A stretch of DNA of 64,000 nt from Sphingorhabdus sp. M41 (GTDB taxonomy: Bacteria; Pseudomonadota; Alphaproteobacteria; Sphingomonadales; Sphingomonadaceae), in the NCBI RefSeq assembly GCF_001586275.1, contig NZ_CP014545.1:894501-958500 (forward strand). Direction: 5' to 3'. Position 1 is the first letter of the stretch. Each line of letters begins with the position of its first letter. The notes beneath the pieces were generated by a model. That model was not told the origin of the DNA. It was given only the letters and a program-made list of their open reading frames with translations, and ran no database searches. Of this stretch, positions 1 through 64,000 are shown piece after piece. The position numbers and the translations under genes were made by a program.

Positions 1-953
1 TCAACCCCAAGGGCAAGTCCGATGCCGAGGTCATGCGTTTCTGCCAGTCTTTCATGACCGAGCTTTATCGCCATATCGGCCCGGATACGGATGTTCCCGC
101 CGGCGATATCGGCGTGGGCGGACGTGAAATCGGTTATATGTTCGGCCAGTATAAGCGGATCACCAACCGCTGGGAAGGCGTGCTGACCGGCAAGGGCATG
201 GAATATGGCGGTTCCCAGATGCGGCCCGAAGCAACTGGATATGGCGCGGTCTATTTCATGGAAAATATGCTCAAGCACCGGAATGACGCGATCGCTGGAA
301 AGACAGCGGTGATTTCCGGATCCGGCAATGTGGCAACCCATGCAGCCGAGCAGATTACCAAGCAGGGCGGCAAGGTCCTGACGCTCTCGGACAGCGGCGG
401 CTTCATCCACGATCCTGATGGCATCGATCAGGAGAAGATCGACTGGGTGAAGCACCACAAGACGCACACGCGGGGCCGGATCAGCGAATATGCCGATCAT
501 TTCACCGGCGCATCCTATCACGACGGCGCGCGCCCGTGGAGCGTGCCCTGTGATCTGGCTCTGCCCTGCGCAACGCAGAATGAGCTGAATGAAGAAGAAG
601 CCAGGGAACTGGTCGCCAACGGCGTGATCGCGGTTTCGGAAGGCGCGAACATGCCGACGACGCTGGACGGGGTCCATGTCTTCCACGATGCCAGAATCAT
701 GTATGGACCGGGCAAGGCTGCCAATGCGGGCGGCGTTGCCGTCTCCGGTCTTGAAATGAGCCAGAATGCGGAGCGCATCAGCTGGAACCACGAGCGGCTC
801 GGCGAGATGCTGACCGAGCTGATGGAAGGCATCCATGGCAAATGTGTCGAATATGGCGATCAGGGCGATGGCTATGTCGACTATGTGAAGGGTGCCAATA
901 TCGCGGGCTTCAAGAAAGTCGCCGATGCCATGCTCGCATATGGTGTCGTCTAG
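1..953 (+). CDS. gdhA: NADP-type glutamate dehydrogenase, 3' part
   Basis: This is the C-terminal two thirds (about 317 residues) of a glutamate dehydrogenase, which makes glutamate from 2-oxoglutarate and ammonium. The frame is already open at the window edge, so the start lies outside. Hallmarks are PAGDIGVGGREIGYM early on, the GGSQMRPEATGYG segment, and a Rossmann region with SGSGNVATHAAEQ that binds the nucleotide. The family is about 450 residues, so roughly 130 are missing. GdhA (NADP, hexameric, biosynthetic) fits best by segment similarity, but cofactor preference cannot be proved from this fragment. The gene ends with TAG and no clear terminator follows. Confidence 0.93.
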   Translation, partial: NPKGKSDAEVMRFCQSFMTELYRHIGPDTDVPAGDIGVGGREIGYMFGQYKRITNRWEGVLTGKGMEYGGSQMRPEATGYGAVYFMENMLKHRNDAIAGKTAVISGSGNVATHAAEQITKQGGKVLTLSDSGGFIHDPDGIDQEKIDWVKHHKTHTRGRISEYADHFTGASYHDGARPWSVPCDLALPCATQNELNEEEARELVANGVIAVSEGANMPTTLDGVHVFHDARIMYGPGKAANAGGVAVSGLEMSQNAERISWNHERLGEMLTELMEGIHGKCVEYGDQGDGYVDYVKGANIAGFKKVADAMLAYGVV

Positions 954-1002
954 GCTATAATTATCTTGCGCAAAAATGTGCCATCGGCCAGATCATGGGT
1001 CG

Positions 1003-1482
1003 ATGGCGCAAGCAAATAACCCAAAGAGCAAGCAGCTCCCCAAGAAGCTCAAGGAACCATGCGAAATAGGATGGTGCGAGCTTATCGACTTGCCGGAATT
1101 CGGCGTGAGAAATCTTCATGCCAAGGTTGATACGGGGGCGGCGACATCCTCGCTTCATGCCACCCGGATCAAACCATTTGACAAAGATGGCGAACCATAT
1201 GTGCAATTCACTATCCCGATGGGATCCGGCACCCCTGACTATCATTGCGAAGCGCGGGTCTACGGACAGCGCCGAATAAAGAGTAGTAATGGTGTCATGC
1301 AAACCCGTTATGTGGTAGAGACAGTCATGAAGCTCGGGCCACTGGAATGGGTCGGGCATATGACGCTTGCCAATCGGCAATCGATGATATTTCCGGTCCT
1401 GATAGGTCGCCGGGCGCTGAAGAGGGGCTTCCTCGTCAACAGCGCCAAGCGCTGGATGCTGGGCCGGCACGAAGAAAGATAA
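1003..1482 (+). CDS. RimB-like retropepsin-type ATP-dependent zinc protease (RimK-associated)
   Basis: 159 residues of the PF05618 family, a retropepsin-like fold often annotated as ATP-dependent zinc protease. The DTGAATSSLHA segment near residue 42 carries the DTG active-site motif. In Pseudomonas the homologue RimB works with RimK on ribosomal protein S6 glutamylation. Here the stop codon is only three bases before rimK, so the two are surely co-transcribed, supporting the same role. An ATG 27 bases upstream (976) is in frame, but its first nine residues look non-conserved, so I place the start at 1003. Confidence in the family is high; the protease activity is inferred. Confidence 0.8.
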   Translation: MAQANNPKSKQLPKKLKEPCEIGWCELIDLPEFGVRNLHAKVDTGAATSSLHATRIKPFDKDGEPYVQFTIPMGSGTPDYHCEARVYGQRRIKSSNGVMQTRYVVETVMKLGPLEWVGHMTLANRQSMIFPVLIGRRALKRGFLVNSAKRWMLGRHEER

Positions 1483-1485
1483 TTT

Positions 1486-2391
1486 ATGAAAATTGCCATG
1501 CTTGCCCGGAATCCCAAACTCTACTCTCATAAGCGTCTGGTGGAGGCGGCGGAAGAACGCGGCCACGAACTGAGAATCCTCAACACATTGCGCTGCACGA
1601 TGAACATCACCTCGCACCGGCCCAGCATATTGTACAATGGCGAAACGCTCACCGGTTTTGATGCCGTGATCCCGCGCATCGGCGCATCGATCACCCATTA
1701 TGGTCTGGCCGTGCTACGCCAGTTCGAAATGATGGGCGTATGGCCACTGAACGAAAGCGTTGCTGTCGGCCGTTCACGCGACAAGCTGCGCTCGATGCAG
1801 ATTTTTGCCAAACATGGCCTGGGCCTGCCGGTCACGGCTTTTGCCCATGATCCGAAGCAGACCGACGAGGTGTTGAAGATTGTCGGCGGTGCTCCGGCGG
1901 TGATCAAGCTTCTCGAAGGAACGCAGGGCATTGGTGTGGTGCTGGGAGAAACCAACAATAGCGCCAAGTCGGTGGTCGAGGCGTTTCGCGGTCTGAACGT
2001 CAATATTCTGGTGCAGGAATTCATCAAGGAAGCAGGATCGAGCGACATCCGGATTTTCGTTGTCGGCGGCAAGGTTGTTGCGGCGATGATGCGAACTGGC
2101 GCGGAAGGCGATTTCCGCTCCAACCTCCATCGCGGTGGTTCGGCAAAAATGGTCAAGATCACACCGGAAGAACGGTCGACGGCTATCCGCGCGGCCAAGG
2201 TCATGGGGCTGAACGTGGCGGGCGTCGACATATTGCGCGCCAATCACGGTCCAGTGATCATGGAAGTGAACAGCTCACCGGGTCTCGAGGGCATTGAAGC
2301 GGCGACCGGCAAGGATGTCGCTGGCCAGATCATCGAATTTATCGAGGCAAAGGCGAAAGCCGGTAATACCAAGACCAAGGGCAAGGGTTAG
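1486..2391 (+). CDS. rimK: Ribosomal protein S6--L-glutamate ligase, ATP-grasp
   Basis: 301 residues, the usual RimK length. RimK adds glutamate residues to the C-terminus of ribosomal protein S6 using ATP. The N-terminal domain begins [18 protein letters not shown]. The ATP-grasp fold follows, with [17 protein letters not shown] (nucleotide-binding lysine and glycine loop), [14 protein letters not shown], and the metal-binding [15 protein letters not shown] near the C-terminus. It directly follows the RimB-like gene. Modification of another substrate cannot be excluded, because RimK relatives also act on small molecules. The last ten residues are lysine- and glycine-rich. Confidence 0.92.
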
Positions 2392-2411
2392 TCCTACTGC
2401 CTGTATCGATC

Positions 2412-2445
2412 AGCCTGCTGGAGCCTTAACCGGTTCCGGCAGGCT
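2412..2445. terminator. Possible bidirectional hairpin between convergent genes
   Basis: AGCCTGC at 2412-2418 pairs with GCAGGCT at 2439-2445, with GGA/TCC extending the stem inward. It sits between the convergent ends of rimK and the zinc deacylase gene. There is no T-run on either side, so an intrinsic terminator is only a guess. Confidence 0.3.
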
Positions 2446-2469
2446 ATCGTAACTTGAACCTCTGGACTT

Positions 2470-3522
2470 CTAAATAACCTCATCCTCGTCGAGCAGCTGG
2501 TTGCTGGTGATCTCGCCTTCGATCTGTTCCAGCCTTTCTCCGACCGTATGGAATATTCTCACTTCAGCAATATGGAGCAGCGCGTCGCCCTGGTTGACGA
2601 CAGGCAGGTTGCTGTGGCCGATGACAATGCCATCTACCGGGGAGAGGATCGCTTCTTCGCCATCGCCGAATATGTCGCTGATACAGGCGACGGTGTCGCC
2701 CTTGTGGACCTTGCTGCCGGATGGCGAGATCAGTCGGCAAATCCCGCCCCGGGTAGAGCGCAGCCAGACCGTGCGGGTTGTCTGGGCAGGGGGCGCGCCG
2801 CGCTTGCCTAGCCGCTTGGTGTCGATCATCTCCAGTTTCTTGAGTACCCGCAAGATGCCGTTAACCCCGGTAAGAACTGAAAATTCGTCGAAGCGCAGGG
2901 CTTCTCCGGCTTCCATGAGCAGCATGTCGACGCCGGCTTCCCGGGCCAGCGCGCGCAGCGAACCGGGGCGCAATTCCGCCTCGATGACAACCGGCGGCCC
3001 GAATTCGAGCGCCAGTTCCTTGAGAACGGGATTGCCTGAAGCAATCCGGATCTGCGGCAGATTATAACGATGTTGCGCGGCGCTATGGATGTCGATGCCC
3101 AGCGAGCAGCGGTCGATAACCTCGGTCGAGAAAATATTCGCCAGTTGCGATGCCAGCGAGCCTTTTTCGGTGCCCGGAAAAGACCGGTTGAGATCGCGGC
3201 GGTCGGGCAGGTAGCGGCTGTGGTTGATGAAACCGAACATGTTGACCACTGGCACGAAGATAACCGTTCCCGCCATGCGGGAGGGGTGGAGTTTCTTCAT
3301 CACCCGGCGGATGATTTCGGTGCCGATGATCTCGTCGCCGTGGATCGCGGCGCTGACAAAAATCGTCGGCCCGGTGCGTTTGCCGTGAAATACCCGCACT
3401 TCCATATTGGCCTGCATGCCGGCAGAGAGATCGCTGATCGGAATGGCAATATTGCGAGTCTTCCCCGGTTCAATCGTCTGCCCCGCTATTTCAAACAGGT
3501 CATATTTGTTTCTGTTGGTCAT
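2470..3522 (-). CDS. Succinylglutamate desuccinylase/aspartoacylase family zinc deacylase
   Basis: 350 residues of the AstE/aspartoacylase branch of the M14 zinc carboxypeptidase superfamily. The zinc motif HGDE lies near residue 80 (SAAIHGDEIIGTE), DRRDLNRSFPG follows near residue 125, and GIDIHSA carries the third metal ligand. A catalytic glutamate is likely in the VVIEAELRPG segment. The C-terminal 80 residues form a small beta domain resembling a biotinyl-lipoyl fold, common in this subfamily. A GGGGGA ribosome-binding site precedes the ATG. It converges on rimK; such deacylases are often found beside rimK, so it may remove a modification or process a glutamyl product, but the substrate is unknown. 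Confidence 0.82.
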   Translation of the reverse strand: MTNRNKYDLFEIAGQTIEPGKTRNIAIPISDLSAGMQANMEVRVFHGKRTGPTIFVSAAIHGDEIIGTEIIRRVMKKLHPSRMAGTVIFVPVVNMFGFINHSRYLPDRRDLNRSFPGTEKGSLASQLANIFSTEVIDRCSLGIDIHSAAQHRYNLPQIRIASGNPVLKELALEFGPPVVIEAELRPGSLRALAREAGVDMLLMEAGEALRFDEFSVLTGVNGILRVLKKLEMIDTKRLGKRGAPPAQTTRTVWLRSTRGGICRLISPSGSKVHKGDTVACISDIFGDGEEAILSPVDGIVIGHSNLPVVNQGDALLHIAEVRIFHTVGERLEQIEGEITSNQLLDEDEVI

Positions 3523-3653
3523 TCAATCCCCCGATCTATCCGGCTCTATGGCGCGGGAGTTTTGTGAATCGCAAGGCAAATCATACCTAAGCCGCGCCGC
3601 CGGAGGCAGGGCAGTCAAATTTGCTATTTCGTTAGGGCTGGCGCCAGCAATGC

Positions 3654-4415
3654 TCAGACCGCCAGCCAGCCGCCGTCCACCGGAAGCGTGGCGCCGCTGA
3701 TATAGGCCGCATCATTGCTGCTGAGCCAGAGCACGGTCCGCGCGATGTCCTCGACCTGACCGATTTTCGCCAGAGGAACGTCATTGATAATCGGCGGGGG
3801 CCAGTCTTCGCCCGCGGAACTGCGCAACATCGGTGTGTCGATGGGGCCGGGAGCAAGGCCGACAACGCGGATGCCATATTGTCCATTTTCGATGGCAGCC
3901 GATTTCGTCAGCGACACCAGCGCCGCTTTCGATGCCGCGTAAAATGCCGCGCCTGCATAGGCCACTCGAAAACCCTGAACCGAGGCGATATTGACGATTA
4001 CGCCCGATTTGCGGGGGATCATATATTGCAGGGCGTGCTTCATGCCGAATATCGCGCCTTTGACATTCACGCCGAATACCCGATCCAGATTTTCGCTTGT
4101 CTGTTCTGCAATCGGGACCCACTCGCCGAGCATGGCTGCATTATTGACCAATATGTCGATCGCTCCGGTCTTGTCCGCGGCCTGACCGACAAGGTCGGCG
4201 ACGGCCTGTTCATTTCGCACGTCGCAGTTTCGGGTCACCAGCGTGCCGGCCCCGTCCGGGTACAAGGCGCGGGTTTCGGCCAGGCCGTCGTCATTGACGT
4301 CCGCAGCGATGACGGACGCACCCGCCGCTGCATAGGCGAGCGCAATCGCCCGGCCCATCCCGCCGGCGGCGCCGGTAACCACTACGGATTTTCCTTCATG
4401 GGCGAGATCAGTCAT
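3654..4415 (-). CDS. SDR family oxidoreductase
   Basis: 253 residues, a classical short-chain dehydrogenase. Visible motifs are TGAAGGMGRA (nucleotide loop, residues about 14-23), NNAA near residue 91, the catalytic serine in NIASVQG, YAASK with catalytic tyrosine and lysine near residue 158, and the C-terminal ISGATLPVDGG. An aspartate after the second strand (AADVND) suggests NAD rather than NADP. It starts seven bases after the KstD-like flavoprotein gene, so the two form an operon and probably act on the same substrate, perhaps a steroid or alicyclic alcohol/ketone. The substrate is not decided by the sequence. Confidence 0.85.
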   Translation of the reverse strand: MTDLAHEGKSVVVTGAAGGMGRAIALAYAAAGASVIAADVNDDGLAETRALYPDGAGTLVTRNCDVRNEQAVADLVGQAADKTGAIDILVNNAAMLGEWVPIAEQTSENLDRVFGVNVKGAIFGMKHALQYMIPRKSGVIVNIASVQGFRVAYAGAAFYAASKAALVSLTKSAAIENGQYGIRVVGLAPGPIDTPMLRSSAGEDWPPPIINDVPLAKIGQVEDIARTVLWLSSNDAAYISGATLPVDGGWLAV

Positions 4416-4421
4416 CTTCCT

Positions 4422-6053
4422 TCACTCCTCGAAAAATGGCGTGCCGGCAGCATGCCGTCCGGCGAGAAACCCGAACACCATGCCGGGGGCGATGGTGCCG
4501 CCAGGACCGCCGTAGGTCATGCCCATTGCCGAGGCCATGACATTGCCCGCAGCATAGAGCCCGTCGATGACCTTGCCATCAACGTCCAGCACCTGTGCAT
4601 TGCGGTTGGTTTGCGGCCCACCCTTGGTGCCGAGCGCGCCGCTCTTGACCTCGATGGCAAAAAACGGCCCCTCGGTGATCGGTCCGAGAGTGGCGGCGGG
4701 ACTGTTGCGGTGGCTCGGATCGCCCCACCAAATATCATGAGCCGCTTCGCCGCGCCCGAAATCTTCGTCGCAACCATCCTCGGCCATCCGGTTCCATTTT
4801 TCCACCGTCGCTTCGAGCGCGCCTTCCGGCAAGTCGAGATTTTTGGCCAGCCCGGCCAGCGTCTCTGCGCGCATCACCCATTGCGGCGGCATTTCGCCGG
4901 GCAGGCCGCCCATCATGCCAAAGCCATAGGCGTCGATATAGCCCTTGTCGAAAATCAGCCAGCAGGGCAGGTTGGCATAATCGAAGGCCGACACGTCCTG
5001 CTCGTGGAAGGCGGCGCCAAAGGCGTTGTAGTTCGCGGCCTCATTGACGAACCGCTGGCCCTTTTTATTGACCATGATCGACCGGGGAAGCGAGCGTTGC
5101 CCGGCCACCAGAGTCACTCCTGTCGATACGATCTCGCGGGGGACTTCGTGAACGGGCATCCACCATGCTTCGCGCATATTGCCAAGCTTTGCGCCGACCC
5201 GCATGGCCATTTTCAGCCCGTCACCGGTATTGGTCTGGATGGAGACGGGATGGGTCATCGGACCGCGCAGGAATGCCCGTTTCAAATCTTCATCCCACTC
5301 GAAGCCGCCGGTTGCCAAAATGACGGAGTCTGCGAATTCATCCCGCCTCCTGCCGTCTGTCTCTACGCTCACCCCTGTCACTCGGCCATCCTGGCGGATC
5401 AGTTCGATGGCCCTGGTTCCGGTCTCGGGCTCGATTCCCCGGTCCAGACATGCCCTGAGCAAGCGCCCCATCAGGGCCTGTCCGCTGCCGCGTTCATCAC
5501 GACTGGCCCTTCGATCCAGTTCCTCCTCGCTCAACGGTTCCGGCTGGGCCTGTCCAAGCGGTGAATCAAAAATCGAATAGCGGGGGTCGGGATAATAAGG
5601 CGAGGGGGTTATCCGATCGGCCCATTCCCCCAGTTCGTCGAAAGGGTAAAGCGGACAGTCGACGGAGCGGCCTCCGTGGACCATGCCGCCCGGATGTTCG
5701 GCATGATAGTCGGGGAATTCCGGTATCGGCCGGAAAATTACCGGGCTGTTTTCCTCCAGATGCTTCATCATCGCCGGTCCCGCATCAAGAAAGGCCTCGG
5801 CCAGATCTTGCGGGATCATGTCATGGGACAGGGACATCAGATATTTCAGCGCATTTTCGCGACTGTCTTCGACGCCCAGTCCGTCTTCATGATGGTTGTT
5901 GGGAATCCACAGCATGCCACCAGACCAGGCCGTCGTACCGCCAATCTGGTCGTGTTTTTCGAAAACCCGAACCTCGGCGCCGGCATCATGGGCTGCAACG
6001 GCAGCAGTCAGGCCGGAGCCGCCGGTTCCCAATATTATCACACGGCTTGCCAT
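4422..6053 (-). CDS. FAD-dependent 3-ketosteroid dehydrogenase-like (KstD/fumarate reductase type) flavoprotein
   Basis: 543 residues. The N-terminus has the dinucleotide motif LGTGGSGLTAA followed by FEKHDQIGGTTAWSGG, typical of 3-oxosteroid 1-dehydrogenases and the related fumarate reductase flavoproteins. The C-terminus carries GLYAAGNVMASAMG and TYGGPGGTIAPG, where the tyrosine and glycines match the catalytic region of KstD. These enzymes introduce a 1,2 double bond next to a ketone. A GGAGGA ribosome-binding site precedes the ATG. It is the first gene of a two-gene operon with the SDR. The family also includes enzymes for non-steroid cyclic ketones, so the substrate is uncertain. Confidence 0.78.
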   Translation of the reverse strand: MASRVIILGTGGSGLTAAVAAHDAGAEVRVFEKHDQIGGTTAWSGGMLWIPNNHHEDGLGVEDSRENALKYLMSLSHDMIPQDLAEAFLDAGPAMMKHLEENSPVIFRPIPEFPDYHAEHPGGMVHGGRSVDCPLYPFDELGEWADRITPSPYYPDPRYSIFDSPLGQAQPEPLSEEELDRRASRDERGSGQALMGRLLRACLDRGIEPETGTRAIELIRQDGRVTGVSVETDGRRRDEFADSVILATGGFEWDEDLKRAFLRGPMTHPVSIQTNTGDGLKMAMRVGAKLGNMREAWWMPVHEVPREIVSTGVTLVAGQRSLPRSIMVNKKGQRFVNEAANYNAFGAAFHEQDVSAFDYANLPCWLIFDKGYIDAYGFGMMGGLPGEMPPQWVMRAETLAGLAKNLDLPEGALEATVEKWNRMAEDGCDEDFGRGEAAHDIWWGDPSHRNSPAATLGPITEGPFFAIEVKSGALGTKGGPQTNRNAQVLDVDGKVIDGLYAAGNVMASAMGMTYGGPGGTIAPGMVFGFLAGRHAAGTPFFEE

Positions 6054-6252
6054 AGTCGATCCTCCGGTCGAATTTGCGATTCTATCCCTTGATCGGCGAG
6101 CCTCAACCCGGCAACCACTATCAATAGTGCCAAATCACCGGAATCCGGGCGCTGCCAAACGATCGCAGACAGGATTTGCATAGGGGCGCAAATCTGCTTA
6201 TCGGTTGCGGACTTTGTCTCAGAATCTGTTGGCAAACCGCATTCTTCCGCGC

Positions 6253-6281
6253 TTGACACTGCAGCCAACACAAACTAAATA
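6253..6281 (+). promoter_or_regulatory. Sigma-70 type promoter of the alpha ribosomal operon
   Basis: TTGACA (6253-6258), a 17-base spacer, then TAAATA (6276-6281). It lies in the 367-base divergent gap 6054-6420, about 140 bases before rpsM, and implies a leader of about 130 bases. The leader contains ACACCC (6312-6317) able to pair with GGGTGT (6348-6353), followed by GTTTTTA. That could be a regulatory hairpin, but the stem is short. Nothing else recognisable was found in the gap. Confidence 0.65.
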
Positions 6282-6420
6282 AAACGCATTCGAAACCAAT
6301 TTGAACCGGCAACACCCTTCGTGGTGCGCGCTGGTTTTGTGCGTTTCGGGTGTGTTTTTAACGACTTAGCGATGAGATAGGGTCCGGCGAATCGGAGCCT
6401 GTGGAGCATGGAGAAATATA

Positions 6421-6789
6421 TTGGCACGTATTGCTGGGGTAAATATCCCCACTAACAAGCGCGTAATCATTGCGCTTACCTACATTCACGGTATCGGACG
6501 CACGGCTGCGGCTGAAATTGTTGAAAAATTGAAGATCGATCCAACCCGTCGGGTTCAGGATCTCACCGATCAGGAAATTTTGCACATTCGTGAAACCATT
6601 GATGCCGATCATACGGTTGAAGGCGATTTGCGGCGTGAAGTTGCAATGAACATCAAGCGTTTGATGGATCTGGCCTGCTATCGCGGCCTGCGTCATCGTA
6701 AAGGCCTGCCGGTTCGCGGACAGCGTACGCATACCAATGCGCGCACCCGTAAAGGCAAGCCCAAGGCGATTGCTGGCAAAAAGAAATAA
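6421..6789 (+). CDS. rpsM: 30S ribosomal protein S13
   Basis: 122 residues, standard S13 length, starting with the conserved ARIAGVNIP. The helix-two-turn-helix region GIGRTAA, the [17 protein letters not shown] segment and the basic tail are all present. S13 sits in the head of the small subunit and contacts the P-site tRNA and the large subunit. The start codon is TTG: the upstream ATG at 6408 is out of frame, while GGAG at 6410-6413 is seven bases before the TTG and the protein begins exactly at the family consensus. It is the first gene of an isolated rpsM-rpsK-rpoA-rplQ operon. Confidence 0.97.
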
Positions 6790-6839
6790 GACTTGTCTTC
6801 GGATAAGTGTCTTCAAGATATTAGGTAGGAATTGATCAC

Positions 6840-7229
6840 ATGGCACGCGAACCGCAGCGCATAAAGAAGAGCGCGCGCAAAAACATTTCGGCAGGCGTAG
6901 CGCACGTCAACGCCACTTTTAACAACACGATGGTCACCATCACCGATGCCCAGGGCAATGCGATAAGCTGGTCCTCCGCAGGCATGATGGGTTTCAAGGG
7001 CTCTCGTAAGTCGACACCTTATGCCGCTCAGGTTGCAGCGGAAGACGCTGGCAAGAAAGCGGCTGACCATGGTGTGCGGACTCTCGAAGTCGAAGTGAAA
7101 GGTCCTGGCTCCGGTCGTGAATCTGCTCTTCGTGCGCTTCAGGCTGTTGGCTTCACGATCACCTCGATCCGTGACGTAACACCGATTCCGCATAACGGTG
7201 TTCGCCCATCGAAAAGGCGCCGCGTCTAA
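6840..7229 (+). CDS. rpsK: 30S ribosomal protein S11
   Basis: 129 residues, normal for S11. The core segments [42 protein letters not shown] and [16 protein letters not shown] are family hallmarks. S11 lies on the platform of the 30S subunit and helps shape the mRNA exit region. It is 50 bases downstream of rpsM in the alpha operon. A hairpin with a T-run follows it, before rpoA. Confidence 0.97.
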
Positions 7230-7244
7230 AACCGCTCGAGTTTC

Positions 7245-7277
7245 TGGGACGGGCCGGTTGGCCGGTCCCACGTTTTT
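7245..7277 (+). terminator. Terminator-like hairpin between rpsK and rpoA
   Basis: TGGGAC (7245-7250) pairs with GTCCCA (7265-7270) and GGCC (7252-7255) with GGCC (7260-7263), one mismatch between them and a four-base loop. ACGTTTTTA follows. It lies inside the alpha operon, so it is probably an attenuator or partial terminator that adjusts rpoA against the ribosomal protein genes, or it could mark a processing site. Confidence 0.5.
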
Positions 7278-7333
7278 AAAATTCAGAGCGGTATGACGAC
7301 CACACCCGCTCTTTGAACTACTAGGGGAAGTCC

Positions 7334-8392
7334 ATGACTGTCAATATGAAGAACTGGCAAGAACTGAAGAAGCCCAACGTCCTCGACATCAAACCCGGCG
7401 GTGATCCGAAGCGCAAAGCGACATTTGTTGCTGAACCTCTGGAACGCGGTTTTGGTCTGACGATGGGCAACGCGCTGCGCCGCGTGCTTCTGTCCTCGCT
7501 TCAGGGCGCGGCAGTTACCTCGATCAAGATCGAAAATGCCCTGCATGAATTTTCCTCGCTTCCCGGCGTTCGTGAAGATGTGACCGACATTGTTCTGAAC
7601 ATCAAGCAGATCGCTCTGAAAATGGAGAGCGAAGATGCGAAGCGCTTGCAGCTCTCCGCAACCGGTCCTGCAGAAGTCAAGGCTGGCGACATTGCCGTCT
7701 CCGGCGACATTGAAATCATGAACCCTGAAATGGTTATCTGCCATCTCGACGAAGGCGCTTCGCTGAACATGGAGCTGACCGTCAATGTCGGTAAGGGCTA
7801 TGTTCCTGCAATCGCCAACCGTCCGGCCGATGCGCCGATTGGTTTGATCCCGATCGACTCGCTCTATTCGCCGGTCCGTCAGGTGTCCTACAAGGTCGAC
7901 AATGCCCGCGTTGGTCAGGAACTGGACTTTGACAAGCTGAACCTCACCATCGAAACCGATGGCACGGTTACCCCGGAAGATGCGATTGCCTATGCAGCCC
8001 GCATCTTGCAGGACCAGCTGCAGCTTTTCGTACATTTCGAAGAAGCTCTGGAACAGGTGTCTTCGCCAATCGGCATGGCCGCTCAGCAGAGCCAGGCAGA
8101 AAGCGATGCCAACCAGCTCAACCGCTATCTTCTCAAGAAGGTCGACGAACTGGAACTCAGCGTCCGCTCTGCCAACTGCCTCAAGAACGACAATATCATC
8201 TATATTGGCGATCTCGTGCAGAAGACCGAAGCCGAAATGCTGCGTACCCCGAACTTTGGCCGCAAGTCCTTGAACGAAATCAAGGAAGTGCTGTCCAGCA
8301 TGGGTCTGCGTCTCGGCATGGACATCCCCGGATGGCCGCCTGAAAATATCGAAGAAATGGCCAAGAAGCTCGAACAAGAGCTGCTCGGTTAA
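7334..8392 (+). CDS. rpoA: DNA-directed RNA polymerase alpha subunit
   Basis: 352 residues. The N-terminal assembly domain holds [23 protein letters not shown] and [22 protein letters not shown]. The C-terminal domain (from about residue 265) has [21 protein letters not shown] and [13 protein letters not shown], which bind UP-element DNA and activators. Alpha dimerises to nucleate polymerase assembly. GGGGAAG precedes the ATG. The gap from rpsK is 104 bases and contains a terminator-like hairpin, so rpoA may be expressed at a different level from rpsM and rpsK. Confidence 0.98.
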
Positions 8393-8399
8393 TTTTACC

Positions 8400-8425
8400 G
8401 TCATCCCGGCGCAGGCCGGATTGAC
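8400..8425. repeat. Short imperfect palindrome between rpoA and rplQ
   Basis: GTCA at 8400 and TGAC at 8422 flank CCGGC (8406-8410) and GCCGG (8415-8419) with a GCAG loop. It resembles the small REP-like palindromes common between genes in alphaproteobacteria. Only this copy was noticed in the window, so repeat status is tentative. Confidence 0.3.
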
Positions 8426-8510
8426 GACAAGAGGTCTGTTGGTGATGCCTCTATAAAATCACCTGCTGCGGGGTACCTCATACGGCCCCATAACGAACGA
8501 AGGAAATATT

Positions 8511-8933
8511 ATGCGTCATAGAATGAAGGGCCGCCGTATGCAGCGGACCGGTGCTCACCGTCAGGCTCTGCTGAAGAACCTCGCGGCTGCACTGATCAAG
8601 CACGAACAGATTCTTACGACTGTTCCCAAGGCGAAAGAATTGCGCCCTGTCGTCGAAAAGCTGATCACGCTCGGAAAAAGAGGTGGCCTGTCCAACCGTC
8701 GTCTCGCGCATGCACGTCTGATGGACGAAACCCAGGAAAAGAAACTTTTCGAAGTTCTGGCTGACCGTTACGCCGAACGCAGCGGTGGTTACACCCGTAT
8801 CGTTCGCGCTGGTTTCCGTGGTTCCGATGCTGCCCCTATGGCGATCATCGAGCTGGTTGACCGGGACGTTGACGCGAAAGGTCAGGACAGTGGTCCCGAC
8901 CAGAGCGTACAGGATGAATACGAAGACGCCTAA
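8511..8933 (+). CDS. rplQ: 50S ribosomal protein L17
   Basis: 140 residues, the usual alphaproteobacterial length, starting [20 protein letters not shown] with the conserved [19 protein letters not shown] segment. L17 binds 23S rRNA near the peptide exit tunnel. It is the last gene of the alpha operon, with AAGGAAATATT before the ATG. The 118-base gap from rpoA contains a small palindrome. A clear intrinsic terminator follows. Confidence 0.97.
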
Positions 8934-8966
8934 GTCCTTCATCCAGGATACAGTTTCAATTGATAT

Positions 8967-9006
8967 GAGAGGCCGTGAGCGATAAGCTTGCGGCCTCTTT
9001 TCTTTT
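8967..9006 (+). terminator. Intrinsic terminator of the alpha operon
   Basis: AGAGGCCG (8968-8975) pairs with CGGCCTCT (8991-8998), with a 15-base loop, followed by a T-rich tail to 9006. It lies 33 bases after the rplQ stop. Confidence 0.85.
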
Positions 9007-9018
9007 GCCGAGGTGAAT

Positions 9019-11163
9019 ATGCGCAGATTGACCCTTTTGACATTGGCCATGGGATTGGCCGCAACTTCACCTGCGCTGGCCGCGCATCATGAAAATAAGG
9101 AAACCCCGCTGACCTACCCCGAAACCAAGACGGTCGATGTCGTTGAAGAGCAATTTGGCGAATATATTTCGGACCCCTATCGCTGGCTGGAAAATGACGT
9201 ACGCGAGGATGCCGAGGTGGCCGCATGGGTGAAGGCAGAAAATGCCGTCACCGATGCCTATCTCCAAAAGCTCGAAGGCCGCGACGTCCTGGCGAAATCA
9301 ATGGAAGCATTGTTCGATTATGATGATCTGGGCATCCCGGAAGAGGCCGGTGGAAAATATTTCTACGAACGCAAGAGCGGGGGGCAGAATCAGGCCGTGC
9401 TTTACGTCCGTGACGGCGTGGACGGGGAAGAACGCGTGCTTCTTGATCCGGCTACATGGTCGGACGACGGCGCTACCGCGCTCGCCGGCTGGAAACCGTC
9501 CGGTGACGGCAGCCTGCTGGTCTATGCGATTCAGGATGGCGGATCCGACTGGCGCACGCTGAAGGTGATCGATGTAACAACCGGCGAGGTCAAAGCGGAT
9601 ACGGTCGAGTGGGCCAAGTTTACCGATCTGGCGTGGATGCCGAAAAATTACGGCTTTCTCTATTCCCGTTTCCCTGAGCCGGACGAAGGAGAGGCATTCC
9701 AGTCATTGAATGCAGACCATGCGGTTTATCTGCACCTTATCGGCACCGATCAGGCGCAGGATACCAAAGTCTATGCGACACCTGAGCAGCCCGAACTCAA
9801 TCATATTGCCCAGCTGACCTCAGACAAGGAATGGGTCATCATCACGTCTTCTTCGGGAACCGATGAGCGTTATGAAGTCACATTGATCAAGGTTGATGCA
9901 CCAAAGCTGGAAACACGCAAGCTGGTAAGCGGTTTTGACAATGACTGGCGACTGATCGATGGTGTTGGCGACACGCTCTATTTCGCGACCAACAAGGATG
10001 CACCGCGGCTGCGCGTGGTCAAAACCGATCTGAGCGCGGAACAGCCGGAATTTACCGAGCTGGTTGCGGAAAGCGATGCGGTGGTCAACGGGACGATGAT
10101 CGTCGGTGACCGGCTGGTCGTCAGCTATCTCGTCGATGCGAAAAGCGAGCTTTCGATTTTCGATCTCGACGGCAAGGCGCTCGGGACTCTCGATCTTCCC
10201 GGACCGGGGCAGGTGGGCGGTCTCAGCGGTTCGATGAAGAGCGATGAAGGTTTCTTCACCTTTGAAAGCTTCAACCGGCCGACCACGGTCTTTCGTTATG
10301 ATCCGTCATCTGCGCCAACAATCTGGGCGGAGCCATCCTTGCCATTTGATCCCGAAGCGGTCGAAGTGACCCAGCGCTTTTACGAAAGCAAGGACGGCAC
10401 CAAAATCCCGATGTTCCTGGTCCACATGAAGGGGCAGGATCTGGCCGATGGCGCGCCGACGCTGCTTTATGGCTATGGCGGGTTCAATATCTCGGTATTG
10501 CCGCAATATAAACCGGCCTGGATGGCCTGGATCAAGGCGGGCGGCGTGTTCGCCTCGGCCAATCTGCGCGGCGGCGGCGAATATGGCAAGGATTGGCATG
10601 ATGGTGGCCGCTTGCAGAACAAGCAGAACGTCTTCGACGATTTTATCGCTGCTGGTGAATATCTGATCGCCGAAGGCATTACGCCCGAGAATGGACTGGC
10701 GATCGAAGGCCGTTCCAACGGCGGATTGCTGGTCGGCGCCGTTACCAACCAGCGGCCCGATCTGTTCACCGCCGGTCATGCTGCAGTCGGCGTGATGGAC
10801 ATGCTCCGCTTCGACCGGTTCACGGCTGGCCGCTATTGGGTCGACGATTATGGCTATCCTGACAAGGAACAGGATTTCAAGAGCCTGCTCGGTTATTCGC
10901 CTTATCATAATCTCAAGAACGGCGTCGATTATCCTGCTCTGATTGTCTCGACCGCCGACACGGATGATCGGGTGGTTCCTGGCCATAGCTTCAAATATAC
11001 CGCGCGGTTGCAGGCGCTTGATACGGGTGATGCACCGCATCTCATCCGGATCGAGACCCGGGCCGGCCATGGCAGCGGCAAGCCGACCGACAAGGTGATT
11101 GAGGAATATTCCGATATTTACGCCTTTCTGGCGCACGCGATCGGTCTTGAATTGACAAAATAA
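9019..11163 (+). CDS. Exported prolyl oligopeptidase family serine peptidase (S9A)
   Basis: 714 residues. A signal peptide (MRRLTLLTLAMGLAATSPALA) directs export. The N-terminal beta-propeller (about residues 60-440) is followed by an alpha/beta hydrolase domain. The nucleophile is Ser566 in GRSNGGLL, with acid residues in TADTDDRVVPGHS and His684 in RAGHGSGKPT. These enzymes cleave after proline in short peptides. A GTG at 9013 is in frame, but the ATG at 9019 is better placed behind AGG at 9011-9013. It follows the rplQ terminator and appears to be a single-gene unit. Confidence 0.9.
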   Translation: MRRLTLLTLAMGLAATSPALAAHHENKETPLTYPETKTVDVVEEQFGEYISDPYRWLENDVREDAEVAAWVKAENAVTDAYLQKLEGRDVLAKSMEALFDYDDLGIPEEAGGKYFYERKSGGQNQAVLYVRDGVDGEERVLLDPATWSDDGATALAGWKPSGDGSLLVYAIQDGGSDWRTLKVIDVTTGEVKADTVEWAKFTDLAWMPKNYGFLYSRFPEPDEGEAFQSLNADHAVYLHLIGTDQAQDTKVYATPEQPELNHIAQLTSDKEWVIITSSSGTDERYEVTLIKVDAPKLETRKLVSGFDNDWRLIDGVGDTLYFATNKDAPRLRVVKTDLSAEQPEFTELVAESDAVVNGTMIVGDRLVVSYLVDAKSELSIFDLDGKALGTLDLPGPGQVGGLSGSMKSDEGFFTFESFNRPTTVFRYDPSSAPTIWAEPSLPFDPEAVEVTQRFYESKDGTKIPMFLVHMKGQDLADGAPTLLYGYGGFNISVLPQYKPAWMAWIKAGGVFASANLRGGGEYGKDWHDGGRLQNKQNVFDDFIAAGEYLIAEGITPENGLAIEGRSNGGLLVGAVTNQRPDLFTAGHAAVGVMDMLRFDRFTAGRYWVDDYGYPDKEQDFKSLLGYSPYHNLKNGVDYPALIVSTADTDDRVVPGHSFKYTARLQALDTGDAPHLIRIETRAGHGSGKPTDKVIEEYSDIYAFLAHAIGLELTK

Positions 11164-11392
11164 TCTGTCACCGGCGTGATCGTCTTGCGACTGAATCGCC
11201 GTTGAACTGGCTATATCGCCCGAGGATGGATCGGTCATGTAGCCGTGTATTCACCTTCATATCGTTCATAAAAATGGCGCCTAATATGAACACTTCCTGT
11301 CAGGCCAGTTCAGTCTTCACTCAAGCCGACTCACCTAGAAGGGCTTTGCAAGCTCGGGAAAAGGTTTCGGGCAGTGTGAAAGGAAAGTGGAC

Positions 11393-11935
11393 ATGAACAA
11401 GTTGAACAAGGCTCTTGTCGGAACCGCTGCTGCTGCTGCAATGGCCGTTTCTGCTACCCCCGCAATGGCCAAGGATGGTCGCAACGGCGGACCGAGTGCT
11501 GGCGAGGTGATCGCCGGTGTCGCGATCATTGGCGCGATTGCCGCGATTGCGAGTTCCGGCAACAAGGACCGGGGATATCGCGATAATGATTATCGCAACA
11601 ATAATTATCGTGGCGATCGTTACCAGAATGACCGTTATTCAGAGTCCCGTTTTGGCAATGGCTATCGTCAGATCGGAGAGCGTCAGGCGGTAAACCGCTG
11701 CGTGCGAGCCGCCGAAAGTGGCGCGACCAGTCGCGGCCGAGCATCGGTAACCGACATCCGCGATATTGACCGGACGCGCTATGGTTACCGGGTCAAGGGC
11801 CAGATTGAAGTTGAGCAGGGCCGTGGTCGCTATCAAAGGAACAGTTATTCCGATCGTGGCAAATTCACCTGCTATATTGAAGGCAACAGAGTGAGCGACG
11901 TTCAGTTTAGCGGTCTCCGATATGCTCGGCGCTAA
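11393..11935 (+). CDS. Exported hypothetical protein, paralogue of the next gene
   Basis: 180 residues. The layout is a signal peptide (to about ATPAMA), a glycine/alanine hydrophobic stretch (GEVIAGVAIIGAIAAIAS, about residues 39-56), an arginine/tyrosine/asparagine-rich linker, and a compact C-terminal region with two cysteines (NRCVRAAES and KFTCYIEG) that could pair. AAGGAAAG precedes the ATG; an in-frame GTG six bases upstream is less likely. I do not recognise a named family, although this layout is familiar from sphingomonad envelope proteins. The next gene shares it, so they are tandem duplicates. Function unknown. Confidence 0.75.
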   Translation: MNKLNKALVGTAAAAAMAVSATPAMAKDGRNGGPSAGEVIAGVAIIGAIAAIASSGNKDRGYRDNDYRNNNYRGDRYQNDRYSESRFGNGYRQIGERQAVNRCVRAAESGATSRGRASVTDIRDIDRTRYGYRVKGQIEVEQGRGRYQRNSYSDRGKFTCYIEGNRVSDVQFSGLRYARR

Positions 11936-12055
11936 GCCGCATCCCACATTTAGAACAAGGACGGACGGTTCAGCCGGGAGACAGGCTGGACCGTCTATCT
12001 GTCGTCCAATGGCAGGTGTTAGGGTATAAGATTTGCGCAAAACGGGGTAATTGAC

Positions 12056-12676
12056 ATGACCAGAATGACCAGATTTTCGGCCCTTGCAGCGTCTGCCGCG
12101 CTGATCTTCACAGGATTTTCGCCAGCGATGGCTGCACCGATGCACAGCGGGACCACCATCGCAACGCCGATCGATGCGGGCGCACTCGGCTGGACCGCCG
12201 CCAGTGACAAAGCGCAAGGGTGGGGCGGATATCGGGGCTATCGCGGCCATCGCCGCCATCGCGACCGGATTGACGGTGGCGACATATTGGCTGGCATATT
12301 GGTGATCGGCGGCATCGCTGCCATTGCCAGCGCAGCATCAAAAAACAACCGTGACCGGCGCTACGAAGATCGCGATTATCGCAGCGACAACCCGCGCTAT
12401 GATGATTGGCGGGCAAACCCGCGCGAGGACAGCAGATATGATCGGGGAACCGGTGATATGGAATCGGCGATAAATGCCTGTTCCGACGCCGCTGAACGGC
12501 AAGCTGGTCGCGATGCGCGCGTATCTGCAATCGAGTCAGTTGTCCGTGACGGCGAAGGCTGGCGAGTCGAGGGCGCATTGTCGAATAGCGACCAGCGCAC
12601 ATTTCTGTGCGGCGCCAGAGAAGGCCGCGTGGATTTCGTGCAAATCGGGAATGGTGACCTCGCTTTCGCGAATTAA
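12056..12676 (+). CDS. Exported hypothetical protein, paralogue of the previous gene
   Basis: 206 residues, built like its upstream neighbour: signal peptide (to about FSPAMA), a short glycine/tyrosine/histidine-rich stretch, a hydrophobic segment (GGDILAGILVIGGIAAIAS), an arginine/aspartate/tyrosine-rich linker, and a C-terminal domain with cysteines in INACSDAAERQ and TFLCGAREG. The hydrophobic GG-x-AG-IGxIAAIAS pattern is shared by both. It has its own 120-base upstream gap, so it may be transcribed separately. Envelope location is likely; function is unknown. Confidence 0.75.
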   Translation: MTRMTRFSALAASAALIFTGFSPAMAAPMHSGTTIATPIDAGALGWTAASDKAQGWGGYRGYRGHRRHRDRIDGGDILAGILVIGGIAAIASAASKNNRDRRYEDRDYRSDNPRYDDWRANPREDSRYDRGTGDMESAINACSDAAERQAGRDARVSAIESVVRDGEGWRVEGALSNSDQRTFLCGAREGRVDFVQIGNGDLAFAN

Positions 12677-12687
12677 AACCCGGCCGA

Positions 12688-13479
12688 TTAAACCGCTGTC
12701 CGGCCAAATTCCTGACGAGTGACCGGGTGCGATGCGCTGAGGCCCCCGTCAACGGCAATGGCCTGGCCATTGACATAGGATGAGCGGTTAGAGGCCAAGA
12801 ACAGCGCTACTTCCGCCATTTCCATGGGGGAAGCACCGCGGCGCAACGGATTGAGATAGCCGAGCCGGTCTTCCTTGCCCTTTTCCCGGGCCTTGTCGTA
12901 GATGAACTGGGTCATGCCGGTTTCGGTGATACCGGGACAGATGGCGTTGCAGCGGACATTGGATGTCGCGAACTGCTGCGATGCGACTTTTACCAGATTG
13001 ATCACGCCCGCCTTGGACGCCGAATAGGCTGGTCCACCGGCGCCAGACCGGATGCCGGCGACGCTGGCGGTGCAGATGATGGAGCCGCCGTGCTTGCTTT
13101 CGGCGATCACTTTGCCGGCATATTTGCAGGCGAGAAACGGCCCGATCAGATTGACGCGGAGCACTTCCTGCCATTCGGCGACGCTGCTGTCGAAAATTCC
13201 CTCGAACCCGCCACCGATTCCGGCATTGGCAAAGAAGACGTGCAGGTCGCCAAAGCGTTGCTCGGCGGCTTCCACCAGCATTTCGACATCGCCTTCCGAT
13301 CCGGCATCGGCCTTGATTGCGATGATATTGCCTTCGGAGCCCTTGGCGGTGTCCTCGACCGCGTCGGTGACATCGCTGGCGATGACCTTCGCGCCATGTT
13401 CGGCAAAGAGCAGGGCAGAGGCCCGTCCGATGCCGCTACCGGCACCCGTGATGATCGCAACTTTGCCTTTGAGGTCCAT
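12688..13479 (-). CDS. SDR family oxidoreductase of the kinase/ACAD cassette
   Basis: 263 residues. Motifs are [10 protein letters not shown] (residues about 11-20), NAGIGG near residue 89, a serine in CTASVAG, YSASK near residue 156 and [11 protein letters not shown] at the end. ASDVTD after strand two suggests NAD. AGGAG precedes the ATG, which is one base beyond the stop of the upstream kinase gene, so translation is probably coupled. By analogy with the lva operon, where an SDR (LvaD) oxidises a 3-hydroxyacyl-CoA, it may act after the kinase and acyl-CoA dehydrogenase steps. The exact substrate is inferred. Confidence 0.85.
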
Positions 13480-13480
13480 C

Positions 13481-14542
13481 TTATGCTCCTGCGCGTTTGG
13501 CGGCTTCCCATCCGGCTTGTGCCAAGGGTGTCACCCGGTCCGACATTTCGGCCGCGGCGGCGCTATTGGCGGTGCCATCGGCGACCCGCTTCTGAATGCC
13601 CTGCAGAATAGCAGCAATCCGGAACAAATTATAGGCCAGATACCAGTCCATCGGCGGCAGCTCGGACATGCCCGATTTTTCGCAATAGCGGGCAATGGCT
13701 TCCTCGCGTGAAGGGATGCCAAGTGCGGCGAGGTCGACGCCCTTCAATCCACTGCGGCCCTCCGGCTCCATCTCATAGGCCATCAGCCAGTAAGCGAAGT
13801 CCGCGATAGGATCGCCGAGGGTCGAGAGTTCCCAGTCAAGAACCGCGATGACCTTGGGTTCGTCATGGGCAAAAATCATGTTGTCGAGCCGGTAGTCGCC
13901 ATGGACGATGCCAAAGCTTTTCTGTTCCGGGATGGTTTTGGTCAGCCACTCGATGAGCCTGTCCATCTCGGGAATTTCCTGCAGCTCGGACAGCCGATAT
14001 TGCTGCGTCCAGCGGGAAATCTGGCGCTCGCAATAATTGCCGGGCTTGCCGTGCTTTTCCAGTCCCAGCTCGGCCGGATCATAGCTGTGCAGCAGGGCCA
14101 ATGTGTCGATCATCTCGAAATAGATGGCCTTGCGCTCTTCCGGATTGCTGTCGGGTAATGTGCCGTCCCAGAATGTCCGTCCGTCGGCCATGCCCATGAT
14201 GTAGAACATCGTTCCGATCACGCTGTCGTCTTCGCACAGGCCATAGGGCTTGGCGACCGGGAAGCCGGCAGGATAGAGGCCGGCAATCACGCGAAACTCG
14301 CGATCAACCGCGTGGGCCGAGGGCAGGAGCTTGCCCTTCGGTTTCTTGCGCAAGACATAGGAAGTCGTCGGTGTATCGAGCTTGTAAGTCGGATTGGATT
14401 GTCCGCCCTTGAACTTGGTCAGGGTAAGCGGCCCGGTGAAGCCTTCTACATTGGCCTCCATCCAGCGCGCCAGACTTGCTTCGTCGAGTCTGTCCTTTTC
14501 CGGCACTTCCATCGTGCCGGTCATATCGTCCTGTGGATTCAT
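13481..14542 (-). CDS. APH-fold phosphotransferase family protein (LvaA / ACAD10-11 kinase-domain type)
   Basis: 353 residues of the aminoglycoside-phosphotransferase fold. Motifs include [12 protein letters not shown] (glycine-rich ATP loop), YVLRKKPKG (lysine), the catalytic loop [12 protein letters not shown] and the magnesium-binding [12 protein letters not shown]. This subgroup matches the kinase half of human ACAD10/11 and bacterial LvaA, which phosphorylate 4-hydroxyacyl-CoAs. A longer start (14572) is open, but GAGGGA sits correctly before the ATG at 14542 and avoids overlap with the upstream gene. Acyl-CoA dehydrogenase and SDR genes in the same operon fit that role. Drug resistance is unlikely. 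Confidence 0.82.
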
Positions 14543-14558
14543 GGAAGTCCCTCTTCCT

Positions 14559-15644
14559 TTAGCTGAAGACAATCACGGACCGGGCCGCGTCACCTTTTTT
14601 CATTTTCTCAAAACCGTCATTGATCTGCTCAAGCGGAATTGTCTCGGCGACAATACTGTCCAAATCGAGCATTCCGCGCAGATAAAAGTCGACCAGCCGC
14701 GGGATATCAACCGGGAAGCGGTTTGCCCCCATCAGTACGCCCTGCAATTTTTTGCCGGAGAGCAGATCCATCGCGCTGAGACCGACCTTGTGGTCGAGCG
14801 GCATCATGCCGAGAATGGTTGCTGTGCCGCCGCGTTTCAGCGAGCCGACCGCAAGTTCGCCCGACGCCGGACGACCGACCGCTTCGATCGCATGATCGAC
14901 GCCGCCCTTGGTCATTTCGACAATCTGTCCGGCTGCATCGTCGGCCATCGCGTCGACCACATCGGTGGCCCCCAGCTTGATCGCCAGATCGCGCTTTTCC
15001 TTGATCGGATCGGCGGCGATGATCCGTCCGGCACCGGCGATCTTCGCTGCGTTGATGGTGGCGAGGCCAACCCCGCCGCAGCCGACGACGGCTACGGTTT
15101 CGCCCGGTGTTACCTTGCAGGCGTTGAAGATCGTACCCGCTCCGGTGGTCACTGCGCAGCCGATCACGGCGGCGCGATCCAGCGGCATCTCGGGATCGAT
15201 CCGCACGCAGGCATGTTCGTGGATCAGCATCTGCTCGGCAAAGGCCGAGAGATTGAGCATCTGTCCCACCATCGTCCCGTCTGGCCGGGTGATCCGCGGC
15301 GCTTCATCTTCACCGCGCCGCGTGTCTGCGCCGAGGCACAGGGACATCCGGCCGGACACGCAAAATTCGCAATGCCCGCAATAGGCCGACAGGCAGGACA
15401 CCACCGCATCGCCGACGGCGACGGTGCGAACTTCGCTGCCAATCGCCTCGACAATGCCCGCAGCCTCATGCCCCGGAATGGCGGGCAGGGGATGCGAATA
15501 GGTCCCGTCGATAAAATGCAGATCCGAATGGCAAAGCCCGCAGGCTGCCGTCCGGATCAGCACTTCATGCGGTCCCGGTTTGGAGATGACGACGTCTTCG
15601 ATGACGAGCGGTTTGCCCGCTTCGACCAATACTGCTGCCTTCAT
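14559..15644 (-). CDS. Zinc-dependent alcohol dehydrogenase (class III-like MDR)
   Basis: 361 residues of the medium-chain dehydrogenase family. GLCHSD supplies the catalytic zinc cysteine, GHEAAGIVEAIG the second ligand, and four structural-zinc cysteines lie in the CGHCEFCVSGRMSLC region. The NAD loop is VVGCGGVGLATI near residue 180. AGGAG precedes the ATG. It lies in the four-gene operon between the acyl-CoA dehydrogenase and the kinase, so it may oxidise a short alcohol that enters the pathway. Glutathione-dependent formaldehyde dehydrogenase is a close relative, but assignment to that activity is not safe. Confidence 0.85.
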   Translation of the reverse strand: MKAAVLVEAGKPLVIEDVVISKPGPHEVLIRTAACGLCHSDLHFIDGTYSHPLPAIPGHEAAGIVEAIGSEVRTVAVGDAVVSCLSAYCGHCEFCVSGRMSLCLGADTRRGEDEAPRITRPDGTMVGQMLNLSAFAEQMLIHEHACVRIDPEMPLDRAAVIGCAVTTGAGTIFNACKVTPGETVAVVGCGGVGLATINAAKIAGAGRIIAADPIKEKRDLAIKLGATDVVDAMADDAAGQIVEMTKGGVDHAIEAVGRPASGELAVGSLKRGGTATILGMMPLDHKVGLSAMDLLSGKKLQGVLMGANRFPVDIPRLVDFYLRGMLDLDSIVAETIPLEQINDGFEKMKKGDAARSVIVFS

Positions 15645-15653
15645 TATCTGCTC

Positions 15654-16955
15654 CTAGCGAGTGACGGCGAGATCACCTGATGAAAAATCTTCCTTCATCT
15701 TGCTGCCGTCGGCGGTTTCGGCATATTTGCCATATTCCATCTTGGCGATCGTGCGATTGTGGACTTCGTCCGGACCATCGGCGAGCCGCAGGGTCCGTTG
15801 ATGCGCATAAGCGCTGGCAAGGCCATAATCGTTGGATACGCCACCGCCGCCATGGGCCTGGATCGCATCATCAATGATCTTCAGCGCCATATTCGGAGCC
15901 TGGACCTTGATCATGGCGATTTCCGCCTTGGCATATTTGTTGCCGACCTTGTCCATCATGTCCGCCGCTTTCAGGCAGAGCAGACGGCTCATGTCGATAT
16001 CGATCCGGGCACGGGCAACCCGCTCGTCCCAGACGCTATGTTCGGAGATGCGCTTGCCGAAAGCGATACGCGATTGCAGACGCTTGACCATTTTCTCGAG
16101 CGCTTCTTCAGCGACGCCAATGGTGCGCATGCAGTGATGGATACGACCGGGTCCGAGGCGACCCTGGGCAATTTCAAAGCCACGCCCTTCGCCAAGGATG
16201 ACGTTCGCCGCAGGAACGCGGACGTCCTTCATCTCGACTTCCATATGGCCATGCGGTGCATCGTCATAGCCGAAGACCGGCAGGTGACGGATGACTTTAA
16301 CGCCGGGCGCGTCGGTGGGCATGAGAACCTGGGACTGCTGCGTATAGCGGCTGCCCTCGAAGGTGGTCTTGCCCATGACGATCGCGATTTTGCAGCGCGG
16401 ATCGCCGAGGCCGGATGACCACCATTTGCGGCCGTTAATGACATATTCGTCGCCATCGCGGACGATTGCGGTTTCGATATTGGTTGCATCGGAGGAGGCA
16501 ACGGCTGGCTCGGTCATCAGGAAGGCAGAGCGGATTTCACCGTTCATCAACGGACGCAGATATTGCTCTTTCTGTTCCAATGTTCCGTAACGGTGGAACA
16601 CCTCCATATTGCCGGTATCGGGAGCCGAGCAGTTGAACACTTCGGAAGAAAAGCCAACGCGGCCCATTTCTTCGGCGCAAAGCGCATATTCGAGGTTGGT
16701 GAGGCCGGGGCCTTCAAATTCGAACACATCGTCGACATGGGTCAGATTGGGATTGGACGGCGGCATGAACAGGTTCCAGATGCCGGCTTCCTTGGCCTTC
16801 TTCTTCTCTTCCTCGACCACTTGCAGAACTTTCCAGCGTTCGCCGGTTGATTCTTCCTCGTGGAAGTCAGCCATGCGGGGACGGAGGTGAGTCTCGATAT
16901 GGTCGCGCACCCGGTTGCGCCAATATTCCTGCTTTTCAGTGAGATCAAAATCCAT
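15654..16955 (-). CDS. Acyl-CoA dehydrogenase, ACAD10/11-like
   Basis: 433 residues. [17 protein letters not shown] and [16 protein letters not shown] mark the flavin/substrate region. [19 protein letters not shown] and [15 protein letters not shown] are typical of the ACAD10/11 branch. FAD-dependent; electrons normally go to electron-transfer flavoprotein. It is the first gene of the operon ACAD, alcohol dehydrogenase, kinase, SDR, all with short gaps. In mammals this dehydrogenase domain is fused to the kinase domain encoded here two genes downstream. AAGGA precedes the ATG. Confidence 0.9.
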
Positions 16956-17059
16956 GCCCTAGTCCTTTTCTTTTTTAACTATGCGATTAACTTATCAGAG
17001 GCGGTCTGGCTTTGCCACCGCGAAAACGACTAGCCAGAAGAGTTTTTATTCTGCTGCCG

Positions 17060-18490
17060 TCATTTCACCTTCGGCATTGCCGCGGCGAGCTTCGATATGC
17101 GCTCGCCATGGTCCTGCTCACTCAGTGGAAATAAAGTGTAGGCCCATGCGCCGGCAAATCCAATCACGGTCACCATCGCAACGAAAATCAGCGCCAGATT
17201 GTCGACAATCGCCGGATCCACAGTTCCGGGCACCGCCTGAGAGGGCAACTGGATGAAGGAAATGATCAGCCCGGAAAGCAGGATACCCATGCCGCCGACC
17301 ATTTTCTGCATGAACCACATGCCGGAAGAGAACAGCCCTTCGGTGCGTTTGCCGACTTCAAATGCATAGGCATCGGTGACATCCGCCATCATCGACATTG
17401 TCAGGATCATGGCAGAGATGCTGGCGCCAATTCCGATGACGAGAAAGGTGAACAGGACGGGTATCAGATAGGGTGAGCCGGGTTCGGCAAAAAGCCCGGC
17501 CATGCGCAGCCAGTAAGGCGCAGTGCCCACGATCACGGCGAACAGCGTCAATAATGCTGCTCCTTTGGGTTTCCCGGTCCGCTTGGAAATCGGAGTGACT
17601 ATCAGAAATGCCATTATGACCCCGATAAACAGGACGGCGGAATAGAGTGTCATTTCCGCAGAACCGAATTCCCAGACGTGAGTGAGCAAATAAGGCGTCA
17701 TCGAGAACAACAGGCCCTGATTGGTAAATGCGAAAACGCCCGCAAACATCAGCAACAGAAAGGGCGTGAAACGAAATGCCGACAGCATTTCCGAAAAGCC
17801 TTCGGCGCTTTTCGGCGGGCTGTTTTCGGCTTTATAGCGACCGACCATCCTGCCATGTGTGCTGACAGCCGAGACCAGAACGGAAACAGCCATGATGCAG
17901 GCACCGACGATGGCGAATGTGGAATAGCCATCGACGTTGAGCAGTCCGACCGGATATTCCTCGCTTGGTACAAGCAGGATGCCATAAGCGAGAACCATGA
18001 TCCCCAGTCCGCTCGCCCAGCCGAACAGGGTGCGAAAGCGCAAGGTGCTGGTGCGGTCGTGATAATCCCGGCTGAGTTCGGGAAGCAGCGCAAGCGAGGG
18101 AACCTCGTAAGCGGACAAAGTGATCCGGACCAGCATTGCCATCGTCAGAAGATAGAAGAATTGCAGCGTGGCGCTTGTTTCGGGAGGATGCCACAATAGC
18201 AGCCATGCGATCGCGATCGGCAGGGCCGCTCCGTATAGCCACGGGTGGCGACGCCCGATCGGGGTTCTGGTCCGGTCCGTCATCTGGCCGATCAGGGGAT
18301 CGATGAACGCATCGACGAACAGCGCAATGGCAATCGCCAGACTGACGACATCGGCGCGCATGCCGACAACCTGGTTATAATAATAGAGCAGGAAAACGGA
18401 AAAACCGTTATCCTTGATCCCATATGCTGAGGCGCCGAAGCCGTATAATATCTTGATTTTAAGCGGCAGCTTGTCCGAAGTCACCGTCAA
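17060..18490 (-). CDS. MFS transporter, GPH (melibiose-symporter) family
   Basis: 476 residues with about twelve membrane segments. Early motifs YGFGASAYGIKDNGFSVFLLYYYNQV and IALFVDAFIDPLIGQMTDRTRTPIGRRHPWL are the GPH signature (DP-x-GxxxDRTxxxxGRRRP type). Such carriers import sugars, glucuronides or other organic compounds by cation symport. The start is TTG and overlaps the stop of the upstream SDR gene as TTGA, with GGAG eight bases before. The coupling suggests that the SDR acts on the imported compound. Substrate unknown. Confidence 0.85.
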   Translation of the reverse strand: MTVTSDKLPLKIKILYGFGASAYGIKDNGFSVFLLYYYNQVVGMRADVVSLAIAIALFVDAFIDPLIGQMTDRTRTPIGRRHPWLYGAALPIAIAWLLLWHPPETSATLQFFYLLTMAMLVRITLSAYEVPSLALLPELSRDYHDRTSTLRFRTLFGWASGLGIMVLAYGILLVPSEEYPVGLLNVDGYSTFAIVGACIMAVSVLVSAVSTHGRMVGRYKAENSPPKSAEGFSEMLSAFRFTPFLLLMFAGVFAFTNQGLLFSMTPYLLTHVWEFGSAEMTLYSAVLFIGVIMAFLIVTPISKRTGKPKGAALLTLFAVIVGTAPYWLRMAGLFAEPGSPYLIPVLFTFLVIGIGASISAMILTMSMMADVTDAYAFEVGKRTEGLFSSGMWFMQKMVGGMGILLSGLIISFIQLPSQAVPGTVDPAIVDNLALIFVAMVTVIGFAGAWAYTLFPLSEQDHGERISKLAAAMPKVK

Positions 18491-19323
18491 CGCAGATGCT
18501 CCGGCAGGATCGCATCCAGCATGCCCGGTATTTCGGGGTTCCAGCTGCCTTCGGTGCCGACGAGCATGCCCCCATCGACCAGCAAATGGGTGCCGGTGAC
18601 GAAGCCTGCTGCATCCGACGCCAGATAGGCTGCTGCCTCGGCAATGTCATTGGGTACGCCTGGACGGGCAACCGGCTGGACACTGGCTGCGGCCTGACCC
18701 AGAACCGTATTTATCGCTTGCGCCTCTTCCTTGTTGGCGCCGACGGTCGCGGCGAAAATATTGGTCTGGATGAACCCCGGGCAGATCGCATTCACCCGGA
18801 TTTTATATCGGGCAAGCTCGGCAGCAGCGACTTTGGTCAGATGCAATACGCCGGCCTTGGCGGTGGAATAGGCAATCGGTCCATAGCCGGCCTGAAACGC
18901 GCAGATGGAAGCGGTATTGACGATCGCTCCGCCGCCGCGTTGCTTGAGATGCGGCGCCGCGTGGCGGATGCCCATGGCGACAGATTTGAGCAGCAAGGCC
19001 ATGGCAAAATCCCAGTCATCACCACTGATCTCGTCGATCGGAGCGCGCGGCCCACCGGCACCTGCATTGTTGAACACAATGTCGATGCCCCCGGTCTGCT
19101 CCGCGGCATAGTCCATCAGAGCCTTGATCTCGGCTTCCCGGGTGACATCACATTTCTTGAACAGAAAATTTTCACCAAGTGCGGATAGCATCGCGGTGCC
19201 TTCCGCTTCGTCGATATCGCCCATGACGACGGTGGCGCCCTCGCGCAGGAAAAGCTCGACACTGCCGCGTCCAATTCCCGATGATCCGCCGGTTATGACG
19301 GCGGTCTTGCCCTTAAATCGCAT
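18487..19323 (-). CDS. SDR family oxidoreductase coupled to transporter
   Basis: 278 residues. TGGSSGIGRGS near residue 12, NNAGAGG near residue 90, a serine in NTASICAFQ, YSTAKAG near residue 162, and GTHLLVDGG at the C-terminus make it a classical short-chain dehydrogenase. GDIDEAEG after strand two favours NAD. It is the first gene of a two-gene operon with the GPH transporter; the stop and the next start share bases. It diverges from the acyl-CoA dehydrogenase operon across a 230-base control region. Substrate not recognisable. Confidence 0.85.
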   Translation of the reverse strand: MRFKGKTAVITGGSSGIGRGSVELFLREGATVVMGDIDEAEGTAMLSALGENFLFKKCDVTREAEIKALMDYAAEQTGGIDIVFNNAGAGGPRAPIDEISGDDWDFAMALLLKSVAMGIRHAAPHLKQRGGGAIVNTASICAFQAGYGPIAYSTAKAGVLHLTKVAAAELARYKIRVNAICPGFIQTNIFAATVGANKEEAQAINTVLGQAAASVQPVARPGVPNDIAEAAAYLASDAAGFVTGTHLLVDGGMLVGTEGSWNPEIPGMLDAILPEHLR

Positions 19324-19401
19324 CCTCTTGCGCTCCCTTTTTTCTTGTCATTAAAGCGGTGATACCTTGCAGCGTCAATCACTTGTGCTGGCCAAGCTCG
19401 T

Positions 19402-19414
19402 TTCCGTTACGGAA
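19402..19414. promoter_or_regulatory. Candidate operator in divergent region
   Basis: TTCCG-TTA-CGGAA is a perfect 5-3-5 inverted repeat midway in the 230-base gap between the SDR/transporter operon (minus) and the acyl-CoA dehydrogenase operon (plus). It could bind a TetR-type dimer. No regulator gene is adjacent. Single copy noticed. Confidence 0.35.
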
Positions 19415-19554
19415 TTCGAAAGACTGGTCGGTCGTGGTAGAATTTTGCGTCCAATTCTCCGATTATTTTTGACTTCAGGCCAAGGGAATCGTTGAATCAA
19501 TCGACGCAATTATGATAGTCCAACTTTAATTAATCAATTAAAAGGAAATTCGTG

Positions 19555-20748
19555 ATGTCCGATCTGGAAACCTTCCGCGCGGAGACCGCTGCCTGGCTCG
19601 AGGCCAATTGCCCGCCAGAGATGCGTGAACCGATGACAGGCGAAGACGATGCCGTCTGGGGCGGACGCAATGCGACGTTCAAGCCGGGGCAGAAAGAATG
19701 GCTGAATATCATGGCCGCCAAGGGCTGGACAGTACCCGACTGGCCGAAAGAATATGGTGGCGGTGGACTGTCACGGGCCGAAGCAAAAATTCTCGGTCAG
19801 GAAATGGCGCGGCTCAGATGCCGTTCGCCATTATCGAGCTTTGGAATCTGGATGCTCGGCCCCGCGCTGCTGCATTTCGGCACCGAAGCGCAGAAGAAGC
19901 ATTTCCTGCCGCCGATCGCACGTGGTGAAATCCGGTGGTGCCAAGGCTATTCCGAACCGGGGTCCGGTTCCGATCTGGCTTCGCTGCAAACCAGCGCCGT
20001 CGACAAGGGCGATCATTTCGTCATCAACGGTCAGAAAATCTGGACCAGCTATGCTGACAAGGCCGACTGGATCTTCTGTCTCACCCGGACCGACAAGAAT
20101 GAAAAGCACAAGGGCATTTCGTTCATGCTGTTCGACATGACTAACGAAGGCGTGACGACCAAGCCGATCGTCCTGATTTCCGGTCAGTCGGCTTTCTGCG
20201 AGACATTCTTCGATGATGTCAAAGTGCCAAAGGAATATGGCGAGGGCGTTTCCTCGGTCGTCTATGAAGTGAACAAGGGCTGGGACGTTGCCAAATATCT
20301 GCTGGGCCACGAGCGCAGCATGATTTCCGGCGGCGGTTCGGAAGGCGCGACGTCGCTTGGCGCCAAATTTGCCGACCAGGTTGGACGTGATGCAATGGGT
20401 CGTCTTGACGATCCAATGCTACGCGCGCAAATGGCGGAAATGGATATTGAAGTCCTGGCTTTCCGTGCCATGGCGGAACGCTTTGGCGATACGTTCAAGG
20501 CAGGCCTCTGCCACCCCGCTCAGCCCAATATGATGAAATATGCCGGCACCGAAATCAACAAGCGCCGCCACGAGCTGATCATGTCGGCCGGCGGCAGCGA
20601 AGTGCTGGAATGGGAAAGCGACGCGACCAATGGCGGGATGACCGCCCGCAGCTGGCTGCGGACCAAGGCGAACAGCATCGAGGGCGGCACCAGCGAAGTG
20701 ATGCTGAACGTCATATCCAAGCAGATATTGCGACTGCCCGGCGCCTGA
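19555..20748 (+). CDS. Acyl-CoA dehydrogenase, large partner of an adjacent pair
   Basis: 397 residues, full length for the family. GYSEPGSGSDLASLQTSAV is the flavin-binding signature, GQKIWTSYADKADW follows, and the C-terminus has SWLRTKANSIEGGTSEVMLNVISKQIL. FAD enzyme forming an alpha,beta double bond in an acyl-CoA. An in-frame GTG three bases upstream exists, but AAAGGA is nine bases before the ATG at 19555. The next gene is a second, shorter dehydrogenase, an arrangement seen for heteromeric enzymes in steroid side-chain degradation. It heads a three-gene operon. Confidence 0.9.
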   Translation: MSDLETFRAETAAWLEANCPPEMREPMTGEDDAVWGGRNATFKPGQKEWLNIMAAKGWTVPDWPKEYGGGGLSRAEAKILGQEMARLRCRSPLSSFGIWMLGPALLHFGTEAQKKHFLPPIARGEIRWCQGYSEPGSGSDLASLQTSAVDKGDHFVINGQKIWTSYADKADWIFCLTRTDKNEKHKGISFMLFDMTNEGVTTKPIVLISGQSAFCETFFDDVKVPKEYGEGVSSVVYEVNKGWDVAKYLLGHERSMISGGGSEGATSLGAKFADQVGRDAMGRLDDPMLRAQMAEMDIEVLAFRAMAERFGDTFKAGLCHPAQPNMMKYAGTEINKRRHELIMSAGGSEVLEWESDATNGGMTARSWLRTKANSIEGGTSEVMLNVISKQILRLPGA

Positions 20749-20829
20749 CAGGTCATATCCCATTGCCATGATGGCGGGACCGGCTCGTGCCCGACCCCGC
20801 CGCGCACAATTTCAGACAAGGACTAGAAC

Positions 20830-21966
20830 ATGCCGCTTTATTTGAACGACGACCAGCAGATGCTCCACGACAGTGCAGCCGAATTCATGAAGGGCGAGGC
20901 GCCCGTAGCACATCTTCGCGAATTTCGGGACAAGCAATGCAAGGACGGTTTCTCCCACGCCTTGTGGAAGCAATTCGCGGAAATGGGTTTTACCGGCATA
21001 TTGATTGGCGAAGAGGAAGGCGGCCTCGGGCTCGGTCATGTCGAAGCGGGCGTGGTGCTTGAGGAAATCGGTCGCAATCTTACGCCTTCACCCTTTCTGA
21101 CCACGGCGGTAGCGGGCGTGGAAGCGCTCAACGCGGGCGGCAAGGCTTTGCGTGACAAATATTTCCCCGGCATCATTGCCGGTGAGACAGTGCTTGCGCT
21201 GGCGATTGACGAAGGCACGAAACATCGTCCGGACCAGATCAGCATGGCCGCGACCCGTGAAGGCAATGGGTTCAAGCTGGACGGCAAGAAGCAATTTGTC
21301 GTGCAGGGTGGTTCGGCCGATATGCTGATCGTGGCCGCGCGGACCAGTGGGTCGGCGGGTGATGAGAAGGGGCTCACTCTTTTTGCTGTCGACACCAATG
21401 CGCCAGGCGTGTCGCGAGACAGTGCCCGGCTGGTCGACAGCGCTGTAGCCGCCCATGTGCAGTTTGACGGCGTGACGGTCGATGCCGATGCGGTAATCGG
21501 CGAGGTTGACGACGGCGATACGGTTCTGCGACGCTTGCTGAACGCTGGTCGCTCCGGTGCCGCTGCCGAAACACTCGGCGTGGGCGCTGGCTCCATGGAT
21601 ATCACCGTCGACTATATCAAAGGCCGCAAGCAGTTTGGCGAATTGATCGGTTCGTTTCAGGCGCTCCAGCATCGCATTTCCCATCTCTACAGTGAGATGG
21701 AAATCGCCCGGGCAACGGTATTGAAAGCGCAGCAAATGCTCGACGAAGGTTCTTCCAAGGCGGAACTGATGGTGTCGGTAGCGAAGGCCAAGGCCGGCAA
21801 GGCAACCGCGCTGTCGGTCAAGGAAGGCGTCCAGATGCACGGCGGCGTCGGCATGACCGACGAATATGATATCGGCCTCTATATGAAGCGTGATCGCGCG
21901 CTGCAGGAATTCATGGGTGATGTGAATTATCACACCAATCTCGTTGCGGAAATGCACGGCTATTAA
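20830..21966 (+). CDS. Acyl-CoA dehydrogenase, small partner
   Basis: 378 residues. EEEGGLGLGHVEAGVVLEEIGRNL near the N-terminus and KEGVQMHGGVGMTDEYDIGLYMKR near the C-terminus are typical of the shorter subunits of two-gene acyl-CoA dehydrogenases. The middle region has DGKKQFVVQGGSADMLIVAART instead of the standard E-P-x-x-GSD flavin signature, which suggests it may depend on its partner. It follows the larger dehydrogenase by 81 bases and precedes an SDR by 12 bases. AAGGA precedes the ATG. I infer a heterotetramer; a stand-alone enzyme is possible. Confidence 0.85.
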   Translation: MPLYLNDDQQMLHDSAAEFMKGEAPVAHLREFRDKQCKDGFSHALWKQFAEMGFTGILIGEEEGGLGLGHVEAGVVLEEIGRNLTPSPFLTTAVAGVEALNAGGKALRDKYFPGIIAGETVLALAIDEGTKHRPDQISMAATREGNGFKLDGKKQFVVQGGSADMLIVAARTSGSAGDEKGLTLFAVDTNAPGVSRDSARLVDSAVAAHVQFDGVTVDADAVIGEVDDGDTVLRRLLNAGRSGAAAETLGVGAGSMDITVDYIKGRKQFGELIGSFQALQHRISHLYSEMEIARATVLKAQQMLDEGSSKAELMVSVAKAKAGKATALSVKEGVQMHGGVGMTDEYDIGLYMKRDRALQEFMGDVNYHTNLVAEMHGY

Positions 21967-21978
21967 AGGGACTTACTG

Positions 21979-22770
21979 ATGGATTTTAACAAACTTTTCT
22001 CGCTCGAAGGCCGTGTCGCCCTCGTCACTGGTGGCCAGCGCGGTATTGGCGCAATGATCACCGAAGGATTTCTGGCACAGGGTGCCAAAGTCTATATTTC
22101 CGGCCGCAAGGCAGATCAGGGCGAAGCCGCTGCTGCCGAATTTGGCGAAAATTGCACCTATATCCAGGGCGATATTTCGACCTATGAAGGCTGTAAGGCC
22201 CTGGCTGCGGAAATCGCGTCGCGCGAAGAGAAGCTCGACATATTGGTCAACAACGCCGGTGTCGCCTGGGGCGCGGAATATGTCGATTTCCCCGAATCCG
22301 GCTGGGACAAGGTCATGGATACCAATGTGAAAGGCCTGTTCTTCCTGACCCAGGCGCTGCACCCGCAATTGAAAGCGGCTGCGAGCATGGAACGTCCGGC
22401 CAAGGTCATCAACATTGCGTCGATCGATGGCTTGAAAGTCAATCCTTGGGAAACCTACAGCTATCAGGCTTCGAAGGCAGCGGTCATTCACCTGACCCGC
22501 AAAATGGCTTCCAAGCTGGTGCAGGAAGATATCATCATGACCGGAATCGCGCCCGGCGCCTTTGCCTCGTCGATGAACAAGGCTGCTCGCGATCATGAAG
22601 ACGCGGTTGAAAAGGGCATACCGGCGAAACGCATCGGTCGGCCGGAGGACATGGCATCTGCAGCGGTATTTCTGGCCAGTTCCGCTGGTGACTATGTCGT
22701 GGGTTCGACGCTTCCGGTCGATGGCGGCGTGGTCAATGCACCCGGACCCGGAACGTCGATCGACGCCTGA
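21979..22770 (+). CDS. SDR family oxidoreductase (glucose/3-oxoacyl reductase-like)
   Basis: 263 residues. TGGQRGIGAMI near residue 16, a basic residue after strand two (ISGRKADQG, suggesting NADPH), NNAGVAWG near residue 91, a serine in NIASIDGLK, YQASKAA near residue 168, and VGSTLPVDGGVV. It ends the acyl-CoA dehydrogenase operon and probably handles the hydroxy or keto product of that pathway. The start is 12 bases after the dehydrogenase stop. The specific substrate is unknown. Confidence 0.85.
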   Translation: MDFNKLFSLEGRVALVTGGQRGIGAMITEGFLAQGAKVYISGRKADQGEAAAAEFGENCTYIQGDISTYEGCKALAAEIASREEKLDILVNNAGVAWGAEYVDFPESGWDKVMDTNVKGLFFLTQALHPQLKAAASMERPAKVINIASIDGLKVNPWETYSYQASKAAVIHLTRKMASKLVQEDIIMTGIAPGAFASSMNKAARDHEDAVEKGIPAKRIGRPEDMASAAVFLASSAGDYVVGSTLPVDGGVVNAPGPGTSIDA

Positions 22771-22784
22771 TTCCATCGCCGAGC

Positions 22785-22813
22785 TTGACGAAATATACTC
22801 CAGACTGTATTAA
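22785..22813 (+). promoter_or_regulatory. Sigma-70 type promoter of lipoprotein gene
   Basis: TTGACG (22785-22790), a 17-base spacer, TATTAA (22808-22813). The predicted start of transcription is near 22820, which would give a leader of only about 20 bases. The -10 box lies inside the left arm of the large palindrome. Confidence 0.55.
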
Positions 22814-22833
22814 TATAGCAATACAGTCTGGAG
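22798..22833. promoter_or_regulatory. 14-bp perfect inverted repeat over -10 box and ribosome-binding site
   Basis: CTCCAGACTGTATT (22798-22811) and AATACAGTCTGGAG (22820-22833) pair perfectly around an 8-base loop. The right arm and next base contain GGAGG (22830-22834), the ribosome-binding site of the lipoprotein gene starting at 22842; the left arm covers the promoter -10 element. It can be an operator for a dimeric repressor. In transcripts reading through from the upstream SDR gene it would instead form a hairpin hiding the ribosome-binding site. Confidence 0.7.
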
Positions 22834-22841
22834 GAATCGAC

Positions 22842-23372
22842 ATGTCCACGAAATATCTGATTTTACTGGCCGCGCTGCCGCTGCCCCTGTCGGCTTGCAG
22901 CAAGGTTGAAGATGGCTCGGATGACGGATCCGGAATGTCGATCGACTTTAGCGACGACAGCAAGTCCGATGCCGAAAAGATTAAAATCGGTGGCGGCGGG
23001 GAAGACAGCAAATTCTCGATCAAGGCTGATGGCTTTTCGATGGAAGTCGACTTGCCTTCGATCACGCTCGACAGCGACGATTTCGACATGAACGATGTCG
23101 ACCTCTATCCCGGGAGCCGGGTGACCAGCTTTGATATTCAGGACAAGAGTGAGCAGGGCGGCAAGGTCAAGATCAGCTTCAAGGCACCGGTGGGCGTTGA
23201 TAAGCTGGCGGATTGGTATGAAACCCAGCTGAAGGCCAATGATTTTGAAGTTGCGCGGGACGGAAGCAATCTGTCCGGAAAAACCGAAGAAGGCGATCCC
23301 TTTTCGCTGACACTGACGGAAGTGTCCGGCGATCAAAGCAAAGGCGTGCTGGAGTTTTCCGAACGAGAATAG
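22842..23372 (+). CDS. Small acidic lipoprotein, hypothetical
   Basis: 176 residues. The signal MSTKYLILLAALPLPLSAC ends in a lipobox (LSAC), so the mature protein is a lipid-anchored envelope protein starting at Cys19. The mature part has an acidic, serine/glycine-rich N-terminal half and a C-terminal domain (about 105-176) with a WYETQLKANDFEVARDG segment, resembling small beta-alpha domains that follow a polar lipid-linked region. The open frame continues upstream to a TTG, but GGAGG fixes the ATG at 22842. I do not recognise a named family. A large palindrome overlaps its control region, so it is probably tightly regulated. Confidence 0.75.
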   Translation: MSTKYLILLAALPLPLSACSKVEDGSDDGSGMSIDFSDDSKSDAEKIKIGGGGEDSKFSIKADGFSMEVDLPSITLDSDDFDMNDVDLYPGSRVTSFDIQDKSEQGGKVKISFKAPVGVDKLADWYETQLKANDFEVARDGSNLSGKTEEGDPFSLTLTEVSGDQSKGVLEFSERE

Positions 23373-23482
23373 TCTCTGCAATAGCTGCGATTTGCACGAT
23401 TTTACCGGCATCGCTCGCGCCGTTCAGACGCAAGGCATGGAAATATGCTATGACTTCCTGAAACATATCAGGAGAAATGCTC

Positions 23483-24163
23483 ATGCCTTGCCGGAAAACC
23501 TCTAGCAGATTGATCGCCGCCATCGCCCTCACAACGGCTCCGCTGGCGCTTGTATCGCTCATGACGACACCGGCTTTTGCGCAAACTTCTGGCGTGAAGG
23601 GCATTTTGGGCGATGCATCCGACAATGCGCTCGACAAGCTTTCCGAACCCGGTGCCTTTTATGCTGACAAGGCTGTGCGGATATTGCTGCCTGGCCCATT
23701 GCAGAAGGCGACCAGCATCTTGCGTTTTACCAGCAAGGCAGGTCTGACCAAGGATATCACCAAAACGCTCAATGATGCAGCCGGCAAGGCCGCTCTTGAA
23801 GCCAAGCCGGTGTTTCGCTCGGCGATTGATGGTCTGACGCTGCAAGATGGAGTCGGTATCGTAACCGGCGGCGAGGCGGCCGGTTCCGAATATCTCCGGC
23901 GTACTTCTGGGGAAGAGCTGGCGCTCAAGGTTCGTCCGCTGGTCGAAAAAGCCCTTGGCGACCTGGGTGCTTACGAGCAGGTTGAGAAGCTTGGATCGGT
24001 TTCCTCGCTGGGCGGGGCAGATATTTCGCGTGATGGCCTGACCGACAGCGTCACAGAACAGGCTATGGATGGCATATTTGCCTATATCGGCAAGGAGGAA
24101 GCGAACTTCCGTCGCAACCCGCTCGACAAAGGCAAAAATCTGCTAAAGGAAATTTTCCAATAG
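23483..24163 (+). CDS. DUF4197 family exported protein
   Basis: 226 residues. A signal peptide (to about TTPAFAQ) is followed by the DUF4197 domain: VKGILGDASDNALDKL, the KAVRILLPGPLQKATSIL segment, LNDAAGKAALEAKPVFRSAI, and GGEAAGSEYLRRTSGEEL with the conserved YLR. AGGAG is eight bases before this ATG; an in-frame ATG six bases earlier is too close to it. The family is periplasmic and of unknown function. The gene stands alone, 110 bases after the lipoprotein gene. Confidence 0.8.
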   Translation: MPCRKTSSRLIAAIALTTAPLALVSLMTTPAFAQTSGVKGILGDASDNALDKLSEPGAFYADKAVRILLPGPLQKATSILRFTSKAGLTKDITKTLNDAAGKAALEAKPVFRSAIDGLTLQDGVGIVTGGEAAGSEYLRRTSGEELALKVRPLVEKALGDLGAYEQVEKLGSVSSLGGADISRDGLTDSVTEQAMDGIFAYIGKEEANFRRNPLDKGKNLLKEIFQ

Positions 24164-24336
24164 TCTCATAATGATAGGGCGTATTTAGCCCGGGAAAAGT
24201 GAATTTTCAGTTGCATATCATGCAACACGTCGAGCTGCGTTCTCAATTGAAACCTACTTCCTATGCGACCATCTGCAGCCTGTAAGTTACGCAGGAAAAG
24301 AGATGTGTGATCGGCGTTGGAATAAGGAACAAATCC

Positions 24337-24411
24337 ATGAGAACGCTTTTCAATATTATCGCCGCCCTTTCCGTTAGCAGCATCCTGCTGTTCACAACGG
24401 TTCAGGTCTAA
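24337..24411 (+). CDS. Possible 24-residue hydrophobic small protein
   Basis: The frame encodes MRTLFNIIAALSVSSILLFT plus four residues and ends in TAA. AAGGA precedes the ATG by about nine bases. The peptide is a bare signal-like or single membrane helix. The reading frame stops eleven bases before the first of two CU-loop hairpins. It could be a real micro-protein, a leader peptide, or chance. No homologue can be checked here. Confidence 0.35.
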   Translation: MRTLFNIIAALSVSSILLFTTVQV

Positions 24412-24422
24412 GGCAAAAGTTA

Positions 24423-24518
24423 CAATCCCGGCAGCCTCCTCCTCCTCCTGATCGAGGCGCCGGGATTGGTCCAAAGGTTCGGCTCTTCCACCATCCATCC
24501 CATCGGAAGGGTCGGACC
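24423..24518 (+). ncRNA. Candidate structured RNA: two hairpins with CU-rich 15-base loops
   Basis: Hairpin 1: CAATCCCGGC (24423-24432) plus GCCTC (24434-24438) pair with GAGGC (24454-24458) plus GCCGGGATTG (24459-24468), one bulged A; the loop 24439-24453 is CTCCTCCTCCTGATC. Hairpin 2: a 14-bp stem 24476-24489 with 24505-24518 holding three G-U wobbles; the loop 24490-24504 is ACCATCCATCCCATC. Similar stem size, equal loop length and wobble-preserving pairing suggest RNA rather than a DNA site. CU-rich loops resemble the anti-Shine-Dalgarno loops of alphaproteobacterial CcsR/cuckoo-type small RNAs. No promoter or terminator of its own was identified. Confidence 0.45.
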
Positions 24519-24564
24519 AGCGGACAAAAATTTAAAAACTCCCCATCTATTTGAAACACACCGT

Positions 24565-24619
24565 TTATCCACCGCTTCGGCAGGAGTTTTCCACCGATAA
24601 GTAGATAGCCTGTGGATAA
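24565..24619. promoter_or_regulatory. Cluster of DnaA-box-like sequences
   Basis: TTATCCACC (24565-24573), TTTTCCACC (24587-24595) and a perfect inverted DnaA box TGTGGATAA (24611-24619) fall within 55 bases, next to an AT-rich stretch (about 24525-24560). The outer two also pair with each other as an RNA stem (TTATCCAC/GTGGATAA). They may titrate or bind DnaA. Calling this a replication origin would be premature. Confidence 0.35.
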
Positions 24620-24659
24620 CTTGCCATTTTCGACTTGGAGCGACTCGATATCAGGGAGC

Positions 24660-25053
24660 ATATATAAGTCATCGGAAGGCAATCGGACGAACCAGCGACC
24701 AGTCAGCAATGACCCGCAGGACAGCCCGGGAACCGGAAGATGATCGAAATGACCAGTTTGTTTTTCGCAAGAAAAGGAAAAGGATCTTTCGATCGATGAT
24801 CGGAGAAAGTCCGAAAAGGGAAGGCGCAAGCCCGAACGGATCAGACGGACGAAGACCATCGGGTGACTGGATCACATTCGGGTTGGAAACCGAAGCGAAG
24901 AAGCGCAAGCGGACACGTGGAAAACAGCCAACCATTAACGGATTTGAACCGGAAGCCGGACGCCGAACAAGCGGCCACCGGAATCGCAAGAGGAAGGTAG
25001 TCCCAACAGAGGCGCAGCGGGAGCTTATCTTCGGATAAGCTCCCGTTTTTTTT
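24660..25053 (+). ncRNA. Candidate purine-rich RNA of about 380 nt ending in a strong terminator
   Basis: The stretch is gene-poor, strikingly rich in GGA, CGGA and GAAG on the plus strand, and ends in an excellent intrinsic terminator. A weak promoter (TTGGAG at 24635-24640, CATATA at 24659-24664) would start a transcript near 24672. Small hairpins inside include GGC-GCAA-GCC. An open frame at 24709-25038 (109 residues, extremely basic and low in hydrophobic residues) exists, but it shows no domain and no ribosome-binding site that I trust. I searched for RNase P, tmRNA, 6S and SRP RNA signatures and found none. Confidence 0.4.
25018..25053 (+). terminator. Very strong intrinsic terminator with UUCG loop
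   Basis: A 12-bp perfect stem CGGGAGCTTATC (25018-25029) with GATAAGCTCCCG (25034-25045), tetraloop TTCG, then eight T. It closes the gene-poor region and implies that something upstream on the plus strand is transcribed at a meaningful level. Confidence 0.9.
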
Positions 25054-25201
25054 GGATCAGGGCTTTCACCCTGCTGTGACATGATTGCGCAGACAAGGCC
25101 TGTCCCAAATATCACCTTCCCCGTTGCGTCATTACTGCTAGTTTGAATGTGCCGACTCATGCAGCATGAGCGGCACAACGAGAAAAACAGGACAGGATGA
25201 T

Positions 25202-26098
25202 ATGGATACCAGCAAACTCATGTTCCGCGATGGTCTGATGCAGGGCGAACGCATATTGGTGACCGGCGGCGGCACCGGTCTGGGCAAGGAAATGGCGGAA
25301 GGCCTGCTCAAGCTCGGGGCGGAGGTCCATATCTGCGGACGACGCGGCGAAGTATGTCAGGCGACGGCCGAGGAACTGGTGGCAAAACATGGCGGCAAGG
25401 TCGTGCCCCATCCCTGCGACATTCGCAGCGCAGAAATGATCAGCGAGATGAATGATATCATCTGGCAGCAGCATGGTCCGCTCACCGGGCTGATCAACAA
25501 TGCGGCCGGCAATTTCATTTCCCGTACCGAGGATCTGTCGATCCGCGGCTTTGATGCCATTGCCAATATCGTCTTCCGCGGCACATTCTATATGACTCAC
25601 GATATCGGCAAGCGCTGGATCGAGGGCAGAACTCGCGGCAATGTTGTTTCAATCCTCACCACCTGGGTCTGGAATGGCAGCGCTTTCACCGTGCCCAGCG
25701 CGATGTCCAAGGCCGGAATCAATGTGATGACCCAGAGCCTGGCCGTTGAATGGGCGCGTTACAATATCCGCCTGAACGCCATTGCGCCGGGCCTGTTCCC
25801 GACCGAAGGCATGTCAGCGCGCCTGAACCCGACCGGCAGCGACGATGACCGCAAACGCAGCGGCGCTCCGATGAACCGGCCCGGCGAAATGCACGAGCTT
25901 GCCAATCTCGCTGCTTTCCTGCTCGGTCCCGGTGTCGAATATCTCACTGGTCAGACCATCGCTATCGATGGCGGCAGCTATCTTGCGGGCGGCGGTAATT
26001 TTTCCCAGTTGCTTGGCTGGGGTGACGATGAATGGAGCGCTGCAAAAGACGCGATTCAGGGCCAGAACCAGAAAGACCGGGCCAAACGGACGGTTTAA
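25202..26098 (+). CDS. SDR family oxidoreductase, dienoyl-CoA reductase-like
   Basis: 298 residues, longer than classical SDRs, resembling the 2,4-dienoyl-CoA reductase group. TGGGTGLGKEM near residue 21, ICGRRGEVC after strand two (basic, NADPH-type), NNAAGNFISRTEDLS (the group's NxAAGNF signature), then SILTTWVWNGSAFTVPSAMSKAGI, where the usual tyrosine of YxxxK is replaced by serine, as in that group. AGGA precedes the ATG at 25202; a longer open frame from 25166 is less likely. Single gene. It probably reduces an unsaturated acyl-CoA. Confidence 0.82.
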   Translation: MDTSKLMFRDGLMQGERILVTGGGTGLGKEMAEGLLKLGAEVHICGRRGEVCQATAEELVAKHGGKVVPHPCDIRSAEMISEMNDIIWQQHGPLTGLINNAAGNFISRTEDLSIRGFDAIANIVFRGTFYMTHDIGKRWIEGRTRGNVVSILTTWVWNGSAFTVPSAMSKAGINVMTQSLAVEWARYNIRLNAIAPGLFPTEGMSARLNPTGSDDDRKRSGAPMNRPGEMHELANLAAFLLGPGVEYLTGQTIAIDGGSYLAGGGNFSQLLGWGDDEWSAAKDAIQGQNQKDRAKRTV

Positions 26099-26228
26099 GA
26101 TCGGTGCGCTGGTCGCTGCCGCGCGGACGGCAGGGCGACGAATTTCGAAGCCGGCGCCACTGGATCTGTTGGGCGTAAACCATATATTTTCGATTTTTTA
26201 TGATTCGCGTGCTGTTTTTCGACGGAAC

Positions 26229-26244
26229 AGTGATCGCCATCACA
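26229..26244. promoter_or_regulatory. CRP/FNR-like palindrome
   Basis: AGTGA-TCGCCA-TCACA matches the TGTGA-N6-TCACA pattern at nine of ten positions. It lies about 365 bases before katG, in the 509-base gap 26099-26607 that follows the SDR gene. The distance to katG is long, so its target is unclear. Confidence 0.35.
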
Positions 26245-26277
26245 GCGCCGGTTAAAAGTTTCGGTTAACAAAATCTT

Positions 26278-26325
26278 GCGGCACCGAACTGATGGAGCAC
26301 ATATTCCGCTCCATCCCGGTGCCGC
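26278..26325 (+). other. Long hairpin upstream of katG
   Basis: GCGGCACCG (26278-26286) pairs with CGGTGCCGC (26317-26325) and GATGGAGC (26291-26298) with GCTCCATC (26308-26315), a 17-bp two-part stem with a nine-base loop. No T-run follows, so it is not a normal terminator. It may end or protect the preceding transcript, or belong to an unrecognised RNA. Confidence 0.45.
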
Positions 26326-26472
26326 ACAAACCCTTTATGGGTATCCAGGAGAAGTTCGACGGTTTATGCGACCCGACCGTCGAGCTTCTTTTGGCATGTC
26401 CGCATTCCGTGCACTGCAGGCTGTTTGCCGGCTCCCGCTCTTCCCCATCGCCCATTCGCGATTCTGGGAATG

Positions 26473-26503
26473 CGATTATCTAATCTTCGAGCGGAGATAA
26501 TCG
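26473..26503. promoter_or_regulatory. Candidate operator upstream of katG
   Basis: CGATTATCT (26473-26481) and AGATAATCG (26495-26503) form a perfect 9-bp inverted repeat with 13 bases between, about 105 bases before katG. The position fits a regulator of an oxidative-stress gene such as OxyR, but the bases do not clearly match the known OxyR consensus. Confidence 0.4.
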
Positions 26504-26607
26504 ACAGGTTCGATCACTCTCAGGAAATTTACTGATTTCGTCATCTGCTCGAGTGAGCCTAAAGTTTCGGCCGTAACGATATTCGGGAAGAACAACAGGA
26601 GAGAAAG

Positions 26608-28845
26608 ATGTTCAAATCACAAGTTTCGCTATTCGCCTTACTGGCCGCGTCGATGACGCCGCTGGTGATGGCAAGCCCGGCGCAAGCCCAAAAAACGGTA
26701 GTCCAGGATCCACCGGGCGCAATGTCCAACAAGGACTGGTGGCCGCAAAGCCTCGATCTTGCAGCGCTTCGCCAGCATGAGGCGCAGTCCAATCCTTATG
26801 GTGCCGACTATGATTATGCGGCTGAATTCGCTACCCTCGATCTTGCTGCGGTCAAGGAGGATATCCGCAAGGTTCTGACCACGTCGCAGGACTGGTGGCC
26901 AGCCGATTATGGTCATTACGGACCTTTCTTCATCCGCATGGCCTGGCACAGCGCCGGTACCTATCGCGTCGGTGACGGACGCGGCGGCTCGGATGGCGGC
27001 GAACAGCGTTTTGAACCGCTCAACAGCTGGCCCGACAATGTCAGCCTCGACAAGGCCCGCCGTCTGGTCTGGCCAATCAAGCAGAAATATGGCCGGAAAT
27101 TGTCCTGGGGCGATCTGATGGTGCTGGCCGGCAATGTCTCGCTTGAAGATATGGGTTTCAAGACCATCGGTTTCGCCGGTGGCCGCGTTGATGCCTTCCA
27201 GCCGGATCTGGTCTTCTGGGGTCCGGAAGCCAAAATGCTGGCTGACAACCGTCGCGACGGCAAGGGCAATCTCAAAGGTTCGCTCGCAGCGACCCAAATG
27301 GGCCTGATCTACGTCAATCCGGAAGGACCGAACGGCAATCATGATCCGATCTCGGCTGCTGCCGATATCCGCCGTGCATTCGGTAATATGGCGATGAACG
27401 ATGAGGAAACGCTGGCACTGATTGCTGGTGGTCATACGTTCGGCAAGGCGCATGGCGCGCACAAGCCCGAAGAATGTATGGGTGCCGAGCCTTCTGCTGC
27501 CGGTATTGAAAGTCAGGGCATGGGCTGGGCCAATAAATGCGGCAAGGGCAATGCCGAGGATACGATTACCAGCGGTCTCGAAGGTGCCTGGTCGGCCAAT
27601 CCGATCGCCTTTACCAATCAGTATCTTGACAATCTGTTCGGTTTCGAATGGGTCAAGGCCAAGAGCCCGGCCGGTGCTACGCAGTGGATCCCGAGCGACC
27701 CGAATGCTGCAAACATGGTTCCTGACGCCCATATCCCGGGCAAGACCCATGCGCCGATCATGTTCACGACCGACATTGCGATCAAGGAAGATCCCGGTTT
27801 CCGCAAGATCGCCGAGCATTGGCACAAGAATCCCGATGAATTCGCGGCGGCCTTCGCTCGCGCCTGGTTCAAGCTGACCCATCGCGATCTCGGACCATCG
27901 GCTCGCTATGTTGGCGCCGACGCACCGAGCCAGAGCTTCATCTGGCAGGACCCGTTGCCCGCAGCGGACTATGCGATGATCAGCGATGCCGACGTTTCGC
28001 AGCTCAAGTCGAAAATTCTGGCTTCCGGCCTGTCGACTTCGGAACTGGTGCGCACCGCCTGGGCCTCGGCTTCGACCTTCCGTGGCAGCGATATGCGCGG
28101 CGGGGCCAATGGTGCGCGGCTGCGGCTCGAACCGCAACGCGGCTGGGCGGTCAACGACAAGGCGGAACTGACCAAGGTGCTCGGCAAGCTTGAAGCGGTC
28201 CAGAAGGACTTCAACAAGGGCGCCAAGGGCGGCAAGAAAGTGTCGCTGGCTGACCTGATCGTTCTGGGCGGCAATGCAGCGATCGAGCAGGCGGCAAGCA
28301 AGGCTGGCCACAAGGTCAGTCTGCCGTTCACACCCGGACGCGTCGATGCGACGCAGGAGCAGACCGATGCAGCGTCCTTTGCCTATCTCGAGCCCAAGGC
28401 GGACGGTTTCCGCAACTATTATGCCTCCGGTGCCGATCTGGCTCCAGCAGCGGCACTGGTTGACAAGGCCGACGCGCTCAACCTGACGGTACCGGAAATG
28501 ACGGTGCTGCTCGGCGGGTTGCGGACGCTGAATGCGAACGCGGGCAATTCGTCCAACGGCGTGTTCACGGATAAGCCGGGTCAGCTGAGCAATGACTTTT
28601 TCGTCAATCTGCTCGACATGAAGACCAAATGGGCGAAGTCGGAGAAGAACGCAGGATTGTACGAAGGCCATGACCGCGACACCGGCAAACTGGTCTGGAC
28701 TGCAACGCCGGTTGATCTGATTTTCGGATCCAATTCGGAACTGCGCGCCGTCTCGGAAGTTTACGCTTCTGATGATGCGGGCCAGAAATTTGCCGACGAC
28801 TTTGCGGCAGCCTGGACCAAGGTGATGAACGCCGACCGTTTCTAG
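26608..28845 (+). CDS. katG: Catalase-peroxidase with export signal
   Basis: 745 residues, two peroxidase-like domains. The N-terminal active domain has Arg110, Trp113 and His114 in [13 protein letters not shown], Tyr235 in [11 protein letters not shown] (part of the Met-Tyr-Trp crosslink) and the proximal His276 in [11 protein letters not shown]. The C-terminal half is the usual haem-free domain. It removes hydrogen peroxide. Unlike typical cytoplasmic KatG, residues 1-28 form a signal peptide ending SPAQAQ, so it is probably periplasmic, like KatP of pathogenic E. coli. AGGAG precedes the ATG. Single gene with its own terminator. Confidence 0.95.
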
Positions 28846-28863
28846 GTTACGTTTGAATGTTAG

Positions 28864-28906
28864 AAAGCCCGGTAGCCGCAATCCGCAGCCGCCGGGCTTT
28901 TCTTTT
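28864..28906 (+). terminator. Intrinsic terminator of katG
   Basis: AAAGCCCGG (28864-28872) pairs with CCGGGCTTT (28892-28900), followed by a T-rich tail. It starts 19 bases after the katG stop. Confidence 0.85.
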
Positions 28907-28915
28907 GCGTGATCA

Positions 28916-28945
28916 TGCTTCGACAGGCTCAGCACGAACGGAGAG
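28916..28945 (+). repeat. Half copy of palindromic intergenic repeat
   Basis: TGCTTCGACAGGCTCAGCAC followed by GAACGGAGAG is the right arm of the palindrome present in full at 29138-29204 and 29398-29467. Similarity to the third copy continues for about 50 more bases (GTG-GGATCT-TGAAAT-ACG), so a longer unit was copied. Confidence 0.75.
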
Positions 28946-29039
28946 GTCGTAATCGTCCTTGTGCGGATCTAATTGAAATCACGATTTTCCCTTAATTACT
29001 GCGACTAGTCTCTCGAGAGTTTCCTGATTGGGCAGAACA

Positions 29040-29204
29040 CGCGCGAAGGCGCGAAGCCGCGAAGGAACAAATTGGTGCACCACCCTTTGTGTCTTCGCGC
29101 CTTCGCGCGAGGAATGTAGATCCGCGTCCCTCTCTCCCGTTCGTCCTGAGCTTGTCGAAGGACGAGTGCGCGCAACCGTGCTTCGACAGGCTCAGCACGA
29201 ACGG
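29040..29204. repeat. Composite palindromic repeat, copy 1
   Basis: It begins with a perfect 17-bp inverted repeat CGCGCGAAGGCGCGAAG (29040-29056) with its complement at 29093-29109. A second imperfect palindrome follows, with CGTTCGTCCTGAGCTTGTCG in its left arm (from about 29139) and CTTCGACAGGCTCAGCAC in its right (to 29204). The same order recurs 261 bases downstream. Open frames through it are by-products of the repeat. Confidence 0.8.
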
Positions 29205-29300
29205 AGAGTGTGGTGCCATCCTTATTTGGATCCATGGATATTATGCTTGTTTCATAAACATTGGGCCATTCCGCCGAGAGCGATCCCATCCTCCGAAACG

Positions 29301-29467
29301 CGCGCGAAGGCGCGAAGCCGCGAAGGGAAAAGGATGCGCGTCACGCTTTGCGTCTTCGCGCCTTCGCGCGACAAATTCTCATCCACCTGCCGCTCCCCCG
29401 TTCGTCCTGAGCCTGTCGAAGGACGGGTGCGCGCCATCATGCTTCGACAAGCTCAACACGAACGGAG
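29301..29467. repeat. Composite palindromic repeat, copy 2
   Basis: The same two palindromes in the same order as copy 1: CGCGCGAAGGCGCGAAG at 29301-29317 with its complement at 29354-29370, then the CGTTCGTCCTGAGC-type palindrome at about 29398-29467. Spacings within the unit are nearly identical to copy 1, so the whole unit was duplicated. The 900-base gap 28846-29763 therefore holds a terminator, these repeats and little else. Confidence 0.8.
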
Positions 29468-29570
29468 AGTTTGGCATCGTCCTCGTGTGGATCTCACTGA
29501 AATTACGGTCTCCCCTGAATATTTCGCCTTTCCTACACCGTGCCGGATCGCTTATTCTCGCAACCGTTAG

Positions 29571-29581
29571 GCTCTTTGACA
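29571..29581 (+). other. BoxA-like sequence resembling an rRNA operon leader
   Basis: GCTCTTTGACA is the boxA-type antitermination motif usually found before 16S rRNA in alphaproteobacteria. No rRNA follows; the stretch 29582-29763 contains no recognisable gene and runs into the end of the convergent hydratase gene. It may be a relic or chance. Confidence 0.25.
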
Positions 29582-29763
29582 TTCTGGATATAATCGAAAC
29601 GGCATTGCTAGACCGCCAGCAACCGGACCGGATTTTGCGTCAGGTCGAAAGGTCACACTCGGCGCAAGGCCGGCGAAGAGAAAACGGCAAGAATTTGCGC
29701 CTTCGGGGCAAAGGTCACAGAAAATAAAACGATACGCTGCTGTAAGGTTCGCAAGGGCGGTGC

Positions 29764-30591
29764 CTAGATCGTCGCCTGAGCGCTCATGATCTCTTTGCCG
29801 TCATGGCTGATCACGGCGAGCGTGATATTGTCGCCCTCCTGCCTGCCGACAAGATATATTGCGGCATTGGCAAAGGCAGGCGCTTGGCCCCGAAACGAAA
29901 AGCTGGAGAGCTGATTTGCACCCAGTTCGCTTGCTGCGAGGTCTAGCAACAATGTCGCCATCAGCGGGCCGTGCACGACAAGGCCGGGATAGCCTTCTTC
30001 CTGCATCGCATAGGGCTTGTCATAATGGATGCGGTGGCTGTTGAAGGTCAGCGCCGAATAGCGGAACAGCAAGGGCTCGGACGGGATGATTGTCTGCTGC
30101 CAGTCCCAGCCCTGAAGTTCCGGGGCGACGCTGTCGGTCTGACTCGCCGGTGAGGCAGTGGCGGCCGGTTCGCGATAGACGATATTCTGTCGTTCCCTGA
30201 TGGCAACCCGTTCACCCACGCGCATTTCATGATCGACGGCAACAAATACCAGATCGCCGGACTTGCCCGACTTTTCCTCGATCGAGGCGACGGTCGACAC
30301 GCGCGCCACTGTATCACCGAGCTGCAGCGGATGGTCAAAAGAAACGCTGCTCGACGCCCACATGCGGCGGGGCAGGGGGATGGGTGGCAGGAAGCCGCCT
30401 TTTGCCGGATGGCCGTCCTCTGCCAATTGCGCAGTCGGTGCATCGGGCAGGCAGAGGCACCAGTGCAGCCCCTGCGGAATGTCGTCGGTGACCGGCCGGT
30501 CGATGGTCGCGCAAAAGCGTTGCAGCAGACCCGGCGTAATCACATCATGGCGTGTCTCGCTCTTGCCGATCCAGTCTGCCCAGTCGGCCAT
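29764..30591 (-). CDS. MaoC/HTD2-like (FAS1-like dehydratase) acyl-CoA hydratase
   Basis: 275 residues with two hotdog-type halves, resembling mesaconyl-C4-CoA hydratase and HTD2-like dehydratases. Features are an N-terminal hotdog with HWCLCLPD and MWASSSVSFDHPLQLGD, and a second with FRYSALTFNSHRIHYDKPYA, whose NSHRIHYD segment matches the MaoC catalytic motif, then GLVVHGPLMATLLLDL. These enzymes hydrate enoyl-CoAs. The ATG at 30591 overlaps the dehydrogenase stop by one base, with GAGGAG six bases before; the TTG at 30594 is rejected. It works downstream of the adjacent acyl-CoA dehydrogenase. Confidence 0.82.
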   Translation of the reverse strand: MADWADWIGKSETRHDVITPGLLQRFCATIDRPVTDDIPQGLHWCLCLPDAPTAQLAEDGHPAKGGFLPPIPLPRRMWASSSVSFDHPLQLGDTVARVSTVASIEEKSGKSGDLVFVAVDHEMRVGERVAIRERQNIVYREPAATASPASQTDSVAPELQGWDWQQTIIPSEPLLFRYSALTFNSHRIHYDKPYAMQEEGYPGLVVHGPLMATLLLDLAASELGANQLSSFSFRGQAPAFANAAIYLVGRQEGDNITLAVISHDGKEIMSAQATI

Positions 30592-31739
30592 CAATAGCTC
30601 CTCGGCAGGCCCAGCACATGTTCGGCGACATAGGAGAGGATCATATTGGTGCTGATCGGGGCGACCTGATAGAGGCGGGTTTCGCGGAATTTGCGCTCGA
30701 CATCATATTCGGCGGCAAAGCCGAAGCCGCCATGGGTCTGGACACAGGCTTCTCCCGCTGCCCAGCTGGCTTCGGCGGCGAGCATCTTGGCCATATTGGC
30801 TTCCTCGCCGCAATTTTCACCCGCTTCATATTTGCGCAGGCCTTCGTGGACCAGCAGTTCGGCCGCGCGCATCTGCGCATAGGCGCGGGCAATCGGGAAC
30901 TGGACGCCCTGATTCTGGCCGATCGGCCGGTCGAACAGGACTCGCTCCTTGGCATAGGCTGTTGCCTTTTCGATGAACCATTTGGCGTCACCGATACATT
31001 CCGCCGCGATCAGCAGCCGCTCGGCATTCATGCCGGAGAGAATATAGCGAAAGCCATTACCTTCCTCGCCGATCAGATTGGCGGCGGGCACGCGCATATT
31101 GTCGAAGAACAATTCGGTGGTGCTGTGGTTCATCATCGTCTCGATCGGCCGGATGGTCAGCCCGTTGCCCAATGCCGCGTTCATGTCGACGAGGAAGACC
31201 GACAGGCCATCGGTCCGCTTGCTCACCTGATCGCGTGGTGTGGTGCGGGCGAGCAACAGCATCAGATCGCTATGCTCGGCGCGGCTGGTCCATAATTTCT
31301 GGCCATTGATGACATAGTCATCGCCGTCTCGCTTGGCGAAAGTCTTGAGCGCCAGAGTATCGGTGCCGCTGGTCGGCTCGGTCACGCCAAAGGCCTGCAA
31401 GCGCAATTCGCCGGTGGCGATCTTCGGCAGATACTGGCTTTTCTGCTCGTCCGACCCGTGGCGGAGCATCGTGCCCATGATATACATTTGCGCGTGGACG
31501 GCGCCGCCATTGCAGCCCTGCGCCTGAATTTCCTCGAGGATTGCCGCTGCCGCAGAAATCGGCAATCCGGCGCCGCCAAATTCTTCGGGGATCAGTGCCG
31601 CAAGATATCCCGCCTCGCCGAGCGCAGCGACAAAGTCGCTCGGATATTCGCGTGCCTTGTCACGAGCGCGCCAATATTCGCCGGGAAATTTCTGGCAAAG
31701 CTTGGCAACCTCTTCGCGTATATCGCTGTAATCCTGCAT
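30591..31739 (-). CDS. Acyl-CoA dehydrogenase
   Basis: 382 residues. AFGVTEPTSGTDTLALKTFAKRDGDDYVINGQKLWTSRAEHSD is the flavin/substrate signature. ACVQTHGGFGFAAEYDVERKFRETRLYQVAPISTNMILSYVAEHVLGLPRSY gives the C-terminal end, where GFAAEYDVER matches the G-F-x-x-E-Y region of isovaleryl/glutaryl-type enzymes. AAGGACAGG precedes the ATG. It is the first gene of a two-gene operon with a MaoC-like hydratase. It lies 188 bases upstream (on the minus strand, downstream of ligI), so it is probably separate from the lig genes. Confidence 0.88.
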   Translation of the reverse strand: MQDYSDIREEVAKLCQKFPGEYWRARDKAREYPSDFVAALGEAGYLAALIPEEFGGAGLPISAAAAILEEIQAQGCNGGAVHAQMYIMGTMLRHGSDEQKSQYLPKIATGELRLQAFGVTEPTSGTDTLALKTFAKRDGDDYVINGQKLWTSRAEHSDLMLLLARTTPRDQVSKRTDGLSVFLVDMNAALGNGLTIRPIETMMNHSTTELFFDNMRVPAANLIGEEGNGFRYILSGMNAERLLIAAECIGDAKWFIEKATAYAKERVLFDRPIGQNQGVQFPIARAYAQMRAAELLVHEGLRKYEAGENCGEEANMAKMLAAEASWAAGEACVQTHGGFGFAAEYDVERKFRETRLYQVAPISTNMILSYVAEHVLGLPRSY

Positions 31740-31927
31740 AAATTCCTGTCCTTCAATCTTCTGCGGCTGACCAGCTGTGCTGCTTTTCCGGCAGTGACGG
31801 TAAAAGACACATTACCTGCACAGCGCCCGTTCGGCGGTCATCTTCAGATTGATTGAAACGAACTTGGCCGGAAGATCAACTGCCAATCACGCGATGACCG
31901 GTCCGGCGACAGTTGTGAGGCTGCTCG

Positions 31928-33871
<1,944 letters not shown>

Positions 33872-33879
<8 letters not shown>

Positions 33880-34546
33880 ATTTCAGGCCTTCTTTCTCCA
33901 GCCGCTCGCGCATATTATACATATCGAGGCCGAGGATGCCGCTTTCCAGCTTCTGCCTTTTGTCTTCTTCATTGGCTTCCCGCTCCTGTGCTTTCTTCAG
34001 TACTTCGGCGGCCCTTTCGCGCTGAACGACACAGACGCCGTCATCGTCGGCGACGATCACATCGCCCGGATTGACCAGCGCACCGGCGCAAACGACCGGA
34101 ACGTTGACCGATCCCAAAGTATTCTTGACCGTGCCCTGAGCGAATACCGCCTTCGACCAGACCGGGAAATTCATTTCGGTAAGATCGCGGACATCCCGGA
34201 CACCGGCATTGATGATCAGCCCACGACCGCCGCGCGCTTGTGCTGATGTCGCAAGCAGATCACCGAAATAGCCATCTTCGCAGGGACTGGTCGGTTCCAG
34301 AACTAAAATATCGCCTTCCTGCATCTGCTCGATCGCGACATGGACCATCCAGTTATCGCCGGGTGCGGCGGATATGGTGACGGCATTGCCGGCGACGCGC
34401 GCACCGGCATAGATTGGCGTCATGTGCGAGGCCATAAGGCCGGTTCGACCCTGCGCTTCGTGGACTGTCGCCACGCCGCATTTGCCAAGGGCATCGACCA
34501 GTTTCAGATCGGTCCGTTCAATATTCTGGACTACGATATTTGCCAT
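33872..34546 (-). CDS. ligK: 4-Carboxy-4-hydroxy-2-oxoadipate aldolase
   Basis: 224 residues of the RraA-like class II aldolase group (ProA/LigK/GalC). [13 protein letters not shown] starts the protein, [23 protein letters not shown] and the [19 protein letters not shown] segment carry the pyruvate- and metal-binding residues (the RD pair). It splits the pathway end product into pyruvate and oxaloacetate and can decarboxylate oxaloacetate. GGAGG precedes the ATG at 34546; a TTG at 34564 is rejected. It is the first gene of the operon and diverges from the LysR regulator. Confidence 0.95.
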
Positions 34547-34591
34547 TTTCAAATCCTCCAACAATCATATCAATGTCGCAGGCAAGGCACG

Positions 34592-34601
34592 ATTGCGCAA
34601 T
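34592..34601. promoter_or_regulatory. Candidate LysR operator between ligK and its regulator
   Basis: ATTGCGCAAT is a perfect 10-bp palindrome in the 99-base divergent gap 34547-34645. Divergent LysR genes normally bind such dyads (T-N11-A class) in the shared promoter region. The assignment rests on position. Confidence 0.4.
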
Positions 34602-34645
34602 TTGGAACTTGGGCAGGGCTATAAGATTGTGCTAATCCTTGTTTC

Positions 34646-35791
34646 ATGGAAATTTGGGACCTCAACTTGCGCCATTTGTACGCAGCCATGGAAATCTGCG
34701 AAAAAGGCAGCATAAGCGCTGCGGCAGATGCGGTAAATCTTACCCAGCCGGCGATAACCCAGGGGTTGGTGAAGCTCGAGACATTATTGGGACAGCCGCT
34801 TTTCGAACGTCATCCGGATGGCATGACCCCAACCGCCGCCGCGGTCATATTTGCCCCGAGGATCGAGGCTGCTTTGGCCAATATCGGTTCTACTCGTGTG
34901 ACCATGGCGCAATTGCGTGCTTTTCTGTCAGTCGCAGAGCACGGTAGCTATCCAACCGCCAGCGCCATGTCAGGGCTGGCGCAACCGTCCCTGCACCGTT
35001 CGGTCGCCAATCTTGCCATTGCCCTGAAGCGCAAATTGCTGGAACGACGCGGCAAGGGCATGGCGCTGACCACGCAAGGGCGTGCGCTGGCCCGCTCCTT
35101 CCGTTTGGCTCGTGCGGAACTCGCGGCCGGATTGTCTGAACTGGAGGCGCTCAAGGGTCGGGAAACGGGCGTGATATCAATCGGCGCCATGCCCCTGTGC
35201 AGAGCCCGTCTATTGCCCAAGGCAGTGGCACAATTTCATTCAGCTTATCCCGAAAGCGAAATCCGGATCGTCGAGGGCAGCCACGCCGAACTGATCGAAC
35301 CGCTGCGCGACGGCGAACTGGATCTGTTGATCGGAGCGCTGCGCGATCCATCTCCCGGCGATGATGTGCAGCAACAGTCGCTTTTCGAAGATCATCCGGT
35401 GATCATCGGTCGGCACGATCATCCGCTGAAGAACCAGCGGAGCGATCTGGAAAAACTCGCCAGTTATCCCTGGATCATTGCCGCGCCCGGTACGCCGCTG
35501 AGAATGCGCTGGGAGCAGATGTTCGAATCTGCGGGCGTAGCTTGCCCGGGTGTCCCGATAGAATGCGGTTCGGTCATCACCATTCGCCAGATATTGCTCG
35601 AAAGCGATTTCCTGACCCTGCTTTCGCCCGATCAGGTTGCTGTCGAGCTGGAGGCTGGGTGGCTGTCGGCAATCGGCGAGCCGCCGGAAGGCCTGCACCG
35701 GACCATTGGCACAACGACGCGTGCTGGCTGGATGCCAACCGTGATGCAGCGGGACTTCATGGCCATGCTTGAGGAAGCCTCGAATAACTGA
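34646..35791 (+). CDS. LysR-type regulator with two tandem N-terminal HTH domains
   Basis: 381 residues, about 80 longer than normal LysR proteins. Residues 6-66 form one LysR helix-turn-helix (SISAAADAVNLTQPAITQGL, then PLFERHPDGMTPT). Residues 87-146 form a second (SYPTASAMSGLAQPSLHRSV, then LLERRGKGMALTTQG). The effector-binding domain occupies about 173-375. It lies between the two lig operons, diverging from ligKUI and facing the same way as the ligJABC operon, so it is probably their regulator, in the role of LigR. The double DNA-binding domain is clear in the sequence; its consequence is unknown. Confidence 0.88.
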   Translation: MEIWDLNLRHLYAAMEICEKGSISAAADAVNLTQPAITQGLVKLETLLGQPLFERHPDGMTPTAAAVIFAPRIEAALANIGSTRVTMAQLRAFLSVAEHGSYPTASAMSGLAQPSLHRSVANLAIALKRKLLERRGKGMALTTQGRALARSFRLARAELAAGLSELEALKGRETGVISIGAMPLCRARLLPKAVAQFHSAYPESEIRIVEGSHAELIEPLRDGELDLLIGALRDPSPGDDVQQQSLFEDHPVIIGRHDHPLKNQRSDLEKLASYPWIIAAPGTPLRMRWEQMFESAGVACPGVPIECGSVITIRQILLESDFLTLLSPDQVAVELEAGWLSAIGEPPEGLHRTIGTTTRAGWMPTVMQRDFMAMLEEASNN

Positions 35792-35862
35792 ATTCGCTTT
35801 AGCTTATAGCTGGACTTGCTTTCCAATTAGCAGATTCTGTGGCTTCCGGATAGCAAGAAGCC

Positions 35863-36645
35863 ATGATTCAACCTGTCTCTCTTATCGGTTTCGGCGAAGC
35901 GGGATCAACCTTTGCCAAGGCGGGCGGCTGGGGTGATCGTGCGCGGGTTTATGATATCAAGGACAAACAGCCGGAATATGCAACAGCTGGCGTGACCGGA
36001 TGTGCCGAGTTGCCACAGGCCTTGAAGAATTCACCTGCGATAATCAGTCTGGTGACCGCTGGCCAGGCGCGGGCTGTTGCAGAAATGGCTGCAAGAAGCA
36101 TCGCGCCGGGTGCATTTTATTTTGATATGAATTCGGTGGCACCCGATACCAAGCGCACCGCTGCGGATCTTATCGGCGATGCCAATGGACGCTATGTTGA
36201 TGTCGCCGTCATGGCACCGGTCCACCCCGCCGAACTGTCCGTACCGCTGCTGCTTTCGGGCGTCGATGCAGCCAAAGGCGCTGCTGTTCTGGCAGATATC
36301 GGTTTTGACAATATTCGCGTTGTGGATGGAGAGGTCGGCAAGGCATCATCGATCAAGATGATCCGTTCGATCATGGTAAAAGGTATCGAGGCACTGACGG
36401 CAGAAATGATGCTCGCTGCTCATGAAGCTGGGGTCGCCGATGACGTTCTGCAATCGCTCGGCCCGGAATGGGCTGGAAAGGCGGCGTATAATATCGAGCG
36501 CATGACAACTCATGGACTACGCCGGGCCGAAGAGATGGAAGAAGCTGCCTTGACCCTTGATGCTCTGGGGATCGAGCCGCTGATGACAAGAGCCACGATA
36601 TCCCGCCAGCGGGAAATGGCGAAGAAGGAAGGATTGGCAGCATGA
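35863..36645 (+). CDS. NAD(P)-dependent dehydrogenase, DUF1932 / 6-phosphogluconate dehydrogenase-like
   Basis: 260 residues of the beta-hydroxyacid dehydrogenase superfamily. The N-terminal Rossmann motif is IGFGEAGSTFA, followed by FDMNSVAPDTKR and DVAVMAPVHP. KASSIKMIRSIMVKGIEALTAEM contains the catalytic-lysine region, and the C-terminus is a DUF1932 helical domain. It is the first gene of the operon; its stop overlaps the ligJ start as ATGA, so it is translated with the pathway. It may oxidise or reduce a hydroxy-keto dicarboxylate side product, but no such role is established that I can name. Confidence 0.8.
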   Translation: MIQPVSLIGFGEAGSTFAKAGGWGDRARVYDIKDKQPEYATAGVTGCAELPQALKNSPAIISLVTAGQARAVAEMAARSIAPGAFYFDMNSVAPDTKRTAADLIGDANGRYVDVAVMAPVHPAELSVPLLLSGVDAAKGAAVLADIGFDNIRVVDGEVGKASSIKMIRSIMVKGIEALTAEMMLAAHEAGVADDVLQSLGPEWAGKAAYNIERMTTHGLRRAEEMEEAALTLDALGIEPLMTRATISRQREMAKKEGLAA

Positions 36646-37660
36646 GCCTGATTATCGATTGTCATGGTCATTATACCACGGCGCCGGCCGCGCATAATGA
36701 ATGGCGGGAGGCCCAGAAGGCGGCTTTTGCGTCGGGCGATGCAGTCGGGCCTTATCCCGAAATTTCGGAGGACCAGATCCGCGAAACGCTCGAGGCAAAC
36801 CAGATCAAGCTGCTGAAAGAGCGCGGTGCCGACATGACGATATTTTCGCCTCGCGCATCGGCGATGGCGCCGCATATCGGCGATGAAAGCGTGGCGAGAA
36901 AATGGGCGCAGGTGAATAATGACCTGATCAAGCGCTGCGCCGATCTTTATCCCGAGACGTTCGTGCCCGTCTGCATGCTGCCGCAAAGCCCGAAGGCGGA
37001 TATGCAGGGCAGTATCGAGGAACTGGAGCGCTGCGTCGACATGGGTTTTGTCGGCTGCAATCTCAATCCCGATCCCGGTGGCGGCAAGTTTGAACATCCG
37101 CCGCTGACCGACGAATATTGGTATCCCTTCTACGAGAAGATGGTCGAACTGGACGTGCCGGCGATGATCCATGTTTCGGGCAGCTGCAATCCTGCCATGC
37201 ACGCCACCGGCGCTTATTATATTGCCGCAGACACGATTGCCTTCATGCAATTCATCCAGGGTGATCTGTTCAGAGATTTTCCGGATCTGCGATTCATCAT
37301 TCCGCACGGCGGCGGCGCGGTGCCCTATCATTGGGGGCGTTATCGCGGCCTGGCCGACATGCTCAAGCAGCCCGATCTGTCCGGCCATGTGATGAACAAT
37401 GTCTATTTCGACACCTGCGTCTACCATCAGCCGGGCGTCACTTTGCTGGCCGATGTGATCGACAACAAGAATATATTGTTCGGCAGCGAAATGGTCGGCG
37501 CCGTTCGCGGTATCGATCCGCAAACAGGCCAATATTTCGACGACACCAAACGCTATGTCGATGCGCTCGATATTTCTGATGCGGAGCGTCATGCGATTTT
37601 TGAGGGCAATGCACGGCGGGTCTACCCCCGGATGGACGCCCAATTGAAGGAGAGAGGATT

Positions 37661-37664
<4 letters not shown>
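36642..37664 (+). CDS. ligJ: 4-Oxalomesaconate hydratase
   Basis: 340 residues of the amidohydrolase/decarboxylase-like family to which LigJ belongs. DCHGHYTTAPAAHNEWREAQ gives metal-binding Asp6, His8 and His10. Further pieces are GFVGCNLNPDPGGGKFEHPPLTD, MIHVSGSCNPAMHATGAYY, FIIPHGGGAVPYHWGRYRGL and ILFGSEMVGAVRGIDP. It adds water to 4-oxalomesaconate, giving the substrate for LigK. Start and stop overlap its neighbours (ATGA before, GTGA after), placing it firmly in the operon DUF1932-ligJ-ligA-ligB-ligC-pobA. Confidence 0.95.
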
Positions 37665-38957
<1,293 letters not shown>

Positions 38958-38975
38958 TTCGACGGAGAATATATC

Positions 38976-42071
<3,096 letters not shown>

Positions 42072-42072
<1 letters not shown>

Positions 42073-42863
42073 TGACGATCGATGCCATTATCAATTACGC
42101 GGCGCGCACCGATTTTCGCCAGCGCTATTATGCCAATGATCATAGCAAGGATACGGTGGTGGTCGAAGGCCGCTTGATGCCCTTGATCGATGCCAGGGCT
42201 TGCGCGCCGAATCTGGACAAAGAAGGCTTCAAGCTCGTGCACCACGCCAGTGCCGTGACGGATTTTACCGATCGGGCCCAAATTGCCGCGATCCATGCCG
42301 ATGAAATCATCGCGCTGCTCAAGGCTGAAACCGGTGCAGATATGCTCATCGTTTCAGGTCCGGGAATCTTGCGCTTCAGCGAAAAAAGCGCCGAGGCCGG
42401 CGCGCATAACAACAGCATGCCGGCCCGCTTTGCCCATATCGACACCAGTGCGGAAACGGCCAGAGGATTTGCGCAGGCCAGCCAGCCGGAAGGCACCAAG
42501 GTTCGCCGCTATGCCCATTATAATGTCTGGCGCTCTTTTTCAGGTCCGCCGCAGGACGTGCCGCTTGCGCTCTGTGATGCGCGGTCCGTCAGCGCGGATG
42601 ATCTGCTGATCGCCGACGCTCTGTTCGATGAAGCGGGCAAGCCGGACTGGGGCTTCGAAAGCTATCTCATCGCGCATGATGATGCGCATCGCTGGCACTG
42701 GTTTTCCGATATGGCGATTGACGAAGCCCTGATCTTCAAGACCAGCGATTCCGAATATCAAAACCCGGTGCCGCATGTTGCCTTTGATCACCCGCAGGTG
42801 CCGGAAGACTGCCATCCCCGCGCCAGTGTGGAGATGCGAGCCGTCGCCTATTGGTACGACTGA
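42072..42863 (+). CDS. CmcJ/NvfI-family protein (putative non-haem iron enzyme), copy 1
   Basis: 263 residues of the CmcJ/NvfI/AsaB family. Visible family pieces are LIDARACAPNLDKEGFKLVHH, ARFAHIDTSAETA (an HxD pair that would bind iron), YNVWRSFSGPPQDVPLALCDARSV, DDAHRWHWFSDMAIDEALIFK, VPHVAFDHP and SVEMRAVAYWY. Fungal NvfI is an iron/2-oxoglutarate-type dioxygenase; bacterial members are little studied and are sometimes annotated as methyltransferases. It overlaps the aldo-keto reductase stop by one base (TGATG) and ends the lig/pob operon. A second copy lies at 46868-47740. Function in aromatic degradation is unknown. Confidence 0.72.
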
Positions 42864-42900
42864 CCGAGCTTGCGCAGCCAAGCCATTTGCGCTAGAAAAC

Positions 42901-42912
42901 TAACAAATGTTA
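42901..42912. promoter_or_regulatory. TAACAWWTGTTA operator, copy 1
   Basis: TAACAAATGTTA, palindromic apart from its centre, 16 bases before the start of the stilbene dioxygenase gene, where a bound repressor would block transcription or translation. It matches sites at 54656, 59148 and (one mismatch) 61828. Confidence 0.6.
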
Positions 42913-42928
42913 TTGTTGGGAGAGTGGC

Positions 42929-44398
42929 ATGGCAGAATTTCCGGGAACGCCTGATTATTTCGGGCTCAACAAGCCCATTGGTCGGGAATATGATCACACG
43001 GATCTGGAAGTAGAAGGAAAGATACCGGCAGAAGTGGCGGGTACGTTTTTCCGCGCGGTTCCGGATCCGGCCTATCCTCCGTTCATCGAAGATGGCGCTG
43101 CGTCCTTGTCCGGCGACGGCATGATTTCTGCCATAAGGCTGGGTGACGGCAAGGCTGCTATCTCAATGCGCTATGTTCAGACCGAACGCCACAAGGCCGA
43201 GGACGCGGCTGGCGAAGCGATATTCGGTAAATATCGCAATCCCTATACCGACAAGCCCGAGGCAAAGGGGCTGGACCGGACGGTCGCCAACACCACGCCG
43301 ATCTGGCACGCCGGACGGCTGTTGCTGGCGAAGGAAGATGGCAGGCCCTATCGGGTTGACCCGAACACGCTCGAAACCATCGGCTCGCATGACTTTGGCG
43401 GAAAGCTGAAGTCCGAAACCGTGACCGCCCACGCGCGCATCGACCCGGAGACCGGCGAGATGTTCATGTTCGGCTATGAAGCCGATGGCCTTGCCTCGAC
43501 CAAAGTGGCCTATTTCATTGTCGACAAGGATGGTGAACTGACCCGCGAACAATGGTTTGATGCACCCTATTGCGCGATGATGCACGATTTCACGATCACC
43601 GAAAACCATGCGCTATTCCCGATCTATCCGACGACTTCCGACCTCGACCGGCTGAAGGCGGGCGGCGATCACTGGGGTCATGAAATGGAGCTGGAAAGCT
43701 GGGTCGGCGTGATGCCGCGCTATGGCGATGTGTCCGAAATGCGATGGTTCAAGGGGCCCAAGGGCGTGTCCTGTTATCATATGATGAACGCGCATGAAGA
43801 TGCCGACGGACGCATCCTGTTTGATCAGTGCCTTTCCAATGTAAACGCATTTCCGTTCGTGCAGCGCGTGTCGGGGCTCAACATTCCGCCATGGGAAATG
43901 GGCGGCAGGCTTGCCCGCTGGACGCTCGACATGAACAGCGACAGCAATGAAATTGTCGAAACGTCCATTGGTCCATCGGGCGACTTTCCGGTCATAGCGG
44001 CAGACAGGCAGGGCAGGGATTATGACCATGGCTGGATATTGACGATGAACCCCGAAATGCTGGGACCACCAGTTTTTGGGGGGCCGGTTGGCGTGATGTT
44101 CAATATGCTGATGCGCATCGATCTGAATGGCGGACCACCGCAGGCCATGCCATTGCCTCCCGCGCATTGTATCGAGGAGCCTGTGCATGTGCCGTCGACA
44201 CAAAATGGCCATGAAGGATGGCTGGTCGCAGTTGTTGACGAACAGACCGGACCGGAAGATTTCAAACATCAATGCTGGATCATCGAGGCTGGCAATGTTG
44301 GAGCCGGACCGGTCGCGAAAATTTCGATACCGGAGAGGCTGCGGCCGCAAATCCATGGCTGGTGGGTCAGCCAGGCAAAGCTTGACGCTGCCGCATGA
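42929..44398 (+). CDS. Carotenoid-cleavage-type lignostilbene alpha,beta-dioxygenase
   Basis: 489 residues, seven-bladed propeller of the carotenoid oxygenase family. The four iron histidines are His168 (TAHARIDPE), His219 (MMHDFTITENH), His284 (YHMMNAHED) and His476 (QIHGWWVS). Tyr102 and Lys135 (LLLAKEDGRPY) lie one position from the tyrosine and lysine that bind the 4-hydroxyl in lignostilbene dioxygenase, so a 4-hydroxystilbene substrate is likely: it would cut the central double bond to two aromatic aldehydes. A TAACAAATGTTA site lies just upstream. Its stop overlaps the next gene as ATGA. Confidence 0.88.
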   Translation: MAEFPGTPDYFGLNKPIGREYDHTDLEVEGKIPAEVAGTFFRAVPDPAYPPFIEDGAASLSGDGMISAIRLGDGKAAISMRYVQTERHKAEDAAGEAIFGKYRNPYTDKPEAKGLDRTVANTTPIWHAGRLLLAKEDGRPYRVDPNTLETIGSHDFGGKLKSETVTAHARIDPETGEMFMFGYEADGLASTKVAYFIVDKDGELTREQWFDAPYCAMMHDFTITENHALFPIYPTTSDLDRLKAGGDHWGHEMELESWVGVMPRYGDVSEMRWFKGPKGVSCYHMMNAHEDADGRILFDQCLSNVNAFPFVQRVSGLNIPPWEMGGRLARWTLDMNSDSNEIVETSIGPSGDFPVIAADRQGRDYDHGWILTMNPEMLGPPVFGGPVGVMFNMLMRIDLNGGPPQAMPLPPAHCIEEPVHVPSTQNGHEGWLVAVVDEQTGPEDFKHQCWIIEAGNVGAGPVAKISIPERLRPQIHGWWVSQAKLDAAA

Positions 44399-45315
44399 CG
44401 AAAATTGTCATTACCGGCGCGTCCGGTCAGTACGGGCGCTCGGCCACCGACAAGCTAATCGCCATGGGGCGTGGAGAAGATCTGATCCTGATCTCGCGGA
44501 CGCCAGCCAGGCTGGATGATCGCATCGCGCAAGGCTGCACGGTGCGATATGGCGATTTCGACAAGCCGGAGACTTTGGCTGAAGCAGTCGCGGGTGCCGA
44601 CAGGATGTTGCTTATATCCGGCACCAGGGTTGGCGCACGTGTACAGCAGCACAAAGCGGCCGTTGATGCAGCGGCCGCCAACGGTGTGCAGCATATTGTC
44701 TACACCAGCTTCGTCAATGTCGAGGAGGACAATCCCGCGATAGTCACCATCGACCACCGCGAAACGGAAAAGCTGATCCGGCAAAGCGGCTGCAGCTGGA
44801 CCTTCATGCGCGATGCCCATTATGCCGGCGCGATGATCCTGAATGCCGGGCCCGGCTTTATCGCGTCGGGCCTCTGGCAGACGAGCACGGCCGGCGGCAA
44901 GGAAGCGATGGTCTGGCGAGAGGATTGCGTGGCTAGCGCCGTTGCGGTGCTGACCCAGGATGGCCACGAGAACAAGGCCTATCCGATCACCGGACCAAGC
45001 AGCGAAAATTTTGCCGAGGTCGTGGCCATGCTGAACGATATTGTCGGCTGCGCGGTCCAGCTGGCCGAGACGGATGATGACGGCATGTATGCCATGTTCG
45101 ATGCGATGGGCATCCCGCGCGAACCGATTGATGACCAGACAGTCGCCGGCATTCCCTGGAACAGCGATGACATGGTCAGTTTCGAGCGCAGCATCCGCGA
45201 AGGCTATCTGGATATCTGTACCGATGACGTGGAAAAACTGACCGGCAGGAAAGCCCGTTCCGTGCGCCAGATGATCGAGGAAAACCGGGCGTTTCTGAAG
45301 CAGCAGATTCCCTGA
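44395..45315 (+). CDS. NmrA/QorB-like NAD(P)-binding protein
   Basis: 306 residues, an atypical SDR. The N-terminal loop ITGASGQYGRSATDKL binds NAD(P); YTSFVNVEEDNPAIVTIDHRETEKLIRQSG and FMRDAHYAGAM follow as in NmrA and quinone-oxidoreductase-like QorB proteins. There is no clear YxxxK. It is translationally coupled to the stilbene dioxygenase, so it may act on or sense the aldehyde products. Either an oxidoreductase or a redox sensor is possible. Confidence 0.78.
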   Translation: MTKIVITGASGQYGRSATDKLIAMGRGEDLILISRTPARLDDRIAQGCTVRYGDFDKPETLAEAVAGADRMLLISGTRVGARVQQHKAAVDAAAANGVQHIVYTSFVNVEEDNPAIVTIDHRETEKLIRQSGCSWTFMRDAHYAGAMILNAGPGFIASGLWQTSTAGGKEAMVWREDCVASAVAVLTQDGHENKAYPITGPSSENFAEVVAMLNDIVGCAVQLAETDDDGMYAMFDAMGIPREPIDDQTVAGIPWNSDDMVSFERSIREGYLDICTDDVEKLTGRKARSVRQMIEENRAFLKQQIP

Positions 45316-45325
45316 AAAAAGCTTC

Positions 45326-45820
45326 TCAGGTCAGCGCATAATAGCGCAGTAAATTGCCGTCCGGCTTGCGTTCGCCCACGCCAACAAAGACATGGCGGGT
45401 CAGCCAGTCATGCTTGCCCGCGGATACTTCGAAGGTCGGCTGGCCGCGCAGATAATAGTCAGCATGATCAACCGCAGGCCCATTGTCGAAAGCCCATGCG
45501 CGAAGCCGGTTCATCGCGTCGGGGGAACGGCCCCAGAGAAAGCCTCGGTTCTGCATATAGATGATCGTCCCGTCGTCTTCTTCCAGGCAATAGCGGGCAT
45601 CAAAGCGGGCGGTATCATCCTCGCCGAAATGCGCATAGTCACCGCCGGAATTGGGGATCGCCTTGCCGCGCAATCTGGGTCCTTCAAATGTGCCCTCATC
45701 GACCAGCACGGCGCTGCGCATCCCGCCTTGCGGCAAGCCCGGGATACTGAGCACGCGGGTGAATTTGAGCCGGCATTCAAAGGCAAATTCGAGATGCGGC
45801 TTGTCCATGGTCGATAGCAT
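45326..45820 (-). CDS. DUF3237 family protein
   Basis: 164 residues. PHLEFAFECRLKFTRVLSIPGLPQGGMRSAVLVDEGTFEGPRLRGKAIPNSGGDY is the DUF3237 pattern: a beta-barrel-like domain beginning with an F-x-F-x2-L-x-F region and GxxRxxxP-type segments. Function is unknown; members often occur near aromatic or polyketide genes. AAGGGA precedes the ATG. It is the last gene of the six-gene minus-strand operon that begins with ligM and converges on the NmrA-like gene. Confidence 0.78.
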   Translation of the reverse strand: MLSTMDKPHLEFAFECRLKFTRVLSIPGLPQGGMRSAVLVDEGTFEGPRLRGKAIPNSGGDYAHFGEDDTARFDARYCLEEDDGTIIYMQNRGFLWGRSPDAMNRLRAWAFDNGPAVDHADYYLRGQPTFEVSAGKHDWLTRHVFVGVGERKPDGNLLRYYALT

Positions 45821-45832
45821 GTCGGTTCCCTT

Positions 45833-46855
45833 TTACGGTTTGTCTGCAGTGACCAGCGAATAATATCCGCCGCCGGTGCGTTCTGCCTGAACGTTGACGA
45901 AGCCGACGCTTTCCAGAATTTCGGTAAATTCCGGCAGCGAATATTGCCGGCCTCTGGTTCCCAGCAGCATGAGCATGGAGAAGGCCGCCGCGACGAGCGG
46001 CCCGGTGCCATGATCATCCATCAATATTTCATGGAGCATGATCCGGCCTCCGGACGGGAGCGCCGCGAAAGACTTCCCGGCCAGCAATTTGCATGTCTCG
46101 TCCGACCAGTCATGGAATATATTGGAAAAGAAATGGGCGTCATATCCTGTGGGCCAGTCCTGCCGGAACATGTCGACCGCGACAGTAGCGACCCAGTCAG
46201 CAGCACCTGCATTTTCGATATAGCGCTGCGCGGATACGCACATGGTATCAATCTCAAGCACTGTCGCATGGAGGGCAGCATTCGCCTGCGCCATTTCGAT
46301 CGAGAAAACAGCCGAGCCGCCGCCGACATCCAGCAGTCTTTCGATTTTGGAGATTACCGGCAGTTGCGCTACGGCTTTTGCAGCCGCAATACTGTGAGAA
46401 TTCATGAACGCCGCGATATGGTCGGCCATTTCCTGAGGCAGCGCTCCACGCTCCCATTCCTCGGTGTAGGAAAGGCTTTCGGACCCTTTCTCGCCGGTCT
46501 GAAGCGTTTCGACCATCTGCTTGTGCAGCGGCATTGCTTCCTGAAAACTGCCAAGCAGAGGGCCATAATAGCCTTCCGCTTCCGGATGCATCCAGGTGCG
46601 GGCCAGCGCCGTGGAACGCCATTTGCCACCCCGCCGTTCGACCATGCCGAGGGCAGCCAGCAATCCGAGATGGATGCCGAGAGCCCTGGCTTCCGCGCCC
46701 AGCCGTTTGGCCAGAGCCTCTGTCGTCAGTGCTTCACCGGAAATCGCGGCAAATGTGCCGACTTCATCTGCCGCCGTAATGCAGGGCAGAAAATAAGGCG
46801 TTAGCCACAGATCCCAAAATGCACCATCGTCACTCGTGGCGGGTAGCGCGGTCAT
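45833..46855 (-). CDS. SAM-dependent O-methyltransferase (hydroxyindole/caffeate type)
   Basis: 340 residues. An N-terminal winged-helix dimerisation domain (about 25-100) with LGLLAALGMVERRGGKW is followed by a Rossmann methyltransferase domain with RLLDVGGGSAVFSIEMA (SAM loop), VLEID, and NIFHDWSDETCKLLAGK, whose histidine is the usual catalytic base of plant-type O-methyltransferases. It would methylate a hydroxyl, which is surprising in an operon led by a demethylase. It could instead protect toxic phenols or catalyse a SAM-linked non-methylation reaction. Position in the operon: fifth of six. Confidence 0.82.
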   Translation of the reverse strand: MTALPATSDDGAFWDLWLTPYFLPCITAADEVGTFAAISGEALTTEALAKRLGAEARALGIHLGLLAALGMVERRGGKWRSTALARTWMHPEAEGYYGPLLGSFQEAMPLHKQMVETLQTGEKGSESLSYTEEWERGALPQEMADHIAAFMNSHSIAAAKAVAQLPVISKIERLLDVGGGSAVFSIEMAQANAALHATVLEIDTMCVSAQRYIENAGAADWVATVAVDMFRQDWPTGYDAHFFSNIFHDWSDETCKLLAGKSFAALPSGGRIMLHEILMDDHGTGPLVAAAFSMLMLLGTRGRQYSLPEFTEILESVGFVNVQAERTGGGYYSLVTADKP

Positions 46856-46867
46856 GGCTTTCTGCTC

Positions 46868-47740
46868 CTAGTCATTGGTGAAATAGGCAGTGCCGCGAAA
46901 TTCGAAACTGCGGCGCTCGATCGCATCCGGGCGGCTGGTGTCGGGAAAGGCGGTATGCGGCGCGCGCCATGCGCCGCTATGGTCGGAATCGTAGAATTTG
47001 ATGAAGATAATCTCATCTTCCGTCATGTCCGGAAAATACCACCAGCGGTGATCGGGCGAATGGCGGAATATGGTCGCGGCCATCATATCCTCCTCGCCCG
47101 GGATCTCGGCAAACAGGTCATCGCCGGTCGGAATGACATCGACATCGACTTTTGTATTATGCGTGCCTTCCCCGTCCTTAACAGACGGCCCCTCGCAGAG
47201 GGCCAGGGGCCAGTCCTGCGGTGGTGGCGATAGCACGCGCCATAGGGAAAAGCAGATGAAGCGATCATAGCCTTTGCCGTCGGGCCGCTGCGCCCGATAG
47301 AGCATCTCCGCCAGCCTGTTCGCCGACTTCTCGGTGAAGTCGACATGGGCTTCGCCAGCCGGCGGCTGCATTTCCTTGCTGGTTTTTCCCGATGTGCGGA
47401 TCATTCCGCCCATCGGAATGACAAGATCGGCACCGGTCATGCGCTGGACCACTTGCTGCACCTGTTTGGCATATTCGCCGTCGGGTCCGTAATTGGCGGT
47501 CCAGTCTTTTATGTCGGTGTGGTGCCGGTCGATGGCAAAGCCATGTTCGTCGAGCGTGAATGGCCCGGCCAGTCGCGCGTTCCTTATTTTTACATCATAA
47601 GGCGCATATTCGCCGGTATTATATTCTTCGCCGGGTGCCCAGAAACGGCGGTTGATCAGCGAAGTCGGCAACAGATACTGGATCTTTGCGTCAATTTCAG
47701 CGGTGGCGGGACTCAATGCGGCGTCGCTATCAGCGGTCAT
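46868..47740 (-). CDS. CmcJ/NvfI-family protein (putative non-haem iron enzyme), copy 2
   Basis: 290 residues. It resembles the protein at 42072-42863: DVKIRNARLAGPFTLDEHGFAIDRHHTDIKDW, GEAHVDFTEKSANRL (HxD), FSLWRVLSPPPQDWPLALCEGPSV, SPDHRWWYFPDMTEDEIIFIKFYDSD, PHTAFPDT and RRSFEFRGTAYF. It is the fourth gene of the ligM operon, between an NTF2-like gene and the methyltransferase. Divergence from copy 1 is considerable, so the two probably act on different substrates. Iron/2-oxoglutarate chemistry is inferred from NvfI. Confidence 0.72.
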   Translation of the reverse strand: MTADSDAALSPATAEIDAKIQYLLPTSLINRRFWAPGEEYNTGEYAPYDVKIRNARLAGPFTLDEHGFAIDRHHTDIKDWTANYGPDGEYAKQVQQVVQRMTGADLVIPMGGMIRTSGKTSKEMQPPAGEAHVDFTEKSANRLAEMLYRAQRPDGKGYDRFICFSLWRVLSPPPQDWPLALCEGPSVKDGEGTHNTKVDVDVIPTGDDLFAEIPGEEDMMAATIFRHSPDHRWWYFPDMTEDEIIFIKFYDSDHSGAWRAPHTAFPDTSRPDAIERRSFEFRGTAYFTND

Positions 47741-47752
47741 TCTCTAATCCTC

Positions 47753-48145
47753 CTAAAAGTCCAGGCTGCCCCTTCGCTCGACAAAGCGCCAGCCGTCAGC
47801 CGTCAGCGTCAGGCGATCCTGATAGCTGCCGACTTTTGGTGCCTGGTCGGGGCCGGTGAAGAGCAATATCTGGCTGGAAGCCGTTGCTGTGCCACCGGGT
47901 GAGACCATGACGCGTATATTGGCGCAGATATGACGCGAGGCTCGTTTCGGACGGGCGCGAAACGCTGCCAGAATCGCATCGCGTCCTTCGACAAAATCAT
48001 CGGGTGCAGTGGGCCTGCTCATCCGGCCGTCCGCCACATAAAGCGCGGCGACCGCAGTCCAGTCACCCGCATCAATCAGCGCCGCATAATCGATGATCAA
48101 TCGCTCACAGGCGCGTTCCGCGATCAACAGGTCCACTGCATCCAT
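47753..48145 (-). CDS. NTF2/SnoaL-like protein (small)
   Basis: 130 residues, one SnoaL-type cone-shaped alpha+beta barrel: ERACERLIIDYAALIDAGDWTAVAALYVADGRMSRP, EGRDAILAAFRARPKRASRHICANIRV and DRLTLTADGWRFVERRGSLDF are the standard pattern. Family members act as isomerases, dehydratases, aldolases or lyases, often without cofactors. It overlaps no gene, but the gaps are only 5 and 12 bases within the ligM operon. Role possibly in breaking or rearranging an aromatic side chain. Confidence 0.8.
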   Translation of the reverse strand: MDAVDLLIAERACERLIIDYAALIDAGDWTAVAALYVADGRMSRPTAPDDFVEGRDAILAAFRARPKRASRHICANIRVMVSPGGTATASSQILLFTGPDQAPKVGSYQDRLTLTADGWRFVERRGSLDF

Positions 48146-48150
48146 CGGCG

Positions 48151-48861
48151 TCAGTCCTTGAACCCTTCGCGGGCGCGGCTGTTGTCCACGACAATCGGTT
48201 CGCCGGTTACCGGGTGAGGATAATGGAAATCGACAATGTCCGTGGCCGGCCAGAGGCGCGGTACCGGGTCAATCAATTCATCGGGGCCCAGCGGATCTTC
48301 CGGGAAACAGGTCGTCGCCATCGGGATGAAGTCGATCGGCGTCTTCTGCCAGCCGTCGGCGAAACTGCCGTGCCAATGCGGGAAATAGCGCAATGCCTTG
48401 ATCTTCCAGACGCCGCTTTCGCGAACATATTCATTCTCGTAAATGCCGCCTTCCCACCAGGCGCGGGCATCGCCTTCCGCCGTTTCGTGCAGGCCTGCCT
48501 GCATCATCGAACGTCCGCGTACCTGGGCGGTCTTGCGATCATTGGCGACATCTATGACCATTTGCAGCTGCGGGTGATCGAGCAGCCAGCCATATTTGGG
48601 GCCATTGTGGCCGGCGGTGAATATATTCTGGAACCGTTCCTTGTACAGGCGCTCTACGCCGGCCCTGCCTTTGTAAATGCCGCCGAGAAACCACACGTCA
48701 CCATCTTCGGCGAACAGGTCGACACATTCGTTATATTGCGATTTGTCGATGAAATATCCGTATGTATATTGAAGTCGTCGGATCTGGTTTACATCCTGTT
48801 CAATCCCCAGTTCATGCTCCAGCTTGTCAATGCGCGCCGTCAGAGCTGCAATCTCAGACAT
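48151..48861 (-). CDS. NTF2/SnoaL-like protein (large), LdpA-like candidate
   Basis: 236 residues. An N-terminal coiled helix (IAALTARIDKLEHELGIEQDVNQIRRLQ) precedes an NTF2-like domain: YTYGYFIDKSQYNECVDLFAEDGDVWFLGGIYKGRAGVERLY, GGIYENEYVRESGVWKIKALRYFPHWHGSFADGW. A C-terminal extension carries PHPVTGEP. It is clearly paralogous to the partial protein at the right window end. NTF2-like LdpA of Novosphingobium removes formaldehyde from diarylpropane lignin dimers to form lignostilbenes; a dioxygenase for that product is nearby, so this is the best candidate for such a lyase. That activity is inferred. Confidence 0.78.
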   Translation of the reverse strand: MSEIAALTARIDKLEHELGIEQDVNQIRRLQYTYGYFIDKSQYNECVDLFAEDGDVWFLGGIYKGRAGVERLYKERFQNIFTAGHNGPKYGWLLDHPQLQMVIDVANDRKTAQVRGRSMMQAGLHETAEGDARAWWEGGIYENEYVRESGVWKIKALRYFPHWHGSFADGWQKTPIDFIPMATTCFPEDPLGPDELIDPVPRLWPATDIVDFHYPHPVTGEPIVVDNSRAREGFKD

Positions 48862-48894
48862 ATTATAACCCTCTCGTTTTATTGTTTATTTTGT

Positions 48895-50298
48895 TTATTT
48901 TGCTGATTTAGTGCGCCAGCTCTCGGCGTAGGCGGTGCGCGCAACTTCCGAATAGGGAGTCGGTGCGACGATCGCCTTGATCGTTACCTGCCGATGCGGC
49001 TCGACGGTCGGCTTGCTGGTGCCGCCATCCGGCTCGCCCCAGATGAAGTCGACCTCGGTGCCCGGCTCGGCATATTTTTCGTCGACCATCGCCAGCGTCA
49101 GCATCTTGCCTTCATTGGCGGTATAGCCGATCCAGGTGGACAGGCCGATCAGCTCGCCGTCGACTTCGACCCGGTCAAACGGATGCATCGCATAGACCGC
49201 GCTCGGGAAGTCTATGAATTTCGCGCGCAGCCCCTCTTTTTCAAACTGGGTATAAATGGCATCTGTCACCGATGCATTGTCGAGCGCCAGCGTGACCTTC
49301 TTGCGCTTGGGCTGCTCTGCCATTTTTTCGAGCGCCGCGCGGCCGATGAAATCATGATCGAATTTCACAAAAAATCCGTAACCCAGATCCCAGGGGCTGA
49401 GATAATAGCCTTCGACGCTGTCGGGAACATAGCTGCCTCCGATGGAGGCATTGGCTTCATAATCCTTGCCGGTCAGCCATTCGCGATAGGGCTTCATCGC
49501 CTCGCCAGTATAGATGGCTGGCAGCGGGGAGGGGATCCAGCCCGATTCGAGCGTGTTGGATGAATAGGTACGGCCGCCGACCAGTTTCATGTCATGCGCT
49601 TTGCCGGCTTCGACCAATGCGCTGTGCACCGCTTCGCGCTCTTCCCAGGGACCCATGAGTTCATATCCGGGCTGACCAGCCATACCGTGCCGCAGGGCGT
49701 GGACTTTCTTGCCGCCAATTTCCATCCAGCACATGTGGAAGAATTTCAGTTCCGGAGCCGGCTTGCCGGTTACATCTTCAATCACCTTGGCGGAATTGGG
49801 ACCTTGCACCTGATAGCGATAGTGCCGCCGGTTTTCCGGATCGGGCCGCGCAGCGGTCCGTTCGTCATAGGTGAGCGTCACGTCATGATCACCGGTTTCC
49901 GCGTGGAAGGTAATCCAGTTCAGCGTCGGCGCTCGGCCGACAAGGTTGAATTTATTCTCGGCCAGATAGAAGAGGATGACATCACCGATCACGAAGCCAT
50001 CGTGGCTGACGGGCACAAACTGCTTGGCGCGGTCCGGGACAAAATTCTTGAAACTGTTGATGCCAATGCCATTCAGAAATTCGAACGCATCCGGGCCTTC
50101 AACCATCAGTTCGGCCATATGATAGGATTGGTTGAACAATACACAGCTGTCATTCCACGCCCGCTGCTCGACGCGCCAGTTGGAAAATTCCGCCGGAACG
50201 CCGGGATAGACATTTGGTCCAACCTGCTGGTTGCGCAAAAGCTCAACGGTGTCGCCCGCTTTTTCCAGAATCTGCTCAAGTGATTGTTGATTTGCCAT
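48895..50298 (-). CDS. ligM: Tetrahydrofolate-dependent vanillate/methoxybenzoate O-demethylase (LigM/DesA family)
   Basis: 467 residues, the length of LigM/DesA (471 in SYK-6), a GcvT-fold enzyme. GVPAEFSNWRVEQRAWNDSCVLFNQSYHMAELMVEGPDAFEFLNGIGINSFKNF, YQVQGPNSAKVIEDVTGKPAPELKFFHMCWMEIGGKKVHALRHGMAGQPGYELMGPWEERE and YYLSPWDLGYGFFVKFDHDFIGRAALEKM are typical. It moves the methyl of vanillate or a related methoxybenzoate to tetrahydrofolate, giving protocatechuate or a catechol. It heads a six-gene operon. Twin 19-bp operators lie upstream, shared with the divergent MetE-like gene. Vanillate versus syringate preference is not decided. Confidence 0.9.
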   Translation of the reverse strand: MANQQSLEQILEKAGDTVELLRNQQVGPNVYPGVPAEFSNWRVEQRAWNDSCVLFNQSYHMAELMVEGPDAFEFLNGIGINSFKNFVPDRAKQFVPVSHDGFVIGDVILFYLAENKFNLVGRAPTLNWITFHAETGDHDVTLTYDERTAARPDPENRRHYRYQVQGPNSAKVIEDVTGKPAPELKFFHMCWMEIGGKKVHALRHGMAGQPGYELMGPWEEREAVHSALVEAGKAHDMKLVGGRTYSSNTLESGWIPSPLPAIYTGEAMKPYREWLTGKDYEANASIGGSYVPDSVEGYYLSPWDLGYGFFVKFDHDFIGRAALEKMAEQPKRKKVTLALDNASVTDAIYTQFEKEGLRAKFIDFPSAVYAMHPFDRVEVDGELIGLSTWIGYTANEGKMLTLAMVDEKYAEPGTEVDFIWGEPDGGTSKPTVEPHRQVTIKAIVAPTPYSEVARTAYAESWRTKSAK

Positions 50299-50365
50299 CG
50301 GTCCATTGCTCCTAAGAATATTTTATGCGCAACAATTTTGGTTGCAAGTTTGACTTTCAATATGT

Positions 50366-50384
50366 TTGTATGTGTTGCATACCA
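50366..50384. promoter_or_regulatory. 19-bp TTGTATG-N5-CATACAA-type operator, site 1
   Basis: TTGTATG-TGTTG-CATACCA, near-perfect inverted repeat (six of seven pairs) in the 143-base gap between ligM and the MetE-like gene. Read on the other strand it ends in CATACAA like the three other copies (50400, 56709, 61789). Confidence 0.65.
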
Positions 50385-50399
50385 GAACGTCAATTGCAA

Positions 50400-50418
50400 T
50401 TGTAAGCAAGGCATACAA
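50400..50418. promoter_or_regulatory. 19-bp TTGTATG-N5-CATACAA-type operator, site 2
   Basis: TTGTAAG-CAAGG-CATACAA, six of seven pairs symmetric, centred 34 bases (about three helical turns) from site 1. The spacing would let two dimers bind the same DNA face. It lies 23 bases before the MetE-like start codon. Confidence 0.65.
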
Positions 50419-50441
50419 AAATATAAAGATCGGGAGATGGG

Positions 50442-51563
50442 ATGAAGATTGCAACCACACATGTTGGAAGTCTGCCAAGGGGCGACGAACTGGTTCCGCT
50501 CCTGCTCGCCCGCGATCACGGCGAGCCCTATGACGAAGCGGAATTCGATGCCAAGGTTCAGGCGGCTATATCCGCTGTCGTAGACCAGCAGATTGCAGCG
50601 GGTGTTACCTATGTCAGCGATGGCGAACTCGGCAAGGTTGGCTATTCCACCTATATGACCGAGCGCTTGTCCGGCTTTGGCGGCGATGTACCGCGCAAAC
50701 CCGCGCTGGATCTCGCGCCGCTGCCCGAGTTTCGCAAGAAGCTGGGCGCGATCATGGGTGATCAGGAATTTGTCCGTGCGGCCTGCATCTCCGAGGTCAA
50801 GCTGGTCAATCTCGAGCCTTGTCATGAAGATATCCGCCGGTTCAAAAAGGCTACCGAGGGCAAGTCCGTCGAGGGCTTTATGAATGCCGCTTCGCCCGGT
50901 CTGATCACCGCATTCCAGCCGAATCAATTTTATCCGACGCATGAAGCCTATCTGGCTGATCTGGTCGACGCCATGCGTCCCGAATATGAAGCCATTGCCG
51001 AAGCCGGATTCTTTCTGCAACTGGATTGCCCCGATCTCGCGATGTCGCGTCACACCGGCTATCAGGATGCCAGCGAGGCAGATTTTCTCAAGATCGCCGA
51101 GGCCAATGTCGAGGCGTTGAACGCAGCGACGGCCAATATTCCCAGGGACAAGTTGCGGATGCACATCTGCTGGGGCAATTACGAGGGGCCGCATGATCAC
51201 GACATTCCGCTGGAAAGCATTGTCGATCTCATCCTGAAGGCACGTCCCGACACGGTTCTGTTCGAGGCCGCCAACCCGCGCCACGAACATGAATGGAAGG
51301 TCTGGGCAGACGCGACGATTCCGGACAGCAAAATATTGGCGCCGGGCCTGATCGACACCTGTTCCAACTATGTCGAGCATCCGGAGCTGATTGCCCAGCG
51401 GCTCGAACATTTTATCGATATCGTCGGTGTTGAGCGGGTTATCGCATCGACCGATTGCGGCTTCGGAACCTTCGCCGGATATGGCAAGATTGATCCACAG
51501 GTCTGCTGGAAAAAGCTCAAGGCACTGAGGGAAGGGGCGGATATCGCCGCTGCTCGCCTTTAA
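50442..51563 (+). CDS. MetE C-domain-like (cobalamin-independent methionine synthase II family) methyltransferase
   Basis: 373 residues, the size of the catalytic barrel of MetE alone. ATTHVGSLPRGDEL opens the domain; RMHICWGNYEGPHDHDIPL gives the H-x-C zinc pair; STDCGFGTFAG gives the third cysteine ligand. Full-length MetE is about 750 residues; short forms often transfer methyl or alkyl groups from other donors. It is divergent from ligM with shared operators, so it probably processes methyl groups from aromatic methoxyls, either as a folate-methyl acceptor enzyme or as a second demethylase. GGGAG precedes the ATG. Confidence 0.82.
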   Translation: MKIATTHVGSLPRGDELVPLLLARDHGEPYDEAEFDAKVQAAISAVVDQQIAAGVTYVSDGELGKVGYSTYMTERLSGFGGDVPRKPALDLAPLPEFRKKLGAIMGDQEFVRAACISEVKLVNLEPCHEDIRRFKKATEGKSVEGFMNAASPGLITAFQPNQFYPTHEAYLADLVDAMRPEYEAIAEAGFFLQLDCPDLAMSRHTGYQDASEADFLKIAEANVEALNAATANIPRDKLRMHICWGNYEGPHDHDIPLESIVDLILKARPDTVLFEAANPRHEHEWKVWADATIPDSKILAPGLIDTCSNYVEHPELIAQRLEHFIDIVGVERVIASTDCGFGTFAGYGKIDPQVCWKKLKALREGADIAAARL

Positions 51564-51585
51564 ATATTGGCCGAGTCGCCTTGGG

Positions 51586-53760
51586 CTAATAGTTGGACAA
51601 TATCGCCAGGCTAGGAGCATCAAGCGGCACGCCCGCCTTCTTTTTGGCCAGCTCTTCCTTGCGTGTCTTTCCCTGCAGATCGATCAGATAGGCGTGGATT
51701 GCACCGACATCCTGAGGCGAGAGATGGTCATCCCATTTCGGCATGCCATTGGGTAACAGCAGTCCCTCCAGCACAATCTTGTCGAACACATCATGGGTGG
51801 CCGGCTGCATCCGGCGCAGATCAGGGGTGATCGAACGCGGCTGGTTGGAATGGCACAAGACGCAATTGCCGAAAAACAGGCCCTGACCCTTGGCGATCGT
51901 CGCCGCAGTCACACCGGGCTTCTGAGCAGGAGGTGCGTCCGCTACTTCCAGCGGCGGCAATTCATCCGGAATATCGACAGGTCCGCCGCCCAGCTTGAAC
52001 ACCAATAGGCGGCCCATATTGCCGCGCTTATAGGCTGCCGCATAGCTGGGCACATAAGGAAAGCCGCCGCCACCCCAGGCCGCCATCACCGCGACATATT
52101 GCACCCCGTCGACGCGGTAGGTCATCGGCGCGGCAAGGATGGTGGTTCCGGTTTCGATGGTTTTCAAAAGCTTGCCATCTGCCTTGTCAAAGACGCGCAT
52201 CTGTCCGGCGAGATTGCCCTGGAACAACAGGCCGGATGCGGTCGTCAGCACGCCGCCGCGATCCTGCCAGCCTTCCATTGGCACCGCCCATTTGGTCTTG
52301 CCGGTTAACGGATCAATGGCGCGCAATTCCGATGAATATGGCTTGCGCTTTGCCTCGGCAAAAGCGGGTAGCGCCGCCACCGCAGCTGCGACGGGCGGTG
52401 GCAATGTGGGCAGGGCGGCCTCGATATCGGACGTGAAGATCAGCGCTGCATCATTGTTGAGCATCTTGGCCTTGAACGGCTTCTGCCCGGGCGTCATGAA
52501 CAGCAAATTGCCCATATCCTGCACCGGGGCATAATAGAGGCCGGTTTCCGGATCATAGCTACCCGGATGCCAGTTTCGCGCGCCAGGCGTTGCCGGGAAC
52601 ACGATTTTCGGTCCCCTGGAGTAATCCGCAGCCTCGGGGTTCGGTATCGGTTTGCCGGTCTCCGGATCAATGCCCTTGTTCCAGTTCTGCCGGACAATGG
52701 CATTGGCTTTCAGCAGCTTGCCGTCGCGCCGGTCGATTATATAGAGAAATCCGTTCTTCGGCGCATGGATCACAACCGGCCGTTCTTCGCCGTCGATCTT
52801 CATGTCCGTCAGGATCATCGGCTGGGTCGAGGTGAAATCCCAGTCATCATTGGGGGTTTCCTGATAATACCATTTGACCCGACCGGTCTTCGCATCGAGC
52901 GCAACGATGGAAGCGAGGTACAGCTGGTCGCCGCCTTTGGGCGAGCGTTTCTGGCTATGATAGGGGCCGCCATTGCCGGTGCCGACCAGCACATAGCCGG
53001 TTTGCGGATCATAGTTGATCGCATCCCATGGGGTGCCGCCGCCGCCGATATCCCAGCGGCTGTCGGGATCCCAGGTCTTGACCGCCGCTTCCAGATCGGG
53101 ATGGTCCTGCGGCCCCAGTTTGGGATCGCGCGGCACGGTGTGGAAGCGCCAGACGAGCTTGCCGCTGTCCAGATCATAAGCGCTGACATAGCCGCGCACA
53201 TCATATTCGGCGCCGCCATTGCCGATCACCACAACATCGCCAGCGACTTCTGGCGCGCCCGTAGAATTGACGCCGCGAGCGGGGTCATCAACCGTGTCGG
53301 CTTGCCAGACTATTTCACCGGTCTTCGCATCAAGCGCGTACAATTGGGCATCAAGCGCGGCGACATAGACTTTGCCATTGGCGACAGCGACACCTCTATT
53401 GGCCATGTCGCAGCAAACTGTCCGGTTGACCTGCATGTCCACCTCCGGTTCGAAACGCCACAATTCCGCCCCGGTTGCCGCGTTGAATGCATAGGCCCGG
53501 CCAGCCACGCCGGATGTGTACATGATCCCGTCAATGACGACCGGTGTCGCTTCCAGAACGCGATTGGTGCCGAGATCCGCAGACCAGGCGAGACCGAGAG
53601 TTTCGACATTTTCCCGGTTAATGTCGGTCAGCGATGAATGATGGGATTTGCCGATGTCGCCTCCCGTCGTCACCCAGTCATCGGCGCTGGTTTCGGTTCC
53701 GTCCGGCTGGCCCGAGCAACTTGCCAATAGCAGCAGAAAAGCAGCGGCAAATTTCCTCAT
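51586..53760 (-). CDS. PQQ-dependent quinohaemoprotein alcohol dehydrogenase, lipoprotein form
   Basis: 724 residues. A lipoprotein signal (MRKFAAAFLLLLASC, lipid Cys15) is followed by an eight-bladed PQQ propeller with the vicinal disulphide Cys116-Cys117 (NRTVCCDMANRG), WDIGGGGTPWDAINYDP and NDDWDFTSTQPM (likely catalytic Asp). A C-terminal cytochrome c domain follows with GNCVLCHSN and a Met ligand near GMPKWDD. It oxidises alcohols or aldehydes in the periplasm and passes electrons to the chain. The frame continues upstream, but the ATG at 53760 overlaps the previous stop as ATGA. An aromatic benzylic alcohol is a plausible substrate. Confidence 0.9.
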   Translation of the reverse strand: MRKFAAAFLLLLASCSGQPDGTETSADDWVTTGGDIGKSHHSSLTDINRENVETLGLAWSADLGTNRVLEATPVVIDGIMYTSGVAGRAYAFNAATGAELWRFEPEVDMQVNRTVCCDMANRGVAVANGKVYVAALDAQLYALDAKTGEIVWQADTVDDPARGVNSTGAPEVAGDVVVIGNGGAEYDVRGYVSAYDLDSGKLVWRFHTVPRDPKLGPQDHPDLEAAVKTWDPDSRWDIGGGGTPWDAINYDPQTGYVLVGTGNGGPYHSQKRSPKGGDQLYLASIVALDAKTGRVKWYYQETPNDDWDFTSTQPMILTDMKIDGEERPVVIHAPKNGFLYIIDRRDGKLLKANAIVRQNWNKGIDPETGKPIPNPEAADYSRGPKIVFPATPGARNWHPGSYDPETGLYYAPVQDMGNLLFMTPGQKPFKAKMLNNDAALIFTSDIEAALPTLPPPVAAAVAALPAFAEAKRKPYSSELRAIDPLTGKTKWAVPMEGWQDRGGVLTTASGLLFQGNLAGQMRVFDKADGKLLKTIETGTTILAAPMTYRVDGVQYVAVMAAWGGGGFPYVPSYAAAYKRGNMGRLLVFKLGGGPVDIPDELPPLEVADAPPAQKPGVTAATIAKGQGLFFGNCVLCHSNQPRSITPDLRRMQPATHDVFDKIVLEGLLLPNGMPKWDDHLSPQDVGAIHAYLIDLQGKTRKEELAKKKAGVPLDAPSLAILSNY

Positions 53761-54614
53761 AACGCATCCCAGGGACTGGGCATATGGTAAGGCACGGTGA
53801 TGAAATTGGCTTCGATCTGGCAGATCATCCCGTGGTCGATTTTGAAAATCTCCGCCAGATAGAAGCTGTGCGGACGGCGGATGAAGCTCTCGACCCATTT
53901 GCCATTGGTCAGCTGGTAGCGATCCAGCGCCCCGCAATGGTCGATAAAGCCATGGGCCATGACGATGCCGCGCTCCTCGTCAATCAGCGGGAACCGCCGG
54001 GCCCGCAACCGGTCATCATAGCGGTAGAAGCCCAATCGGAACTGTTCTTCACAACCCATTCCGGTGGTCGGAATGATCCCGGCATTTTCCGGAGCGTTTG
54101 TGCTCTGGAAACCATTTTCGACGCGGTTGCAATCGGGATGGAATCTGGTGTGGATTTCGCCATCATTCAGTTCGAGCGTTTCGAAATAGCCGTTGGAAAG
54201 GCGCTCCATTTCTGCACGGGACGAAGGGGCTTGGGCATTCGCCTCGAGAATCGGCTTGGTATAGAATTGCGGGTTGGGCAGGACCAGCCCGCTATCAGAA
54301 TTGCGGACGATGACCATCTCGCTTTCCGACACCTTGCCATCATCATCGACCTTCAGGCGCAGGCTGAATGCCGATTCCTCCATCGGCTCGACTATGGTGC
54401 CGAAATATCCGATCCCGCCGGTTTGGCTATCGGCAAAGCGCAGCTGATATTCACCCAGACGGTCGATCGTTTGCCAGACTCCGTCACCGCGTTCGAGCAT
54501 GACATTATTTTCCGATGTCAGCGGATGGTCGGACCAGTTGACGGCAGAGGCATCGCCTTTATCCAGCGCGTGCAGATAGTCATCAAGCACCTGATAGAGC
54601 GCATTCCGGTCCAT
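53757..54614 (-). CDS. Tandem NTF2-like protein, hypothetical
   Basis: 285 residues. The first half (VLDDYLHALDKGDASAVNWSDHPLTSENNVMLERGDGVW) and the second (MERLSNGYFETLELNDGEIHTRFHPDCNRVENGFQSTN) each look like an NTF2-type domain, so this may be a fused pair; related fungal and bacterial proteins of unknown role exist. GAGAGG is six bases before the ATG at 54614; earlier frame positions lack a good start. Its stop overlaps the start of the PQQ dehydrogenase gene, so the two are coupled. The sequence has no signal peptide, unlike its exported partner. Confidence 0.65.
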   Translation of the reverse strand: MDRNALYQVLDDYLHALDKGDASAVNWSDHPLTSENNVMLERGDGVWQTIDRLGEYQLRFADSQTGGIGYFGTIVEPMEESAFSLRLKVDDDGKVSESEMVIVRNSDSGLVLPNPQFYTKPILEANAQAPSSRAEMERLSNGYFETLELNDGEIHTRFHPDCNRVENGFQSTNAPENAGIIPTTGMGCEEQFRLGFYRYDDRLRARRFPLIDEERGIVMAHGFIDHCGALDRYQLTNGKWVESFIRRPHSFYLAEIFKIDHGMICQIEANFITVPYHMPSPWDAL

Positions 54615-54655
54615 TTTCATCCTCTCGTATTTTCTGAATTCCACCTTGCATATTC

Positions 54656-54667
54656 TAACAATTGTTA
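54656..54667. promoter_or_regulatory. TAACAATTGTTA operator, copy 2
   Basis: A perfect 12-bp palindrome in the 82-base gap between the divergent NTF2-like operons, able to control both. Identical core to the 59148 site. Confidence 0.65.
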
Positions 54668-54696
54668 CAATAGTCAAAGGCAGGAGGAGGAGCAAA

Positions 54697-55086
54697 ATGG
54701 CGTATAGCGAACAGGAAAAGGCAAATCTCGATCGGGTGCTGGCAATGTACCAGGAGGTGCTTGTCGCGATGAACCCCGATGCCGTCGATGATCATCTTCC
54801 TCCCCATTATATCCAGCATAGCCTGCTCGCTGCGCCCGGACTGGAGCCGCTAAAACAATTTCTGGCAAAAGTTCGCGAGGAGAGCCCGGACGCGAAGCAA
54901 ACGATCCACCAGAGCTTTGCCGATGACGATCATGTCATCGTCCATGTCCATGTAGAACGCTGGCCCGATGATCCGGGCTTGGCGGTAGTTGACATATTCC
55001 GTTGCGAAAATGACGAAATTGTCGAGCATTGGGACGTAATTCAGGAAATTCCGGCACAATCCGTCCATAAAAACGGGATATTCTGA
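54697..55086 (+). CDS. NTF2/SnoaL-like protein (ester-cyclase type)
   Basis: 129 residues, one SnoaL-like domain: LDRVLAMYQEVLVAMNPDAVDDHLPPHYIQHSLLAAPGLEPLKQFL, HQSFADDDHVIVHVHVERWPDDPGLAVVDIFRCENDEIVEHWDVIQEIP is the pattern of the SnoaL-like polyketide-cyclase group, with conserved histidine and aspartate. A strong AGGAGGAG precedes the ATG at 54697; the frame upstream is not coding. It is two bases before an SDR gene, so the two are co-expressed under the TAACAATTGTTA site. Reaction unknown. Confidence 0.82.
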   Translation: MAYSEQEKANLDRVLAMYQEVLVAMNPDAVDDHLPPHYIQHSLLAAPGLEPLKQFLAKVREESPDAKQTIHQSFADDDHVIVHVHVERWPDDPGLAVVDIFRCENDEIVEHWDVIQEIPAQSVHKNGIF

Positions 55087-55088
55087 CC

Positions 55089-55826
55089 ATGCGTTTCACT
55101 GGCAAATCGGTCGTCGTTCTGGGCGGCAATAGCGGTATCGGGCTGGCCGCTGCCAGGGCCTTTCAGGCGGAAGGCGCAGCGGTCGCGATCACCGGGCGCA
55201 ATCAGCAAACACTGGACGCCGTCAGCGCCGAAACCGGCATGCTGGCGGTGCAATCAGACGTTAGCAATGTTGCGGATACAAAGGCAGCGCTCGCAACAAT
55301 TGCTGCGCAACATGGCGGCATCGACATATTGTTCGCCAATGCCGGGGTCGGCGGTTTTGCAACAATCCCCGAAGTCACAGAGGAATTCTGGGACGGCGTC
55401 CATTCGGTCAATCTGCGCGGCATGTTTTTTGCGCTGCAAAATGCGCTGCCGCACATAGCGGACGGCGGCAATATCGTGGTCACGGGATCCATTGGATCGG
55501 TGATGGCGCTGCCCGGCAATGCGACATACGCCGCTGCGAAGGCGGGACTGCGCGCAGTGGCCCGGATATTTGCGACCGAGCTTTTGCCACGGAAAATTCG
55601 CGTCAATATGGTCTCGCCCGGTCCAACCGAGACGCCGATCGTTCACCGCGATACCAGCGCCGAAGACGCGGAAGCCTTGCTCGCCATCATGCGCGAGGCC
55701 GTGCCGATGAAACGGATGGGCGAGGCGGATGAAATCGCCAAGGCGGCGCTATTTCTGGCATCGGATGACGCCAGTTTCATCAATGGCGTTGACCTGTTTG
55801 TCGATGGCGGCTGCGTCGAGCTTTAG
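55089..55826 (+). CDS. SDR family oxidoreductase of the NTF2 operon
   Basis: 245 residues. LGGNSGIGLAAA near residue 11, ITGRNQQTL after strand two (basic, NADP-type), NAGVGG near residue 87, TGSIGS serine, YAAAKAG near residue 147 and INGVDLFVDGG at the end. It is two bases after the NTF2-like gene and ends overlapping, tail to tail, with folD. It could oxidise the benzylic or side-chain hydroxyl of the aromatic dimer before an NTF2-like enzyme acts. Substrate inferred from context only. Confidence 0.85.
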   Translation: MRFTGKSVVVLGGNSGIGLAAARAFQAEGAAVAITGRNQQTLDAVSAETGMLAVQSDVSNVADTKAALATIAAQHGGIDILFANAGVGGFATIPEVTEEFWDGVHSVNLRGMFFALQNALPHIADGGNIVVTGSIGSVMALPGNATYAAAKAGLRAVARIFATELLPRKIRVNMVSPGPTETPIVHRDTSAEDAEALLAIMREAVPMKRMGEADEIAKAALFLASDDASFINGVDLFVDGGCVEL

Positions 55827-56695
55827 GCGAGTTCCAGGCCCTCGAATATCGCTTTATGCTCGGCGGACTTGATCGTATTTTCCAGCAGCATGGTCACGGT
55901 CATCGGACCGACGCCGCCCGGGACCGGCGTGATCGCCGAGGCTTTCTTGGAGACACCTTCGAAATCGACATCGCCGGCGATCGAGCCGTCGGCGAGCCGG
56001 TTTATGCCGACGTCAATGACCACGGCGCCATGTTTGACCATCTGCGGCACGATCAGATTGGGGACCCCCGCAGCGACGATCAATATGTCGGCCAATATGG
56101 TGAACTGGGCCAGGTCGCGGGTCTTGGCATGGCAAATTGAAACGGTCGCGTCGCGCGCCATCAGCATCAGCGCCATCGGCTTGCCGACAATATTGCTGGC
56201 ACCGACGATGACGACATTCTGTCCCTCGATCGGGATATTCTCGTGCTCGAGCAGCTTCACGACACCAAAGGGAGTGCAGGGCGAGAATACAGTATTGCCG
56301 GTGACCAGCCCGCCGACATTGTAAAGGTGGAAGCCGTCGACATCTTTTTCCACCGCAATGGTTTCCAATACTTGCGCCATATCGATCTGCGGGGGCAGGG
56401 GGAGCTGAACCAATATGCCGTGAACCTCGGGATTGGCGTTCAGTTCGACGATCCGGCCGAGCAGTTCGGCATTGCTGATCGATTCCGGCAGATGTTGGGC
56501 GAAGGATTTTATGCCAACGGCTTCGCAAGCCTTTACCTTGCGGCCGACATAGACCGCCGATGCCGGATCGTCACCGATCAGCAGCACCGCAAGACCCGGC
56601 GTTACGCTATGTTCCTTCAACGCGGCGACGCGCTCGGCAAAACCTTTGCGCATGGCGGCAGCAAGGCTGCGGCCGTCAATAATCTTGGCAGTCAT
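55823..56695 (-). CDS. folD: Methylenetetrahydrofolate dehydrogenase/methenyltetrahydrofolate cyclohydrolase
   Basis: 290 residues, standard FolD. VGRKVKACEAVGIKSF carries the catalytic lysine and tyrosine region, ILVQLPLPPQID and PCTPFGVVKLLEHENI are signatures, and VVIVGASNIVGKPMALMLMARDATVSICHAKT binds NADP. It interconverts methylene-, methenyl- and formyl-tetrahydrofolate. Within this cluster it would oxidise one-carbon units that LigM loads on tetrahydrofolate. AGGAG precedes the ATG at 56695, and a 19-bp operator of the ligM type lies 13 bases upstream. Confidence 0.96.
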   Translation of the reverse strand: MTAKIIDGRSLAAAMRKGFAERVAALKEHSVTPGLAVLLIGDDPASAVYVGRKVKACEAVGIKSFAQHLPESISNAELLGRIVELNANPEVHGILVQLPLPPQIDMAQVLETIAVEKDVDGFHLYNVGGLVTGNTVFSPCTPFGVVKLLEHENIPIEGQNVVIVGASNIVGKPMALMLMARDATVSICHAKTRDLAQFTILADILIVAAGVPNLIVPQMVKHGAVVIDVGINRLADGSIAGDVDFEGVSKKASAITPVPGGVGPMTVTMLLENTIKSAEHKAIFEGLELA

Positions 56696-56708
56696 AACAG
56701 CTCCTAAA

Positions 56709-56727
56709 TAGTAAGTAATACATACAA
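56709..56727. promoter_or_regulatory. 19-bp TTGTATG-N5-CATACAA-type operator, site 3 (folD)
   Basis: TAGTAAG-TAATA-CATACAA, five of seven pairs symmetric, with the same right arm and a centre identical to the site at 61789. It lies just upstream of folD. Confidence 0.6.
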
Positions 56728-56780
56728 TATAGGAGGCGAAGGTCAAACCTAATTTGGGGCGGATTCACGCCTATAACTAT

Positions 56781-57128
56781 TTACCGCATTTCCCAGAAAA
56801 ACAGTCCGTCCTGCAGTGTCTCGACGGTCAGCCTTTTGCCATGTTCCTCGAGGAAACCACGCGCCAGGACGAAGTCGCTCCAGCCGGTCATGCCGGCAAT
56901 TTTCCTGCTTTCTGTACCGGAACGCAAATTGCGCCAGAAGTTCGCGTCTTCATGGGCGATATCGATTTTGTGTGCAAAGCGCGCGTTGGCGAAACCTGCG
57001 CTAACCGGGTGACGGCTGTCAAAGATGATCAAGTCCGCCGACCGGGACGCGAGCGCCGTGGTGGAACCGGCCGACACGGCAGCGACGGCGATCCCGCTTT
57101 TCAGGACATTGCGCCGGGAGATGCTCAT
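56781..57128 (-). CDS. Small Tat-exported protein of the flavocytochrome operon
   Basis: 115 residues. The N-terminus SISRRNVLKSGIAVAAVSAG is a twin-arginine signal, so the protein is folded before export and may carry a cofactor or travel with a partner. The mature part has FDSRHPVSAGFA, IAHEDANFWRNLRSGTESRKIAGMTGWSDFVLARGFLEEHGKRL and no cysteines. I do not recognise the family. ATGA overlap with the cytochrome gene makes it the third gene of a tight operon, so it is likely an accessory or third component of the periplasmic dehydrogenase. Confidence 0.75.
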   Translation of the reverse strand: MSISRRNVLKSGIAVAAVSAGSTTALASRSADLIIFDSRHPVSAGFANARFAHKIDIAHEDANFWRNLRSGTESRKIAGMTGWSDFVLARGFLEEHGKRLTVETLQDGLFFWEMR

Positions 57129-57553
57129 TGGTCGGCCTTCGCAAGATATTTGGCGATTGCGTCCAGTTCGGCATCGGTTGCTTCTACCCGGGAAATTCGC
57201 GGCATCGCCATCTTGCCATCCCGAACCACGGCCTTTATATAATCAGCGGTCAGATCGGTCCGGTTGGTCAACAGGCCCGTTTCCGGTGGCTCGCCCGCTT
57301 TCATCCTTTGTACTGTCAACAGATTGGTCCCCATTCCGCCGGCAAGGTGGCAGGAGCCGCAGCGATTGGAAAACAGATCCGCACCGCTTTTGCCGGCAGT
57401 CAGCCTGTCACCCGGCGGCAGCTCTGCTCGCATCTGATAGGGTGGGGGAGGCGGCGGGCCGCCTTCCTGGCCGTTGGCGATCTGTTGGGTATCCGTCGCG
57501 CCGGAACCGCAAGCGGTCAACAGGGCAAGAGCCGCGAGACCAAGCCGTCTCAT
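57125..57553 (-). CDS. Lipoprotein cytochrome c, subunit of VAO-type dehydrogenase
   Basis: 142 residues. The lipoprotein signal MRRLGLAALALLTAC gives lipid Cys15. A proline-rich linker follows, then one class I haem site CGSCH (LFSNRCGSCHLAGGMG), and a methionine ligand probably in KMAMPRIS. It overlaps the flavoprotein gene as ATGA. In 4-cresol dehydrogenase and eugenol hydroxylase a small cytochrome c takes electrons from the flavin; this one fits that place, anchored to a membrane. The start upstream at 57595 is not supported. Confidence 0.85.
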   Translation of the reverse strand: MRRLGLAALALLTACGSGATDTQQIANGQEGGPPPPPPYQMRAELPPGDRLTAGKSGADLFSNRCGSCHLAGGMGTNLLTVQRMKAGEPPETGLLTNRTDLTADYIKAVVRDGKMAMPRISRVEATDAELDAIAKYLAKADQ

Positions 57554-59127
57554 GTCTTGTCTCCTTCGGCATGGTCTCGATAGGCCGCTGGCCATACACC
57601 CTGTTTTCCGGGTGCCAATATGCCGTTGGGATCAATCGCATCTTTCAGTTTTTCATTCAAACGGCGTTGGGCACCATCGTTGAAATCATAGGTTTTATTG
57701 ACCTCGTCCATCCAGCCGATATGGGTGCGATATTCGCCATAGCCCGCTTTGGCGGTGTCGCGGATCAGGGCATTGAACATCGTGCGGATATTCCTGACCT
57801 GCTCCGGCTTGTCACGATCATACATCAGCATGTTGATATTGGTCGCGAACCGCCCGCCAATGGTGAAGCTGGCATAGAAATCGACATCATGGTCGGCGAT
57901 GATCTTGCGGCTGCGTTTCAACTGGCCCAGCACATGTTTGGAGGTCGCCGGCACGACCGGTGAAAAGCCCATATGCGCACCGCGGCCACCAACCCAGTCG
58001 CCCATTTGCAGCGCAATTGCCGATGGCATGCCCATGGTCGGATCATATTGATTGATCGGGTCGCCCTGTTTCCACCAGACTTCCATCGGCGGCGTATCGA
58101 TATGGCGCTTGAACGCCTTTTTGACGATGTCCGCCTTGGCCTTATTGAGCGTCTCGTCGCCGTAGAAGCGGATCTGCACCTGCCAGTAACCGAGCTTATG
58201 CTCCTTCAGCAATTCCTGCACACGCCATTCCGGCATCGCGCTTTCCTTGTCCCAGAAATCATTGCGTTGCCCCTTGAGCACAATTTTCCCGAGCCATGAC
58301 GGAATGAAAACATTCTGTTCGATGACACCGGCTGTCTTGAGCGGCGTAATCGTGTCAACAACCCAGCCGATATCTTCCTCGTTCGGAATATCATAGGTCA
58401 GTTGCAGAGACGTTTCCGGTGCTGGCTGCAGCCAGACGCCTGCCTTGGTCACGACGCCCATGTTGGACTGGGTGAACATATGGGTCCAGTCGGGACCATA
58501 GCTGAGCGGGAAAAGATGCCAGCTGTGATTATTTTCCATCGCTCCCATGCCGGTGCGCATGACTTCGCCATCGGGTAGCACGGCTTCGATCCCGCAGAGA
58601 TTGCGCGCATGCTGGCCATAAGGCGTATAGCCCATCCCGTGATCAAGCGCATTGCCGAGGACGGATCCCCAGGCATTGCCGGGAACCGACATCCACAACG
58701 GCGCCTTTTCACGCTGGATATGCTCATAGAGATCGAAGAAACTGACACCGGGCTCGATCACGCAATAGCCTAGCTCGGTGTTGAGCTCTTCGATTTTCAG
58801 CATCCGGCTCAGGTCCAGCACGATCGAACCGGGCAGGCGCGGCGCGGCTGTGCCATAGCCCAGGTTTTTCCCGCGAGAGACGGGCCAGAGAGGGGTCTTA
58901 TACTCATTGGCAATGCGGATGATCGCCTGAATTTCTTCGCGCGTCTGCGGCGCTACCGCAGCTGAAGCGGGCCATTCACTTTCCGGGCCGGGTGCGTAAA
59001 TGTCGGAATAGGCGTCACGATCCTGATCCGTGGAAAGCACCCAATCCTCGCCAACGACGGCAGCATAGGCTTTCAGCGCATTATCAAATTGCGCGGGCGA
59101 CACCCGCGGCGGCAGTTTGAGTTCCAA
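57550..59127 (-). CDS. VAO/PCMH-family flavoprotein (4-cresol dehydrogenase / eugenol hydroxylase type)
   Basis: 525 residues. The FAD-binding PCMH domain (about 65-240) has SRGKNLGYGTAAPRLPGSIVLDLSRM, CVIEPGVSFFDLYEHI and GNAWGSVLGNALDHGMGYTPYGQHARNLCG; the substrate domain runs to DPNGILAPGKQGVWP. With a cytochrome c next to it, the enzyme should hydroxylate a para-alkylphenol through a quinone methide with water. The start is TTG, with GGAGAGG upstream and an in-frame stop close behind it. There is no visible signal peptide. A TAACAATTGTTA site lies 21 bases upstream. Likely substrate: a 4-alkyl- or 4-allyl-phenol, or a dimer. Confidence 0.88.
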   Translation of the reverse strand: MELKLPPRVSPAQFDNALKAYAAVVGEDWVLSTDQDRDAYSDIYAPGPESEWPASAAVAPQTREEIQAIIRIANEYKTPLWPVSRGKNLGYGTAAPRLPGSIVLDLSRMLKIEELNTELGYCVIEPGVSFFDLYEHIQREKAPLWMSVPGNAWGSVLGNALDHGMGYTPYGQHARNLCGIEAVLPDGEVMRTGMGAMENNHSWHLFPLSYGPDWTHMFTQSNMGVVTKAGVWLQPAPETSLQLTYDIPNEEDIGWVVDTITPLKTAGVIEQNVFIPSWLGKIVLKGQRNDFWDKESAMPEWRVQELLKEHKLGYWQVQIRFYGDETLNKAKADIVKKAFKRHIDTPPMEVWWKQGDPINQYDPTMGMPSAIALQMGDWVGGRGAHMGFSPVVPATSKHVLGQLKRSRKIIADHDVDFYASFTIGGRFATNINMLMYDRDKPEQVRNIRTMFNALIRDTAKAGYGEYRTHIGWMDEVNKTYDFNDGAQRRLNEKLKDAIDPNGILAPGKQGVWPAAYRDHAEGDKT

Positions 59128-59147
59128 GAAACCTCTCCAATCTTATT

Positions 59148-59161
59148 CTAACAATTGTTAG
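59148..59161. promoter_or_regulatory. TAACAATTGTTA operator, copy 3
   Basis: CTAACAATTGTTAG, a perfect 14-bp palindrome 21 bases before the flavoprotein start, the longest of the copies. Confidence 0.65.
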
Positions 59162-59217
59162 CATAGTTTCTCGAGTTTGCACAATGTTGATTTGGAGTAA
59201 GCCGGCCTCCGTCTGCC

Positions 59218-59245
59218 AAAAAAAAGGGCGACCCGAAGGCCGCCC
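59218..59245 (-). terminator. Intrinsic terminator of the TonB-receptor gene
   Basis: On the minus strand GGGCG pairs with CGCCC (59226-59230 / 59241-59245) and GG with CC around a TTCG loop, followed by eight T. It lies 33 bases after the receptor stop. Confidence 0.85.
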
Positions 59246-59278
59246 AGATTGTTTTGGATCAAAAATGAATGTCGTAAA

Positions 59279-61735
59279 TCAGAATTTCTTTTTGACCGTA
59301 AGAGCCCATTCGCGTGGTCTCGCTGGCAGTGCCTTGTCGAAACCGCCACCCGCGCCGAGCAGATTGAACCGGCTGAGGAAATAATATTCATTGGTGATAT
59401 TCGTAACCTCCAGTGAAATATCGAGATCTTCGTCAGCATTTCTCCAGGTCAGGCGTCCGTTGAGCGTGGTGAAGCTCGGCAGGAATGTTCTGCCGCGTGG
59501 TGTAACCGACGTATCTGGTCCGGTATATTGCTTGGCCTGATAAGTGAAATCCAGGCGCGGTGTGATACTGCCGCTGTCCCCCAGTTCTGCCTTATATTGC
59601 ATGCCGAGATTGGCCTTCCACTTTGGAACCGTTGGCGGATCACTTGGATCGACGCCGCCAGGATTGGTACCAAATGGTGGGATGGCAGCAGCCGGATTGA
59701 GACTGCCTTCCTTGAGCTTCTGGTCGATGTAGCTCACTGCACCATCAATCAACAAACCGTCTACCGGTTCCGCTGACAACTCCAGTTCAACGCCCTTGAC
59801 CACTGCATCACCAGCATTGAACCGCGCGGCACAAGGTGCGCCAGGGCAAGCATTTACCGGAATCTGCAGATCGGTATAGTCGTTGAGGAATACGGAGCCA
59901 TTGAAGCGTAAGCGATTGTCGAGCAGATCGCTCTTGAACCCGACTTCATAGGCGGTGACCTTTTCCGGATTGAACGGGATCAACTGGTCCGCATTAAACG
60001 GCCGCGGATTCGTGCCGCCGCCCTTGAAGCCGGTTGAGACCGAGGCATAGCCAAGAAATGCATCCGAGAAGCGATAGTCGACCGCCACGCGATAATCGAG
60101 TCGATCCGCGCTATAATGTGCGGTGTTGCCGCTGAGTGCGCCAGGAGACCCGATCCCGTTTGCCGCGCCAACCGGATCAACAAACCGGTTTACGGTCCCG
60201 TCGAGATTGAGACGGAAATAAGTCTGATCCTTGGATTCATCTGTGTAGCGGACGCCAACGTTTATCGTCAGCAGATCGGTGACCTCCCACCCGACATTGG
60301 CAAAGACTGCCTTGGCTTCTGCGCTGGTCGGATCCGGCTGACGAAATTGCAGCGGAAAGACCGACACATAACGGATGTCCTGGAAAGAGTCATAGACCGA
60401 ATCCTGCTCGAAATAATAGCCGCCGAGAGTCACGTTGACACCATCCGTCGGTTCCAGATTCAGACGCAGTTCCTGACTGAAGCTTTCGTTGGTGAGGAAG
60501 TTGCGGCCGAAATTTGTGTGGATCGGCGTCAGATCGTCATCGGTGAAGAACTCGGTATCAAACTCGCGATAACCGGTGATCGAAGTGAGCTGCATCCAGT
60601 CATTGAGTTCGATCTTCAGATTGGCAGAAACGCCCCAGCCGGTATATTTGCTCTGGTCGGTTCCGGACGTAGCGGAGAGAACGGTTCCGGCGGCACCCAG
60701 AGGATCAATGAAGACGCCCGGCGCCACTTCAAGTGCTGGCTGCCAGACAATGCCAGGCTGACCGGTTGTCGAATAGTTGCAGAACTTGCCGCAGATGAAA
60801 TTATTGCTCAACGGCACGCCGTTGTTTGCTGTATTGGGAGCCGGCACCGGACCAGTGTTGAGCAGGACTTCACCAGCAATGGTGCGTTCGTCCTTCACAT
60901 AGTCGGCGCTGACGGTCAGCTCGACGCGATCGCTGGGAGTCCACTGCATGATGCCGCGCAGTGCCTGATAGCCGATACCGCCCAGCTTGCTGACCACACA
61001 GTCGCCGCCGCCGGCATTGGTCGAGGGAATTCCACTGGTCGGGTTTTCGCATCCATAATCGATCCGATCGACATAACCGTCCTGTTCCTTGAACACGCCG
61101 GAGATGCGCATTGCGAGATTGTCGGTCAGGCCGAAATCTGCAGCAGCGCGAAGTCCAATGCGGTTGCGCGATCCGTAGGTCGCTTCCACAAATCCGCTAT
61201 TATCGCCGGTTGGCTTGCGCGAGAAAAATTTGATGGCACCGCCGGCCGAGTTTCGACCGGTAAGCGTTCCCTGGGGGCCGCGCAGAATTTCTACCCGGTC
61301 GACGTCGAGCAAATCAAATATCGCGCCGGTCAGCTGAGGATAATAGACATCGTCGATATAGATGCCCACACCAGGTTCAAAAGCAGGGTTGAAATCATTT
61401 TGTCCAACACCGCGAATAGAAGCGGTAACCGAAGGTCCGAAAGAAGCGCCTTGCGGACGGATCGCGACATTCGGTGCAGTGTCGGCAACTTGCTGCAAAT
61501 TGGTTTGACTTTTTGCCTCGATCATTTCTCCGGTAACCGCGGTAATCGCCAACGGAATGTCCTGCAGATTCTGTTCCCGAAACTGGGCTGTGACGACAAT
61601 GATGTTTTTGCCTTCGTCGGCAGAATCATTGGCGTTCTGAGCCATCGCCGGTGCACTGGATAATGCGACGCCGATTATTGTAGCATATGACAATGTCTTG
61701 AATTGCGCGCGCCGTGGCTGTGTTACTTTTGACAT
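59279..61735 (-). CDS. TonB-dependent outer-membrane receptor
   Basis: 818 residues. A signal peptide (to about SSAPAMAQ), a plug domain with IIVVTAQFREQNLQDIPLAITAV, GPSVTASIRGVGQNDFNPAFEPGVGIYIDDVYYP and VEILRGPQGTLTGRNSAGGAIKFFSRKP, then a beta-barrel ending in ALTVKKKF with terminal phenylalanine. It takes up substrates with TonB energy. Receptors of this iron-type class in sphingomonads also import aromatic compounds. GGGAGG precedes the ATG. It diverges from the MarR gene and carries a 19-bp operator of the ligM type upstream, so it is probably induced with the catabolic genes. Confidence 0.92.
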   Translation of the reverse strand: MSKVTQPRRAQFKTLSYATIIGVALSSAPAMAQNANDSADEGKNIIVVTAQFREQNLQDIPLAITAVTGEMIEAKSQTNLQQVADTAPNVAIRPQGASFGPSVTASIRGVGQNDFNPAFEPGVGIYIDDVYYPQLTGAIFDLLDVDRVEILRGPQGTLTGRNSAGGAIKFFSRKPTGDNSGFVEATYGSRNRIGLRAAADFGLTDNLAMRISGVFKEQDGYVDRIDYGCENPTSGIPSTNAGGGDCVVSKLGGIGYQALRGIMQWTPSDRVELTVSADYVKDERTIAGEVLLNTGPVPAPNTANNGVPLSNNFICGKFCNYSTTGQPGIVWQPALEVAPGVFIDPLGAAGTVLSATSGTDQSKYTGWGVSANLKIELNDWMQLTSITGYREFDTEFFTDDDLTPIHTNFGRNFLTNESFSQELRLNLEPTDGVNVTLGGYYFEQDSVYDSFQDIRYVSVFPLQFRQPDPTSAEAKAVFANVGWEVTDLLTINVGVRYTDESKDQTYFRLNLDGTVNRFVDPVGAANGIGSPGALSGNTAHYSADRLDYRVAVDYRFSDAFLGYASVSTGFKGGGTNPRPFNADQLIPFNPEKVTAYEVGFKSDLLDNRLRFNGSVFLNDYTDLQIPVNACPGAPCAARFNAGDAVVKGVELELSAEPVDGLLIDGAVSYIDQKLKEGSLNPAAAIPPFGTNPGGVDPSDPPTVPKWKANLGMQYKAELGDSGSITPRLDFTYQAKQYTGPDTSVTPRGRTFLPSFTTLNGRLTWRNADEDLDISLEVTNITNEYYFLSRFNLLGAGGGFDKALPARPREWALTVKKKF

Positions 61736-61788
61736 AAGTTCATCCTCCCATTTCTTTACCCGAAAAGAGGCGTTTCTCGCCTTCTTGA

Positions 61789-61807
61789 TTGTGTGTAATA
61801 CATACAA
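61789..61807. promoter_or_regulatory. 19-bp TTGTATG-N5-CATACAA-type operator, site 4
   Basis: TTGTGTG-TAATA-CATACAA, six of seven pairs symmetric, in the divergent gap between the receptor and MarR genes. Its last twelve bases are identical to the folD site. Confidence 0.65.
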
Positions 61808-61827
61808 TTATCCAAACATCAAGATGC

Positions 61828-61839
61828 AAACAAATGTTA
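61828..61839. promoter_or_regulatory. TAACAWWTGTTA-like site, copy 4 (one mismatch)
   Basis: AAACAAATGTTA differs from the copy-1 sequence TAACAAATGTTA at one base. It lies in the receptor/MarR gap, 68 bases before the MarR start used here. Confidence 0.4.
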
Positions 61840-61906
61840 GGAAGAATTTTATCGAACTTTTCGTGAGCTGTGGCTTTTGAGTATCAAACAGATTAAGTTC
61901 ATCTGT

Positions 61907-62398
61907 ATGGAAAAAAAGGATGATTCCCAGGTCGCGTCGGATCAGGTCGAAATTCTTGTCGACTTATTGAAGGTCGCAACCAAAATCGGGCGGCCCATGC
62001 GCGATGGTGTCGCCGATCCGGAAGACGTCAGCGTGACAGAGCTTCGGATCCTTTTGGCATTGGGCGGAGAGGGGGCGCTAGCAGGAATAGATCTCGCCGA
62101 ATTGATGGCAATGCAACCGATGAATGTCAGCAGGGCGCTGAACAGTCTCGAAGCCCTGGGTCTGGTTGAACTGACCGACAATGAAAATAACCGGCGCCGC
62201 AAGCCTTATCAGCTGAGCAAGGCTGGGCGCACCAAATTCAAGAAAATGAATGAAAGAATGTCGGAAGTGGCAACATTTGTTTTTGGTAAGCTGAACCAGT
62301 CGGAGCTTCGCCAGGTCGACAAAATATTGCGCAAAATTGAAGGCCGTCTGAACGAATGGGAATCGCCCCCCGAATTGCAGCATGTGCCGCGTGCCTGA
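61907..62398 (+). CDS. MarR-family transcriptional regulator
   Basis: 163 residues. A winged helix occupies about 40-125: VSVTELRILLALGGEGALAGIDLAELMAMQPMNVSRALNSLEALGLVELTDNENNRRRKPYQLSKAG, with the recognition helix in MNVSRALNSLEAL and the DxxxxRxK-type wing. MarR proteins act as dimers and release DNA when a phenolic ligand binds. In Sphingobium SYK-6 the MarR protein DesR controls ligM, so this one may sense an aromatic intermediate. The frame is also open from a TTG at 61877, but ATG at 61907 looks better. Both operator types occur upstream. Confidence 0.88.
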   Translation: MEKKDDSQVASDQVEILVDLLKVATKIGRPMRDGVADPEDVSVTELRILLALGGEGALAGIDLAELMAMQPMNVSRALNSLEALGLVELTDNENNRRRKPYQLSKAGRTKFKKMNERMSEVATFVFGKLNQSELRQVDKILRKIEGRLNEWESPPELQHVPRA

Positions 62399-62456
62399 AT
62401 TTGCAATTCGCGATGTGGCCGTTCAGCTTCCGCGCATGATTCGGCTTTGTCGATAA

Positions 62457-63593
62457 TCAGACACTCTTCGGCAGACGAAAAACATTTTCAGCATTTGTCT
62501 GCATCAGCATTTTCTTATGTTCTGCCGATATGCCGATATTGTCATAGACTGCGAGTTCATCTGACGATTGCTGATAGGGATAGTCCATCGCGTAAAGAAC
62601 GCGCTCCGGTCCCATAACATCCATGCAGAATTTGATTGCCGGTTCCCACCCGACACCGCTCGTCGTGATCCAGATGTTATTGCGGAAATAGTGACTGACA
62701 GGATATTTTAGCGTCACCGCTGGCTGACCACCCCGAAAACCCGGGATGCCATCTGCATTGCTTTGCATCCAGTCAAAACGGTAAAGGTGCAGCGGCAGGC
62801 ATTCACCCATGTGACCAATTACCAGCCGCAGTTTCGGATATTTGTCAAAGGCACCGGAAAAGATCAGACCCATAGTATGCAGCCAGACATCGTGCGGGAA
62901 GCCGCCGAGCGCTCCGAATAGTCCGCGATCCTTATAATGCTGCCCATTATAAGGGGCCGTAGGATGAATATAGAGCGCGGCGTCGAGTGCTTCCAATGCT
63001 TCCAATATCGGTTCGTAGGCCGGCTCGTCGAGATAGCGTCCCTGAAAATGGGAATTGAGCACCGCGCCGTTGAGGCCGAGCGTGGTATTCGCCCGTTCCA
63101 GTTCCTGCACCGATCCTTTCACATCGCGCGGATCAAAGGCGGCTAGGGCTGAAAATCTGTCGGGCCATCTGTTGCAGCTTTCTGCTGCCAGATCATTGGC
63201 TTGCCGAGCCAGGGCCGTGCCTTCACTCTCCCGCACGACTTGGACGCCGGGCGACGTCAGCAGCAGCAATTGCCGGTCAATGCCATATTCGTCCATATGG
63301 GCGATCCGGCCTTCCCCTATATCCTGCAACATACCTTGCAGTTTCGGCATGGAGGCGAACATGCCCGCCATCCCGAGAGAAGCGTCGTCCGGTCCTTCGC
63401 CGCTCTCCAGATAGTCCAGCTGTGCTTTTACCAGATCCGGAAAGGTCCACGCTTCCTCGGTGGCGATGCGTTTATATGGTGCATTGCGATCAACTTCACC
63501 GGCTGGCGGAGCCATGCCGATACGGGTGCGTATGCCGCGTTCTTCTGCATGGCCGCGCAGGCCTTTCTCGCTGCCGTCGGGTAGAAGCGTCAT
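62457..63593 (-). CDS. LigW-like amidohydrolase-family decarboxylase
   Basis: 378 residues of the ACMSD-related decarboxylase group. PYKRIATEEAW (metal-binding acid replacing the first histidine pair), LLLLTSPGVQVV, YIHPTAPYNGQHY, VIGHMGECLPLHLYRFDWM, TTSGVGWEPAIKFCMDVMG and YAMDYPYQQSSDE match 5-carboxyvanillate decarboxylase (LigW) in order. A manganese-dependent removal of a ring carboxyl from a hydroxybenzoate is the likely reaction. Its ATG overlaps the stop of the upstream NTF2-like gene. The N-terminal extension of about 36 residues is longer than usual. Gamma-resorcylate decarboxylase is a nearby alternative. Confidence 0.8.
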   Translation of the reverse strand: MTLLPDGSEKGLRGHAEERGIRTRIGMAPPAGEVDRNAPYKRIATEEAWTFPDLVKAQLDYLESGEGPDDASLGMAGMFASMPKLQGMLQDIGEGRIAHMDEYGIDRQLLLLTSPGVQVVRESEGTALARQANDLAAESCNRWPDRFSALAAFDPRDVKGSVQELERANTTLGLNGAVLNSHFQGRYLDEPAYEPILEALEALDAALYIHPTAPYNGQHYKDRGLFGALGGFPHDVWLHTMGLIFSGAFDKYPKLRLVIGHMGECLPLHLYRFDWMQSNADGIPGFRGGQPAVTLKYPVSHYFRNNIWITTSGVGWEPAIKFCMDVMGPERVLYAMDYPYQQSSDELAVYDNIGISAEHKKMLMQTNAENVFRLPKSV

Positions 63594-64000
63594 TGTTTGA
63601 GCTCCTGTCCCAACAGAAGAGCACCGAATTTGGGGTGAGCAAAATGCATCGGAACGTCCTGCCGACTCGGCCAGGTCTTGCGGATATCTTTTTCATCCAG
63701 CAGATAGTCGGGACCGATCGGATTGTCGGGATAGCATTCGGTCAGCGGCTGCAAATGGCTGACGGTCTTCGACCAGCCGGCTTCATAGTCGCCCTGCCAT
63801 TGCATCATATAGTCGAGGCGTTTGATCTTCCAGACATCCCCTTCACGGACATAGTCATTTTCGTAAATGCCGGCTTCCATGAACTGCAGCGGCAGGCCTT
63901 CCGGTTTCCATTCGCGCGACTCGTGGCTACCGCCGAACAGCATGCCGCGGAAACGGCCCTTGGCGGTTTGCCGGTCAGGAGCAACGGTGATGATGTCCTG
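63590..64000 (-). CDS. NTF2/SnoaL-like protein (large), partial
   Basis: 137 residues of the C-terminal part; the start is beyond the window. FMEAGIYENDYVREGDVWKIKRLDYMMQWQGDYEAGWSKT parallels GGIYENEYVRESGVWKIKALRYFPHWHGSFADGWQKT of the protein at 48151-48861, as do the TECYPDNPIGPD and FAHPKFG segments, so they are paralogues. It is translated just before the LigW-like decarboxylase (ATGA overlap), which suggests consecutive steps on one compound: side-chain lysis and ring decarboxylation. The activity itself is inferred. Confidence 0.75.
   Translation of the reverse strand, partial: QDIITVAPDRQTAKGRFRGMLFGGSHESREWKPEGLPLQFMEAGIYENDYVREGDVWKIKRLDYMMQWQGDYEAGWSKTVSHLQPLTECYPDNPIGPDYLLDEKDIRKTWPSRQDVPMHFAHPKFGALLLGQELKQ

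Follow-up and report, generated by a model that had tools for sequence, protein, structure and literature searches.

A chromosomal island with a probable role in lignin-dimer catabolism in Sphingorhabdus sp. M41, with a predicted beta-beta-lignan branch and a third clade of LdpA/PcfL-type lyases

Gene content and limits of the island

The window, that is, the whole 64,000-nucleotide stretch analysed here, carries a protocatechuate 4,5-cleavage gene set followed by a dense block of catabolic genes. The features are given below with window coordinates and strand.

31928-39914, protocatechuate 4,5-cleavage genes, assigned by Pfam and with orthologues in F199 and SYK-6: ligI 31928 (-), ligU 32812 (-), ligK 33872 (-), ligR 34646 (+), DUF1932 dehydrogenase 35863 (+), ligJ 36642 (+), ligA 37661 (+), ligB 38115 (+), ligC 38976 (+)
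41077-42072 (+), aldo/keto reductase, the final gene common to the island-free congener G591; the island starts at 42069
42072-42863 (+), CmcJ/NvfI-family oxidoreductase 2 (NF041278, 247 bits, cut-off 80), immediately before the dioxygenase gene; 56% to its F199 orthologue
42929-44398 (+), lignostilbene-type dioxygenase (NOV2/LsdA-PinU group; NCBIfam NF053780)
44395-45315 (+), PinZ orthologue (pinoresinol reductase), NAD-binding, NmrA-type
45326-45820 (-), PinX orthologue (DUF3237; lariciresinoate decarboxylase)
45833-46855 (-), O-methyltransferase (Methyltransf_2)
46868-47740 (-), CmcJ/NvfI-family oxidoreductase 1 (NF041278, 247 bits, cut-off 80)
47753-48145 (-), small SnoaL_4/NTF2 protein, 130 aa, a frequent LdpA1 partner
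48151-48861 (-), LdpA1, an LdpA/PcfL-type lyase
48895-50298 (-), DesA-type (syringate) O-demethylase (NF047633)
50442-51563 (+), MetE-like methyltransferase, divergent from desA
51586-53937 (-), PQQ alcohol dehydrogenase with a cytochrome c domain; the true start is probably at an internal lipoprotein-like peptide
54646-55086 (+), SnoaL protein, closely related to PDB 3g0k and 59% identical to its F199 orthologue
55089-55826 (+), SDR dehydrogenase
55823-56746 (-), FolD (C1-folate enzyme)
57125-57595 (-), PinV orthologue, cytochrome c with a CXXCH motif (CGSCH)
57550-59127 (-), PinW orthologue, PCMH/VAO-type flavoprotein
59279-61807 (-), TonB-dependent receptor
61877-62398 (+), MarR regulator
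62457-63593 (-), LigW-related amidohydrolase
63590-64000 (-), true LdpA orthologue (65% to F199 and SYK-6 LdpA), in part; it runs past the window (chromosome 958090-958791)

All genes named in the original prediction were recovered at or near their predicted places, including the complete lig set beside the block, four NTF2/SnoaL proteins (47753-48145, 48151-48861, 54646-55086 and 63590 onward), two CmcJ-like proteins and a VAO-type flavoprotein with its cytochrome. The NmrA-type reductase, the DUF3237 protein, the O-methyltransferase, the MetE-like protein and FolD were absent from it. Protein 48895, described as a LigM-type demethylase, is a demethylase that passes the LigM model (620 bits, cut-off 580), but the DesA model fits better (860 bits, cut-off 800). 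The "LigW-like" decarboxylase at 62457 is indeed a LigW-related amidohydrolase but not the LigW orthologue, being 40% identical to that of M41 itself, which lies beyond the window (chromosome 979851-980906). The open reading frames 50106-51623 (-), 53784-54707 (+) and 57025-57963 (+) were rejected as genes; they are antisense or overlapping frames and gave no family match where scanned.

The block is a presence/absence chromosomal island. In the congener G591, 52.5 kb are missing at the same site, purU excepted, and only purU separates lig from the right flank; the lig genes also occur in some island-free congeners, and no LdpA-family match was found in nine other congeners. No tRNA was detected at the island ends and no integrase among the genes scanned. 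When 500-600 bases of one end were compared with the other, the longest direct repeat was a single one of 12 bases. Island and host have the same G+C, with no odd base composition. Past the window edge the island continues with LdpA/LdpB (beta-1), a beta-etherase-like pair, LigM/MetF and PcfL-FerD-LigW-LsdD (beta-5). The PcfL orthologue (chromosome 977689-978420; 66% to F199) adjoins ferD/ligW/lsdD. The right flank encodes a glutathione-dependent formaldehyde dehydrogenase and an S-formylglutathione hydrolase, both above NCBIfam cut-offs, which fits with a formaldehyde-releasing pathway. Chakrabartia godavariana has much the same gene order but lacks desA, metE, folD and the small SnoaL gene, and in Novosphingobium aromaticivorans F199 the order is split in three pieces; the block is therefore no chance assembly.

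The pin orthologues and the predicted lignan route

The dioxygenase at 42929 scores 839 bits against the NOV2 lignostilbene dioxygenase equivalog (cut-off 650), PinU and LsdA not being separable by the tree. Its gene overlaps pinZ by 4 bp, so that the two are translationally coupled. The PinZ orthologue is 68% identical to SYK-6 PinZ and 67% to the F199 homologue. The PinX orthologue is 75% identical both to a SYK-6 gene near pinZ and to an F199 gene beside pinW, and 45% and 43% identical to a SYK-6 gene pair whose position fits PhcF/PhcG. PinW and PinV match F199 proteins at 72% and at 64% (over 102 aa), respectively, and the F199 matches of PinX, PinW and PinV sit together at a place that fits Saro_2877/2876/2875 (Table 1, PMC12997858). 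It is the PinZ and PinX orthologues, together with the recognition of the flavoprotein and cytochrome as PinW/PinV, that identify the block. The PDB relatives of the flavoprotein include eugenol and vanillyl-alcohol oxidases, but the identity to PinW, the adjacent PinV and the nearby PinX fit better than an alkylguaiacol oxidase, and the 4-alkylguaiacol substrates suggested for it are unnecessary.

Linkage was counted in the best 80 of 123 genome loci, which were picked by pinZ with 10-kb flanks, so that the counts are biased toward the pin neighbourhood. Among these, pinZ and the dioxygenase gene lie at most 250 bp apart in 55 of the 61 loci with both, CmcJ 1 adjoins pinX wherever both occur (10/10), and the SDR gene is paired with the SnoaL gene at 54646 in 14 of 14 loci. 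The PQQ alcohol dehydrogenase is linked to pinX in many genomes and is a candidate substitute for PinY, the GMC lariciresinol oxidase. No GMC match was found within the island. Two GMC matches exist in the M41 genome; the one comparable is 38% identical to the SYK-6 PinY candidate, and the other compared GMC proteins lie at 35-40%.

From the gene layout, desA, ldpA1, snoaL, cmcJ, omt and pinX are predicted to form an operon in this order, with gaps of 33, 5, 12, 12 and 12 bp; such an operon was not described in the literature searched. The O-methyltransferase gene was not found at the matching place in a relative with 91% identity.

Among the closest known systems is the pin cluster (pinUZ, pinXWV) of Novosphingobium rhizosphaerae LY, where, according to the available part of the report, mutants showed pinZ, Y, X, W, V and U to be required for growth on pinoresinol (PMC12607616). 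The homologues of pinU/Z/X/W/V, ldpA, ligM/metF and lig bear close locus tags in LY, R9J51_00140-00510 (Table 1, PMC12997858). M41 shares with LY the coupling of the dioxygenase gene to pinZ, PinX, PinW-PinV and, judged by those locus tags, the proximity of lig; it differs in that pinX closes a predicted operon with LdpA1, CmcJ, the O-methyltransferase, the small SnoaL protein and DesA, and in that no clear pinY lies nearby. The F199 loci Saro_0793-0802, 2805-2819 and 2860-2877 hold orthologues of most island genes in similar local order, but in three separate pieces and without LdpA1; the F199 stretches examined have neither the O-methyltransferase nor the small SnoaL gene, and CmcJ 1 has a match of just 32%. 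The island is thus built mostly from genes already described in other sphingomonads, and cannot be called undescribed, as had been proposed.

Together, these observations point to the beta-beta-lignan (pin) branch of a 52.5-kb lignin-dimer island beside the core lig cluster. We give this reading a probability of about 0.82, a figure that covers the island and its pin branch and excludes the substrate of LdpA1. The original prediction, a similar but broader LdpA route, is supported for a lignin-dimer island with NTF2-like lyases, a lignostilbene dioxygenase and a place beside lig; the main chemistry within the window is predicted to be the beta-beta (pinoresinol) route and more than a broadened LdpA route. 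By orthology with genes tested by others, PinZ would reduce pinoresinol (or syringaresinol) to lariciresinol, which would become imperanene, with loss of CO2, through PinX and an alcohol dehydrogenase, for which the PQQ enzyme at 51586 is a candidate. Oxidation of imperanene by PinW/PinV would then give a quinone methide that sheds formaldehyde, and the dioxygenase would cleave the butadiene or stilbene to aromatic aldehydes. DesA, with LigM beyond the window, would pass methoxyl groups to tetrahydrofolate, the C1 units flowing through the MetE-like, FolD and PurU proteins around DesA/LigM, and the ring would enter LigAB. This scheme assigns no role to the CmcJ and O-methyltransferase proteins, to the small SnoaL protein or to the SnoaL-SDR pair. 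Possession of these genes does not necessarily imply growth: homologues of pinZ/X/W/V exist in F199, but a review that lists the dimers this strain natively catabolises does not include pinoresinol (PMC12997858).

The operon might instead serve syringyl dimers, with DesA, the O-methyltransferase and the CmcJ-like enzymes acting on S-type lignans such as syringaresinol. DesA is encoded by its first gene, and the available part of the LY report describes reduction of syringaresinol by PinZ and growth of LY on it (PMC12607616). However, CmcJ, LdpA1 and pinX occur together without desA in Chakrabartia and at the loci L066, L074 and L127, and free syringate is also a DesA substrate; we hold this specialisation to be rather unlikely.

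LdpA1, a third clade of the LdpA/PcfL family

LdpA1 is a member of the LdpA/PcfL family of gamma-formaldehyde lyases. It matches PDB 8abt, 8abu and 8abv (E 1e-55 to 2e-57), and its fold matches 8abt in Foldseek (E 7e-24). His96 corresponds to the residue mutated in 8abu (H97Q), H97 of NaLdpA. Across 57 sequences in three clades, every clade retains this catalytic histidine in at least 95% of its members. In a tree of 80 sequences, a part of all matches, LdpA1 falls in a clade of its own (support 100/99) that is sister to PcfL (98/96). Identity to the protein of the window is 74-83% within the clade and at most 56% outside it. At class-distinguishing columns, 12 residues are common with PcfL and one with LdpA.

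Protein 48151 was therefore rejected as LdpA, from which it is separated in the tree at about 43-50% identity despite the common fold and catalytic histidine, the true LdpA being the paralogue at 63590. It was equally rejected as PcfL: at about 49-56% identity it lies outside the clade of F199 PcfL, and M41 has a separate PcfL orthologue. The NTF2-like paralogues that had been proposed thus include one, LdpA1, outside both characterised clades. LdpA1 was not found in F199 or SYK-6. Its functional role is a prediction from sequence: it could be an enzyme type that opens the ring of plant lignans.

Distribution and possible roles of LdpA1

We surveyed 195 genomes from a single genus, presumably Novosphingobium; here LdpA1, PcfL-type and LsdD denote identity bands against the query, set at a minimum of 74%, at 49-56% and at a minimum of 73%, respectively. 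LdpA1 is present in 15 and a PcfL-type protein in 54, and the two never co-occur. PinW is present in 57 genomes, 38 with PcfL, 15 with LdpA1, none with both and four with neither, these four being 52-81% complete. Fisher values for these presence counts leave kinship among the genomes out of account. On the PinW tree LdpA1 and PcfL switch at least four times, or five including genome G461 (6% contaminated). LsdD is found in 49 of the 54 PcfL genomes, 7 of the 15 LdpA1 genomes and 3 of 126 others; in the five genomes where LsdD and LdpA1 share a contig, they are 6-23 kb apart. All this is consistent with LdpA1 standing in for PcfL, acting on beta-5 phenylcoumarans and feeding LsdD, the pinX neighbourhood being incidental. 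On the other hand, M41 and Chakrabartia hold LdpA1, PcfL and LdpA together, which rejects a strict alternation everywhere; eight of the nine LdpA1 genomes of the family sample also have a match in the PcfL identity band; and a close LsdD is absent from 8 of the 15 LdpA1 genomes. We regard the stand-in as possible, but doubtful.

LdpA1 lies beside pinX in 7 of the 15 LdpA1 genomes and elsewhere in the other 8. At the locus L259 a stand-alone LdpA1-SnoaL pair is seen, with neighbours partly named and some open reading frames in doubtful frame. PinX is kept in all 15, which argues against LdpA1 simply replacing PinX. Since all 15 also have PinW, and LdpA1 is in a predicted operon with pinX, LdpA1 could assist PinW/PinV by taking formaldehyde off the quinone methide derived from imperanene; LY has no separate enzyme assigned to this step, and LdpA chemistry has been proposed to proceed via a quinone methide (PMC12997858). 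But LdpA1 is absent from 42 of the 57 PinW genomes, and for LY, PinVW and a subsequent loss of formaldehyde are taken to account for the step, which makes such assistance improbable.

Finally, the locus may be an ordinary assembly of known F199/LY genes with nothing functionally new, LdpA1 being a redundant PcfL-like duplicate. Most genes do match F199 at 45-89% in the stretches examined. The LdpA1 clade, however, is well separated and is kept in 15 of the 195 genomes and in 9 of 397 genomes; we consider mere redundancy a less than likely explanation.

By analogy with PcfL on phenylcoumarans, we tentatively propose, as a reading less likely than not, that LdpA1 may open lariciresinol-type rings directly, with loss of formaldehyde. 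In its full form, which is likewise speculative, LdpA1 would be a third kind of cofactor-free gamma-formaldehyde lyase, converting the tetrahydrofuran ring of lariciresinol-type lignans to imperanene and formaldehyde in one step and sparing PinY/PinX, and the operon with PinX and DesA would widen the route to include syringyl lignans. That a PcfL homologue might take the place of PinXY is raised in a 2026 review, which also describes one complete and one partly characterised bacterial route for beta-beta dimers (PMC12997858). Chemical depolymerisation of lignin leaves carbon-carbon-linked dimers behind. If the proposal is true, there would be one lyase for each carbon-carbon linkage, LdpA for beta-1, PcfL for beta-5 and LdpA1 for beta-beta, and a single enzyme would do the work of an oxidase and a decarboxylase, which would be useful.

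Gene content of the island and its empty site

The host genome of the window is a single contig of 3.34 Mb, with the window at chromosome 894501-958500. It belongs to the same family as the genomes matched to SYK-6, Chakrabartia and F199 (Novosphingobium aromaticivorans), which marks the host as a sphingomonad. Gene content was assigned by Pfam and NCBIfam profiles, and genes beyond the window were named from their orthologues in F199 or SYK-6, as positioned by Table 1 of PMC12997858; we infer all the reactions ascribed to island enzymes. The island genes past the window edge span chromosome 958090-984046. Nearly the same gene order is found in a single piece in Chakrabartia godavariana; in F199 the counterpart of the island is split into three pieces.

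Island genes of chromosome 958090-984046, in order, with identities or E values
LdpA, first of the stretch: 65% to F199 and SYK-6
SDR, matching the SYK-6 LdpB place
aldehyde dehydrogenases
LigF-like GST: PDB 4xt0, E 2e-44
second GST-like gene, overlapping the LigF-like GST gene: E 2e-17
PQQ dehydrogenase
LigM, then a MetF-like protein
two SDRs at the LigO/LigN place
MFS
PcfL: 66%
FerD: 78%
LigW: 75%
second MFS
LsdD, last named: 80%

Comparison with the island-free congener G591 demonstrates an empty site. This genome is collinear with the window's chromosome through the lig genes (protocatechuate 4,5-cleavage) and an aldo/keto reductase gene, then carries purU alone and resumes at chromosome 989098; 52.5 kb (chromosome 936569-989097) are absent from it, purU excepted. 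In the window's genome purU (formyl-THF deformylase, above its NCBIfam cut-off; chromosome 970536-971462, or 12536-13462 of locus L027) lies inside the island, and in G591 it alone stands between lig and the right flank, so that gain or loss of DNA took place both to its left and to its right. The island ends showed no tRNA, no long direct repeat and, among the genes scanned, no integrase, and island G+C is that of the host; the difference from G591 may thus reflect either gain or loss. A LigB match was detected in 8 of the 32 genomes of the window's genus, own included (6 at ≥74% identity), and no LdpA-family match at E 1e-55 was found in any of the 9 other congeners in the family sample. One MAG of this genus, with genes 90-98% identical, carries the portion of the island next to lig, if not more. 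The right flank encodes, from chromosome 990549, glutathione-dependent formaldehyde dehydrogenase and S-formylglutathione hydrolase, which would suit detoxification of formaldehyde released by the island pathway.

Elsewhere in the window, short repeated DNA at 28900-29540, seen as multiple overlapping blastn matches against G591, is bordered by a peroxidase gene on one side and FAS1-dehydratase/acyl-CoA dehydrogenase genes on the other.

Pin genes and lariciresinol oxidation

Two more genes and a CmcJ-like gene follow the protocatechuate 4,5-cleavage genes in the window, and then, in order, the first two genes below.

42929, NOV2-type dioxygenase
44395, NmrA-type reductase
45326, DUF3237 protein
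45833-46855, O-methyltransferase
48151-48861 (-), LdpA1
48895-51563, DesA-type demethylase and MetE-like protein, back to back
57550, flavoprotein, with an adjoining cytochrome

The dioxygenase and reductase genes overlap by 4 bp, a coupling common to the window and to strain LY (Novosphingobium rhizosphaerae), for which translational coupling of pinZ with the dioxygenase gene pinU is described in PMC12607616. The reductase shows 68% identity to a SYK-6 protein found with the same search and 67% to an F199 protein; SYK-6 pinZ (pinoresinol reductase) is entered as SLG_07320 in Table 1 of PMC12997858. The DUF3237 protein shares 75% identity with its counterparts near pinZ in SYK-6 and beside pinW in F199, but only 45% and 43% with the SYK-6 pair at 997 kb, whose position fits phcF/phcG (SLG_09360/09370 in the same table). 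The flavoprotein is 72% identical to that at the PinW place of F199, and the adjoining cytochrome is the PinV orthologue. Together, these orthologies and the pinZ-dioxygenase coupling show that pinZ, pinX (lariciresinoate decarboxylase), pinW, pinV and a dioxygenase at the pinU place are all present in the window. In the dioxygenase tree, the group of the 42929 enzyme includes NOV2 together with the N. pokkalii enzyme whose gene is coupled to pinZ; it does not separate into LsdA and PinU.

No close match to PinY (lariciresinol oxidase) was found among the GMC proteins compared from the window's genome. Of the 23 loci with both pinX and a PQQ dehydrogenase gene, 20 have the latter on the pinX strand and no more than 2.5 kb away (within 400 bp in 13), making the PQQ dehydrogenase a candidate oxidiser of lariciresinol in the window's genome. 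This same-strand linkage recurs across genera, SYK-6 included (L067, L066, L104, L105, L108-L110 and other loci), and a PQQ dehydrogenase often adjoins the second PinZ-like group (45-50%) too. In SYK-6 (G144 3000001-3020000, locus L245), a second PinX-like gene (64%) adjoins a 43% PinW-like flavoprotein and a cytochrome, near lsdF and a pinY candidate; pinW and pinV are absent from the SYK-6 entries in Table 1 of PMC12997858.

The probable desA to pinX operon

Starting at the promoter-proximal end, one strand carries desA, ldpA1, a small SnoaL gene, cmcJ, the O-methyltransferase gene and pinX, with successive gaps of 33, 5, 12, 12 and 12 bp; the six probably form a single transcript. The O-methyltransferase gene stands within a catabolic operon; it also adjoins pinX in two other genomes (L036, L264) and was not found at the corresponding place in a 91%-identical relative (L054). 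The DesA-type and MetE-like genes are at most 400 bp apart in 5 of the 7 loci with both, and because they stand back to back, methyl groups of methoxy-aromatics may reach methionine. The proposed pathway does not account for the methyltransferase, the CmcJ-like proteins, the small SnoaL protein or a SnoaL-SDR pair.

LdpA1, a third clade in the LdpA/PcfL family of gamma-formaldehyde lyases

LdpA1 matches the LdpA structures (PDB 8abt/8abu/8abv) at E 1e-55 to 2e-57, and a structure search with its AlphaFold model (pLDDT 77.7, pTM 0.78) placed the same entries on top (best E 7e-24). In a tree of 80 sequences, the LdpA1 clade (24 sequences, support 100/99) is sister to the 34-sequence PcfL clade (98/96), apart from LdpA.

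At ≥74% identity, LdpA1 was found in 9 of the 397 genomes of the family sample, own included, and in 15 of 195 genomes of the genus that includes F199 and is on that ground taken as Novosphingobium; it was not found in F199 or SYK-6. All 15 contain PinW and PinX, which occur in 57 and 66 of the 195 overall. PcfL-type genes (54 genomes) never co-occurred with LdpA1 in this sample: the 57 PinW genomes comprise 38 with PcfL, 15 with LdpA1, 4 with neither and none with both. On a PinW tree covering 40 of the 57 (15 LdpA1, 21 PcfL, 4 neither; own, G050 and an outgroup bring the rows to 43), the LdpA1/PcfL state switches at least 4 times, or 5 when G461 is included. Beyond the 195 genomes, however, strict exclusion is contradicted, since the window's genome and Chakrabartia hold LdpA1, PcfL and LdpA together, and 8 of the 9 LdpA1 genomes of the family sample contain a further match at PcfL-range identity. 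LsdD (≥73% identity) is present in 49 of the 54 PcfL genomes, 7 of the 15 LdpA1 genomes and 3 of the 126 others. These 7 are exactly the genomes with LdpA1 beside pinX; in the remaining 8 it lies away from pinX, and it is paired with the small SnoaL gene in all 4 of those 8 whose loci were read, as well as in G197 of another genus.

An alignment of 22 LdpA1, 23 PcfL and 12 LdpA sequences contains 49 positions identical in ≥95% of each clade, including His96 of LdpA1, the H97 mutated in PDB 8abu. As 12 columns set LdpA1 and PcfL apart from LdpA and 1 sets LdpA1 and LdpA apart from PcfL, the residue pattern of LdpA1 leans towards PcfL. In the PcfL substrate a hydroxymethyl group neighbours a cyclic ether, an arrangement that lariciresinol shares. 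Chemically, formaldehyde loss from lariciresinol would give imperanene directly, and replacement of PinXY by a PcfL homologue is named as a possibility in the review PMC12997858.
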